The notes below the pieces were generated by a model that was not told the DNA's origin, ran no database searches, and worked only from the letters and a program-made list of their open reading frames with translations. From the NCBI GenBank assembly GCA_020205615.1, contig CM035164.1:2321501-2385500 (forward strand): a DNA stretch of 64,000 bases, given 5' to 3'. This DNA is from Panax quinquefolius (lineage: Eukaryota > Streptophyta > Magnoliopsida > Apiales > Araliaceae). Shown here one piece after another: positions 1-64,000 of this stretch (the first letter of the stretch is position 1; every line of letters begins with the position of its first letter). The translations under genes and the position numbers were made by a program.

Positions 1-1226
1 ATGTGATATTCCGGCGAAATAATAAAGACGGAATAATAAAAATGGAACCAGTCCCAGATATATAGCCGTGATGTGATATTCCAATGTAATAATAATGATA
101 GAATAATAGAAGAATGTCACCAAGTATAGGGTAGCTCACAGATACGAGTTATTCCAATGAACAATAAAGAAATGGAATAACGTAAGTTCTCTTCTTGAAT
201 ACAAAAGAATAATATCCTTACCGTAAAATAATACTTGATATAAGAGTAGTGAAGTAGCGAGAAAACTTTTCTTCTATCTCTATATACTCTCTCTATAGTT
301 TCTCTCTCTAGAGTTCAAAGTGAATTCATGAAAGAAAATAATGAAGGAATGAACTTCTATTTATAGGAAAATGGAATGCATAAGAATTAATCCATGAACG
401 GTCCGGATTGATTTACTTTAATCTGACGGTCCATATTTAAAGAAAATCTTTTAAATAAAATATAATATATTCTATTTATATAAAAAGATTTTTACTATGC
501 AAACACTATGCAAGCACTATCTGAAAACACTATCGCAAGCACTATACTGAACAATATGCATAATAAAATATAATATATTCTATTTATAGAATAACTTTAA
601 TAAAGTATTCATTTAATATAAAAGATTTTACTATGCAAAAACACTATGCATAATAGAATATAATATATTCTATTTATAGAATAACTTTAATAAAGTATTC
701 TATTTTATATAAAAGATGTTTCTATTTTATTACGTTAATAATACGAATAAAACAAAACTTCTAAATTAACAATAATTGAATCAAATAATGTGAGATACTA
801 CGCAAGTTAACTATTGTAGCAATAATTGAACAAAACCGAGTGACTTCTCACATAAATATCAATAATTAATATCGTGTGCTACTATGCAACAACACGTATT
901 ACATCGTACTTTTACTACCGAAAGTAGTTCAACAAGATCAACCAGAAAAACTTCCGCCGTTATTTTTAATAAAATATTTTTGTCATTTTCTCAATCCGAC
1001 AATAATTCCGTTGTAGGGTCCACTAATGATTGTCTTGTCGCATCTAATATTTCCTGCTTTAAAACGAATATTCCCCAATTCAATCGAATATAATATGACA
1101 ACTTACATACTTTGCAAAATTTATAAATATTACCCACAACTATAACATTATCTCAAATTCACACCATAATATAAAAAATTATTTCGAGAAAATTAATTCT
1201 TTATTCATAAAATCTGGGGTTTCACA
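1..1226 (-). repeat. Element A 3' LTR (truncated by window start)
   Basis: On the plus strand the LTR ends with ggggtttcaca at 1226, directly beside the polypurine tract of the internal region. Reading on the minus strand this is the LTR start (TGTGAAACCCC). The first half of the LTR is present, including a TATA box (357-365) and direct repeats of actatgcaaacactatgc type around 495-640. It closely matches the LTRs at 4152-6272 and 6378-8873. Confidence 0.9.
357..365 (-). promoter_or_regulatory. TATA box of element A 3' LTR
   Basis: TATAAATAG on the minus strand, followed in element orientation by the conserved stretch gaagttcattcc and a CT-rich leader. The same box and context recur in the other Tekay-type LTRs here. 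Confidence 0.65.
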
Positions 1227-1239
1227 ATCTCCCCTCCTT
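1227..1239 (-). promoter_or_regulatory. Polypurine tract of element A
   Basis: AAGGAGGGGAGAT on the minus strand lies immediately upstream of the 3' LTR. It is the expected plus-strand primer position and matches the tract of element C (39414-39426). Confidence 0.8.
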
Positions 1240-1590
1240 ATAGAATTTTGCCCTCAAAATTTACGTACGTACCTGGTATGCCGAACAGGTGATGATACCT
1301 TGACTTCATTTCATATTCTAACTCTTGAGGTATAACCCTTGAGTGTTGGATACGATTCTTCTTATCCAAGATTTTAACACGAGATCTCATACGTTAAATC
1401 ATCCGCTATCTCGTCCGATTCTAAATTAATAATGTGGTTCGGGTCATCCACATATTTACGTAACATTGATACGTTAAAAACATTATGAGCACGCGACATA
1501 CTTGGCGGTAAAACGAGTCTATAGGCCACAGTTCCTACTTCATCGAGGATTTCAAATGGGCCAATTAAATCGAGGGTTGAGATTTCCTTT
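1240..1590 (-). pseudogene. Element A integrase C-terminus and chromodomain remnant
   Basis: Minus-strand sequence is homologous to the end of element D's polyprotein (44684-45060): the GPY/F-type integrase C-terminal module, the MSRVHNVFH-like stretch, and part of the chromodomain that in Tekay elements is thought to guide insertion into heterochromatin. At about 1583-1592 it is joined directly to the RNase H-integrase linker, so the zinc-binding and DDE parts of integrase are missing. Frameshifts interrupt it; no ORF longer than a few dozen codons survives. Retention of the chromodomain while the catalytic core is gone is notable. Confidence 0.65.
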
Positions 1591-1965
1591 CTTCATCGAT
1601 TCTTGCTTCTAGAATAACGCCCTCTTGAACCTTCTTCTTCACATTCATCACTTCGGTATGTAGCTTGAGCGGCTTTTAACTTTATCGATTAAAGTCGATT
1701 CTACTCATATATTCGTTATCTTCACTTGGGTTCCTAGAGTCGTTAACTCTATCTTCATCATTTGTAAGTCGTACAAAATGGGCCTTTGTGTTAACAACAT
1801 CGCACTCGTAAACGCATACGATCTTCTACTCAACGCGTCAGCTACCACGTTCGCTTTCCCATGATGGTATTGAATGGTACGATCGTAATCTTCAACAGCT
1901 TGAGTCAATGTATTTGGCGCATGTTACGTTCGTTTTAAGTAAAGAAATATTTGAGGGTTTTAGAA
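1591..1965 (-). pseudogene. Element A RNase H C-terminus and linker remnant
   Basis: An open stretch at 1705-1908 encodes YDRTIQYHHGKANVVADALSRR, split here as YDRTIQYHHGK and ANVVADALSRR, the conserved end of Ty3-gypsy RNase H. The preceding RNase H catalytic part and all of reverse transcriptase are missing. At about 1960-1970 the sequence jumps from the RNase H motif equivalent to element D 46370-46385 into the protease-reverse transcriptase linker equivalent to D 50325. Element B has the same junction at about 27795. Confidence 0.8.
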
Positions 1966-2074
1966 ATGGGTTTTGTACTGTGGTCAATACAAAATTCGAT
2001 TTCATGCTCTAGGGGTAGGCTAGGAAGTCTTCAAGAATACGTCAAGAAATTTATTAACGATAGAAATATCATTC

Positions 2075-2275
2075 AAAACTGTTACTCTCATCCAAGACTT
2101 GGATAGTACGTCACATTGATACCAACTGTGACTTCTATCCCTTAATCTAGATAGCACCTCACAATGATATCTATCAACTTGTCATCGTCATTCACGACGT
2201 CGCCACTAAAAATCGGCGGTGCATTCCACACCAGGAAGTCATCAACAAAAGGATCGGGGCTCTTTACTTATTGCT
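2075..2275. other. Foreign insert shared with element B (about 200 bp)
   Basis: This stretch replaces about 75 bp of protease-reverse transcriptase linker found in elements C and D. It contains ttgataccaactgtgac (2117-2133 region), which looks like the primer-site/LTR junction of another retroelement. A closely similar insert lies at 27913-28105 in element B, at the same position of the internal region. Confidence 0.7.
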
Positions 2276-2279
2276 TGAT

Positions 2280-2690
2280 ATGACAATGATTGAATTTAGT
2301 GGTTTGGTTGCTTGAATTCGCATAATAGGTTGGTTAGGAATATGAAAGCTAACAACCTTACGAAAAATATGATGAGTAGTCAACCAATCATTTCAAAAAA
2401 AAAACACATCAAAGGCAAGTATTTTCAAAGAGATAAGATCGACAGGTAACGTGAAAGTATCGATTTGAATCAAACAAGATTTATAATCAGTGGAGGTAAC
2501 GAAGGTTTCTCCCAATGGAGTTTTAATAGATAAATCAAAGTTTAACTTCTTCGGAGTTAAGTACAAACATTGAACACAACTAGGTGAAATAAAAGAGTGA
2601 GTAGAACCGGTATCTAACATGGTATAGACTTCGTAAGAGCTTATGATTAACTTACCCATGATAATTATATTCAGGTTCCTCATCACGAAA
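2280..2690 (-). pseudogene. Element A aspartic protease
   Basis: Minus-strand frame 2393-2686 encodes a retropepsin-like domain with the active-site motif LDTGSTHSFIS and the later conserved stretch KILAFDV, after which the ILGIDWL flap region continues in another frame (2280-2395). Retropepsins cut the Gag-Pol polyprotein during particle maturation. The catalytic DTGS is intact here, unlike element D (DTSS) and C (DTGY). An A-rich run at 2393-2402 marks the frameshift. Confidence 0.8.
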
Positions 2691-2699
2691 AAAAAACGC

Positions 2700-3964
2700 T
2701 CTCTCTTAAACTACCGGCTTTGGCTTGTCTGGGACATCCTTTGACATCACTATCCCAGTTGGACTTGACTTTACCATACGATAAAAGCGAGCTAGGTGAC
2801 CTTCTCTTCGGCAATTAAAACACGCTTTGGATTGTTGCGTACAGTTTGGACGGATGTGTCCCTCTTGTCCGCATTTGAAACATACGACCGATGGGCGTTC
2901 TTCTTCCTTTGAAACGAGTGCTGGTGACGACGTCTTCACGTCATTGTTGAACCTTCTCTTCTTAAAATGTCCATTCTTATTATCTTGGCCATGATTACCA
3001 CTAAAATGGTTACCATTATTGGCATGATAATATCCCCCACGATGGTTATCGTTGTTCCGATGACCGTTGTCACTGGTAAAATTATTATCGTGTTGTTGGT
3101 CGTTGCCTTTTGGTTGTGCTGACTCATTATCGCGCTCCAATAACTGAGCCCTATTCACAACATCTGAATATAAACAAAGTTTGTGAGAAATGAGGTATTG
3201 ACGTATATCGAGTTTCAAACCTCGCAAAAACATTCACGTCATTCGCTCTTCATTATCGACCAAATGGGATGCAAACCGGGATAACTCCGCAAACTTAGCC
3301 TCGTACTGCGACACGGTCATATTATTTTGCTCCAGCTTGATGAATTCTACCTCCTTCATGTAACGAATACTTTCGGAAAAGTACTTGTCGTTGAATAATT
3401 CTTGGAACTTCTCCCAAGACATCTTGAGGCCAGTCGGGTACGCTTTTTTCTGATTCCCACCAATGATCTCCTTCTTCACGCAATATAAAGGTGGCGAATG
3501 GAACCTTTTGCTCCTCTGAGCATTCCAAGACATCAAATATCTTGGTAATTTGCTTTATCCATGTCTCCGCCTTAAGTGGTTCTGGCTTTCCCAAAAACTT
3601 CGGTGGTCCCAGCTCCTTGAAATGCTTAGCGGTGACCAACCGTGGGTTACCATTGTTTCTATCTGCATTATGAACAGGAGTTGCCTTCGCCCGTTGTTGC
3701 ATGAATTGCTCCTTAAACTGCTTAGCGGTGGACCGTCGAGAGAAGTTATCGATTTCTTCTACTTGCATTTTGGATGCACGCCTTCACTTGTTGTTGCATA
3801 AATTGCATAAAGCCTCTGACCATCCCATCATTCACCATTTCATCGGTGATATTGTTTTCATGAGGAGTATTGTCCTCTGGTTGCACATTATCCTGATTAT
3901 TGATCTGTGGAGACTCAACGGTCTCCTGTGCTCCATTGATAATCTCAACATTCTCGGATGCCAT
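2700..3964 (-). pseudogene. Element A gag (capsid and nucleocapsid)
   Basis: The gag ATG is at 3964 (protein begins MASENVEIINGAQ). Three overlapping minus-strand frames (3964-3746, 3768-3322, 3536-2706) together cover the Retrotrans_gag-type capsid (WIKQITKIFDVL, DHWWES, FIKLEQNNMTVSQYEAKF, MFLRGLKLDIR) and the nucleocapsid. The first zinc knuckle is intact (CFKCGQEGHIRPNC). The second has lost its last cysteine (CFNCRREGHLARFY). Gag packages element RNA. Two or three frameshifts separate the pieces, so it is scored as broken, though the pieces are long. Confidence 0.85.
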
Positions 3965-4151
3965 TTTTAAACACTACAACAAAACAAGGGTTAATTAACA
4001 TATCACATATTATCCCTATACTTTGACCGACCAATTAAATACCAAATAAACTTAGGTAGGTCATATACTAACGAAGGAATTCCCGCTCTCCCTCCTAGTT
4101 CTTATCTCACATCTTAGCCAGTGGATCATATCCCTAAGCTTTGATACCAAC
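3965..4151 (-). promoter_or_regulatory. Element A leader with primer-binding site
   Basis: The non-coding leader lies between LTR and gag. The primer-binding site TGGTATCAAAGC (minus strand, 4138-4149) complements the 3' end of initiator tRNA-Met. The leader part 4044-4151 is repeated at 6273-6377. Confidence 0.85.
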
Positions 4152-6272
4152 TGTGACGCCCCCAAAATTAGGTATACATCACCCATCTTGGGTCGCCAGA
4201 TACATGGTACGTAATTCAAATACAACTTACTAATACCACCGCTGGGTATGCAATACGACAAAACATAAACCGTGAGTTTGAATACAAATATTATCTACTA
4301 GAGATTATACAAACTCAAAAGGAGTCCTCATTACAATTATTATCACACTATTTCACGTGATAGTGAGGACTACTAATGCTATCCTCCGACCATCACTCCG
4401 CTCCCCGACTCGTCCCAGCTATATTCTCATTTCCTAAAGAGAACAGTGAAGAAAGGGTGAGCTCAACTAGCCCAGTAAGAAATATTATGACTAAGATAAT
4501 GTAGAAAAAAATTATCATTAGCCTCCAACAATGTTAAACTGATAAAATACAATAGACATCAAGTTTAACTGCAGCGGAACAAGCAATCCATTAAAAGAGT
4601 CAAGTAGATAATAGAATCTACTATCTTTTATGATTTAAAAAGTTTTTCATCACTTTTATCGCTGAGACTCAGCTCAATAAATAATCCACATCATTAAATC
4701 ATCCCTGCACTACAGGCCAAGGATATTCTTTAGTATCACGACCGCGAATTATCCATACACTACAGGCCAAAGATAATCGCGTTTTCATCAACGGTCCTGA
4801 TCATGCCATAAAACAATTCATCTTTGCTCCCTTGGCCGAAGAGAATCCATAGCCATAATCATACCAAAAACTATCCATCAATGCACTACGGGCCAATGAG
4901 GACTTTTAATTTTCACATCATTTGTAACATTACGGTCATGATTATACTGAATAATCCATGGTCTAATCATACCAAGTCCATCTATGCACTACAGGCCACA
5001 GATGACTTTCAACATAACATAAACATGAGGATGATGACAATGATATAAGAATTCAATTAAACAAGTTCAAGAATTAATTTGTCCAGAACCAATAACGTCC
5101 AAATTGTCAACATGATAACGCTTTGTAGAGTAAAATTCAAGAATGCTCGTAAGAATATTTTCACAAAAAGATACTGGATGAAGTGCAAATATCAAGGATA
5201 TTCCACTAATTTCATGGAGTATAGAAGTCAAAATTTAAATCAACTAAGTATAATACCGAATGGAATAACAAAAGATATCACCATGCATGCGGTACTTTGC
5301 ATGTATCGCTATTCCAACGTAATAATAATAACGGAACCAGTCGTGTGAGATTCACAATCGACGTGATATTCCAAATGAATAATAAATGCGAATAATAAAT
5401 GATGGAACCAGTCCCACAGATAAAGATGAACGGGATATCCATGAAGAGATTCACACGGTCCAGATTGATTTACTTTAATCTGACGGTCCATATTTAAAGA
5501 AAAATCTTTTAAATAAAATATAATATATTCTATTTATATAAAAAAAAAATTACTATGCAAACACTATGCGGGCACTATGCAAATACTATGCAGGCACTAT
5601 GCAAACACTATGCATAATAAAATATAATATATTCTATTTATAGAATAACTTTAATAAAGTATTCTATTTTATATAAAAAAAATTTACTATGCAAAAAACT
5701 ATGCATAATAGAATATAATATATTCTATTTATTGAATAACTTTAATAAAGTATTCTATTTTATATAAAAAGATGTTTCTATTTTATTACGTTAATAATAC
5801 GAATAAAACAAAACTTCTAAATCAACAATAATTGAATCAAATAATGTGAGATACTATGCAGCAACTATTGTAGCAATAATTGAACAAAACTGAGTGACTT
5901 CTCACATAAATATCAATAATCAATACCGTGTGCTACTATGCAACAACGCGTATTACTGTACTTTTACTACCGAGTAGTTCAACAGTATCAACGGTAAAAC
6001 TTCTGCCGTTATTTTTAATAAAATATTTTTGTCGTTTTCTCAATCCGACAATAATTCCGTTGTGGGGTCCACCAATGATTGTTCCGTCGTACGAATATTT
6101 CCTGTTTAAAACGAATATTCTCCGACCAATCGAATATAATATAACAACTTGCATACTTTGCAAAATTTATAAATATTACCCACAACTATAACATTATCTC
6201 AAATTCACACCATAATATAAAAAATTATTTCGAGAAAATTAATTTTTTATTCATAAAATCTGGGGTTTCACA
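4152..6272 (-). repeat. Element A inner LTR (promoter deleted)
   Basis: Bounded by tgtgacgccccc at 4152 and ggggtttcaca at 6272, 2121 bp. Compared with the outer copy (6378-8873) it lacks about 350 bp spanning the TATA box and early leader: the join lies at about 5440-5455. It retains the conserved inverted repeat (4323-4371) and the repeated cactacgggcc-type motif (4700-5010). No 5-bp duplication flanks it (ccaac versus aaata), so it is not a simple insertion. Confidence 0.85.
4323..4371. repeat. Conserved LTR inverted repeat
   Basis: Outer arms AGTCCTCATTA and TAGTGAGGACT, with an inner CACTAT/ATAGTG pair that competes for the same right arm. Related copies occur in every Tekay-type LTR in the window, about 170-220 nt from the LTR's 3' end in element orientation. 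Confidence 0.7.
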
Positions 6273-6377
6273 AAATAAACTTAGGTAGGTCACACTAGCG
6301 AAGGAATTCCCGCCTCTCCCTCCTAGTTCTAGTCTCACATCTTAGCCGTGGATCATATCCTAAGCTTTGATACCAAC
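6273..6377 (-). repeat. Duplicated leader of element A with second primer-binding site
   Basis: This 105-bp copy of 4044-4151 includes a second TGGTATCAAAGC site (minus strand, 6364-6375). With the adjoining LTR it forms a tandem LTR-leader-LTR-leader arrangement. Confidence 0.85.
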
Positions 6378-8873
6378 CGTGACGCCCCAAAATTGGTATA
6401 CATCACATATTCTACGAGTCGCCAAATACATGTACGTAATACAAATACAATCTTTAATATACAACAAGAGAGTCATGAGTTTTAATATAAATCTTCTCTC
6501 TGACATATATCCACTCTCGAATAAGTCCTCATTACATTTATTGTCACACTATTTAACGTAATAGTGAGGACTACTAGCTAATACTATCATCCCACCATCA
6601 CTCCGCTCCCAGACTAATCCCATTCACGCTCTCATTTCACAAGAGAACGGTGAAAGAAAAAGGGTGAGCTCAACTAGCCCAAGAAGAAATATTATGACTA
6701 AGATAATGCGAATAAATTATCATTAGCCTTAAACAAATGTAAACCGATAAAATATAACAAACATCAAGTTTAACTGCAATGAACAAGCGAATCCATTAGA
6801 AGAGTCAGTAGAAATAAAATCTACTATCTTCTATGATTTAAAAGGTTTTTCATGACTTTTATCACGAGACTCGACAATAAATAATTCACATCATCGAATC
6901 ACCCCGCACTTACTGACCAAGGATATTCTTTAGTATCACGACCACAATTATCCATGTCTTTATGGGCCAAGAATATTTGTGTATTCATTAATGGTCATGA
7001 TCATGCTAACAACCGTCCATCAATGCACTACGGGTCAATGAGGACTTTTACCACATCATTTGTAACATTACTACCATGATTATTACCGAATAATTCCTCG
7101 TCATAATCATACCAAGTCCATCTATGCACTTCACAGCCACGTATGACTTTCAATAAAATATAAACATGAGGATGATGACAATGATATACTGAATTCAATA
7201 AAACAAGTTCAAGAATTAATTTATCCAGAACTAATAATGTCCAAATTGTCAACATGATATCGCTTTGTAGAGTAAAATTCAAGAATGCTCAAAAGAAAAT
7301 TTCCATAAAAAGATCTTTGGATGAAGCCTTAAAAATCAAGGATATTCCACAAATTTTATGGAGTATGTAAGTCAAAACTTTAACCAACCGAGTATAATAA
7401 AGAATGGAATAACAAAAGAAATCACCATGCATGCGATACTTCGTGATGTATGTGTTATTCCAACAGAATACTAAATAACGAGAACCGTGTCAAAGCGTAA
7501 TTCGCACCGCCAAGCGGATGTTCCAACGAATAATAAAGAATGGAATAACAACGAAATCACCATGCATGCGGTATTTTGCTTAGCGTGTTATTCCAATGTA
7601 ATACTAATAAGGATTTTAATCGTGTCCCACAGAAAACGCATGAGCGAGTGATATATTTCAACGGAATAATAAAGACGAAATCGGTCCTACAGAAATGCAT
7701 GCGAGCGTGATATTCCAATGTAATAATAAAGACAGAATCGGTCCTACGTAAACGCATGCATGTGATATTCCAAATGTAATAAGTAAAGACGGAATAATAG
7801 AAGAATGTCACCAAGTATAGGGTAGCCGGCAGATACAGTTATTCCAATGTAATAATAAAGAATGGAATAACATAAGTTCTCTTCATGAATACAAAAAGAA
7901 TAACACCCCTTATAGAGTACAACAAATAATATTTCATACCTTAAGAAGAAGAGTCTTTGGATATATAAGTAGTGAAGTAGCGAGAATACTTTCTTCTTTC
8001 TCTATAGTTTATCTCTACAGAGTTTCAATGAATTAAGTAAGAAAATAATGAAGGAATGAGCTTCTATTTATAGAAAAATGGATTGCGTAGTAACTTAACT
8101 CATGAAGCGGTCCAGATTGATTTACTTTAATCTGACGGTCCATATTTAAAGCAAAATCTTTTAAATAAAATATAATATATTCTATTTATAATCTAATAAA
8201 ACGAATAACTTTATAAAAGATTTTACTATGCAAATATTATGCAAATCCTATACAAATACTATGCATAATAAAATATAATATATTCTAATTATTGTCAATA
8301 AAATGTATAACTTTATAAAAGTATTACGCTTTTATATAAAAGATTTTACTATACAAAATACTATGCATATTACTATGCACTACTATGCATAATAGAATAT
8401 AATATATTCTATTTATAGAAAAACTTTATAAAAGTATTACATTTTTATATAAAAGATTTTTGTATTATTACATTAATAATACCAATAAAACCGAGTGACT
8501 TATCACGTAAGCATCAATAATTAATACTGTAGTGCTACTACGCAACCCACGCGTATTAATGTACTTTTAACACCCTGTGTTTCAACAATTAACTGTAAAA
8601 CTTCCGTTATTTTCATAAATTATTTTTGTCGCTTTTCTCGATCCGGCAATAATTCCGTTATAGGTCCACCAATGATTGTGTTGGTTGTATCTAATATTCC
8701 CTATTAAAACGAATATTTCCCACCAATCGAATATTATATAACAACTTGCATGTGATTTTGCAAAATTTATAAATATTACCCACAACTATAACATTATATC
8801 AATTTCACTCCATAATATTCAAAAATAATATTTATAAAAAATTCATCTTTATTCAAAAAGTTGGGGTTTTACA
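6378..8873 (-). repeat. Element A outer 5' LTR
   Basis: 2496 bp from cgtgacgcccc (first base mutated from T) to ggggttttaca at 8873, where the sequence leaves the element family. TATA box at 8064-8072 (minus). It contains the conserved inverted repeat near 6520-6575 and several copies of the roughly 75-bp unit with ttcca...aataataaa around 7440-7870. Confidence 0.85.
8064..8072 (-). promoter_or_regulatory. TATA box of element A outer LTR
   Basis: TATAAATAG on the minus strand in the standard LTR context. This is the only complete promoter upstream of element A's gag, because the inner LTR has lost this segment. Confidence 0.65.
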
Positions 8874-9409
8874 GTCCGCCCCTGCTTGTATACTTTAGTT
8901 TTATAAAAATGAGTTTATCTCAAGTATTTTAGTAAAATTTAACTTTACCAATGAAAAGATCATGTAAAAATATAATTATTTGAAATTTTTTATTTAATTT
9001 GAGGCTGTGTAGTATCATTATTATAACATTGTAAAATATTGACGACTAAAATTAATTGAACTTTATTTAGCATAAAGTCTATAATAGGACAGTGTTTATC
9101 ATGGAGTTAAATTTGGTCAATTGATTAATACAGTGTTGGCACGCAGGCAGGAGGTGATTTCTCTCTCTCTTCGTGTCAGTATTGTATTGGTCACATGACC
9201 AATTTACCATGAAGTTTACTTCATAATAACCAGATCCCTATAATAAACATCACCAAATTATGTAAAAATTCATATATTTAAATATTTATACATATTCTTT
9301 AAATCGATATAATTAAATATATCTAAAAACCCCTTAAAACAAACGTATTAACCATATATGATATACTAGGTAGATACCTAAGTTATATCCCTTTTTCACT
9401 ATATATATA
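8874..9409. other. AT-rich intergenic DNA with one dispersed repeat
   Basis: No coding signal. Positions 9100-9237 resemble, in opposite orientation, 13855-13985: both hold atgaagttaa-like and ttggtcaatt-like blocks around a GC-richer core (cgcaggcaggaggtgat here, gcgtaggcggaaagtgat there). This is probably an old short transposon of unknown class. Confidence 0.45.
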
Positions 9410-9537
9410 CTAGATGTGTCCTGTGCCTCCGGCACTGTATAGACGGTGAGGTTTATCTCAAATTTTGGACGACCCAAATAATTTATTGAGTGAGCGAAAA
9501 ATTTAAAATCATTTGTATTTTATTAGATATATATATA
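9410..9537 (-). mobile_element. Non-autonomous Helitron, 3' end (5' end uncertain)
   Basis: On the minus strand the sequence ends with hairpin GTGCC-gga-GGCAC, then aggacacat, then CTAG followed by T, which is the Helitron 3' signature. The 5' end may be the TCTAATAAAATAC start at 9537 (preceded by A), but that is weak evidence. Confidence 0.55.
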
Positions 9538-10189
9538 TATATATATATTCACTAATAATTCAATATTGTGATTTAAAAAATCTATATAAATATTTTTTAT
9601 TAAAATTATAAAATTATGTCATAAAAGTCAAATTAAGACAAATCAAATGAGACACATAAATAAATAATTTTTAGAAAATGTCATACACCAAAATAAATAA
9701 TTTTCAAAAGTTATATTAATGGTAGGAAATTCCTTTTTGATTGATATTAGATCTTATTTATTTATTAATTTTTGTTGTCGAGAACTTGGGGTCGTGCCCA
9801 CTGGCTCAGTCACTGGCTACGCCTTTAATAGGACCACCAATTGTATATTCTTTGAATCTTAAAACAAGACAAGCTTGATAAATTGTGCAGAGAAAGTTTA
9901 AAAGCAACTTAGTAAATTTTTTTTATATCAAATTGTGTATAATATAATTTATTTAATTGATTTATAACATAATTAAATAGGGTCTATATATAATAAAAAT
10001 GATAATTATCCTGCATAATATAATTTACTTAACTAAATTTTGGTTAATACAGTAAGTAATTAATAAGTGTTTTAGATTCATAGGAATGAAAACGAATATT
10101 GTAGACTTATTATAAAACTTTTGATTTTTTTCGCATCTTAGAAAAGAGTAATAAATCTTAAAAAATTTGTATCCAACACCAGAAAATAT
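9538..10189. other. AT-rich intergenic DNA, no feature seen
   Basis: Contains a short TA microsatellite at its start and scattered poly-A/T runs. No ORF, terminal repeat or RNA motif that I can support. Confidence 0.5.
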
Positions 10190-10204
10190 ATTATATTATT
10201 TTTT

Positions 10205-10402
10205 GGTAATGTGGAGTATCCCACCCGCAGGCTGACTAATCTATTCAACTCGAACCAGTGCGAGTTTGGTAAACTGCTTACGCAAGGCAGTGTGTAGCCC
10301 TATTTGTTCACAATTGTTGCTAGTGGGAGTCGATCCTAAGATGTTCGGGTCTACAACTCATCCCAGGACAACCTTGAACCACTGCACCAATTGCGGGGGT
10401 TT
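10205..10402 (-). mobile_element. tRNA-derived SINE
   Basis: A 198-bp unit flanked by a 15-bp direct duplication (10190-10204 and 10403-10417, ATTATATTATTTTTT). On the minus strand its head carries an A-box-like TGGTGCAGTGG and, about 45 nt on, a B-box-like GGATCGACTCC, the internal RNA polymerase III promoter of tRNA-type SINEs. It ends in an A-rich tail. The duplication is strong evidence of target-primed insertion; the family is not identified. Confidence 0.75.
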
Positions 10403-10417
10403 ATTATATTATTTTTT

Positions 10418-11396
10418 TGTATTTCCGAAATATATAGCTCCATGTAAAGTCAGAAATGAAGCAAGCGTTAGAGCCGATTCAATCTTCATTTCGATTAAAA
10501 GTTCGATTTGAGCTCGACTCGAAATATAAATGAGTCAAATATGAGCATATTTTAATGTTCGATAAAGTACTCGAACCTTCTCAAATTATAATTTTCTATT
10601 AGTACTCGGATCATATTCGTTGGAAAAATCCAAACCGCTTCTAGATCGATTCTAATCACGTTCATTTCGATAGGTAAATAAATGTCTTCAATCAAACTTT
10701 ATTTTATACTCGATAAATTTTATGAACCAAATCTGAACAACTCAATACTCAGATCGACTCGATTCGTTTACACCCTTAACTCTATAGCTTTCTATTAATT
10801 GTTTCTCCTGTCACTATAATATATCCTTAAGTTACTGAATTGTTTTAGTGAGTCAACTCGGAACAGATTAAAACGACAAATCTTGTCTTTTTATTTTTGT
10901 GTATTGATGACCACATTATAGTCCTTCATATAATACTAATATACCAAAATTACAATAATATTTTGGTAATTAAATAAATTATATTATACAAAATGATGTA
11001 CTTATTGGTTATTATCATTAGACTAATCCATATATAACATACCATTAATTAATTTAACTCTTATTTGTGGCTTTTGCTGCTCAAGCACAATGACATGCTT
11101 AATATTTATAAATTCTTGACTATATTTGTCATTGTCTTTAGTCAAATGAATTTTTGACATAATTTTGTCAAAGAATTTATCATATTTCATCTATCAAATT
11201 CTTTTTCCTTAAAAAATGTCATAAAAGTCTAAAATCAAATTTGAAGTTCCAAAATTTAATAAATTAAAATTAAAATGTTGTCAATGCCATCTCAATAATT
11301 TACACGATAACTCAACCTTTTTTTTATATATCCACGATAAAGCAACTTAATGTCACATCACATGAGACTTATTACTATCAATAAGTCTTGGTAGAT
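10418..11396. other. Intergenic DNA with a degenerate ctcga-rich repeat
   Basis: Positions 10460-10780 hold several gagctcgactcg-like words and end in gattcgtttacaccctta, reminiscent of ends of short TIR elements, but I cannot find a matching partner end. The rest, to 11396, is AT-rich with nothing recognisable. Confidence 0.35.
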
Positions 11397-11699
11397 AGTT
11401 TTTTTGGATCAGAATATTGGATATTTTTATTTTTGTGATTTGTAAAATTGTATAGTATTTATTTTAATCGAAATTTTTATAAAATATAGTATTTTAAGTA
11501 TAATTTTGATATATATACACTAATAGAGTTGTACAATATGTACAACCCTGTTTTGTATATATATCCAAATTATATCTAAAAATATTGTATTTTATAAAAA
11601 TTTCAGTTAGAATAAATACTATATATTTTTTGAGAGTCACAAGAAAAGCAAAAAATAAATTTTTTTTGAAAATGTCCAATATTCCGGTCCAAAAAAGCT
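11397..11699. mobile_element. Foldback (long inverted repeat) MITE
   Basis: Two arms of about 145 bp run from agtttttttggatc (11397) and ggtccaaaaaagct (to 11699) to a perfect central palindrome GTTGTACA-ata-TGTACAAC (11528-11546). Arms pair along almost the full length with small indels. No clear target duplication is seen. A transcript would form one long hairpin. Confidence 0.7.
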
Positions 11700-11784
11700 G
11701 TTTGTGAATATTTGACAGAATTGGATGAAGAATAACACCAAGTAATTATATAAAAGTTGTCTAATTTATTTTGATAAATTATTA

Positions 11785-12074
11785 CTTCCTCCGTTCCTAA
11801 AAGATTATCGTTTTAGAAGAAATAATTTATTCTAATTTATTTGTCGTTTACAACTTTCTAGAAAAATAAATTATTTACTTTTCTATATCACTCGTATCTT
11901 CTCTCATTTTCATAAAAAATTATCTTCCTTGTATTAATAATTTTTAACTTTCCATAAGGGGTAGTAATGGAATTTTAAACAAATTTTAATTGTTAAATGA
12001 TGGAGTAGTATTAAATGACTTTTTTAATCCATGTGCAAAAACCTTAAACGACAATCTTTTATGAACGGAGATAG
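11785..12074. mobile_element. Stowaway-type MITE
   Basis: 290 bp with terminal inverted repeats cttcctccgttcctaaaag at left and the complement of ctatctccgttcataaaag at right, flanked by TA (11783-11784 and 12075-12076). The ctccgt-type ends and TA target match the Stowaway (Tc1/mariner-derived) family. Confidence 0.8.
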
Positions 12075-12137
12075 TAATAAACTGTATAATACTCCCTCCG
12101 TCCCAAGATAAAAGTCTCAGCTTACTTTTTATGCATA

Positions 12138-12466
12138 CAGTAAAACCTCTATTTAGGAATAGATTTGAGACCAAACTATTTATATTCTAATTGAGAGGTT
12201 ATTACTAAATAGAGGTATTGGTACAAAATATTTTTCGAACATCCAAAAATATTCACTTTAACAAAAATATCAATAAGAACTCCCTAATAAATTATTTAGA
12301 TTTCAAACTAGGAAAATGTAGTCTTTTATTTATAGGAAATATAGTCTTTTATGGGAAAATGTGATCTTTTATAGAAAATATAGTCTTTGTATAAAAAAAA
12401 TATAGTTCTTTATAAAAAATGTAGTCTTTTATAAAAAATATAGTCTTTTAAAATTAATATTGTCTT

Positions 12467-12506
<40 letters not shown>

Positions 12507-12675
12507 TATTATATATATAGATGTATAGTTTCTTAATCTGAGATTTAAAAAGATATAACATATTACAATTTAGAGGTTATTCTTATTTATAACTGGCCCA
12601 AATTGGGACCAAATGTTTCTATAATATTGTAGAGGTTATTCTTATATAGAGTATTCCTAAATAGGGGTTTTACAG
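12138..12675. mobile_element. TIR element nested in Stowaway MITE
   Basis: Ends cagtaaaacctctatttagg (left) and the complement of ctgtaaaacccctatttagg (right) form inverted repeats; 538 bp. No target duplication is obvious and there is no coding capacity. A related end occurs in the element at 14404. Confidence 0.7.
12312..12475. repeat. Minisatellite of about 19-20 bp unit
   Basis: About seven imperfect copies of a unit like atagtcttttataaaaaat lie inside the nested TIR element. They are followed by a TA microsatellite at about 12475-12502. Confidence 0.75.
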
Positions 12676-12908
12676 AAAGAGGATAAAATGACAACATTGC
12701 CCATATTTAAATTCTCATTTAATTGCATAGTTTTTTGCACATTACTAGTTATGCTCCATAAATATGCATAGAAAATAGAAATATAACAAATAATAATAAG
12801 GGTATTATAGGTAAATTATTATAAAAATAGATTATTTAAAGTAAGTATGCATTTAACTTGAAACTACCTAAAATATTAATAAAAACTTTTATTTTAAGAC
12901 AGAAAAAG

Positions 12909-13354
12909 TATTTGATTACTCAATATTTATAGTATTTAGTGCGTTTAAAGCATTTGAAAGTTCAAATATACTTAAAATTCTTATTGCTTGGGTATGAGTT
13001 TATTTTAAACGCAACAGTTACATTTAATGCCCAAACACTATAAACTCCATGACTACAAATGTCTCTCAAAGTTGGGTGGTGACGTGGATGGCAGAAAAGC
13101 CACGTCAGATTCCAATAATAGCACACTATATTTTCTGTATAGTTGATGGAGGCTTTCAGCAGTTAAAGGAATAGATTCTTTCCCAAAACGTGTAAAGTAA
13201 CAAACTCCATGTATTCCACTTTTGGCAACATATCTTTGGTATTCTGTTAGGCTTTCTTATTCCACTTTTACACTCGACTCCTTTCACATTTTAATGTAAT
13301 AATTTCAATACCCAACACCACATTTAGTAGATTTCCATAATTGTCTTCCACATT
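12909..13354. other. Intergenic DNA, nothing recognised
   Basis: AT-rich, no ORF. The only structure is a small hairpin near 13079-13108 (GACGTGG / CCACGTC with a 14-nt loop). Confidence 0.4.
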
Positions 13355-13585
13355 ACTCCCTTCCTCCCATCATATATCTAACTTTTTTTTCCAAATTATT
13401 TAACGTTTTATATAATTTAGGAGAATTAGTCATAATTTTTTTAAAATTATCCCTTACGAGAAAATTTACAGAGTATGAGATAAGTATTGTACAGAGTATT
13501 ATAGACAATTGATACTATATTTAATATTATACAATCATTCCTTAATTCTTGTGCAAAATTCTAAAACGTCATATATTATGTGTAC
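13355..13585. mobile_element. Possible degenerate Stowaway-like MITE
   Basis: The left side begins tactcccttcctcccatcat. The right side near 13565-13580 (gtcatatattatg) is partly complementary to the left subterminal sequence, but the outermost right end is lost. Weak. Confidence 0.3.
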
Positions 13586-13854
13586 GTGCTTAGAAATCAC
13601 TTTTCCTTTTACATAAATTTGGTCAAATTTATAATTAGGTTCAATCCACTCCTAAGTATATTATTATTTTATTTAAAAAAATTTAAACTAATATTTTTTT
13701 GGTAAATAGAAGCTTTAAATTCGTATGTTCAATTTTTTGTCTCTCTTTTGGCACATTAGTGAAATGCTTCTGTGAACTTAATATATAAAATATATTTAAG
13801 TTTATTTTTGAGAACCTTTATTATTACAAATCAATACTAGTGATACATTTTATC

Positions 13855-13985
13855 CGGATCCGGCTATCATGAAATTAACTTCATAGTAAATTGGTCAATT
13901 ATGTCATGTAGAGGAAAAGATCACTTTCCGCCTACGCGTCGACACTATATTTGGTCAATTAAACAAAATTAACTTCATACTAACC
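13855..13985. repeat. Dispersed repeat, inverted relative of 9100-9237
   Basis: Shares attaacttcata, ttggtcaatt and a gcgtcgac-containing core with the other copy when reverse-complemented. Class unknown. Confidence 0.45.
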
Positions 13986-14403
13986 GTTTCTATTTCATCC
14001 CAGAAGCTTAGGGAGGAGCATGGGGAAGGAGCCAAAAGGGAAATTAGGGGGAAACTTTGCATGCTAAATTATGATTTCTTGCTGAGTGGTAGACTCGAAC
14101 ATGTGACATTGATTAGAAAAAGAGGAGTCTTTTACTTGGTGGTTATCACTTTGTTGTAATTTATTTAAGTTTTAATAACAATAAATTTTATGGATTAATA
14201 TTACTTTTCAATTTAATTTATAATATAAAACTTAAATGAACTCGTATCAATTTTAAATTTAAAAATTATTTCAAATTAAAAATTTAAAAACTCACTAATA
14301 ATCTTGTATTTTGAAACCAATTAACTTCATATCCAAATCAATTCTCATTCTAAACCTTCTTCCTCAATTTTCAAAATAATATAACGCAGATTAACATTAT
14401 ACA
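13986..14403. other. Intergenic DNA, nothing recognised
   Basis: Contains gagtggtagactcgaac (about 14083), a phrase common in old plant repeats, but I can define no element boundary. Confidence 0.35.
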
Positions 14404-15190
14404 AGAGAACCTCTATAAATTAATACTCAATAAATTAATAATCTTTCTAAAATAATATTTTTTCTCAGTCCCGACTTGGGCTAATGGGATAAATTAATAA
14501 TTTTGATAAAATAATAATTTTTAAAAAGACCTTTATATAAATATATGGTCCCATCAAAATCATAAATTAATAATTATTTTAAATTACAAATATATCTAGG
14601 GTAATCTTGTAAAATATGATTCATCAAGTCACTGTTGTAAATCTTTCTGAGTACATGTAGGGTGATCTCTCTTATAGTAGCATAATTCCTTGCGTATTTG
14701 ATTTGTCATGGTGGATTTATGAACAACTTTTAGATGAGAAGCCATTGTTGAGTATGATTTGAAGAATTTTTGTTGATGTTAATATAGTAGTTCTCTTTAT
14801 CATCATACATGGAATGTATTAAATTCTAGTACAATGAACTTATATATACAAATTAAATAAACTTAATGTGAATATAGTTTTTTTTTTGAAATAAAATGTG
14901 AATGTAATTTGAAAAGTGGATAGAATGAACATTATTTAATTATTAAAATAATTAATATAACTTACAATGAATACTATTATTACATTAATTTAATAAGTAT
15001 GATACATTGCATCAAAAAAAGTATGATATAAACATCAATAAAATGCAATAATTTTAATGTAATTAAATTTGGGTTCACCGAATAGAAAAACACTCTTTAA
15101 ATTAATAAATTATTAATTTATCGATTAAATAATAACTCTCTAAATTAATAAAAAATTTCAGTCCTAACAGTATTAATTTATAGAACTTGA
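14404..15190. mobile_element. TIR element with cctctataaattaata ends
   Basis: The left end gagaacctctataaattaat and the right end tattaatttatagaacttg are inverted repeats of about 24 bp, followed inward by several taaattaata words. The interior has no long ORF. The ends resemble those of 12138-12675, suggesting one superfamily. No clean target duplication is visible. Confidence 0.55.
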
Positions 15191-15508
15191 ACATAGAAAG
15201 TAGATTTTTTATTATTTTTTCCCTTTTCTAAATAGATTTGGGATTTTACACGCTAAATACATTTTCGGAGATCTAAAAATTAAAATGAAAACAAAACAGA
15301 AGAAAATAAATTCATAAAGTCAATTGGGCCGAATCGTTTCAATTGTTAGCCCGTAAACATTGGGCCTTCTCAACCCAAGACAGATCGGACTTTGTACCCA
15401 AATGGGACTGCAAGTATTACATTACATCTATCTTAAATAAAGGAATCTTGTTTGATTTTTTGGGGCTCAAATTTTATCAAAAGTATAATTTGACAACACC
15501 TTATAATA
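15191..15508. other. Intergenic DNA, nothing recognised
   Basis: Short open stretch at 15343-15561 on the plus strand runs into the Helitron and shows no family resemblance; not called as a gene. Confidence 0.4.
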
Positions 15509-15726
15509 CTAGCACTCCGTGCCGCACGAGTTTCGTGTATAAATTTTGTAAAATAAAATAAATTTTTTATAAATTTAGGGGACTAAATAGAAAAAAATAT
15601 TAATATAAAAAAGATAAAATAGTAATATATCTAAACTTATAGGAGACAAAAGAAAAAAAAAAAAAATAGTGCGACACATTACAATAACAACATCAGTGAC
15701 TCCAGAAAGCTGCTTTATAATATAGA
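15509..15726 (-). mobile_element. Non-autonomous Helitron, complete (218 bp)
   Basis: On the minus strand it begins TCTATATTATAAAGC (preceded by A) and ends with a short CGTGC/GCACG hairpin, gagtg, then CTAG followed by T. This gives the A/T insertion site, TC start and CTRR end expected of Helitrons. No RepHel coding sequence, so it depends on a partner. A related fragment begins at about 15793. Confidence 0.75.
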
Positions 15727-15789
15727 TATAGATTTATGACAATCATCAAATGAAAACATACCATGAAATTTAAATAAACTTCTTTTCTA

Positions 15790-15850
15790 GAGGAGTTTCG
15801 TGTATAAATTATGTGGAATAAAATAATTTTTTTTATAAATTTAATATGAT
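15790..15850 (-). mobile_element. Helitron fragment
   Basis: ctagaggagtttcgtgtata and the following sequence match the Helitron at 15509-15590, but the partner end is missing. Confidence 0.5.
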
Positions 15851-16219
15851 TATTTAATCATTTCACAATTTTTTTAAAGAAAAATCTTTGTAAAAGGAAA
15901 TTATATTTTTTTGACAAAACTTTTCTTGTTAACTTGTAAGTTTAAATTAATGAGGAAGAGTAGTAGAAGAAAGAGTCAATAGTAGTTAAAATTTGCATGA
16001 AATTGCTCCAAGTCTGTTGGCTAAAAGCAACATCTTACACCACAATTTCCTCAACCTGCTCATATTCTCTCTCACACACAAACAAATTAACAACTGATGT
16101 AGTAACATTTAATTACCAAAAGATAATAGATTGTTAATTCGATATAATAACTTTACTTTTGGGTTTATGCATGCGCATATAATATTATTTTTAAAATATA
16201 TGCATACATGTTGTTAAAG
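15851..16219. other. AT-rich intergenic DNA, no feature seen
   Basis: Poly-T/A runs and a ctcacacacaaac stretch only. Confidence 0.4.
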
Positions 16220-16235
16220 ATATATATATATATAT

Positions 16236-16367
16236 AGAACTAGGATCGTGTTTAGGAATGCAGGGCAATGATTAAAATGCTGACCAAATTTATTTTATTT
16301 TTTTGTAGAACAACTAAAAAAATCCGGATTTTTTTTGTTATGGTTCGAGAGTCCTGGACTGATCCCA

Positions 16368-16370
<3 letters not shown>
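16236..16370. mobile_element. Short MITE inserted in a TA microsatellite
   Basis: About 135 bp between two TA runs. The ends gaactaggatcgtg and the complement of gagtgggatcagt are imperfect inverted repeats. This position is typical of plant MITEs that target (TA)n; family not identified. Confidence 0.45.
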
Positions 16371-16426
<56 letters not shown>

Positions 16427-16427
16427 T
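16371..16427. repeat. (TA)n(CA)n microsatellite
   Basis: Compound dinucleotide run: about 22 TA units, then about 6 CA units. Confidence 0.95.
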
Positions 16428-16834
16428 AAAAGCAAACATAAAAGTATATGAAAAAAGAAAATTTATAAGCATGCTTTAACTAAGCTTGACTATATTTAAA
16501 ATAATATTTTTTTTAGGTTTTCTTTCAAATTCAATTGTATTAATGATGAAAACATAAAAAGAAAAAGAAGAAGAAAAAGAAATTAAAGACATTGTCGTTT
16601 TTTATAATGTAAAACTCTTTTATATAAAATTAAGTATTTTTGTAAATTGATTTATGCCACTGCATTGTTATATATATTGCATATTTAATGTATGGATCAA
16701 GGGTTTCATTTCATAGTACTACATAAAAATTCACAAGCTCCCTCTTTTTTTCATATTTATTCCACACACACATACAGGACTGATTCATATATGTAAGTTT
16801 ATCCTTAAAATATACTTTTCAGTCGTCCTATCCG
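16428..16834. other. AT-rich intergenic DNA, no feature seen
   Basis: An A/G-rich run at 16556-16590 and poly-T runs; no ORF or terminal repeats. Confidence 0.4.
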
Positions 16835-17236
16835 CAGATCGAACGGTAAGGAAGACCTCCCATTCATAGTTTAATATGTTAGTGTCCGCAGTTTAATACT
16901 GTGAATAGTATGATTGTCCAAAATACCCCTTGTCAATTCGCAATTTAATTGTACGGACGCTAGGTATGACATTTGTTAATACTTGAGAACGACACCGTTT
17001 TAGTTCATACAACCTGTCCACAGAAATAAATTGTGGAAGTTGAGTTTATTAATGATATAATTCAAACTACGTCGTTTTTAGTTAACCACCAGCCGCAGAA
17101 CTAAACTGAGAACTTTTGAGTGTAATATAAAATAGTTAAAATTTTTATTTCTTCTTACATATTATTGTCCTTACTGATTCATGCGATTTGGGATGATCAT
17201 GAGAAACATGCATGACTAAACATTTGTCAGTATGTA

Positions 17237-17307
<71 letters not shown>

Positions 17308-17565
17308 CGGTATGTCGTTGTCTCCCATGCTTCATACTATGAGAAAAGACTTCTCCCATTGCTAGATTTTATTTGTTTAGCCATACATGTTTCTCATCAT
17401 CCCATATAGCATGGATATATATGTTATAAAAATATGTTTATACGACGAAATGAAAGATTGATAGCTTTACATCTAACTTTTTTGGTTTGAGGTATAATCC
17501 ACATAACTAAAGTGTGGAATGTAAAAATATTATTTTACTCGTCCGCAGAACTAAAGTGCGGACGA
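16835..17565. repeat. Unclassified repeat with recurrent short hairpins
   Basis: Three perfect hairpins share a 9-nt loop of the form gaactaaag: 17017-17037 (stem TCCACA/TGTGGA), 17498-17518 (same stem) and 17540-17564 (stem CGTCCGCA/TGCGGACG). Degenerate relatives lie at 16884-16905 and 17091-17110. The part 16985-17110 is related, inverted, to 22890-22986. It is probably a transposon of unknown class, split from its relative by solo LTR H. A (TG)n(TA)n microsatellite lies inside it. Confidence 0.6.
17237..17305. repeat. (TG)n(TA)n microsatellite
   Basis: About 11 TG units followed by about 23 TA units. Confidence 0.95.
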
Positions 17566-17972
17566 ACGGTAGAACAAATTTGGTTACCCTAATTGATCCA
17601 TTTTTCTCGTCTCTTTCTCATAAAAGGTTAAATCAACTTGAGAGAGCAGAACAAATACTGAGCATACAAGATCACTTTTATTCTTATTTTTCACATGCTT
17701 ATACGTTTGAGAGCGTATAGTCTACTAGAAAACATATAGGAGACAACATCAACAAAAATATGTAATCTATAATTTCTTTTTTACAATTGATTTATTTATT
17801 TTCCATAGATTTGTTTGCTAAGTACTGAGGAAGAATTACATGTATTACAATAATATGCAAGAAGAAATGGAAAATTTGATAACTTTAAATCGAACTCTTC
17901 TATTTTCAGATCGTGACTGTCAAAATGAGATGAGATCCAAAAGTCAAACTATGAAGAATGTAGATAGAGTAT
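17566..17972. other. Flank of solo LTR H, no gene seen
   Basis: Short open stretch at 17514-17720 has no family resemblance. The last five bases (AGTAT, 17968-17972) are the left target duplication of LTR H. Confidence 0.4.
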
Positions 17973-19770
17973 TGTGACGCCCCAATTCTCTACACTTCCT
18001 GTAGCAGATTTGGTGCTCACGTCTATAAATATTTCATAATATTTAACTTCTATTTATTCAAGGTTCAAAGTATATCATAATAGATAGTAGTTCTCGCCAG
18101 AACAATTACTGTGTTTGGATACCCTCACTTGGATGTATAGATTTATATCTCATTGATATCTCTTTCATATCAATAATTCCTATCTATCTGATATTCATAA
18201 TATTAGTGATAAGATTGTTCTTGGAATCGAAGGGCGCATTCCGGTTAAGGTAAATACCATACCGACGTTCATCAAGTGGAACCTCAGTGATTACAGAACT
18301 CTCAAAATCATTCAATACCCTCATTCAGATGTATAGTTCATATGGATATTGTACTAAATCAGTATTACCCTCTAAATCATCTAAAAATGTAAGTATAACA
18401 CAATTGATAAAACAAAAGATGATAATATATTTTATAACTTTGAATTCGATTACATAGATTCCAAGATCATATTGTTATTACATCAGAGTCTAAAAAGACT
18501 TAAGCAAATACATGTAAAAGCATTAAAAGCTAATCTAGCAGGGTCTCTATCCATTGAGGTGTGTATTGGAACATCCGGGGTTTTCATTCAACGCTGAAAA
18601 GAAAATTATATTTGCAAGGATGAGCTACAAAAGGCTCAACAAGTTTTAAATATTTAACAAGGTATACTCACACTATGTTTGAATTGAATGAACATTTAGT
18701 TCAAGATTTTTCATATATATTATACTGAGGTTTGTCTGTCAAACCACACATATTAATTATAATTTCTGTCAGTTATAAAAACTTAGAAATCAGAGGTTGA
18801 TCTGTTCAACCGAACTTAGTAATCATTTCTAAAGGTCATATAAACTTAGAAATTATTAGTTCAGATATTTAATAGGGTATTAGCCTATTTATATCCTAGG
18901 AGTATGCATATCATCATAACAATAGTGTCCCAGACACACAAAGGTCAGTTTAGTACTGCCTATAAACCCTGGTCAATATATACTTGCCTGGTCGTCACTC
19001 TTATATAAAGAGGCAAATAATTTCAGTATATATGACGTACCAAACATTATTAGTTTCTACTCAATTTATGCTTTGATATCAAATTAAATTCACACAAATA
19101 ATAGTTCATTTCATTAAGTTAACCTTGGAAAAAAAGCAATAACTTCCCAACAATAGATAACACGAACAAAATATTTAAACGAGTTCGTACAATAGATGCA
19201 CAAGTATTAGAAGACATAGTGTAAAGAACGTTTAGTTAATGCTACTTGAAGGCGTTACGTAACCTAAATATGTTCGAATATATCCATAATGGTCGTTAGA
19301 ATTTATAAGAACGTGTATCTAATTGAACTATTTAAGTCTAGTTTGGTTTTGGTTTCGATTCGGTATCTCGATCGCTTCATTTGATAATTAAACGTGTTGA
19401 TTTATCAACAAAACTTTATTTAAAAGCTTAAATATTATTTTAGATAATTTAATTATCACTCATAATATTTGTAGAAGCTTATAATAATTTAATTATCATT
19501 TATAATAATTTTTAAAAACTTAATACTATTTTTCAATGATTTATTTAATAAAATTCCAAATGATTTTATTATCATTAATATTTAAATAAATTAAATTATT
19601 AATAAAAATTATGTCAAAATGTCAAAATTTATTTAATATAACTTAAAATGAATTTTAAAACTTAATTATTAATTATCAATCATCAATTATCAATATTTAT
19701 TTATTATTTAATTCTAATTTATTTTAATTATTATCATTTATTTTTATTTAATCTTGTCGCTAAAGGCTAT

Positions 19771-19819
19771 AACGACAGTCAGAACTGTCGTTATTGGTGT
19801 TCTTCATCTGATGAAGAAC
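19771..19819. repeat. Two adjacent perfect hairpins in LTR H
   Basis: First: AACGACAGT, loop caga, ACTGTCGTT (19771-19792). Second: GTTCTTCATC, one-base loop, GATGAAGAAC (19799-19819). Only 6 nt separate them. Confidence 0.8.
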
Positions 19820-20465
19820 AATCAGTTAATGCCTTGGAGGCTAAGTTTGATCGGATATAATTTCCAATTGGTTATCTTTTTAGATGCCTAAATTGTTCTA
19901 GGTTGTTGTATTCATGTAACTCTATAATTATATACAAAGTTTGGGATCTAATTATATCATGACAGGAAGATATAATTGGTCAAACTACGTTGATCAACCT
20001 GTTCTTCACGTTTCTAGAAATTCCATAAAGTATTCGGTCAATGTCGATCAACGATCTTTGACCGTTAATATCCTGCATCTTATTTATTGTTAAGGTGATA
20101 TAATGATATAGATTTGTAGCATACATGTCAGGGTACAAAAAAGTTCCAATGGATTACACTATCAACATCATAAATGAAAGATCTAGGTTGGTTAAAAAGT
20201 TGTCAAGCCCCTGTCTAGATTTTTGGAAATTCCAAAAATTCATTTTCTGTGACCGGTCAACGGGTTTTGACCAGCAATATCTTTCAGCACAAAGATCCTA
20301 TGAGCATGATTTCAGTTCCAGATTGTTAACCTCATGGCATAATATAACTATGAAGCTTAAAACAGAACAAACAACTAACAGGGTAAGATCTAGAGGCCCT
20401 GACATTAGGCTATCAGCCACAATTTCTAGTTTTGGACAGTTTGCTATTTTCTTCATTTTTATACA

Positions 20466-22032
20466 GGGCAAAAGTCCAAAAATGCCCCTAATGTTTACCC
20501 CGATATCCCACTTACACCCTGAACTATTTTTTTTCCTAAAAGTACACTCAACGTTACAAATTTTGGCTCAACTATGCCCCTCCCGTCAACGGATCTCCAC
20601 TTAGATAAATGTGACTGACTAGGCTGGACACATGGCAAAAATAAAATTTAATAATCTTTTTTTATTTTCTCGCTCTCCTCCCTCTTTTGTCTCTCTTTCT
20701 CCTTTTTTTTCTTCTCCCTCTTCTCTCTCTCTATTTTCTTCTTCCTCTGTTCCTTCCTCTGTTCCGTTATGCAGATGATCATTCAGTTCAGTGCATCATC
20801 ATTTCCACAAGGCCTACTTATAGATGGATTCTGCAAATGAATCCCCCCATTACAATAACCTCTCTCTTACTTTTTTCTTAGCTCCAACACATAATCCATC
20901 AGACCATTTTGACAACATGGGGTCAGAATACAGAACATGGGAATGACTCCATGCTGCTTTTTGACAACTGGGGTCAGAATAAAGCAAGGTTATTGATGAA
21001 GGCCAGCCACCATAAATGATGCATATAAAGAGATGGATAATGTAAAAGGTGGCTGCAAAATCCAAGCACTTCTTTGCCCTCTCAATCAAGTATAGCAAAT
21101 AACTAGCCCTGCATAAACATTAAAATTAAAATTACGATGCTTTAAAGACATTTATTACTTCTTCATAGTGATTTTAGCACAAGCAGCATAGACCAAAAAA
21201 TCAAATCAACCTCAGGTAACCCAAAACATCAACTTTTAAATAACTAAACTAGATAGAATTAAAGGGCAATAATAATTCATATAATCTCAAATTCTACTAT
21301 TTTTTTCACAAATACCCATTTCTTTAATTTCTATAACAATTCATAAAACCAACTAACAAATTCATGAAACCCACAAAAATTATACAATCAATTTTCAAGT
21401 AGGCCAATAAAAAAAATTAAATAGGGGTATGACAAATAAAAGTTAAATTAAAATTATGGGTATCAAAAAGATTCAAAACCCTCACCTGATATCAGCTCCA
21501 ATCTCTTAAATTAAACCCATCAAATTTATTCAATGAAATCTATAAACCCTAACCACTTTTGAATTTTTCAGCCATAAGAAGATAGAGATTGGGAGGAGAG
21601 AGAAAATAAATGCATGACACTTTGTATACATCGTATCTTTGCAAAAAGATGTATGAGAGAGGATGATAGCGATTCCTAGGAGTTTTGTCGCTTAAATCCA
21701 TTGGAAAATCACCAGTAAAAGAAGAGTTAGTTAAAGAATGATGGAAGTTAATGAAGAGAGGGCTTAGAGAGAGAATGGGGTGTGGTTAGTGTTTAGAGAG
21801 AGAATATTCAGTTTAATGGGTGAGGATGAGTTGGAATTTTTATTTAGTTTTTTATTTTTGCCATGTTAGTTAATTTTAACGTCCGTTTGTCTAGTTGTCA
21901 TTTATTTTTAATGAGAGAGGCATAGTTGAGCCAAAATTTATAACGTTGAGTGTACTTTTGAAAAAAAAAAATAGTTCAAGGTGTAAGTAGGACATCTGGA
22001 TAAACTTGAGGGGCATTTTTGTACTTTTGCCC
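20466..22032. mobile_element. Pack-MULE (Mutator-like, non-autonomous)
   Basis: 1567 bp with long terminal inverted repeats (about 200 bp, outer ends gggcaaaagtccaaaaatg and gggcaaaagtacaaaaatg). It is flanked by a 10-bp duplication TTTTTATACA (20456-20465 and 22033-22042), the size expected for Mutator-like elements. The interior has no transposase but carries a fragment of a host gene (SYS1-like exon), which defines a Pack-MULE. It is inserted in solo LTR H. Confidence 0.85.
20988..21108 (-). pseudogene. SYS1: Captured exon of a SYS1-like Golgi membrane protein gene
   Basis: The minus strand encodes a 40-residue stretch with LLYLIERAKKCLDF and YIIHLFICIIYGGWPSSIT, matching the central part of plant SYS1, a small multi-pass Golgi protein that anchors an ARF-like GTPase (family knowledge). 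It is preceded by an AG splice acceptor (21109-21110), so the capture was from genomic DNA with intron sequence. After SSIT the reading frame continues into unrelated sequence (to about 20850) containing a duplicated ctgacccca...gttgtcaaaa block. First and last exons are missing, so no functional protein is expected. Recognition is by motif memory, not by search. Confidence 0.7.
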
Positions 22033-22296
22033 TTTTTATACATTAAGATGTTATGAAACTATGTTTTATCAACCCAAATCACTAAATAACATAAGACTTA
22101 ACATTTCTAAACATTAAAACATAAAATCTACCGAAGTATTAAAGATCTAGCATCGAATTAGGGTTTTTACCTCTCAAAGTAAATATTCAATTCATTCTCT
22201 TTGATTCTGATCTTTGATGGTTATGGACTTTATATTGATCAACTTTTACCTAAATTTTGGTGTTTATTTCGTGGACTTAATGAATGGAAGTGCTTG

Positions 22297-22305
22297 CTAT
22301 TTATA
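22297..22305 (-). promoter_or_regulatory. TATA box of solo LTR H
   Basis: TATAAATAG on the minus strand, 555 bp from the LTR start in that orientation, a plausible U3 length. Confidence 0.55.
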
Positions 22306-22863
22306 AGATGGACAAGGCTAGGGTTTTATTGTCTTTAAACCATTACTTCCAAGCTATGTTTTGATTTATCAAGTGGCTGCCTATGGTGTCGGGTTGCAGG
22401 CCTAAAAATTCTGTTCAATGCACTTTGAATCATTACAAAAGGTGACTCACCTATTTCTAATTTTTGTGAAAAAGGTTCGGTCTCCTTTTCTTTATTTTTA
22501 TTATTAAAGGAAGAGAAAATCAACTTTGCTTCTTTTTCATTCATGTGGTTGAGGTTGTAAGGGTATTTTGGTCATTTTTCATGCCTTTTTAGGGTTTATG
22601 GTTTATCCCTTAGGGTTTATCAATTCGTACTAGGGTTTAATAATTAAGATTAAGGTTTTTAATTTTAGTTTACGGTTTCCTAATTAGGTTTAGGGTTTTC
22701 AAATTATGTTTTCATAATTAAATTTGATAGTGTTATATTTCATTTAACATATAACAACACATAATATAAAGACACATTATTTCAAGTATACATATAATAA
22801 CTTGTATTAATATTCAAAAATCTTATTAAAGATTCTTATTAGGGTTTGGATTATTATAAGTAT

Positions 22864-22986
22864 AGTACTTGACCATTTCATATTACACTTAGAATCCGCA
22901 GTTTAGTTCTGCAGACTGATGGTTCACCAAACGACATCATTTGAATTATATCGTTAATAGACTCAACATCCTCAGTTTAGTTTTGC
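22864..22986. repeat. Fragment of the hairpin-rich repeat
   Basis: Inverted relative of 16985-17110: shares the ccgcagtttagttctgc hairpin (22895-22915, one stem mismatch) and the gaattatat...ttaatagactcaac block. It lies between LTR H and the CACTA end. Confidence 0.65.
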
Positions 22987-23091
22987 CACTACAACAAAAA
23001 GGCTTATCACCGACCGCATATCTGCGACCACATACGGTCGTAAATGAGCATTAGCGACCGACTGTAGTCGCATATATTAGTTGTGACTCCC
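22987..23091. mobile_element. CACTA transposon terminus
   Basis: Starts CACTACAACAAAAAGGCTT, the conserved plant CACTA (En/Spm) terminal repeat, followed by subterminal gcgacc/ggtcgc-type repeats in both orientations (23010-23080). It is cut at 23091 by insertion of element D. Its other end is not in the window, so element D, with B, C, E, F and G inside it, sits inside this CACTA. Confidence 0.8.
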
Positions 23092-23164
23092 CCAAAATAG
23101 GTATACATCAACCATTCTGAGTCGCCAATACATGGTACAGAATTTGAATACAAAATTCTTTTAT
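23092..23164 (-). repeat. Element D 3' LTR, first piece
   Basis: Begins tgtgactcccccaaaatagg and breaks at the TTTAT duplication made by element B (23160-23164). It continues at 42268. Confidence 0.85.
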
Positions 23165-24831
23165 TGTGACGCCTCCAAAATTAGGTATACGTCGCCCATC
23201 TTGGGTCGCCACTTACATGGTACAGAATTTAAATACAACTTACTAATATAAGCGCTAGGTATACAATACGACATAAAGCGTGAGTTTGAATACAAATATT
23301 GTCTACTAGATATTATACAAACTCAAAAGGAGTCCTCATTACAATTATTATCACACTATTTCACGCGAATAGTGAGGACTACTAATGATATCCTCTCGGA
23401 CCATTACTCCGCTTCCAGGCTCGTCCCAAATATATTCTCATTTCACGAAGAATAAGGGAAAGAAAGGGGTGAGCTCAACTAGCCCGATAAGAAATATTAT
23501 AACTAAGATAATGTAGAATAAATTATCAATAGTCTTCAACAATGTTAAACCGATAAAATACAATAGACAACCGGTTTAATCAAGTGAATAATACGCAATC
23601 CATTAAAAGAGTCAAGTAGAAAATAAAATCTACTATCTTTTAGGTTTTAAAAGGTTTTCATCAATTTTTATCACTAAGACTCGGTTTAATGAATAAACCA
23701 CAATATCTAATCATCCCCGCATCACACGGCCAAGGATTTTCATCAAATTATCAATGGTCATGACTATACCGAATCACCCCTTGTCATAATCATACCAAAA
23801 ACTATCCATCATCGCATGACGACGTGCCACCGAGGACTTTTGTCACATCATTTATATCAAGCCATGATTATACCGAATGATCCTCGGTCATAATCATACT
23901 AAGTTCATCTATGCACGTAAGCGAAAGATAACATAATATAACATGAGGATGATGACAATGACATAATAATTTCAATAAAACAAGTTCAAGAATTATTTTA
24001 TCCGTGAATTATTAACGTCCAAATTGTCAACAAGAATCTTTGCTTTGTAGAGTAAAATTCAAGAATGATCGAAGAATATTTCCATGAAAAGATATCTTTG
24101 GATGAAATGCAAATATCAAGGATATTCTACTAATTTCATGGAGTATAGAAGTCAAAGTTTTAACCAATTTGGGTATAATAAAGAATGGAATAACAAAAGA
24201 AATCACCACGCATGCGGTTGCATGCATGAACAAGTTATTCCAATGTAATAATAATAACGGAACCAAATGTGAAATTCACAATCGCGAGGATGATCCAACA
24301 GAATAATAAATGCTTGAATAATAAACAATGGAACCCGTGTCCTGTAAAACACACACGATGTGATATTCCAATGTAATAATAAATGCGGAATAATAAACAA
24401 TGGAACCCGTGTCCTGTAAAACACACGAGATGTGATATTCCAATGAGAATAATAAAGAATGGAATAACGAAAGAAGATCACCAAGTATAGGGGATTCCAG
24501 CATGATACTGAGTTATTCCAATGAATAAATAAGAATGGAATAATATAAGGATTTCACCAAGTATAGGGTATCTGGCGTATACAAAGTTATGTATAGGGTA
24601 TGCCACTTTTACAAAGTTATTCCAATGTAATAATAATGAATGGAATAACGAAGTTCTCTTCATGAATAAGAAAGAATAACACCCCTTACTAGGTACAACA
24701 AATAATATCCCTTACCTTAGAAGAACCGAATATTGGAAAAGTGAAGTAGCAAAATACTTTTCTTCTTTCTCTCTATAGTTTCTCTCTGAGTTTCAAAGAA
24801 TTAAGTAAGAAATAATGAAGGAATGAGCTTT

Positions 24832-24840
24832 CTATTTATA
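24832..24840 (-). promoter_or_regulatory. TATA box of element B 3' LTR
   Basis: TATAAATAG on the minus strand followed by aaagctcattcc, as in the related LTRs. Confidence 0.6.
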
Positions 24841-24995
24841 GAAAAACTGAGGGTGGCTCTTGGTCTTAACGAAGGGTCAAAATGACTCTTGGTAATATTG
24901 AAGAGACAACTACTATTTGCGAAGGGGTAATTAACCCTTGGAACACCGAAGAGGCAATTAACTCTTGGTAATATTGAAGGGACAACTACTATTTG

Positions 24996-25172
24996 CGAAG
25001 GGGTAATTACTATTGACGAAGGTAATTACTATTGAAGAAGGTAATTACTATTCACAAAGGTAATTACTATTGACGAAGGTAATTACTATTGAAGAAGGTA
25101 ATTACTATTCACAAAGGTAATTACTATTGACGAAGGTAAATACTATTGACGAAGGTAAATACTATTGACGAA
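24996..25172. repeat. 19-bp tandem array in element B 3' LTR
   Basis: About nine copies of gaaggtaattactattgac with variants (attgaag, attcaca). Upstream of the TATA box in element orientation; a matching array is in the 5' LTR at about 31700-31885. Elements C, D and G lack it. Confidence 0.85.
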
Positions 25173-25854
25173 GAGACTCTTAGATGATGACATATGGGCC
25201 CCCCATAAAATAATCAAACTTACCACAAACGCCTCTCATAATGAGACTCTTTATATACATCAAGGATTGAATAAATATTACCACAAATCATTTTATTTTT
25301 AATCAACACATTTTTAATCTTTCAACAATTATTAATCATTTATAACTTGTCATCTCAATTAATAATATAACATATTATATGATGATGATCTTTGTGACAA
25401 TAATTGAATCAATAATATAAGAGATATGATGCGTTAATTCTTTGTAGTGATAATTGAGTATAGCTAAGTGACTTCTCACGTAAAGCATCAATAATCAATA
25501 CCGCGTGTCTTCTTATGCAACCACGCCAGACATCGTATTTCTTTTACCAATTTAGTTCAATAGTTTTAACTAGTAACACCTCCGTAGTTATTTTTATAGA
25601 AAGATAATTTTATCGTTTTCTAACTACGACAATACTTCCATTGTGGGGTCCACTAATGATTGAGCCGTCGTATTTAATATTCCCAAACAAAAAGAATATT
25701 CCCCACCAAACGAATATTTTATAACAACTTGCTTACTTTGCAAAATTTATAAATATTACCCACAACTATAACATTATATCAAATTTATTCCATAATATTC
25801 AAAAATAATATTTATAGAAAATTCATCTTTATTTATAAAAATTTGGGTCTTACA

Positions 25855-25934
25855 ATCTCCCTTCTTATGAAATTTCGCCCTCGAAATTAGGGTACGTACC
25901 TGATATGATAAAGAGGTGAGGATACCTTGAATAC
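25855..25934 (-). pseudogene. Element B polypurine tract and last codons of pol
   Basis: The polypurine tract (25855-25866, complement taagaagggagat) and the end of the polyprotein (the IPGTYPN-like tail) remain. At about 25935 homology to pol stops and foreign sequence begins. Confidence 0.7.
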
Positions 25935-27770
25935 CTTTATCGTTAAAAATATTAAATTCATCTTCGCAATCCACCAAAGATATTCATTAACAATTCATCT
26001 TTGCACTACAAAGCTAAAGATATACAAATCAGAAAACCAATAATCTTTGAGGCCTTGACTTAATAAGTATCACGACCACGAATTATCCATGCACCTTCTT
26101 GGTCAAGGATATTCGTGTTTTCAATTACTGATCATGATTATACCGAATAATCCTTGGTCATAATCATACCAAGTATATCAATGCACTACTGACGAAGATG
26201 ACTTTTACCACATCCATGAATTGATATTTCATTCTTTGAGACTCATTTCGATAATTAATCCATATCATCGAATCATCCACGCACTGAGCCAATGATATTC
26301 ATTAGTATCACGACCACGAATTATCCATGCACTACTGACCCAAAGATAATCGTGTATTCATTAAGTATCACGACCACAAATTATCCATGCACTACTACCA
26401 AAAATAATCGTGTATTCATTAGTATCACGACCACAAATTATCCATGCACTACTACTAAAAGATAATCGTGTTTTCAATTACGGTTATGATTATACCGAAC
26501 AATCCACTGGTCATAATCATCATACCAAGTCCATCTATGCACTACTGAGCCATGTATGACTTTCAATATAATATAAGCATGAGGATAATGATATAAAGAA
26601 TCAATCAAATGAGATAAAGGATAAATATTAAACATTTATAATATAATTTATCTAGGATTCAAGAATATCCCCATGTTATCAATCACTTAATAATCTCATA
26701 ATCTAATATCATTAATATTATAACAATATTTTAATCACTTCTTAAATTTATAAATAATTTATCTCAATTGTTTACGCTTTACCATATAATGCATTTAATC
26801 ATTCAAAAATGCCATACTCATAAGATATCATCACCAATTATCAAATCCCTAAAAAAAAAATATGCATATACTCTATATAGGATTCTCTAGCCATAAAATC
26901 CTATTTTCCAATTTTGTTACTTCACATAACATATTTAACTCATATGTTCGTAACCAAACTATTTTTATGAAAAATATCAAATCAGTTCCAAAAATATTTC
27001 TTTTCAGGGATTTAGCATAATATAGTCCCATAATGAAAATATATTTTTCTCGAAATTTTTAAAATTTATTTCCTATTTTTCAAAAATTAATTTCTAATTA
27101 ATTCCTTAAGAAATTTGCTACCTCAAGTTTAACTCCAGAAATTCCCAAATCATGGCAGGACCTTACGCATATTAATGTGAGCCTCTAGTTTAAATTTCAT
27201 GGTCATCGGAGTTGTAGAACTCCGATTATAGCATTTTTCGTCAGAAAATCCTAAATATTGAAATGGTCATAACTTGCTCATTTTAAGTCGGAATGAGCTC
27301 ATTTTTGGACAGGAGGTACTTTATAACATATATTTTCATGTCCCAAAAGGCCAGAATTTTTCACATAAATTTAGTGGCCGAAATAGCCCTTACAAAAACG
27401 TGGCAGCAACTTTTTGGACATTTTGAAGTTTTGACTCCTTTGCTAAAATCAGTCCACACGAAAATCTACAACACCTTTTTCATTGATTCCACTTGGATTA
27501 GTTAGGTAACTCATAGATCTAACTCTAGGACTTAACCACACTCAAAAATTCAAAATATATAAGGAGATTTGGTCAATTGAATTTCATGTTACGTTTTTCA
27601 CCAAAATCTGATTTTTAACTCCTTGTGATTTTTAAGAAACTTTCATGTTTTCACATACTAACCAACATAACTCATCATAACACTTACTAATACCACGTAT
27701 ACCCATGATTTTCATTAGTCCAATGCTTTTATTATGACTTTCATCATAAACCACGTAAAAGCTGCTCATT
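25935..27770. other. Foreign LTR-like cargo in element B
   Basis: About 1.8 kb unrelated to gag-pol. Its left part (26060-26560) carries the repeated ttatccatgcactac motif seen in Tekay-type LTRs, with a roughly 60-bp tandem period near 26280-26475. The rest (26640-27770) has phrases such as ggtcatcggagttgtagaactcc, split here for length as ggtcatcggag and ttgtagaactcc. It is probably an LTR segment of a different gypsy family, captured within B. Both ends are internal to B, and no target duplication is seen. Confidence 0.6.
26060..26480. repeat. About 60-bp tandem repeat with gcactac motif
   Basis: Four imperfect units, each with tatcacgaccac, aattatccatgcactac and gataatcgtg. The same motif occurs once per 55-90 bp in the Tekay-type LTRs. 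Confidence 0.75.
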
Positions 27771-28560
27771 TTAGTTGAAGAAATATTTGAGGGTTTAAGA
27801 AATGGGTTTTAAACTGGGGTCAATACGAAATTCGATTTCACGCTCTAAGTAGGCTAAGAGGTCTTCAAGAATATGCCAGGAAATTTATTAATAATAGAAA
27901 TATCATTCAAAATCGTGGACTCTCATCCAAGACTTGGATAAGACGTTACATTGATACCAACTGTGACTTCTATCCCTTAACCTAGATAGCACCTCATAAT
28001 GATACCTATAAACTTGCCATCTTCATTCACGATGTCGCCTACTGAGAAAGTCCGGCTTCTTGCATTCCACACAAGAAAGTCAACAACGAAAGGTTCGGGG
28101 CTCTTTACTTATGGCTTGATATGACAATAATAATTGACTTTAGTAGTTTGGTTACTTGAATTAGCACAACAAGTTGGTTATGAATATAAAAGCTAACAAC
28201 CTTACGAAAAGCATGATGAGTAGTTAACCAATTGATTCCTAAAATCACATCAAAGGCAAATATTTTCAAAAAGATAAGATCGACGAATGTAACGTGAAAA
28301 TGTTTATTTGAATCAAACAAGATTTAAAAATAGTAAGCGGTAACGAAGGCTCCTACTAACGAAGTTTCAACCAATAAGTCAAAGTTTAACTTCTTGAGTC
28401 AAATTTAAGCGTTGAACACAACTAGGTGAAATAAAAGAGTGGGTAGAATCCCCGGTATCTAACACGGTATAGACTTCGCAAGAGCTTATGATTACTTACC
28501 CGTGATAATCTTATTCGGGTTCCTCGTCACGAGAAAAAAAATGCTCTATCTTAAACTCTA
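27771..28560 (-). pseudogene. Element B protease and linker remnant
   Basis: Minus-strand piece 28105-28320 contains FAFDVILGINWLTTHHA, the protease flap region; an LDTG-containing active site lies near 28450-28470. Downstream is the foreign insert shared with A (27913-28105), then the linker (27800-27900), joined at about 27795 to a 20-bp stub of RNase H. Several frameshifts. Confidence 0.75.
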
Positions 28561-28569
28561 GGCTTTGGT

Positions 28570-29696
28570 TTATGCAGGGAATGACCTTTGGTGCCTCCAT
28601 CCTAGTTGAATTTGTCTTGATGGCGACAAAATCGAGCTAAGTGACCTTCTCTTCCACAATTATAACATGCTTTGAATGACGGCGCAGATTCGGATGATGT
28701 GTCCCTCTCCTCGCATTTGAAGCATATGATGGGTAGTCTTTCTCCTTCCTTAACAACGGGTCTTTGGTCTTTGATGTCTTTCCATCATTGTTGAATCTCC
28801 TTTTCTTGAAATGTCCATTCTTATTGCTTTGACCACGATTACCACCAAAGTGGTTACCATATCGGCTTTGTTGATTCCTCCACGCTTGTTGTTGTCACCG
28901 CTTGATGACTACTCCATTGGTATTATAATTTTGTCGGTTGCTTTCTTTTAGATCGTTGACTCGTTATCGCTACTCCACTAACTAAGCCCTATTTACAACA
29001 TCCCGAATACAAACACGGTTTATGAAAATAAGATGTTGGCGTATCTCCGACTTCAAACCTCTTAAAACATTCGCGCCATTCTCTCTTCATTATCCACCAA
29101 GTGGGACCTTATTGAATCGTGATAACTCATAAAATTTTGCCTCGTATTGCGACACGGTCATATTGTTTTGTTCCAACTTGATAAACTCCACCTCCTTCAT
29201 GTGGCGAATACTTTCGGAAAGTATTTGTCGTTGAACGACTCTGGAACTTCTCCCAAGATATCTTGATCAAAGAGTTGAGTCGTTTTACTGGATTCCCACC
29301 ATGTCGCCTCTCGCATGCAACATAAAAGCGAAGAAGGAACCTTTTGCTCTCGAGCATCCCAAGACATCAAATATCTTGGTAATTTGCTTTATCCATGCTT
29401 CCGCGAAGTGGTTTTGGCTTTCCCTTAAACTCCGGTGGTCCCAACTCCTTGAATTGTTTAGCGGTGACTTGGGGGTTTTCGTGTTTTCCACCTACGTTTT
29501 GGGCAGAATCGCTTTTTGCACGATGTTGCATGAATTCTAAAACCTCTTAAACGTCTGAGTCGTTAAATCGATTGATCGGTGTTGTTGTTTACGGAGGATT
29601 ATCGCCATCCTGTTGCACATTGTCCCGATTATTGATCCGTGGAGAATCAACGATCTCACATGCTCCATTGCTATTCTCAACATTCTCGGATGCCAT
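28570..29696 (-). pseudogene. Element B gag
   Basis: ATG at 29696 (minus), corresponding to the MASENVE start of element A. Capsid pieces WIKQITKIFDVLGCS (about 29330-29400) and FAELSR-like sequence are in different frames; zinc-knuckle sequence lies at 28640-28745 (CFKC and CYNC-like halves, damaged). The deduced protein is badly frameshifted, more than expected from the near-identity of B's LTRs. Confidence 0.8.
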
Positions 29697-29881
29697 TTTC
29701 AAACACCGCCACAAAATAAGGGTTAGTTGACATGCAACATATTATCACTATATTACGAATTTACCCAATAAAATAGCACATAAACTTAGGTAGGTCATAC
29801 TAGCGAAGGTATTCCCGTCTCTCCCTCCTAGTACTATTCTCACATCTTAGCCGGGGATCATATCCTAAGCTCGATACCAAC
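29697..29881 (-). promoter_or_regulatory. Element B leader with primer-binding site
   Basis: Minus-strand TGGTATCGAGC at 29869-29879 is a one-base variant of the tRNA-Met site, the same variant as in element C. The leader is homologous to 3965-4151. Confidence 0.8.
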
Positions 29882-32174
29882 CGTGGCGCCCCCAAAATTA
29901 GGTATCGTCACCCATCTTGGGTCGCCACTTACATGGTACAAATTTAAATACAACTTACTAATATAAGCGTAGTCGTATACAATACGACATAAAGCGTGAG
30001 TTTGAATACAAATATTGTCTACTAGATATTATACAAACTCAAAAGGAGTCCTCATTACAATTATTATCACACTATTTCACGAATAGTGAGGACTACTAAT
30101 GCTATCCTTTGGACCATTACTCCGCTTTCAGGCTGCGTCCCACTATATTCTCATTTCACGAGAGAAAACGGTGAAAGAAAGGGTGAGCTCAACTAGCCCA
30201 AGAAGAAATATTATAACTAAGATAATGCGAATATAATTATCAATAGTCTTCAACAATGTTAAACCGATAAAATACAATAGACAACCGGTTTAATCTGCTT
30301 GTGGAATATCTAATCCATTAAAAGAGTCAAGTAGAAAATAAAGTCTACTAACTTTTAGGTTTTAAAGGTTTTCATCAATTTTTATCACTAAGACTCGGTT
30401 TAATGAATAAACCACAATATCTAATCATCCTCGCATTACCACGGTCAAGGATTTTCATCAAATTATCAATGGTCATGACTATCTATACCGAATCACCCCT
30501 GGTCATAATCATACCAAAAACTATCCATCATCGCATTTACGTGCCACTCGAGGACATTTGTCACATCATTTATATCAAGCCGTGATTATCTAAAGAATGA
30601 TCCTCGGTCATAATCATACTAAGTTCATCTATGCACGTAAGCCAAAGATAACATAATATAACATGAGGATGATGACAATGACATAATAATTTCAATAAAA
30701 CAAGTTCAAGAATTATTTTATCCGGGAATTATTAACGTCCAAATTGTCAACAAGATCTTGTTTTGTAGAGTAAAATTCAAGAATGATCGGAAGAATATTT
30801 CCATGAAAAATCTTTGGATGAAATGCAAATATTAAGGATATTCTACTAATTTCATGGAGTATAGAAGTCAAAGTTTTAACCAATTGGGTATAATAAAGAA
30901 TGGAATAACAAAAGAAATCACCATGCATGCGGTACTTGGCGTATGCATGTTATTCAAATGAATAATAATAACGGAACCAATGTCGGTGAAATTCACAATC
31001 GCGGATGATCCACATGTAATAATAAATGCTTTGAATAATAAACAATGGAACCAGGTCCCTGTAAAACACACGAACATGGATATTCCAATGTAATAATAAA
31101 TGCGAGAATAATAAACAATGGAACCGTCAGGTGTAAAACACATGAAAAGGATATTCCAATAGAATAATAAAGAATGGAATAAGAGAAGAAGATCACCAAG
31201 TATTGGGGATTCCACATATCTGAGTTATTCCAATGTAATAAATAAGAATGGAATAATATAAGGATTTCACCAAGTATAGGGTATGCCGCGTATACAGGTT
31301 ATGTATAGGGTATGCCACTTTTACAGGTTATTCCAACAGAATAATAATGAATGGAATAACAGAAGTTCTCTTCATGAATAAGAAAGAATAACACCCCTTA
31401 CAGAATTACAACAAATAATATCCCTTACCTTAGAAGAACTGAATATTGGAAAAGTGAAGTAGCAAAATACTTTTCTTCTTTCTCTATAGTTTCTCTCTAG
31501 AGTTTCAAAGAATTAAGTAAGAAATAATGAAGGAATGAGCTTTCTATTTATAGAAAAAGCGAGGGTGGCTCTTGAGTCTTAACGAAGGGTCAAATGACTC
31601 TTGGTAATATTGAAGAGACAACTACTATTTCTGAAGGGGTAATTAACCCTTGGAACAATCAAGAAGCAATTAACTCTTGGTAATATTGAAGGGACAACTA
31701 CTATTTGCGAAGGGGTAATTACTATTGACGAAGGTAATTACTATTGACGAAGGTAATTACTATTGAAGAAGGTAATTACTATTCACAAAGGTAATTACTA
31801 TTGACGAAGGTAATTACTATTCACAAAGGTAATTACTATTGACGAAGGTAAATACTATTGACGAAGGTAAATACTATTGACGAAGAGACTCTTAGATGAT
31901 GACATATGGGCCCCCCATAAAATAATCAAACTTACCACAAACGTCTCATAACAGACTCTTTATATACATCAAGGATTGAATAAATATTACCACAAATCAT
32001 TTTATTTTTAATCAACACATTTTTAATCTTTCAACAATTATTAATCATTTATAACTTGTCGTCTCAATTAATAATATAACATATTATACAGATGATACTG
32101 TGACAATAATTGAATCAATAATATAAGAGATATGATGCAGCAATTACTGTAGCAATAATTGAGTATAGCTAAGT
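29882..32174 (-). repeat. Element B 5' LTR, first piece
   Basis: Starts cgtggcgccccc (first base mutated) and breaks at TAAGT (32170-32174), where element C entered. It continues at 41879-42262. TATA box 31544-31552, 19-bp array about 31700-31885. Confidence 0.9.
31544..31552 (-). promoter_or_regulatory. TATA box of element B 5' LTR
   Basis: TATAAATAG, minus strand, in the conserved LTR context. Element C lies upstream of it in element orientation, within U3. Confidence 0.6.
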
Positions 32175-32888
32175 TGTAAGACCCCGGCTTTTATAAATAA
32201 AGATGAATTTTCTATAAATATTATTTTTGAATATTATGGAATAATTTGATATAATGTTATAGTTGTGGGTAATATTTATAAATTTTGCAAAGTATGCAAG
32301 TGGTTATATTATATTCGATTGGTTAGGGAATATTCGGTTTAGCGAGAATATTAGATAACTACTCAATCATTGGTGGACCCCAATAATGTAATTATTATCG
32401 GGATTGAGAAAACGACAAAAATATTTTATTGAAATAACGGCGGAAGTTTTACCGTTGATCTTTGTTGAACTACTCAGGTAGTAAAAAGTACAAGAATACA
32501 TGTGGTTGCATAAGTAGCACACCGGTATTGATTATTGATGCTTATGTGAGAAGTCACTTCGGTTTGATTCCATTATTATGTAAATGAATTATTATAGCGA
32601 TAATGACTTTTTTGTTTTATTAAGTATTATTAACGTAATAAAATGTAAACATCTTTTATATAAAAAGAATACTTTATTAAAGTTATTTTATAAATAAAAT
32701 ATATTATATTTTATTATGCATAGTGTTGCATAGTGTTTTTTGCATAGTGTTTGCATAGTAAAATGTTTTATATAAATAGAATATATTATATTTTATTTAA
32801 AAGATTTTGCTTTAAATATGAACCGTCAGATTAAAAGTAAATCAATCTGGACCGCTTCATGGATTAGTTACTATGCATTCCATTTTCC

Positions 32889-32897
32889 TATAAATAG
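32889..32897 (+). promoter_or_regulatory. TATA box of element C 5' LTR
   Basis: TATAAATAG, 714 bp into the LTR, followed by gaagctcattccttcatta. Expected to direct genomic RNA from about 25-35 nt downstream. Confidence 0.7.
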
Positions 32898-33049
32898 AAG
32901 CTCATTCCTTCATTATTTTCTTACAATTCATTGAAACTCAGAGAGAAAATTATGAGAGAAAACTATAGAGAGAAAGTTATAGAAAGAAGAAGAGTGATAT
33001 ATTCGCTACTTCACTACTTCTATATTCATTCTTTTATGGTAAGGGGTGT

Positions 33050-33510
33050 TATTCTTTCTTCTTGAAGAGAACTTCATTATTCCATTCACTATTATTTTGT
33101 TGGAATAACTTTTGTAAAAGTGGCATACCCTATACATAACTTTGTATACGCATGACCCTATACTTGGTGAAATCCTTATGTTATTCCATTGCTTATTATT
33201 CATTGGAATAACTTTTGATACTGCCATTACCCTATACTTGGTGACATTCTTCTATTATTCATTGGAACATCCTCATCATGTGTTTTACACCTGACACGGT
33301 TCCGCTTTTATTATTATTACATTGGAACATCCATGCATGTGTTTTACACCGGACTGGTTCCGCTCTTTATCATTCTGTTGGAATATCCTATCTGTGTGTT
33401 TTACACCGGATCCGGTTCCATCTTTATTATTCTGTTGGAACATCCTGGCTTTGGTGAATTTCACCCGACACGTTCCGTTATTATTATTACATTGGAATAA
33501 CCTGCTGTCT
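33050..33510 (+). repeat. About 73-bp tandem units in element C 5' LTR
   Basis: Six to seven imperfect units with ttattattacattggaa, a variable core, and gtgttttacacc...ggttcc. The 3' LTR has the same block at 40330-40770. Elements A, B and G carry related blocks. Confidence 0.8.
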
Positions 33511-34595
33511 ATCTGAAGTCTTGGTGATTTCTTTTGTTATTCCATTCTTTATTATACCCAAATTGGTTAAAACTTTGACTTCTATACTCCATGAAATTAG
33601 TAGAATATCCTTGATATTTGCGTTTCATCCAAAGATCTTTTCATGGAAATATTCTTCCGATCATTCTTGAATTTTACTCTACAAAACAGTATCATGTTGA
33701 CAATTTGGACGTTAATAATTCCTGGATAAAATAATTCTTGAACTTGTTTTATTGAATTCTTATATCATTGTCATCATCCTCATGTTTATATATTTTTTTT
33801 AAAGTCATCTGTGGCTTGTAGAGCATGGATGGACTTGGTATGATTATGACCAGGGATTATTCGGTGTAATCATGACCGTAATGTTACAAATGATGTGGTA
33901 AAAATCCTCGATTAGTAGTAGTGCATTGATGGACGATTGTTGGCATGATCATGACCATTAATGAATACACAACTATTCTTGGCCAGTAGTGCGAGAATAA
34001 TTGTGGTCGTGATACTAAAAGAATATCCTTGGCAGTAGTGCGGGGTGATTCGATGATGTGGATTATTTATTAAAGTCGAGTCTCAAATTATAACGGTGAT
34101 GAAAAACCTTTTAAATCATAAAAGATAGTAGATTTTATTTTCTACTTGACTCTTTTAATGGATTAGATATTCACATGCTTAAACCGGTTTTCTATTGTAT
34201 TTTATCGCTTTAACATTGTTGAAGACTATTGATAATTTATTCTCATTATCTTAGTCATAATATTTCTTCTTCGGGCTAGTTGAGCTCACCCTTTCTTTCA
34301 CCGCTCTTCTTTGAAATGAGAATATAGGCGGACGACAGTCTGGGAAACGAGTGATGGTCCTCAAGATAGCATTAGTAGTCCCTCACTATTCGTGAAATAG
34401 TGTGATAATAATTGTAATGAGGACTTTTGTTTGAGTTTGTATAATATCTAGTAGACGATATTTGTATTTAAACTCACGCTTTATGTCGATTGCATACAAG
34501 AGCAGCTTATGTTAATAAGTTGTATTTAAATTACGCATACCATGTAAGTGGCGACCCAAGATGGGTGATGTATACCCAATTTTGGGGCGTCCACA

Positions 34596-34778
34596 GGTTG
34601 GTATCGAGCTAGGGATATGATCCTCGCTAAGATGTGTGAAAAGTACTAGGAGGGAGAGACGGGGAATACCTTCGCTAGTATGACCTACCCAAGTTAATGT
34701 GCTATTTTATTGGTCTCACGAATATAAAGATAATTGTTACATGTCAATTAATCTTTTGTTTTGTGGCGATGTCTGAAA
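34596..34778 (+). promoter_or_regulatory. Element C leader with primer-binding site
   Basis: TGGTATCGAGC at 34599-34609, three bases after the LTR end, pairs with initiator tRNA-Met with one mismatch. A leader of about 170 nt follows up to the gag ATG. Confidence 0.85.
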
Positions 34779-35940
34779 ATGTCATCCGAGAATGTTGAGA
34801 ATAGCAATGGAGCACAAAGCGATCGCTGATTCACCACATATCAATAATCGAGGATAATGTGCATCGTGAAGGCGATAATCCTCATGCAAAACAACAACAC
34901 CGACCAAATGATGAATGATCAAATGTTCAGAGGCTTTATGCAATTTATGCAACAATGAGGCAAGAGACTCTGTCCAAAACGTAGGTGGAAACACGGAAAA
35001 CTCTCGGCGGTCACCGCTAAACAATTCAAGGAGCTGGGACCACCGGAGTTTAAGGAGAGCCAAACCACTTCAAAGCGGAAGCATGGATAAAGCAGATTAC
35101 CAAGATATTTGATGTCTTGGGATGCTCCGAGGAGCAAAAAGGTTCCTTTCCGCTTTTATGTTGCTTGGCGGAGAGGCGATTCTTGGTGGGAATCGGTAAA
35201 ACGTACTCAACCTCTTTGTCTTGAAGATATCTTGGGAGAAGTTCGAGTTCCATTCAGCGACAAATACTTTCCGAAAGTATTCGCCACATGAAGGAGGAGG
35301 TGGAGTTTATCAAGTTGGAACAAAACAATATCACCGTGTGTCGCAATACGAGGCAAAATTTGCGGAGTTATCACGATTAAGTCCCCACTTGGTGGATAAT
35401 GAAGAGAGAATGGCGCGAATGTTTTTAAGAGGTTTGAAGTCGGAGATACGTCAACATCTTATTTCTCATAAACTGTGTTTGTATTCAGATGTTGTAAATA
35501 GGGCTTAGTTAGTGGAGCGTGATAACGAGTCAACGCAACTAAAAGAGAGCAACCGACAAAATTATAATACCAGCGAGAGTAGTCATCGAAGCGGTGACAA
35601 CAAGCGTGGAGGGAATCAATGGGCCGGATATGGTAACCACTTGGTGGGTAATCGTACCAAAACAATAAGAATGGACATTTCAAGAAACGGAGATTCAACA
35701 ATGATGGAAAGACGTCGTCGACCAAAGACCGTTGTTAAGGAAGGAGAAAGACCACCTCTCATATGCTTCAAATGCGGAGAAGAGGGACACATCGGTCCGA
35801 ACTGTGCCGTCTAGTCAAAAAACATGTTATAATTGTGGAAGAGAAGGTCACTTAGCTCGATTTTGTCGTTCATCAAGACAAATTCAACTAGGATGGAGGC
35901 ACCAAAGGTCATTCCCGAAAAGTCAAACCCAGTAGTCTGA
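34779..35940 (+). pseudogene. Element C gag
   Basis: ATG at 34779 (MSSENVENSNGAQ) meets a stop after 16 codons. Capsid motifs continue in shifted frames (35221-35508: SQYEAKFAELSR, MFLRGLKSEIRQHL). The nucleocapsid has both zinc knuckles intact in sequence, CFKCGEEGHIGPNC (35770-35811) and CYNCGREGHLARFC (about 35827-35868), but in different frames. This is the only copy in the window with both knuckles undamaged. Confidence 0.85.
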
Positions 35941-35959
35941 GGAGGCGTTTGTTGTGACC

Positions 35960-36545
35960 TCCGGAGAGCAAGGAACCCGAATGAGGTCATCACGGGTAAG
36001 CTTATCATAAACTCTAATGAAGTCTACACGTTATTTGATACCGGTTATACCCATTCTTTTATTTCTCCTACTTGCGCTCATCGATTAAATTTGACTCGGA
36101 GAAATTAGACTTTTAATTATCTTGTGGAAACTCCGTTGGGAGAAACCTTCATTACATCCACTATTTATAAGTCTTGTTTGGTTCAAATCGGTACCCTCAC
36201 ATTACCTGTCGATCTTATTTCATTAAAAATACTTGCATTTGACGTGATTCTAGGGATTGATTGGTTAACTACTTATCATGCAAAAATTGATTGTTTTCGT
36301 AAGGTTGTTAGTTTTCATATTCCTAATCAACCTATTATGCGAATTCAAACGACCAAACCATTAAAATTAATCACGGTCATCTCAAGCCATAAAGCTATTC
36401 GTTTATTGAAAAATGGATGTCAAGCTTTCTTAGCTCATGTCACAGATTTAAACAAAAATACGTCAGTTTTGAGCGATATTTCTATTGTTAATAAATTTCC
36501 TGACGTATTCCCCGAAGAACTTCCCGCCTACCCCGTGGCGTGAAA
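35960..36545 (+). pseudogene. Element C aspartic protease and linker
   Basis: Active-site region LFDTGYTHSFIS at about 36031-36066: the usual serine after DTG is tyrosine. The frame 36124-36543 covers the rest with FDVILGIDWLTT (flap) and runs to the conserved KFPDVFPEEL at the start of the reverse transcriptase linker. Frameshifts precede and follow it. Confidence 0.8.
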
Positions 36546-37480
36546 TTGAATTTTGTATCGACCTTGAACTCCGTACAAAACCTATTTCCAAAGCCCCATA
36601 TCGAATGGCTCTATTGAACTTCGTGAGTTAAAGACCCAACTGCGCAGGAATTGTTAGACATTGGCTTTATTAGTCCCAAGTACTTCTCCTTGGGGTGCTC
36701 CTGTTCTATTCGTGAAGAAGAAAGATGGGAGTATCGACTTTGTATTGATTATCGGGAGTTGAATCATGTCACCATCAAAATAGGTATCCATTGCCACGTA
36801 TTGATGACCTGTTTGACCAGATTGCAGGAGCCAAATTCTTTTCAAAGATTGATCTTCGTTCCCGGATATCACCAATTGAAGATTAGAACCACGACATTCC
36901 AAAGACGGCTTTGAAACTTCAGACGGGCATTATGAATTCTTTAGTCATGTCCTTTGGATTGACTAATGCTCCTATCGCCTTCATGGATATGATGAACCGA
37001 GTATTCAAGGAATATTTAGATCACTTTGTGGTCGTCTTTTATTGATGACATCCTTATTTATTCCAAAAGCCGTGAAGATCATGAGCAACACTTGAGGTGA
37101 CACTCCAAAAGCTTCGAATATAAGCTTTATGCCAAGTTGAAGAAATGCGAGTTACGGCTTGAAGAAGTAGCATTCCTTGGGCACGTGGTATCAAGTCATG
37201 GAATATCTGTTGACCCAAAGAAAGATTGAAGCTATTCAAAGTCGGGAACAACCTAAATCGATGGATGAAAGTCGTAGCTTTCTCGGTTTAAATTTGGTTA
37301 TTATCGGAGATTCGTGGAAGGATTTTCTCGAATCGCTTCTCCATTGACTCGGTGACTCGAAAAGATACAAAGTTCGGTTGGAGCGAAGAATGTGAGAAGA
37401 GTTTTCAAGAACTCAAGAGGAGACTTATTTCAAAGACTGTTACGACAATACCATCTGCTCGGAGGATTTGTCATCTCTGA
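36546..37480 (+). pseudogene. Element C reverse transcriptase
   Basis: Recognisable blocks are [16 protein letters not shown] (about 36733-36780), FSKIDL-like sequence (36840), SFGLTNAP (36950-36975) and [11 protein letters not shown] with the catalytic DD pair at 37044-37049. They lie in at least three frames, so no continuous enzyme is encoded as read. Reverse transcriptase copies element RNA, and all catalytic blocks are still present in the DNA. Confidence 0.85.
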
Positions 37481-37985
37481 TGATGCTTGAGCAAAGGGTT
37501 GGGATGTGTTCTTATGCAACATGGAAAAGTTATAGCCTATGCCTCGCAACAACTCAAAGAATATGAGAGGAATTATCCTACTCATGATCCGGAGTTAGCA
37601 TTTGTTATCTTTAGACTTAAAATTTGGAGGCATTACTTGTATGGGGAGAAAGTGGAGATCTTTACGGATCATAAAAGCCTCAAATATTTCTTCACTCAAA
37701 AGGAACTCAACATGCGACAACGACGTTGGCTTGAACTGCATTGAAAGATTATGATCATACCATCCAATACCATCCTGGAAAGCGAACGTGGTAGGTGATG
37801 CATTGAGTAGAAGATCGTATGCAAGTGCGAGTGCGTTATTGTCAACACAAAGGCCCATTTTGTGTGACTTGCAAAGGATGGAGATAGAGTTAAAGACTCG
37901 AGACGCGCGTGATGATAGCGAATATACGAGTAGAACCGACTTTAATCGATAAAGTTAAAGGCCGCTCGAGCTACGGACACGGGTG
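37481..37985 (+). pseudogene. Element C RNase H and connection
   Basis: The frame 37487-37744 includes [42 protein letters not shown] and the QRRWLEL block of Ty3-gypsy RNase H. A frameshift near 37741 separates the DALSRR end. This is the region missing from elements A and B. Confidence 0.85.
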
Positions 37986-39140
37986 ATCGTATGAGGAAGA
38001 AAGTGCAAGAGGGTGCTATCTTAGGAAGCAAGAATCGATGAAGAAGGAATACTTAGTCAACTCCGGACTTTGTGTTCCTAACGACCTGATTTAAAGTATA
38101 ATATCATGATGGAGCGCACAACACACCATTTGCAATCCATCTCGGAGTACCAAAATGTATCATGATATTCGGCTATACATTTTGGTGGAGCAATATGAAG
38201 AGAGAGATAGCTGCTTATCTCAAGGTGTCTAACTTGTCAACGAGTTAAAGCGGAGCATCAAGTACCAAATGGTTCATTGCAACCACTTGAAATTCCGAAA
38301 TGGAAGTGGGAGCACATTACCATGGATTTCAATTCTGGGGTCTTCCTAAGGTTTCTCAAGGCATTGATGCGATTTGGGTCATTGTTGATAGATTGACCAA
38401 GTCCGCTCATTTCTTACCGAAATCGAGAAACTTATACACTTGAACGTCTTGCTTTCATATGTACATAAACGAGATTGTAAGACTGCATGGTATCTTAAGG
38501 TATCCATAGTTTCCGATCGAGACCCAAGATTCACTTCACGATTTTGGGTTAGTTTGCAAAAAGCTATGGGCACAGACTTACGATTTAGCTTCGGCATATC
38601 ATCCTCGAGATTTTAGACGGACGATGGGAGAGGACTATTCAAACTCTTGAAGATCTATTAAGACTCGTGTTCTTGATTTCAAGGGAGTTGGGACAAGTTC
38701 TTACCATTGGTGGAGTTTTCCTACAACAACAGCTTATCAAGCAAGTATTGGCATGGCTCCATTCGAGCGTTGTATGGAAGAAAGTGTCGTTTCTCGGTAT
38801 CTTTGGGATGAGGTGGGTGAAACAACGTTGTTGGGGCCGGAGTTGGTACGTATGACTCTTGAAAAAGATTCAAACGATCCGACAACGTATAAAAACCTCA
38901 CAAAATCGACAAAAGAGTTATCTTGATCTTCATCGAAAGGACGTGGAATTTGATATAGGAGATCATGTGTTTGTTAAGAGTTGCTCCATGGAAAGGAGTT
39001 ACAAGATTTGGAAAGAGAGAAAAACTTAATCCTCGATTCATCGGTCCATTTTAATCCTCGATCGAGTAGGAACTCGTGGCCTATAGACTCGCTTTTCTGC
39101 CAAATATGTCTCGTGTTTCATAACGCTTTTCACATATCCA
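37986..39140 (+). pseudogene. Element C integrase
   Basis: Order seen: HHCC-type zinc region (about 38130-38250), then the catalytic core with [18 protein letters not shown] (about 38352-38405), the SDRDPRF block near 38514-38535, and the GMAPFE-like block near 38748. The GPF/YRL C-terminal module is at about 39030-39100. Frameshifts occur every 100-200 nt. Integrase inserts the cDNA, and the 5-bp TSDs here are its footprint. Confidence 0.8.
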
Positions 39141-39149
39141 TGTTACGTA

Positions 39150-39415
39150 AATATGTGAAAGACCCGAACCATATTATTGAAGTTAGAACCGGATGAAATA
39201 GCGGAAGATTTGGCGTATGAAGAGGTTCTGTTCAAATTTTGGATAAGAAGAAACATATTCTACGCTCCAAGGTTATACCTCAAGTCAAAGTTTTGTGGAG
39301 GAACCACGATGTTGAGGAAATGACTTGGGAGTTAGAATCTGAAATGAAATCAAGGTATCCTTACCTCTTCAACATACCAGGTACGTACCCTAATTTCGAG
39401 GGCAAAATTTCATAA
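39150..39415 (+). pseudogene. Element C chromodomain and end of pol
   Basis: Reads HILRSKVIPQVKVLWRNH, then EEMTWELESEMKSRYPYLF, ending at TAA 39413-39415. This C-terminal chromodomain is the hallmark of the Tekay/Del chromovirus clade and is thought to bind histone marks at heterochromatic targets. Confidence 0.85.
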
Positions 39416-39426
39416 GAAGGGGAGGT
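39414..39426 (+). promoter_or_regulatory. Polypurine tract of element C
   Basis: AAGAAGGGGAGGT directly before the 3' LTR; overlaps the pol stop codon. Confidence 0.9.
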
Positions 39427-41873
39427 TGTAAGACCCCAGCTTTTATAAATAAAGATGAATTTTCTATAAATATTATTTTTGAATATTATGGAATAATTTG
39501 ATATAATGTTATAGTTGTGGGTAATATTTATAAATTTTGCAAAGTATGCAAGTGGTTATATTATATTCGATTGGTGGGGAATATTCGGTTTAATTTGGGA
39601 ATATTCGTATAACTACTCAATCATTGGTGGACCCATAAAATGTAATTATTGTTTGATTGAGAAAACGACAAAAAATATTTTATTGAAATAACGGCGGAAG
39701 TTTTACTGGTTGATCTTTGTTGAACTACTTTCATTAGTAAAAAGTACAATGTACATGTGGTTGCATAAGTAGCACTTACGGTATTGATTATTGATGCTTA
39801 TGTGAGAAGTCACTCAGGTTTGATTCCATTATTGTCATGAATTATTATAGCGATAATGACTTTTTGTTTTATTCAGTATTATTAACGTATTAAAAGCGAA
39901 ACATCTTTTATATAAAATGTAATACTTTATTAAAGTTATTTTATAAATAAAATATATTATATTTTATTATGCATAGTGTTGCATAGTGTTTTGCATAGTG
40001 TTTTTGCATAGTGTTTGCATAGTAAAATGTTTTTATATAAATAGAATATATTATATTTTATTTAAAAGATTTTGCTTTAAATATGGACCGTCGATTAAAA
40101 GTAAATCAATCTGACCGCTCATGGATTAGTTACTTATGCATTCCATTTTCCTATAAATAGAAGCTCATTCCTTCATTATTTTCTTACTTAATTCATTGAA
40201 ACTCTGTAGAGAGAAATTATAGAGAGAAGCTATAGAGAAAAGTTATAGAAAGAAGAAGAGTATTCTCGCTACTTCACTACTTCTATATTCATTTTTTTTA
40301 CGGTAGAGGGTGTTATTCTTTCTTCTTGAAGAGAACTTCATTATTCCATTCACTATTATTCTGTTGGAATAACTTTTGTAAAAGTGGAATACCCTATACA
40401 TAACTTTGATAATGCCAGCATACCCTATACTTGGTGAAATCCTTATGTTATTCCATTGCTTATTATTACATTGGAATAACTTTTGTATCGCCATTTACCC
40501 TATACTTGGTGACATTCTTCTATTATTCATTGGAACATCCTCATGCATGTGTTTACACCTAACTGGTTCCGCTCTTTATTATTATTCATTGGAACATCCT
40601 GCATGCATGTGTTTTACACCGACTGGTTCCGCTTTATCATTCTGTTGGAATATCCTATCTGTGTGTTTACACCGGATCCGTTCCATCTTTATTATACATT
40701 GGAACATCCCGCTTGGTGTGAATTTCACCCCGACCGGTTCCGTTATTATTATTACATTGGAATAACTTTGTCTACATGAAGCACCGCATGTGCATGGTGA
40801 TTTCTTTTGTTATTCCATTCTTTATTATACCCAAATTGGTTAAAACTTTGACTTATACTCCATGAAATTAGTAGAATATCCTTGATATTTGCGTTTCATC
40901 CAATATCTTTTCATGGAAATATTCTTCTTCGATCATTCTTGAATTTTACTCTCAAAGCGATGATCGTGTTGACAATTTGGGCGTTAATAATTCCTGGATA
41001 AAATAATTCTTGAACTTGTTTTATTGAATTCTTATATCATTGTCATCATCCTCATGTTTATATTTTTTTTTAAAGTCATCTCATGGCACCAGAGCATGGA
41101 TGGACTTGGTATGATTATGACCGAGTTATTATTCGGTGTAATCATGGTAGTAATGTTACAAATGATGTGGTAAAAATCCTCGATGGTAGTAGTGCATTGA
41201 TGGACGATTGTTGGCATGATCATGACCATTAATGAATACACTGACTATTCTTGGCCCGTAGTGCGAAGAATAATTGTGGTCGTGATACTAAAAGAATAAT
41301 ATCCTCGCCGTAGTGCGGGGGTGATTCGATGATGTGGATTATTTATTAAAGTCGAGTCTCAACTATAATCGGTGATGAAAAAACCTTTTAAATCATAAAA
41401 GATAGTAGATTTTATTTTCTACTTGACTTTTTAATGGATTGCGTATTCAGCTGCAGCTTAAACCGGTTGTCTATTGTATTTTATCGGTTTAATATTGTTG
41501 AAGACTATTGATAATTTATTACGCATTATCTTAGTCATAATATTTCTTCTTGGGCTAGTTGAGCTCACCTTTCTTTCTTTCAATGTTCTCTTCGGAAATG
41601 AGAATATATATTTGACGACGAGTCGGAAACGAGTGATGGTCCTGAAGATAGCATTAGTAGTCCTCACTATTCAGTGAAATAGTGTGATAATAATTGTAAT
41701 GAGGACTTTTTGTTTGAGTTTGTATAATATCTAGTGAGCGATATTTGTATTTTAAACTCACGCTTTATGTCGTATTATGAAAGATGTTATGTTAATAAGT
41801 TGTATTTAAATTACATACCATGTAAGTGGCGACCCAAGATGGGTGATGTATACCTAATTTTGGGGGCGTCACA
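39427..41873 (+). repeat. Element C 3' LTR
   Basis: TGTAAGACCCC to GGGGGCGTCACA, 2447 bp. TATA box 40152-40160. Differences from the 5' LTR are mostly short scrambled blocks at GC-containing sites rather than single substitutions. Confidence 0.95.
40152..40160 (+). promoter_or_regulatory. TATA box of element C 3' LTR
   Basis: TATAAATAG, same context as in the 5' LTR. It could drive read-out into element B's LTR remainder. Confidence 0.6.
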
Positions 41874-41878
41874 TAAGT

Positions 41879-42262
41879 GACTTCTCACGTAAGCATCAAT
41901 AATCAATACCGTGTGCTACTATGCAACCACGCGTATTACTATACTTTTACCACCGGGTAGTTCAACAGTTTTAACGGCAACACCTCCGTAGTTATTTTTA
42001 TAGAAAGATAATTTTGTCATTTTCTAACTTTGACAATACTTCCATTGTGGGGTCCACCAATGATTGAGTCATGTCGTCATTTAATATTCCCACGACAAAA
42101 AGAATATTCCCGACCAAATGAATATTTTATAACAACTTGCTTACTTTGCAAAATTTATAAATATTACCCACAACTATAACATTATATCAAATTTATTCCA
42201 TAATATTCAAAAATAATATTTATAGAAAATTCATCTTTATTTATAAAAGCAGGGGTCTTACA
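41879..42262 (-). repeat. Element B 5' LTR, second piece
   Basis: Continues from 32174 after element C: gacttctcacgtaagcatc onward to ggggtcttaca at 42262, then TTTAT (42263-42267). Confidence 0.9.
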
Positions 42263-43177
42263 TTTATATTATACGACAAAAGCATAGCTGAGAGTTTTTA
42301 CACTAATATTTTCTTCTAGACAATATGTAAACTCAAATGGAGTCATTATTATAATTATTATCACACTATTTCATAGAATAGTGAGGACTACTATAGCCAC
42401 CATCTCGGACCATCACTTTGTTCCCCGACTAGTCCCGGCTACGTTCTCATTTCCTGAAGAGAACAATGAAAGTAAAAGGGTGAACTCAACTAGTCCAATA
42501 AGAAATATTATGACTAAGATAATGCAGAATAAATTATCGTTAGCCTTCAACAGTGTTAAAATGATAATAAACAACAAGTTTAACTGCAGCGGAACAAGCA
42601 ATCCATAAGAAGAGTCAAGTAGAGCATGATATCTACTATCTTCTATGATTTAAAAAGTTTATCATCAATTTTATCGCTGAGACTCAGCTCAATAAATAAT
42701 CCACATCACTAAATTATCCATGCACTACGGACCAAGGATATTCATTAGTACCACATCCACGAATTATCCATGCACTACGGGCCAATGATATTCGTGTAAT
42801 CACCAATGGTCATGATCATGCCAACAACTATCTATCAATGCACAACGGGCTAATGAGAACTTTTACCACATCATTTGTAACATTACAGGTCATGATTATA
42901 CCGAATAATCCCTAGTTATAATCATACCAATCAACAGTCCATCTATGCACTACGTCCAAAGATGACTTTCATCACAATATAATCATGAGGATGATGACAA
43001 TGATATAAGAATTCAATTAAAAGAAAGAAAATGATAAATTTTTAAAGATTTATAATTTAATTTATCCAGAATTCAATAATGTCCAAATTGTCAACATAAT
43101 ACTCCTTTGTGGAGTAAAATTCAAGAATAATATTGTATCAAAAATGATTTGGACAGAAAAGAAATCAATTTTTGTCA

Positions 43178-43360
43178 TGAATAGTACCCCGGGTGAATAG
43201 TACCCAGTGAATAGTACTTCGTGAATAGTTCTTCAAGAATAGTACTTTGTGAATAGTACCCCGTGAATAGTACTTCATCAATAGTACCTCGTGAATAATA
43301 CTTTATGAATAGTACCCTATGAATAGTAATTTGTGAATAGTACCCCGTGAATAGTATTCC
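43178..43360. repeat. gtgaatagtac tandem array in element D LTR
   Basis: About twelve units of 14-15 bp, gtgaatagtaccc or gtgaatagtactt. The same array is at 48487-48720 in solo LTR E, so D and E belong to one subfamily distinct from B. Confidence 0.85.
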
Positions 43361-43729
43361 AGTATGAAAATATTAAAAATTATCAAGAATGTTCAGAAAA
43401 ATATTTTTGTGAAACGATACTAGATGAAACGCAAATTTCAATGATATTCTACTAATTTCACGGAGTATAGAAGCAATACTTTAACAAAATAAGTGTAGAA
43501 TTAGGAATACGAAATGAAATAATATTACTTACATACTACAGAGTATGGAAGAAAATATTATTTCATACGAATATTGAAAAAAAATAATATCCCTTACCTT
43601 AGTAGAAGGCTGGATACTGCAATAGTGAAGTAGCAGAATACTCTTCTTCTTTCTCTCTTTAGCTTTTCTATCTATAATTGCTCTTGTGAGTCTTAGTGAA
43701 TTGGTGAGAATGAAAGAAGAAATGAGCTT

Positions 43730-43738
43730 CTATTTATA
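43730..43738 (-). promoter_or_regulatory. TATA box of element D 3' LTR
   Basis: TATAAATAG, minus strand, followed by gaagctcatt as in the other Tekay-type LTRs. Confidence 0.6.
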
Positions 43739-44667
43739 GGAAAATATATTTTCGATAATTGCACGTTTAAGGACTCGAATTATTAAAGTATAGTACCTTC
43801 ATCTTTACCTCCATTTTTAATTTTGTCCTTCAAGTATTATCAATCTTGCATAACCTCCCCTAATAGTACATGCATGTGAACCAATAGTTCCATGCATGTG
43901 AACCAACAGTAATTTGCATGTGAACCAATAGCAATTAACATGTGAACCAATAGCAATTAATTGCTCATTTATTCGATTAATTGCCCGTTTGGTCAATAAT
44001 AACAAAGCCAACAAATCACAGAATTACCTCCTTTGAGGGTAATTGGGTCACAAAAGAATTAAAGAAATCTAAATGAACAAACATCTTTAATCAACACGAA
44101 CTTATTCATCATTAATATTATTACTCACAATATTTAACAACCAGATCATTCCCAGCAAAAAAGGGGCTTTTCGATAAGGATTTCTCCCTATTGGCGTGCA
44201 ATTATGTGACCAAACCTCTTTCCTCGACAGAACTTTCTAGACATCGTCAATAATACAAATAATAATATCAATAACTTTATCGTCTCAATTATTGATTTAA
44301 TAATATAAAATATTGTGCAGATGATACTATGACAATAATTGAATAAATAATATGAGGGATACTATGCAACAATTACTGTGGCAATAATTGAATTAAACTA
44401 AGTGACTTCTCACGTAAGCATCAATAATCAAAGATACTGTACAATACCGTGTGTTACTATACAACCACGCGTATTACTATACTTTTACTACCGGGTATTT
44501 CAACAGTCTAACGGTAAAACTTTCACCATTATTTTTGTAAAAAGATATTTCGTTGTGGGGTCCACCAATGATTGTGTCGTCATACGAATATTCCCTGTTT
44601 CACCATAATATTCAAAAATATATTTCTAGAAAAATTAATCTTTATTCATTAAAATTGGGGTCTTACA

Positions 44668-44680
44668 ACCTCACCTTCTT
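44668..44680 (-). promoter_or_regulatory. Polypurine tract of element D (one interruption)
   Basis: AAGAAGGTGAGGT on the minus strand beside the 3' LTR; a T interrupts the purine run. Confidence 0.75.
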
Positions 44681-45460
44681 ATGAAATTCTATCCTCAAAA
44701 TTGGGGTACGTACCTGGTATGTCGAAGAGGTGAGGATACCTTGATTTCATTTCAGATTCTAACTCCCAGGTCATTTCCTCAACATCGTGGTTTCTCCACA
44801 AAACTTTAACTTGAGGTATAACCTTGGAGCGTAGAATATGATCCTTCTTATCCAAGATTTTAACAAGTACCTCTTCATACGTTAAATCTTCCGCTATCTC
44901 GTCCGGTTCTAATTCAATAATGTGGTTTGGGTCTTCCACATATTTACGTAATATATATATGTGAAAAACGTTATGAACACGAGACATATTTAGTGGTAAG
45001 GCGAGTCTATAGGCCACAGTTCCTACTCGATCAAGGATTTCGAATGGCCCAATGAATCGAGGATTGAGCTTTGCTCTCTTTCCAAATTTTTTAACTTCTT
45101 TCCATGGAGCAACACGTAACAACAAAAGATCTCCAACATTGAATTCCACGTCTTTTCGATGAAGATCATCATAACTCTTTTGTCGATCTTGTGAGGTTTT
45201 TATACGTTGTCGGATCATTTGAATCTTTTCCATTGTCATGCGTACCAATTCCGGACCCAACAACGCCCACCTCATCCCAGCATACTGTAGAACGACTCTT
45301 GCATCCATACAACGTCTCGAATGGAGCCATGCCAATACTTGATTGATAACTGTTGTTGTAGGAGAATTCCACCAATGGCAAGAACTTGTCCCAACTTCTT
45401 TTGAAGTCAAAGATACAGATTCTTAATAGATCTTCAAGAGTTTGAATAGTCCTCTTCAAC
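44679..45460 (-). pseudogene. Element D integrase C-terminus and chromodomain
   Basis: The longest open stretch of the window (44679-45410, 243 codons). From about residue 112 it reads [20 protein letters not shown] (GPY/F module), then MSRVHNVFH, and a chromodomain at about residues 175-235 (LVKILDKK, VKVLWRNH, EEMTWELE, YPHLF). A frameshift at about 45400 separates it from the core (45169-45459 frame with [20 protein letters not shown]). Confidence 0.85.
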
Positions 45461-46020
45461 TGCCTGTTTGAGGATGGTATGCCGAACTAAATCATAAATT
45501 TGTGCCCATAGCTTTTTACAAACTAACTCAAAATGGTGAAGTGAATATTGGGTCTAGATTAGAAACTATGGATACTGGCATACCATGCAGTCTTACAATC
45601 TCATTTATGTATATAAGAGCAAGACGTTTGAGTGAATAAGTTTCTTGTATAGGTAAGAAATGAGCAGATTTGGTCAATCTATCGACAATGACCCAAACTG
45701 CATCTATGCCTTGAGAAACCTTGGGAAGACCAATAATAAATCCATGGTAATGTGTTCCCACTTCCATTTTGGAATTTCAAGTGGTTGCAATGGACCTTTT
45801 GGCACTTGATGCTCTACCTTGACACGTTGACAAGTTAAACACCTTGAGATAAATTCCGCTATCTCTCTCTTCATATTGCTCCACAAAAATGTATGTCAAA
45901 GATCACGATACATTTTGGTACTCCCAGGATGGATTGCAAACGGTGTGTTGTGCACCTCCATCATGATTTTATACTTTAAGTCAGAGTCGTTAGGAACAAA
46001 AAGTCTGGAGTTGACTCGAA
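45461..46020 (-). pseudogene. Element D integrase zinc region and catalytic core
   Basis: The zinc-binding region ends with [12 protein letters not shown] (45704-45886 frame). The core has WEHITMDLL with the first aspartate and [17 protein letters not shown] (45528-45767). The second-aspartate block, usually SDRDP, reads SNLDP, so a conserved position has drifted. At least two frameshifts. Confidence 0.8.
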
Positions 46021-46560
46021 TTATTCATTCTTCATCGATTCTTGCTTCCGAAATAACTCCAGGTATTTTCTTCCTCATAGGCATCAGCTCCAGGTCTGTA
46101 GCTTGAGCATCTTTAACTTTATCGATTAAAGTCGGTTCTACTCGTATATTTTTCATCATCACGTGGGTCCCTGGAGTCTTTATCTCTATCTCCATCCTTT
46201 GTAAGTCATACAAAATGGGCCTTTGCATTAACAATATCGCACTCGTACCCGCATATAATCTTCTACTCAACGCGTCAGTTACCATGTTTATTTTTCCAGA
46301 ATGGTATTGAATAGTATGATCGTAATCTTTCAACAGCTCGAGCCAACGTCGTTGTCGCATATTGAGTTCCTTTTGGGTGAAGAAATATGTGAGGCTTATA
46401 TGATCTATATAGATCTCCACTTTCTCCCCATACAGGTAATGTCTCCAGATCTTTAGTGCGAGTGCGAAAATGACTGCTGCCAACTCTAGATCATGAGTAG
46501 GATAATTCCTCACATATTCTTTGATTTGTCATGAGGCATAGGCTATGACTTTCTCATGTT
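46021..46560 (-). pseudogene. Element D RNase H and connection
   Basis: One frame (46025-46513, 162 codons) covers [19 protein letters not shown], the [11 protein letters not shown] block, [23 protein letters not shown] and the connection up to EARIDEE. The HKSL of the family reads HISL here. This is an intact reference for the segment deleted in A and B. Confidence 0.85.
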
Positions 46561-47402
46561 GCATGAGAACACATCCTAAACCTTTGCCTGAAGCATCGAT
46601 GTATATGATAAATCCCTCCGAACCAGATGGTATTGTAAGAACAGGTGCTGAAATGAGTCTCCTCTTGAGTTCTTAAAAACCCTTCTCACATCCCTCTCTC
46701 CACCGAATTTTGTATATTTTTGAGTCAGCTGAGTTAATGGAGTAGCGATTCGAGAAAATCCTTCCATGAATCTTCGATAATAACCAGCTAAGCCCAAAAA
46801 GCTACGTACTTCGGTCACTGACTTAGATTGCTCCCAGCTTTGAATTGCTTAAATCTTTGCCGGGTCAACAGATATTCCGTGATTTGATATCACGTGCCCA
46901 AGAATGCTACTTCCTCAAGCCAGAACTCGCATTTCTTCAACTTGACATACAACTTGTTTTCACGAAGCTTTTGGAGTATCAACCTTAAGTGTTGTTCATG
47001 ATCTTCATGACTTTTGGAGTAAATGAGGATGTCATCAATAAAGACGACCATAAAGTGATCTAAATATTTCTTGAATACTTGGTTCATCATATACATGAAG
47101 CCAACAGGAGCATTAGTCAATCCAAAAGACATGACTAGGAATTCGTAATGCCCGTACTGAGTTCTGAAAGCAGTCTTTAGAATGTCATTAGTTTTAATCT
47201 TTAACTGATGATATCCGGAATGAAGATCGATCTTTGAAAAGAATTTGGCGCCTTGCAATTGGTTAAACAGGTCATCAATGCGAGGCAACGGGTACCTATT
47301 TTTGATGGTGACATGATTCAACTCTCGATAATCAATATATGAGCACCCCAAGGAGACATAATATGACGAATGAAACCGATGTCTAACAATTCCTGCAATT
47401 GG
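46561..47402 (-). pseudogene. Element D reverse transcriptase, downstream part
   Basis: Frame 46890-47432 holds [43 protein letters not shown] and [11 protein letters not shown] with the catalytic aspartates, followed by a frameshift and the connection [20 protein letters not shown] (46576-46818). At 47402 the gene is broken by solo LTR E; the amino-terminal part resumes at 50281. Confidence 0.9.
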
Positions 47403-47964
47403 TGTGACGCCCCCAAAATAGGTATACTTCACCCATTCTGAGTCGCCAGATAGATGGTACAGAACTTAAATACAAGCTTAATTTATACAACTCTTAAGTG
47501 TCATGCAGAATACGACAAAACATAAGCTGTGACTTTTAATACAAATATTGTCTTCTAGACAATATCCAAACTCAAAAGGAGTCCTCATTACAATTATTAT
47601 CATATTATTTCACAGAACAGTGAGGACTACTAATACACCATCTCAAACCATCACTCCGTTCCCCGACTAGTCCCAGCTATATTCTCATTTTCTAAAGAGA
47701 ACAGTGAAAGAAAAGGGTGAGCTCAACTAGCCCAGTAAGAAATATTATGACTAAGATAATGCAGAATAAATTATCCTTGACCTTCAACAGTATAACAAAT
47801 GATAGAATACAATAGACAACAAGTTTTAGATCAACAACTGCAGCGGAATAAGCAATCCATTGGAAGAATCAAGTAGAACATGATATCTACTATCTTCTAT
47901 GATTTAAAAGTTTACCATCAATTTTATCGCTGAGACTCAGCTTAATAAATAATCCACATCACTG

Positions 47965-48275
47965 CATTATCCATGCACTACGGGCCAAGGATATTCATTA
48001 GTATCGTGACCACGAATTATCCATGCACTACGGGCCAAGGAAATTCGTGTTTTCACCAATGGTCATGATCATGCCAAACAAAAATTCATCTTTGCACCCT
48101 TGGCCGAAGAGAACGCATGGTCATGATCACACCAACATCTATCCATAAATGCACTACGGGCCAATGAGGACTTTTACTACATCATTTGTAACATTACGGG
48201 TCATGATTATACCGAATAATCCCTATTCATAATCATACAAATCAACCGTCCATCTATGCACTACGGCCAAAGATG
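47965..48275. repeat. Repeated gcactacgggccaa motif in LTR E
   Basis: Four clear copies of atccatgcactacgggccaa or close variants plus one degenerate copy, spaced about 57-95 bp, each followed by gat or gag. Equivalent sets occur in the LTRs of A, B, C, D and G. Confidence 0.75.
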
Positions 48276-49301
48276 ACTTTCATCACAATATAAGCATGAG
48301 GATGATGAAAATGATATAAGAATTCAATTAAATGAAAGCAAAGATAAACTTTAAAGATTTATAATTTAATTTATCCAGAATTCAATAATGTCCAAATTAT
48401 TAACATGATACTGCTTTGTCGAGTAAAATTCAAGAATAATATTGTATAAAAAATGATTTGGAGCGAAAAGAAATTAATTTTTTTGTCATGAATAGTACTT
48501 CGGGTGAATAGGACCTAAGTGAATAGTACCCTACGATTAGTACTTCGGGAATAATTCTTTTTAAATAGTACCCCGTGAATAGTACTTTATAAATAATACC
48601 GTATTTATGAATAGTACTATATTTATGAATAGTGCCCATGAATAGTACTCTGTGAATAGTACTGTATGTATGAATAGTGCCGTATTAATGAATAGTACCC
48701 ATGAATAGTACTCTGGCATGAAAAGCTTAAACTTCAACAAGAATGTTCAGAAAAATATCATTGAGAAACGATACTAGATGAAGCGCAAATTTCAAGGATA
48801 TTCTACTAATTTCACAGATTATAAAAGCAATACTTCAACAAATGAGTGTAGAATTAGGTATGAAACGAAATAATATTACTTACATACTACAGAGTATGGA
48901 AGAAAATATTATTTCTTACGAATAATGAACAAAAATAATATCCCTTACGAGTACGAAAGAAATAATACCCCTTACGAATATTGAACGAAGATAATATTCC
49001 TTACAAATATAAAACGAAGATAATATTCCTTACGAATATTAAACAAAGATAATATTTCTTGAGAATATTGAACGAAAGAAAATTTCTCACGAATACGAAA
49101 AATAATATCGTAAGTGAATATGAAATAAATAATACCCCTTACTTTAGTAGAAGACTGGATACTGCAATAGTGAAGTTGCAGAATACTCTTCTTCTTTTTC
49201 TCTATTGTTTATCTCTCTATAACTTCTTTCTATAGCTTCTCTCTCTATAATTGCTCTTGTGAGTCTTAGTGAATTGGTGAGAATGAAAGAAGAATGAGTT
49301 T

Positions 49302-49310
49302 CTATTTATA
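49302..49310 (-). promoter_or_regulatory. TATA box of solo LTR E
   Basis: TATAAATAG on the minus strand in the standard LTR context. Confidence 0.6.
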
Positions 49311-50280
49311 GAAAAACATAGTTTTGATAATTGCACGTTTTGGAGCTCGAATTATTACAGTATAATACCTTCATCTTTTCCTCTATTTTTAATTTAGTCC
49401 TACAAGTATTATCAAACTTGCACCACCTCCCCTAATAGTACATGCATGTGAATCAATAGTTCCATTCATGTGGACAAATAGTTATATGCATGTGAACTAA
49501 TAGCAATTAATTATTCATTTATCCGATTAATTACATGATTTGTCAATTTAACCTCCAAAAATCAATTATTATTGAAATAAATGTCGATTTCCACTAACAC
49601 TAATAATCCCAACACAATGGAAATATTAATTTCATCTTTAATTAACACGAACTTATTCATCATTAATATTATAACTCACATTATTTAACAACCAAATCAT
49701 TCCCAGGAAAGAGGGGGATTTTTGATAAGGATTTCTCCCTATTGGCGGGCAATTTGGTTACCAAACCCCTTTCCTCGACAGAACTTTCTAGACATCGTCA
49801 ATAATGCAAATAATAATATGAATAACTCGGTTGTCTCAATTATTGATTTAAAAATATAAAATATTATGCAGATGATACCGTGACAATATTTGAATCAATA
49901 ATATGTAAGATATTATGCAACAATTACTGTAGCAATAATTGAGTATAACTGAGTGACTTCTCACGTAAGCATCAATAATCAATACTGTGTGCTACTATGC
50001 AACAACGCGTATTACTGTACTTTTACCACCCGGTATTTCAATAATTAACTGTAAAACTTTCGCCGTTATTTTTATAAAAGACATTTCTATCGTTTTCTAA
50101 CTCCGACAATATTTTCGTAGTGGGGTCCACCAATGATTTTGCCATCGTACAAATATTCCCTGTTAAAATGAATTCCTCGACCAATCGAATATTTTATAAC
50201 AACTTGCTTACTTTTCGAAATTTTCACATATCACCCTTATAAATACTTTCATTTCATAAAATTTGGGGTCTTACAATTGG

Positions 50281-50560
50281 GTTTTTAACTCCTGAAGTTC
50301 AATAGGAGCCATTCGATATGGGACTTTAGAAATGGGTTTTGTACCAGGTTGAAGGTCAATACATAATTCGATTTCACGCTCTGAGGGTAGGCCAAGAAGT
50401 TCTTCAGGGAATACGTTAGGAAATTTATTAACAATAGAAATAGCATTCAAATGTGACATATTTTTGTTTAAATCTATGACATGGGCTAAGAAAGCTTGAC
50501 ATCTATTTTTTAATAAATGAATAGCTTTATGGCTTGATATGACAGTGATTGACTTTAGTG
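50281..50560 (-). pseudogene. Element D reverse transcriptase, upstream part
   Basis: Encodes KFPNVFPEELLGLP, the REIELCIDLQPGTKPIS block and PYRMAPIELQELKTQL, the start of gypsy reverse transcriptase, ending at the LTR E insertion. Confidence 0.85.
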
Positions 50561-51029
50561 GTTTGGTTGCTTGAATTCACATAATAGGTTGGTTTGGAAT
50601 ATGAAAGCTAACAACCTTATGAAAATAATCAATTTTAGCATAATGAGTAGTTAACCAATCAATCCCTAAAATCACATCAAATGCAAATATTTTCAAAGAG
50701 ATAAGATCGACAGATAACGTGCGGTTGCCGATTTGAATCAAACAAGACTTATAAACAGTGGATGTAATGAAGGTTTCTCCCAACAGAGTTTCAACAGATA
50801 AGTCAAAGTCTAATTTCTCTGGAGTTAAATTTAAACATTGAGCGCAAGTAGGAGAAATAAAAGAATGGGTAGAACTGGTATCAAATAAGGTATAAACTTC
50901 GCAAGAGTTTATGATTAGTTTACCCGTGATAACCTCGTTTGGGCTCCTCACTTTTTGGGAGATCACGACAAACGTTCTCCCTTGAACTACTAGTTTTGTC
51001 TTGTCTGGGACGGCCTTTGGTGCCTCCAT
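50561..51029 (-). pseudogene. Element D aspartic protease
   Basis: An open frame (50577-51029, 150 codons) with active-site region LFDTSSTHSFIS: the glycine of DTG is replaced by serine, a change expected to abolish catalysis. The flap FDVILGIDWLTTH is intact. Only one base change (GGT to AGT) is needed, consistent with cytosine deamination on the other strand. Confidence 0.85.
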
Positions 51030-51521
51030 CCCAGCTTGACTTGACTTCGCTGCACGATAAAATCAGGCTAGGTGACCTTCTATTCTATAATTGTAACACG
51101 CTTTGGAATGCATAATGCAGTTTGGACTGATGTGTCCCTCCCTTCCGCATTTGAAGCATACGGTCGGTGGTCGTTCTCCTTTTTTAAAAACGGGTGCTGG
51201 TGCTGCTGTCCTTCCATCATTATTGAACCTTCTCTTCTTGAAATTTCCACTTCTATTGTCTTGGTCATGATTACCACCAAAGTGGTTACCATTTCTGGCA
51301 TGTTGATTCCTTCCACGTTTCTTGTTATCGCTTCGATGACTGATAACACTGATATTATTGATGTTTCGGCTGCTCTCTCTTAGTTGGGTTGACTCATTAT
51401 CATAGCGCTCCAATAACTGAGCCCTATTCACAACATCTGAATACAAGCAAAGTTTTTGAGAAATGAGGTATTGACTTATTTCAGGTTTCAAACATCTTAG
51501 AAACATCCTTGTCATACGCTC
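51030..51521 (-). pseudogene. Element D gag, downstream part
   Basis: Frame 51063-51515 covers MFLRCLKPEISQYL and the nucleocapsid with one good zinc knuckle CFKCGREGHISPNC; the second is lost (CYNYRIEGHLA). At 51521 gag is cut by element F; the amino-terminal part lies beyond the window. Confidence 0.85.
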
Positions 51522-53404
51522 TGTCAGGAATAAGCATGTGAATGTTATTCCTATTTATATATGATTTGAGTATGATATATATGAATGAATATGCAAGTAT
51601 GCTTGCATTAAGGAAAGCTGTAAAGTCCTTTGATAGATAATAGAAACATGTGTACAAGGACTTAGAATGAATTGATCAAGTATGTTAGGTTGATCCTACA
51701 TAAGCAAAACAACTTTGTAAAGTCTTTAAAAAGAAATAATGTACAAGGACTATAAACATAGAAAGATCAAGCATGTTAGGTTGATCTTATGATGTAATAG
51801 ATAGGCTTGTCTAATCGTCGAGCACTGCACCAGAAATCGGAGTCTGCCAGGAGAGTCAAGGAAAACTCGAGAGCTGTTAAGGCAGAATCGTAGTCTGCAA
51901 GATAGTAGATCTCGGAGTTTTTAGACTGCCAGGAGAAACGATGAAGGATCGTAGTGTGTCGAGTAGAACTTCCTCGGAGCCGAAGTCTGCTGAGGAAGTC
52001 ATGTTCAGAATCGTAGAGATAGCCTGCCTACGAGTCGACCGAACATCTGCCGAAGCCAAGTCAGAAACGTAGACTACACTCGGAGTCGTAGATTCTACTG
52101 ATGCTGAAGCCAAGTTAAGGACAGTAGACTACACTCTGAGTCGTAGATTATATTGATTACATGCAGAGATCGTAGTTGAGCAAGATCAGATGATGACAAC
52201 AAGCACAAGGCAGAAATCGTAGAGTGTCGAGATCTGATCTCGGAATCGTAGTGTGTGCACAACCAAAGCAGAATCATAGAGTGCAGAACTACGACCTCAA
52301 CAGATGTGCTCACAATGCCAAGGCAGAATCGTAGAGCAAATACTATTCTCAATAAATGAGCACTCCCAGAATATCCAAAGGAATGAAGCCTCTGGTTGGC
52401 ACTGCATAGATACATCCCACCTAAAGGAAACCAGAGAGCACTCAACGAATGGCGTGCAAGTTAACAGAAGATCTAAACACCAATCCAATAAGCATCAAGA
52501 TTGAGTTGTGAAGCCATTCGAGATGAAGTCCTCCACAAGGAGATCAGAAGAAGACTTCAGTAACTGACTAAGGAAAAGTCAGCAAGTGCAGTAGCTGTCA
52601 AGCAGACAGAAGACAACGATCTTGGGAGCTACCAGGATCGTAGTGTTTGCCAAACAAAGAAAGAACTGATGGAGTGCATACAGAGATACTGGAAAGCTCT
52701 TGAAGAACAAGGCTAAAGTGATTAAGCATTGGGTAAGTCCATTGATGATAAGTGAACGGGATATCACAAGGAGAAAGCGAGCTGGACACACCACAAATCT
52801 GAAGTGTCTTGCTATTCAGAAGGGGCCAGAACAAAGAAGTCAAGCCATAAGTATCTGAGAACTGTTGAGGCAAACAGAAGTGTTGAAGCACTGCACAAGA
52901 GAAGGAAGAGGTGTTCTACATTGAAGATCCAGTCAACACTCTTCAAGATCGTAGTGTTGTCTCTACCAGTCAACATGAAACTACGATCAGGTCCTATAAA
53001 GATATGCATCAGAATCGTAGAGTTCAAATAGCTGAAGACTGAAGCATTGGCAACGTTTTAATCTGAAGGATAATATTCGGACAAGAGCTTATTGAGAGCA
53101 TCGATGCAAAAGGATAACCTCTGATCGAGAAAACAGAAGGAGGAAATAAAGTCTTCTACCTGCCCAAAACATTAAAGTGACATCTTTGATGGGGTAGGTG
53201 AAAAAGTAGACTGCAGTGTCAGAAAAAGTATGACATGTCACATCAGCAGTCTACCTCAAACAACTCGAGATATATGAAGATATTTGAATAGCTTTCAACG
53301 GCTACTTTCCAACGGAAGGATTGGGAAGGAGTATAAATCAGCAAGAGCTTCAAAGATCGAGAGTTGCTGGAGTTGCCGAGTTTGGAGAAAAGGTGGACTG
53401 TTCT
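51522..53404 (+). repeat. Element F 5' LTR, first piece
   Basis: Matches 63237-64000 closely over the available 763 bp. It carries more than ten copies of ATCGTAG, mostly within gaatcgtagagtg or gatcgtagtgtg. Likely TATA box at 53332-53339. It breaks at GTTCT (53400-53404), where solo LTR G entered. Confidence 0.85.
53332..53339 (+). promoter_or_regulatory. Candidate TATA box of element F
   Basis: TATAAATC about 1.8 kb into the LTR, in a context (ggaaggag before, agcaagagctt after) without repeats. Solo LTR G is inserted about 65 bp downstream, near the expected transcription start. Confidence 0.45.
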
Positions 53405-53864
53405 TGTAAGACCCCAATTTTTTTTAATAAAGATGATTTTTCTATAAATTTCATTTTTTAAATATTATGGAGTAAATTTGTTATAATGTTATAGTTGTGG
53501 GTAATATTTATAAATTTTGTAAAGTACACAAGTTGTTATATAATATTCGAATTGTCGGGGAATATTCGTACGACGACATAATTATTGGTGGACCCCACAA
53601 CGGAATTATTATCGGATTGAGAAAACGACAAAAATATTTTTTATGAAAATAACGGCGGTAGTTTTATCGTTGTTACTGTTGAACTACTCGGTAGTAAAAG
53701 TACAGTAATACGCGTGGTTGCATAGTAGCACATGGTATTGATTATTGATGCTTATGTGAAAAGTTATCTCAGTTTTGTTTCATTATTTTTATATATATTC
53801 ATATATATATATATATATGATTGATATTTATATATATTTTATATATGTAAAGTTGACATGTGGG

Positions 53865-53942
53865 GGGTAGGGGAAAGAAAAAAGAAAGAGAGATGTCGGG
53901 TAGGGGAAAGAAAAAAGAAAGAGAGATGTCGGGTGGGGGAAG
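53865..53942 (+). repeat. 37-bp duplicated purine-rich unit in LTR G
   Basis: Two copies of gtaggggaaagaaaaaagaa followed by agagagatgtcgg, in direct tandem. Confidence 0.85.
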
Positions 53943-54257
53943 AAAATCTAGTCATGGGTGGTGTGAAAAGAGTACAATTATTATTATTATATATTTATAC
54001 ATGTGCCTTAAAGGATGGTGGGAGTATTATATGTTTTGTATATTTGATAGTTGAAATTTTGGCTGAGATGGTAATCACGGGGGGTAAAGACTTATGAGTT
54101 ATCAAAGGCGTTATATATATATAATATATCATATATATATATTTTATTTAAAAGATTTTGTTTTATTAGAATATTTTATTAAATCCATCCTAATCATTGC
54201 TTAAAAGTAAATCAATCTGGACCGTTCATGGATTAGTTACTATGCAGTCCATTCTTC

Positions 54258-54266
54258 TATAAATAG
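54258..54266 (+). promoter_or_regulatory. TATA box of solo LTR G
   Basis: TATAAATAG on the plus strand followed by aagctcattcc, as in element C. Confidence 0.6.
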
Positions 54267-55862
54267 AAGCTCATTCCTTCATAATTTCTTATGAATTCAC
54301 TGAAGCTTTAGAGAGAGAAATTATAGAGAAACTATAGAAAAGTATTCTGCTACTTCCCTACTCTTATATTCAGTTTCTTTTACGATAAGGGGTGTTATTT
54401 CTTTTGTATTCATAAAGAGAACTTTTGTTATTCCATTATTTATTATTATGTTGAAATAACCAGTATACACGGACTACCCTATACTTGGTGACATTCTTCT
54501 ATTATTCTGTCTTTATTATTATGTTGGAATATCATGTCATGCGTTTTCACGCTGCACTGGTTCCATCTTTATTATTATTACATTGGAATATCGTATGCAT
54601 GCGTTTCTGTGGGACTGGTTTCATCTTTATTATTATTACATTGGAATATCCTCAGATATGCGCTTTTTACGCTTGGACCGGTTCCGCTGTATTATTCATT
54701 GGAACATCCTGCTTGCAATTAATTTCACCAAGCTCGGTTCCATTTACTTATTATTATGTTGAATAACTCGCCTATGCGGCAATCGCATGCATAGTGATTT
54801 CTTTTGTTATTCCATTCGTTATTATACTCAGTTGGTTAAAGTTTTGACTTCTATACTCCATGAAATTAGTGAAATATCCTTGATATTTGCGCTTCATCCA
54901 GTATATTTTCATGGAAATATTCTTATGAGCATTCTTGAATTTTACTCTACAAAACAGTATCATGTTGACAATTTGGACATTATTGATTCATGGATAAATT
55001 AATTCTTGAACTTGTTTTATTGAATTCTTATATCATTGTCATTATCCTCATGTTTATATTATGTTGAAAGTCATCTGTGGCCTGTAATGCATAGATGGAC
55101 TTGGTATGATTATGACCAGGGATTATTCGGTGTAATCATGACCGTAATATTACAAATGATGTGGGAAAAATCTTCATTGGCCCGTAGTGCATTGATGGAT
55201 AGTTGTTGGCATGATCATGACCATTAATGAATACACAAATATTCTTGGCCCGTAGTGCATGGATAATTATGGTCGTGATGCTAAAGAATATCCTTGGCCA
55301 TAGTGCAGGGGTGATTCGATGATGTGGATTATTTATTAAGCTGAGTCCCAGCGATAAAAGTCATGAAAAACCTTTTAAATCATAGAAGATAGTAGATTTT
55401 ATTCTCTACTTGACTCTTCTAATGGATTGCTTGTTCCGCTGTAGTTAAACTTGATGTTGTTATATTTTATCAATTTAACACTGTTGAAGGCTAATGATAA
55501 TTTATTCTGTATTATCTTAGTCATAATATTTCTTACTGGGCTAGTTGAGCTCACCCTTTCTTTCACTGTTCTATTCAGGAAATGAGAATATAGCTGGGAC
55601 GAGTCGGGGAATGGAGTGATGGACCAGATGATAGTATTAGTAGTCCTCACTATTCTGTGAAATAGTGTGTTAACAATTGTAATGAGGACTCCTTTTGAGT
55701 TTGTATAATCTCTAGTAGACAATAATTGTATTCAAACTCACAGTTATGTTTTGTCGTATTGTACACGACAGTTATATTATAAATTGTATTTGAATTCTGT
55801 ACCATGTATCTGGCGACCCAAGATGGGTGATGTATACCTAATTTTGGGGGTGTCACAGTTCT

Positions 55863-56963
55863 AAACATGTGAGATAGTGAGTCTGAAGGCTCACTCTACG
55901 ATCCACCAAGAACACTTAGAGTCAGATAAAGAAAGAAGTAGAAGTGAGAGTTCTACTACATGAAGAGTGTTCTGAACTGCCGAGAGAAAAAAGAGCATCA
56001 TGTCATCTTGATGTCCATCATGGGAAGACTCTAAGTACCATAGAGAAGAGCTCACAGTTATCTTAGCAAGTCTATCATGAGAAGGCATCAAGTATCAAGA
56101 AGGGAGATCACAAACGCCATCATGGTGGCAAGCATGAGAAAGTTTCTAAGTACCTAGTAGAAGAATTTACAGTCATCTTAGAAACCAATCATGTGCAGCC
56201 ATCACGTATCAAGAGGATTGATCTTCAAGGCAGTTCATCCAAGGGATTATCAGAGGAGGTTGAGTAACTGAATAAGCTGAGCATCATGCAACACTCAACT
56301 ACACTTCAAGGATGATCACGCCAAGCTGTTAAGTACAGAAGATGTTCAAAGCATAAAGACATCTTAGCAGCTCAGCACCAACTCCAACAAACAAACAAAC
56401 AACTCAACAAGAAGCCAGGGCCTAAGGTGTCCTTGTCCGGAGGGACTAAACAAAGTTCCAAGCCTGCTGGGCTTGAAGAGTTCCTAGGGAACTAGAGAAG
56501 TTGCAAGGCTGCTGGCCTTGAAGAGTTCTTACTGAACGGAAGTCCCAAGGCTGCTGGCATTGAAGGAATCTTAGTGATTCAGGGTGCTGCCCTTCCTTAG
56601 TGGAAATCCTGCTAGTTGAAAGCAGATGAGTGGATTAGGAGCTTGAGTCTCTGAACCACTTAAAACCCCTTGTGTATTTTACATTATGTCATTTACATTA
56701 TGCCTATTAACTGCTATAACTGTTATGTATGTTTTAACTACTTACAAATGAACTAACTCTACGAACAATGTATGTATGATTATGAATATATCAATGAAGG
56801 GGATCTTTTACTTATTCCGCTGTGCTTGAAAAGATTCTTATGTTTGTCATATGCTAATTTAATAGTAATACAAAATAAAAGAGAAAAGTATTTGAAATTA
56901 AAAAAGGATCTATTCAACCCCCCCCCCCCTTTCTAGATCTATTGTACTCTTTGGGAACTAACA
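55863..56963 (+). repeat. Element F 5' LTR, second piece
   Basis: Continues from 53404 after solo LTR G. Contains repeated blocks such as catcatg...aagtatcaagaagg (55990-56220) and ggctgctggc...gaagagttc (56455-56560), a C-run of 10 at 56920-56929, and ends GGAACTAACA. Confidence 0.8.
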
Positions 56964-56965
56964 AT

Positions 56966-56977
56966 TGGTATCAAAGC
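56966..56977 (+). promoter_or_regulatory. Primer-binding site of element F
   Basis: TGGTATCAAAGC, two bases after the LTR end, complementary to initiator tRNA-Met. Confidence 0.9.
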
Positions 56978-59906
56978 GAGTTCTCATGCTATATTCAAAA
57001 GCTAATCGCTTTGAGTCGATCCTGAAGCACAAACATTGTTCTAAACTTAGTTTAGTAGTAAGTCACTTGTTATATGCAGATGATCTCACACGTTGGAAAT
57101 ACTGTGTACAGGTTAAATGTGTATATACACCTGAAGCTGCTCAGATTGGTCCACGTTCTTGACCGTCATATCAACAAGACTAATCCTTTTTTGTAGTCAA
57201 TCTTGTAGTCTAACGACCAGGCTAGAAAGCTCAAGAGACATCCACAGAAAAGAGTCAAACATCCTCTAGCCTGAAATGATGAAAAGGTTATACATGCAAA
57301 GAAATGCTTATCCAGAGAAGAAAGAAGAACTTCTCAAACTTGTATTCAGCCAACCAAAGAATCGGATGTAAACCTTACAAACCGAAAAGATGTCAAAAGA
57401 ACTAAAGATCTTTGAGATTCTCTTAGCACGCATCTTCAAGGCCACGGCCCGATTGATTAAAGGCCAACAAGAGCAACAAGTCATCGAGAGCAAATGTGAA
57501 GCTATGCACATCAATACCTAAACTCGATTATATTAAAGATAAATGATCATAAAAACCGACAAAAAAAGGTACTTCCTCACTATTATACTTGTGTACATCA
57601 TAAATGCACCTTCTTATGAACTATACACGATGATACATCAAGGAGTTATAATCTACCTAAAAAGGTGAAGAGAGAAAGTACCCTGAGGATGGAAATTTAA
57701 ATGTCTACAAACTTTCTCTCCACCCAAGTTTTAGGTTAATGATGACATCTTGAAAGAAATCTGAAATAGGTCATAAGCATATCAAAGGTTAAATCAATTT
57801 TTATGTGGAGTAATCTTTGTTGATGGGTTAGTATGAATGTACAAACCTATGTTCTAAATGTTTGATAACCCACAGAGTATGATCAGTTCTACAAGTGTAT
57901 TTTGATGATCTGTAGAAACTGATCACCTCCATAAATTAACAAGATACACATAAATCGTAGAGTTGATTTTCACTATGTGAACACTCAAACATTGTGAACA
58001 TAACCCAGCAAATGATGAAACCATCAAAGAGAAAGAGTGTGTTATTAAAATGACAAATCTTACACACACTCACCTTCATGCATCTCAAAATGTATTATCT
58101 AAAACTAGTTGCATGCATGAATATGTCTGTTGGTGATAAATGTGATGATTATCCAAATATGAGGAACATGGGTTTAGAAAACTAACCTAGCAGGACCCAT
58201 TTAATTGTGGGTACCAAAAATAGAAATGTATCTAACCTGCAGGTACTTGGTCTGTCTGACCACACTAAGGAATGCTGAAGCAGAAGACTTCAGTCAAGAA
58301 GACTCAACCAGTAGAAGGCTAAGGACTGTTCAGAAATGATTCTGATAAAATTCCTATATGTCCAAGCCTATCCTCGAAGACCCACTGAGCTAAACTAAAT
58401 GAAGCTCACATGGTTGCTAATCTGTATATGGAAGCAAGCCATGCAACCAAAGATGAAAAGGGTCTTATATGCTCAAATCAGGCAAAGCAAACTATATGAG
58501 AAGAATCCTCAAGGAAGCTCACGTCAGAGGATCATCGAGCATCAGTCGAGAGGAACTCATTACGGGAGCAGAACTTCACACTCACAAGACTGACAAAGAA
58601 GACTACGTTTGTAGTGCTGTCAAATGATCGTAGAGTTATCAATCCTGAAAATATCCATGCCTACGATACAGGGAAGTCTAAGTGATAATGGTGATTCCAA
58701 TCAGAAGGAGTTATGCAAGGCTGCCTTCTAATACACATGTAGAAAAGGGAATCACATCTATCTGAGAAAATAACATCAACCATAGGGAGCAGTGATCTGT
58801 CAAGAAACAACAACACTGAGATATACTATGAAGCAGTATACCAGCTACAGAGTCTCAAAACTTTGTGGCTGATAAACCAAATGAAGATCCTTAGTCAGTA
58901 GGAACGTCTCAAAACGTACTACTGATAACCTATCAGCCACCCAACTCAAAATCGTGGAGTGCCTACGATCAAACATCTGATCGCAGTGTAGAAGCAAGAG
59001 GACACCACGATTATAACAAATGCAATTGTCCGAAGTTGGTAGAGGACCTCCCCAACAGAAAAGGTCAAAAGAGATGTCAGTGCAAATAACTCCTAAAGTA
59101 CTTCATCTGGAAAGCGCCTCAGGGACAAACCTGACCCTTAGCTCACTCTAAGAGGTTGGCCCTTCTTGAGCTACCTTAACCCAGAAGAATTACTTGATCA
59201 AATTCATCTCAAGGACCAAGACAGTCAACGATCGCAGAGTAGAGTTTGAGAGAACTCAACGATCGTAATGTAACTTCAACTATCGTAGTGCAACCTCAGC
59301 GATCGTAGAAGCAGACTCGACGATCTCAGTCTTACCAGAGGACACTCCAGTACACAAGGAGCTTGGAAAATGGGCAAATTGCTCAACCATTCAGACTATG
59401 AGGAGATAAGTTAGAATATATCAGTGATCAAGTTATGCTGCATCAAGATGAGGATAAATGTCCAAAGCATCCACTGCAGCATCTCTCAAAAGTTGATCGT
59501 TGAGTCAACAAAGGAAAAGGTAGAGTCCATAGCTGCTCTACCATGCTACTCTATGAACCAAAAAGGTCAACGGTCAATCCACGTCAATTAACAGTCTACT
59601 CTCCTAAAGGAATTATCTAACTGAAAAGTTATGGGGAGTTACAGCTCATTACTGGACATCGTACAACTAATGGTTGGTTGACATATCACTGATTATGCAG
59701 AGTTAGAAGGAAATGTCATTAAAACAAATTCAAAATCTGCAAACAGTTATCAAAAACCATCGAACCTTTCTCCCTCCCATTTTCAAACCCTAGAATCCTC
59801 ATCGAAGCCAAAATCTATTAATCCTCTAGAGCCTTGCCCAAATCACAATCAGCCAGCCCTCATAGAATCCTCTGAATCATATACCTATATTCCTCGAACT
59901 ATTCAA
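56978..59906 (+). pseudogene. Element F leader and residual gag-protease region
   Basis: About 2.9 kb where gag-pol should lie, but only scraps are readable. At 58185-58260 the plus strand reads LAGPI, stop, LWVPK and then CRYLVCL, resembling the gag-protease junction of SIRE-type polyproteins just before the DSGCS protease motif. A 43-codon open stretch at about 57392-57523 (MSKELKIFEILLARIF start) is unassigned. No YVDD, GKGSF or DDE motif was found, so reverse transcriptase and integrase are taken as deleted. ATCGTAG motifs recur at 57954, 58627, 59282 and 59302. I found nothing else to annotate here. Confidence 0.5.
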
Positions 59907-62900
59907 ATGGAAGATTGGTGAGTTATCACTGGCATTCAGCTCGGAACCAAGTCGTTTGAAAAATTCGAAAAGAAGTTCAGAGACATTATCGAACTTGTAA
60001 AGAAAGCTGGATTATTAGAATGTCTTGAGGCAACTACTCGAGTATATGTTGACCTGGTTAAAGAGTTCTACTCAAATGCTTCCATAAAATCTGGGACCTT
60101 TTCTACCAAGGTCAAAGGTCAGTCTCTGAAGTTGAAATCTTCTGACCTTAATCAATGCCTAGGTTTTCCTAACCAAGGACTAAAGAGCCTTGATGATGTC
60201 GATACAGAACAAGCAAAGGAGATCATGGGGTACTAGAGAAACCATAGTCTGAAGGACATGAAGAAGAAGGAGTTTCTAGAAGAGTTCGAATTCCTTGTAG
60301 AGATAGTGGGCAAATATATTTTATGCAAGGATACTGCACATGATACTGTGCTTGACCAACAGTTGAAGATAATGTCAGCAATAGTTCTGAAGAAACAAAT
60401 CAACTTTGGAGCTATCTTGTTCGATCAAATCTCCAAGTGGGTAGAAAAGGCTGAGCTAAAGAAGTCTACAGAAAAACCCCTGACAAAGGTGTTTCATGGA
60501 AGACTGCTGAGCATTGTAATGAAGAAAAAGCTAGGAGGCAAGATCAAAGATGATGAAGGAGAGCCTCTGAACGTTCACAAAGTGATGTCTCCACAACTAT
60601 TTGTGAATTAGAAGAAAAATCCCAAGGAGAACCGAAGGCTGACAACTGGGAGTAGCAGCAGGGCCTCTGCAAAGAAGAGGAAGACAGAAGAGGTAGAAAG
60701 CTCTTAGTGTGATGACTCTGTACCAATAGAAACCACACCAGCCAAGAAAAAACCAGAGGTGTGAAGAAAATCAAGGCCCCACCAAGGAGTCTCTCCATCA
60801 AAAATAAGGTTGAAGAAGAAAGAGCCCTAACTACTGAAACCACAAAGAGGAGAAGTAACAGATTACTTCAAGGGCCATCCAGAAAGAAAGCCGAGGTGAT
60901 AATCAAATCAGCATCAGTTTCCCAAGACAATACATCTAATGAAGAAAAGGATGTAGAATCAGAAGAAGAAAAGGCAACTGACAATCTCAAGGCTGAGTCC
61001 TCACCAACCAAATCCAGCAAAGAAGGTGAAGCTGGATTAATGAATAAGAATACAACATCTGCTGATGAAGAAGAGTGCTCAAGCCCTGTGGCTAATCCTT
61101 AGAGCATTCACTCTGATGATGGAGAAGAGATTCAAGATGACCCAACTACATCTCCAAATGCAACTGCCTTAACAAGCCCAGATAATGGGTCAGACAATGC
61201 TTTCTCAAGAGAAGAAGAACATGCCCCTTTCAATCCTGAAAGCCACCATGATGGCTCAAAAGGTGATAAGTCCAAAGAAGAAGGGTTTGCCTCTGCCCTT
61301 GCTGAACCCCAATGAAGCTCATCTGATGAACCAAAAGCTTCTAAGTCTGAAGAAGAAGAAGAGTCTGACTCTCCCAAAATTGAACCTCCAAAAAGAAGGA
61401 AGAGCTACAGATTGCAAGCCAAATTTGCCTCCAAAAGGAGAAGCGATCACTCTAATGCTATCATTGAACTAAGTGATGATGACTCTGTATCAAAGGATGA
61501 AAGTGATGAAGATGGAACCAGTGGTGAAGAAGATGAATCAGAAGAAGATCTTACTGAAGAAGGTTCTGAAAATGAAATGTAGCAAGAAGGATTCACTGTT
61601 GGAAATGATCAAGATGGTTCAGGCTCTGAAAGAGAAGAAATGAAGAATGAGTCCAATTCTGAAAATCAGGAATCAGAGGAACCAAAACTCTATCATGTCC
61701 TCTCTCTAGCAAAATTCACCAGGAGAATAGTAGTAGAAGTCTCGAATGAACCACCAGAAGCTCCACCAGAAAGATGGGTGAACTATGGAGATGAGCAGCT
61801 CAAGGTGGTAAGAATGACAACCTTTGATATAGCTAAAAACTAGAATAACATAGAGCTAGACTACACAACCATTCTCTATAATCCTGATGACTTGCTAACG
61901 AGATGGTTCTTCCAATGGATGCCATGGCTAAAAGCCCATACTGAAAGAGATGGAAGCTACTTTAGCTGGTGATACTCTCATTTTCCAAGCATGGAGCTGG
62001 TAGCTCAGAACTTCCCAAGGGTAAAGAGTTTTGCTACAAAGATGATCATAAACCAGCCCCACTTCAAAGTCTATCGTCATGCTAAAAATCTCTATATCCC
62101 TTACGATCGTAGAGTGGACTCTGAAAGAAGAAGGATCATGACCAAGGAGATGATCGTAGAGTATCAGAAACCTTCATCAGCTCAAGCACTGCTATCTGAC
62201 ATTCCTTCATCCTCAATCAGTGATTAGAACTTAACGATTCTTCAGATTCTCGACACCTTCGAAAATATGTCCAAGGATGCAGATCGTAGAGTTCAATCTA
62301 ATGCTCGACACGAAACTGCTCAACCAGATGATCAAGTATCTATGGAGAAGGAGCTGACAAAAAACTCTGATGAACTGAGTGAGAAAATATTTCTATTCAC
62401 TGAAGAGTCATAGAAGCTGACAGCAGCAGGAGATAGTTCATTCCAGAACAAACTTCAAGCTACTATGGCTGATTTATCTCTCAAACTCAAAGAAAGAGAT
62501 AACATCTATCTGAAGGTCATGCATGATCTGAAGGTAGAAGCTCTACGAGCACAGAAGGCTAATGAAGAGCAAATTCAAGCCCTCTCTGACAATATTGATG
62601 ACATGAAGCAGTCTTTCTCAGTGTAACTTGAGCTAAACCAACAGGAACTCAAGTTTGAAGTTGCTAACTCCTCCTACCTGATGGAGCAGCTCATGACCAA
62701 CATGGAGTACCTCTCCCAGATGATTAATGACAAAAAGGGGGAAAAAAGAGGCATAGAAAGAGGCAGAGCAAGAGGCATTCGAAGAAGAGTGGAAGAAAAG
62801 GAGAGAAGAATTCAAAGAAGAAGATAGCAGAAGAAGAGGCAGAGTCATCTTCTGAGGGGGAGCCGAAGAATGATGAACCTATGTATGCCAAAGCCGAGGG

Positions 62901-63000
62901 GGAGCCAGAAGGAGAAGAGAAGCATACATCTGAGGGGGAGCAAAGTAAAGCAGGAAAGTCCATATCTTAAGGGGAGCAGGAGCAAGAAGGCCAAACAGAT
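59907..63000 (+). pseudogene. Element F envelope-like ORF, decayed
   Basis: From ATG 59907 one frame (to about 60760), then a second (60761-62827), give a protein of about 970 codons broken by a dozen stops. The amino-terminal part (ECLEATTRVYVDLVKEFYSN, KVKGQSLKLKSSDLNQCLGF) resembles the putative plant transposon protein domain found in SIRE env-like ORFs. A charged Ser/Glu/Asp-rich linker follows (60900-61640), then a second conserved region (61670-62220), then a coiled coil (about 62340-62720). No clear signal peptide or membrane segment is visible, so calling it an envelope is by family analogy only. In-frame stops: 59919, 60234, 60609, 60705, 61100, 61313, 61580, 61841, 61970, 62225, 62411, 62624. 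Confidence 0.65.
62855..62977 (+). repeat. Repeated polypurine-like tracts in element F
   Basis: GAGGGGGAGC at 62855-62864, 62896-62905 and 62932-62941, and AAGGGGAGC at 62969-62977, upstream of the true tract at 63227-63235. Confidence 0.8.
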
Positions 63001-63226
63001 GATTAGCTGATTAGCAGAATCCTGAACACATACATGGAGCCAAAAGAGGTACATCTCTAACTAGTTAGGTATATTCTGGATCCAGAATGTAAAATGTCAG
63101 TGTATTAAATTCCATATCATTATAAATGACATTCATGATTATCTATTTTAGAAATACAGCTACTCACTATATATAAGATTCATTCATAACATGCATATGC
63201 ACTTATTATTTTTGTCATAATCAAAT

Positions 63227-63235
63227 AGGGGGAGA
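63227..63235 (+). promoter_or_regulatory. Polypurine tract of element F
   Basis: AGGGGGAGA followed by T and then the LTR start TGTCAGG. Confidence 0.9.
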
Positions 63236-63236
63236 T

Positions 63237-64000
63237 TGTCAGGAATAATCATGTGAATGTTATTCCTATTTATATATGATTTGAGTATGATATATATGAA
63301 TGAATATGCAATTATGCTTGCATTAAGAAAAGCTGTAAAGTCCTTTGATAGATAATAGAAACATGTGTACAAGGACTTAGAATGAATTGATCAAGTATGT
63401 TAGGTTGATCTTACATAAGCAAAACAACTTTGTAAAGTCTTTAAAAAGAAATAATGTACAAGGACTATAAACATAGAAAGATCAAGCATGTTAGGTTGAT
63501 CTTATGATGTAATAGATAGGCTTGTCTAATCGTTGAGCACTGCACCAGAAATCGGAGTCTGCTAGGAGAGTCAAGGAAAACTCGAGAGCTGTGGAGGCAG
63601 AATCGTAGTCTGCAAGATAGTAGATCTCGGAGTTTGTAGACTGCCAGGAGAAACGATGATGGATCATAGTGTGTCGAGTAGAACTTCCTCGGAGCCAAAG
63701 TATCTTTGAGGAAGTCGTGTTCGAAATCGTGAGAGATAGCACGCCACTGGTAGACCAACATCTGCCGGGCCAAGTCAGAAATGTAAACTACACTCGGAGT
63801 TGTAGAGTCTACTGATGCCGAAGCCAAGTCAAGGATCGTAGACTACACTCTGAGTCGTAGAGTCTATTGATTACATGCAGAGATCGTTGTCGAGCAAGAT
63901 CAGATGAAGACAACAAGCACAAAGCAGAAATCGTAGAGTGTCAAGATCTGATTTCAGAATCGTAGTGTCTGCACAGCCAAAGAAGAATCGTAGAGTGCAG
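63237..64000 (+). repeat. Element F 3' LTR (truncated by window end)
   Basis: Starts TGTCAGGAATAATC and is nearly identical to 51522 onward, with a handful of substitutions and short differences near 63700-63780. Short open stretches on the minus strand are shadows. Confidence 0.9.

Follow-up and report, generated by a model that had tools for sequence, protein, structure and literature searches.

How could elements without a reverse transcriptase (RT) be copied and inserted more than once? The question is raised by the window, a 64,000-nt stretch of Panax quinquefolius DNA, in which two defective elements (A and B) lie close to two RT-bearing relatives (C and D). From sequence comparison, A and B very probably represent one non-autonomous Ty3/gypsy lineage that lost its RT and would have been amplified with the enzymes of its relatives. 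LTRs, a tRNA-type primer-binding site (PBS), a polypurine side and 5-bp target site duplications (TSDs), the marks of Ty3/gypsy LTR elements, are present in both. The composition of the elements is given below.

Element A
1-1228 (-): 3' LTR, reaching beyond the left window edge by 1,291 nt, to C14:2320210, with TSD aaata on the far side
1229-1570 (-): chromodomain-side remnant adjoining the polypurine tract, homologous to C 44693-45053 and D 39053-39424
1571-1590, near 1575 (-): integrase-core deletion junction, in 18 of 19 fetched A-type loci
1590-1956 (-): RNase H C-terminal/integrase N-terminal remnant, corresponding to D 37672-38049 and C 46028-46400
1941-1970 (-): RT-deletion junction, with 2,147 exact genome copies of the A form
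1962-2083 (-): retained protease-RT linker
2084-2271, edges uncertain by a few nt (-): insert in place of about 70 nt of linker, holding ttgataccaactgtgac at 2116-2132
2276-2690 (-): protease remnant, with a 12-nt deletion near 2370 in common with B and a poly-A tract (2395-2404) at the expected ILGIDW site
2695-3968 (-): gag in a broken frame, with a zinc-knuckle ORF (2706-3233) having a Pfam match and a capsid-side ORF (3322-3768) having none
4138-4149 (-): primer-binding site TGGTATCAAAGC
4152-6272 (-): 5' LTR, with TSD aaata at 6273-6277

Element B
23165-25854 (-): 3' LTR, with TSD tttat at 23160-23164
25938-27766 (-): 1.8-kb filler replacing integrase/chromodomain, LTR-like at about 26235-26670
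27777-27806 (-): RT-deletion junction
about 27919-28112 (-): same insert as in A
28110-28560 (-): protease remnant of the RT-less lineage type
28560-29690 (-): gag of D-like origin, crossover at about 28480-28570
29882-32174 (-): 5' LTR, part 1, interrupted by D
41874-42262 (-): 5' LTR, part 2, with TSD tttat at 42263-42267

Elements D and C
32175-41873 (+): D, RT-bearing relative nested in the LTR of B, with LTRs at 32175-34592 and 39426-41873
42263-51521 (-): C, RT-bearing relative whose LTR is the insertion site of B, internal part 44668-51521

The RT-deletion junction reads aaagaaatatttgagg-gtttt-agaaatggg in A and gaagaaatatttgagg-gttta-agaaatggg in B. The same stub continues into RNase H in D (minus strand, 37678) and is found at about 46380 in C, and in both C (50328) and D the linker word comes after the RT start. 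The junction was aligned in 20 A-type copies (window A and L009-L027, which are 19 of the 39 other matches listed) and five B-type copies (window B and L037-L040). The 27-nt junction word was exact in 23 of these 25; one linker-word base is changed in L022 and one stub base is missing in L023. The alignment and the stub and linker positions agree with the original prediction, in which A and B had a common RT-deletion junction and C and D the RT segment. In the genome from which the window comes (3.57 Gb), the junction word was matched exactly at 13,112 places, a minimum for junction places as mutated junctions fall outside the count, against 0 for the reversed pattern. The 2,147 A-type junctions leave 10,965 for the B-type by subtraction.

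The linker insert is about 190 nt long and 86% identical between A and B, and sequence comparison within the window did not find it in C or D. Its predicted sharing by A and B was thus seen, as a substitute for about 70 nt of the C/D linker and not as a plain addition. The insert was present at all ten sampled junction places (one partial). When ten insert places lacking the exact junction were sampled, nine carried it in mutated form and one was broken off. On C1:1-48.95 Mb, none of 64 exact insert words had the exact RT-start word in place, an exact-word test that mutated starts can escape. Junction and insert co-occur in the sampled places; therefore, the RT-less lineage was amplified. One defective form was copied and re-inserted many times, and therefore the polymerase came from elsewhere, as had been proposed; that this amplification took place in trans, with an RT-bearing relative as helper, we infer. 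The proposal that the insert is a primer-site/LTR-end piece of another element has one 17-nt match (E 6e-4) behind it. That match, to the PBS/LTR boundary of A itself, was the sole one in the window, and the insert places inspected elsewhere all belonged to the same lineage, so no source was found among them. A captured coding exon is likewise unproven: at least 38 codons are open in just 3 of 20 A-type and 3 of 5 B-type copies, and the open stretch is 41 codons in window A and 33 in most A-types.

The losses extend beyond the predicted one of RT and most of RNase H. The integrase core is also missing from A, whose chromodomain part is recognised by DNA similarity only, and B has neither integrase nor, for the most part, the chromodomain region. 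The junction-side end of the filler in B was found in all four fetched B-type copies and in 19 of 20 sampled places on C1. A 14-nt match of L053 to the RT-start segment lies within the filler and was taken as chance. The RT-bearing relatives possess zinc-knuckle gag, RVP protease, RVT_1 and RNase H in the expected order. The Pfam domains identified were zf-CCHC (A and C), RVP_2 (C and D), and RVT_1, RT_RNaseH and SH3_Tf2-1 (C); the Chromo match in C (E 1.8e-4, 21.8 bits) is under the Pfam cut-off of 25.1 bits. The pol of C is broken by an inserted LTR-like block (47403-50277), and the RT of D was recognised by DNA similarity to C only. The LTR ends and polypurine side are alike in all four elements, and the PBS is alike in A, B and D (that of C lies outside the window). 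The LTR of A begins with TGTGAAACC and those of B, C and D have TGTAAGACC there, differing at inner bases. The matching LTR ends and PBS make D a possible helper. In number, the RT-bearing relatives that have such LTR ends and the junction copies are of the same order.

Do the defective elements still contribute a protein? Between A- and B-types, the protease has evolved free of coding constraint: its changes are spread evenly over codon positions with a net third-position share of 0.35, compared with 0.75 between the RT-bearing C and D. The ILGIDW stretch is altered by a poly-T tract in most A-types, and the motif test was positive in 4 of 20 A-type and 5 of 5 B-type copies. The 12-nt protease deletion of A and B is a feature that the original prediction did not list. 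In the case of gag, the codon test of A-types is powerless because the nucleocapsid gives no clear third-position excess even among RT-bearing groups. Because the window A sequence used to set the capsid frame holds a frameshift, two shared capsid "stops" (115 and 135) and the later part of the capsid figures were discarded. Long open gag stretches were found among nine inspected A-type copies (345 aa in L022 and 275 aa in L017); A may thus be a source of Gag, and its status no more than semi-autonomous. A partnership is quite conceivable, although on the doubtful side of even, in which A-types and gag-bearing B-types (5 of 8 B-type loci) exchange Gag for C/D-like RT and integrase, as in RLG_Sabrina_SA and RLG_Quinta. 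The unconstrained protease argues against it, and so do the three B-type loci that lack most of gag, including L038 with its perfect TSD. The gag of the five others is nearest to the RT-bearing D family, and the nucleocapsid comparison groups B with D (0.96). As worded, the predicted retention of gag and protease is not supported and at best half correct: the protease lacks constraint, and B-types have either a D-like gag or little gag at all. The best reading of the D-like gag is that it came from a co-packaged helper through template switching.

The junction, the insert and the 12-nt protease deletion are common to A- and B-types, and linker and protease set A and B apart from RT-bearing copies. 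It is nevertheless imaginable, but improbable, that the insert-bearing RT-less state moved between families by recombination, so that A and B are not sisters here by descent. The elements are mosaic, and the protease distance between A and B (0.161) is nearly that between A and C (0.169). However, the junction is identical at base level in A and B, as are the insert ends and the protease deletion, and in the linker A and B are far closer to each other (0.100) than either is to C, D or X (0.159-0.223). Outside CG/CNG, the proteases of A and B have diverged by 0.156, compared with 0.021-0.057 for the two LTRs in each of 12 pairs, so the two branches split well before these copies were inserted. 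In the fetched copies, divergence within the nine LTR pairs is 6-11%, so the observed activity is old. The sequence differences cluster near CG/CNG, and base-calling error may contribute to them.

The TSDs (aaata for A, tttat for B) and the flanks differ, indicating separate insertions. The fetched full-length copies, taken because they matched A or B best and not at random, are 7.7-8.4 kb in size. Perfect 5-bp TSDs were found in window A and window B. Among the fetched copies for which both ends could be located, nine of A-type and two of B-type, they were present in five and one, respectively; the remaining four and one gave no clean TSD. The copies are scattered across the listed parts of C1, and the junction is on many contigs. 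The defective form was itself copied and inserted, as predicted, with its junction in thousands of places and with distinct TSDs. Frameshifts are abundant in both A and B, but the reading of them as unrelated decayed elements or one segmental duplication is extremely improbable and is rejected by the distinct TSDs and flanks and the genome-wide count. The refuting conditions named with the original prediction, a segmental duplication or a lack of other copies, accordingly do not hold.

Most likely, then, a lineage without a copying enzyme since long ago reached thousands of copies by using the enzymes of intact relatives. Its ancestor would have been kin of the genome's RT-bearing elements, with those of C-like type closest to it in linker and protease. 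The RT would have been lost by deletion at short matching words, and the linker would have been changed by a captured segment. The RNA, presumably transcribed from the lineage's own LTR promoter, would enter the particles of RT-bearing relatives, whose RT would copy it and whose integrase would insert the copy. Co-packaging would permit template switching, which may have given one B-type branch its D-like leader and gag; another branch appears to have lost most of gag and spread nonetheless. A further idea, speculative and somewhat unlikely, is a helper swap by modules. The RT-less lineage would have diverged from C-like relatives, and a branch in which template switching brought in a D-like leader and gag would have become a successful B-type, with selection keeping packaging compatibility and not enzyme coding. 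A parasite of a parasite can be traced in the sequence through the loss of RT, of protease constraint and of gag, or its replacement by that of a relative. If all of the at least 13,112 junction places, many of them likely partial, were full length, the lineage would occupy roughly 3% of the genome. RT-less and RT-bearing sisters also offer an internal comparison for cis-required functions and helper choice.

This kind of element is already known. TR-GAG, reportedly described originally by Chaparro et al. in 2015, is an LTR element with gag present and pol enzymes missing, which the Panax lineage resembles as had been suggested. LARD and BARE-2 types are non-autonomous and are thought to be mobilised in trans. 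The B-types without gag come near LARD; unlike in LARD and BARE-2, gag and pol remnants of the lineage are recognisable, and where a LARD has no internal coding domains, A has a zinc-knuckle Pfam match and protease/gag similarity. Both types, like TR-GAG, are named in PMC10552921, and BARE2 has a disrupted gag (PMC9744471). Unlike TR-GAG, the lineage retains protease and pol remnants and one branch is without most of gag; the resemblance is a looser fit than that to the wheat GAG-Pro "semi-autonomous" RLG_Sabrina. RLG_Sabrina, in its SA and NA variants, and RLG_WHAM are high-copy gypsy elements without RT and integrase, comprising a gag-protease form and shorter variants with gag-pro lost or replaced, and their helper was deduced from PBS, LTR ends and further criteria (PMC9744471). 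Sabrina_SA has an intact Gag-Pro ORF with barely any similarity to its helper Wilma (PMC9744471). A maintained Gag-Pro ORF of that type was not found here, as the protease is unconstrained and ILGIDW is altered in most A-types; the linker and protease are roughly 78-84% identical to those of RT-bearing relatives. In the RLG_Quinta/RLG_Cereba system of einkorn, Quinta is a centromere-specific non-autonomous derivative of a gypsy element that retains gag and a DUF; divergent gag segments are flanked by similar sequence, which was attributed to template switching (PMC11302176). The Panax lineage is likewise a non-autonomous gypsy derivative with a gag exchange read as template switching; unlike Quinta, its B-type gag is replaced or lost and its copies are scattered over the listed C1 parts. 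Among the systems covered by these sources, the closest are wheat RLG_Sabrina/WHAM, which are also RT-less in many copies with gag lost or replaced in some, and einkorn Quinta.

The window consists of related gypsy-type LTR elements nested in one another, and corresponds to C14:2321501-2385500 of a searched genome of 3.57 Gb in 821 contigs. A and B are elements without reverse transcriptase (RT), and C and D are their RT-bearing relatives. Three of the elements lie as follows.

Element A: from a point 1,291 nt beyond the left edge of the window as far as 6272, minus strand; target-site duplication (TSD) aaata at both ends
Element B: 23165-42262, minus strand; TSD tttat
Element D, RT-bearing: 32175-41873, plus strand; located within the 5' LTR of B, with taagt on either flank

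The host site of B is an LTR of C. The TSDs and the nesting therefore identify A and B as separate insertions, as the original prediction had stated. Directly right of A, 6273-8873 holds a leader, primer-binding site (PBS) and LTR fragment of another element, whose leader is the insertion site of A. An LTR-like block at 47403-50277, apparently a solo LTR, lies in the pol of C between RT and linker. Another repeat-flanked element (51522-64000) is inserted into the gag of C. Its direct repeats (51522-52286 and 63237-64000) are 93% alike, and it contains an LTR-like block at 53405-55858.

In A and B, RNase H ends after aaatatttgagg, followed by gtttt (A) or gttta (B) and then by agaaatggg of the protease-RT linker. 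RT occupies the space between these two points in C and D. The alignment comprised 20 A-type copies (window A and 19 of the 39 other listed matches) and five B-type copies (window B and four of the 39). All 25 contain the junction, 23 of them without a letter changed, and L022 and L023 each have one base off. Therefore, the proposal of one shared RT-deletion junction held. A short cttt(t)a-like word is common to the two joined ends, as expected of a template jump, by which the junction may have arisen. The A-types carry a second deletion in which the integrase core is gone (junction in 18 of 19 fetched loci). The B-types have a 1.8-kb filler in that place (4/4 fetched copies), and its end adjoining the junction was present in 19 of 20 places sampled on another contig, C1. 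Near 26296-26476, the filler of window B (25938-27766) contains LTR-like units in tandem that are 92% alike and spaced about 59 nt; about 1.1 kb of it found no long match elsewhere within the window.

A genome-wide count of the exact 27-nt junction, with the variable base written as W, gave 13,112 copies, of which 2,147 have the A form and, by subtraction, 10,965 the B form; the reversed control gave 0. The RT-bearing relatives were counted by a 30-nt word at their RT start, which has three two-way letters and is present 9,803 times (control 0). Because the two words are unlike in length and ambiguity, these counts agree in order of magnitude but give no precise ratio. The 28-nt insert word occurs 3,404 times (control 0). 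Elsewhere in the genome, C1:1-16.16 Mb holds not one of the 2,147 exact junctions of the A form, against 9.7 expected from the mean density of the genome (P 6e-5); the first 15.85 Mb of C1 hold 100 B-type junctions. RT-start variants also shift along C1 near 16-21 Mb. The absence and this change could mark a subgenome or translocation boundary.

The same linker insert of about 200 bp had been claimed for A and B. It was found in both, at about 190 nt (188 in A and 194 in B, measured between two fixed words) and 86% identity, but it stands in place of some 70 nt that the linker of C and D has. Within it, ttgataccaactgtgac is 17 nt identical to the PBS/LTR boundary of A itself (E 6e-4), in the orientation expected for a captured LTR end and primer site; apart from A and B, the window contains no match to the sequence on either side of these 17 nt. 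A count over C1:1-15.85 Mb gave 100 exact junctions and 22 exact insert words, with 10 of the latter in register with a junction. Of the 90 junctions not paired with an exact insert word, ten were fetched, and all have the insert, partial in one (L041). Of the 12 insert words not paired with an exact junction, ten were likewise fetched; nine have a slightly changed junction and one (L052) is broken off within the insert. The exact RT-start word stood 100-300 nt before none of the 64 exact insert words on C1:1-48.95 Mb, a test that mutated RT starts can escape. Among the places examined, the insert is confined to RT-less elements.

Besides window A and B, a perfect 5-bp TSD flanks five of the nine A-type copies with both ends found (L015, L017, L018, L019, and L023). 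None was found at the other four (L012, L016, L022, and L025); the PBS-side word ccaac stands before L012 and L022, which are therefore probably recombined arrays. Both ends were also found for two B-types; the TSD is perfect in L038 but not in L037. The LTR pairs of nine fetched copies, which are top matches rather than a random sample, are 88.6-93.8% identical. Away from CG/CNG, 12 pairs (these nine and three in the window) differ by 0.021-0.057, and A- and B-types diverge by 0.156 in the protease and 0.067 in the linker, the latter biased low since copies were picked by linker similarity. Divergence may be inflated by base errors near methylated sites. By this comparison, the two RT-less branches parted long before the insertion of the sampled copies, and each kept multiplying without RT. 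In the LTR pairs of D (32175-34592/39426-41873) and B (23165-25469/29882-32173), the density of differences is about fourfold higher near CG/CHG (in D, 0.271 against 0.062 elsewhere), and transversions outnumber transitions in D (112 against 84). This suggests base-calling error at methylated sites alongside deamination.

The original prediction also held that gag and protease were kept. The codon test used 20 A, five B, six C, five D, and three X copies (further RT-bearing copies). Among single-change protease codons, the non-synonymous fraction was 0.72 for A-B, within the no-selection expectation of 0.72-0.78, against 0.50 for C-D and 0.51 for C-X. Intermediate values appeared in B-B pairs (0.61) and within RT-bearing groups (0.54-0.70). 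Net of within-group differences, the third-position share of change was 0.35 (0.22-0.47) for A-B and 0.75 (0.54-0.91) for C-D (bootstrap P 0.001, 113 codons). These results indicate that the protease was no longer maintained as a coding sequence once RT had been lost, contrary to the prediction. The ILGIDW-coding stretch is changed by a poly-T tract in most A-types, and only L024 reads as C and D do; a looser motif test recovered it in 4/20 A-types, 5/5 B-types, and 13/14 RT-bearing copies. The tract (sense; 2395-2404 in A) varies in length and is possibly a slippage tract that grew common in the lineage. For gag, where the same test lacks power, the frame is open over 345 and 275 aa in two of nine A-type copies inspected, so that the A-types could possibly supply Gag. 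The claim stands only in part for the B-types: gag is present, nearest to D, in five of eight loci (window B counted), but in three most of it is gone and just an A-like nucleocapsid fragment is left. One gag-region deletion sits between two ccttctcttc copies.

A and B split together from the RT-bearing copies in the linker tree (support 0.88) and the protease tree (0.59 or 1.0, by the side of the midpoint root read), while B groups with D in the nucleocapsid tree (0.96). In sliding windows, both window B and L040 change affiliation at about 28480-28570, and from there window B is closer to D than to A as far as the primer site. The PBS variant TGGTATCGAGC is common to window B and D, and TGGTATCAAAGC is found in A, L015, L019, and L038. 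The gag of the four fetched D-like B-types shares 87-88% identity with D and 76-77% with A, and that of window B shares 88% and 75%, respectively. In the simplest reading, B-type and D-like RNA would have shared one particle, and template switching would have brought in the D-like gag. Such switching would also point to D-like elements as helpers of the lineage. The linker and protease distances of A and B are 0.159-0.179 to C versus 0.193-0.223 to D, with X intermediate, and the RT-less lineage seems, with moderate support, to have branched off on the C-like side.

A, B, C, and D are alike in LTR ends and in the purine-rich stretch ahead of the 3' LTR, with the LTR start reading TGTGAAACC in A versus TGTAAGACC in B, C, and D. 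The PBS is alike in A, B, and D; that of C lies outside the window. One paper gives five criteria for pairing autonomous with non-autonomous elements (PMC9744471), two of which are touched by the present PBS and LTR termini comparisons. The RT-less lineage is of the same kind as already known systems. It is set apart by its close RT-bearing relatives, against which one can read how protease constraint was lost and how gag was gained or lost.
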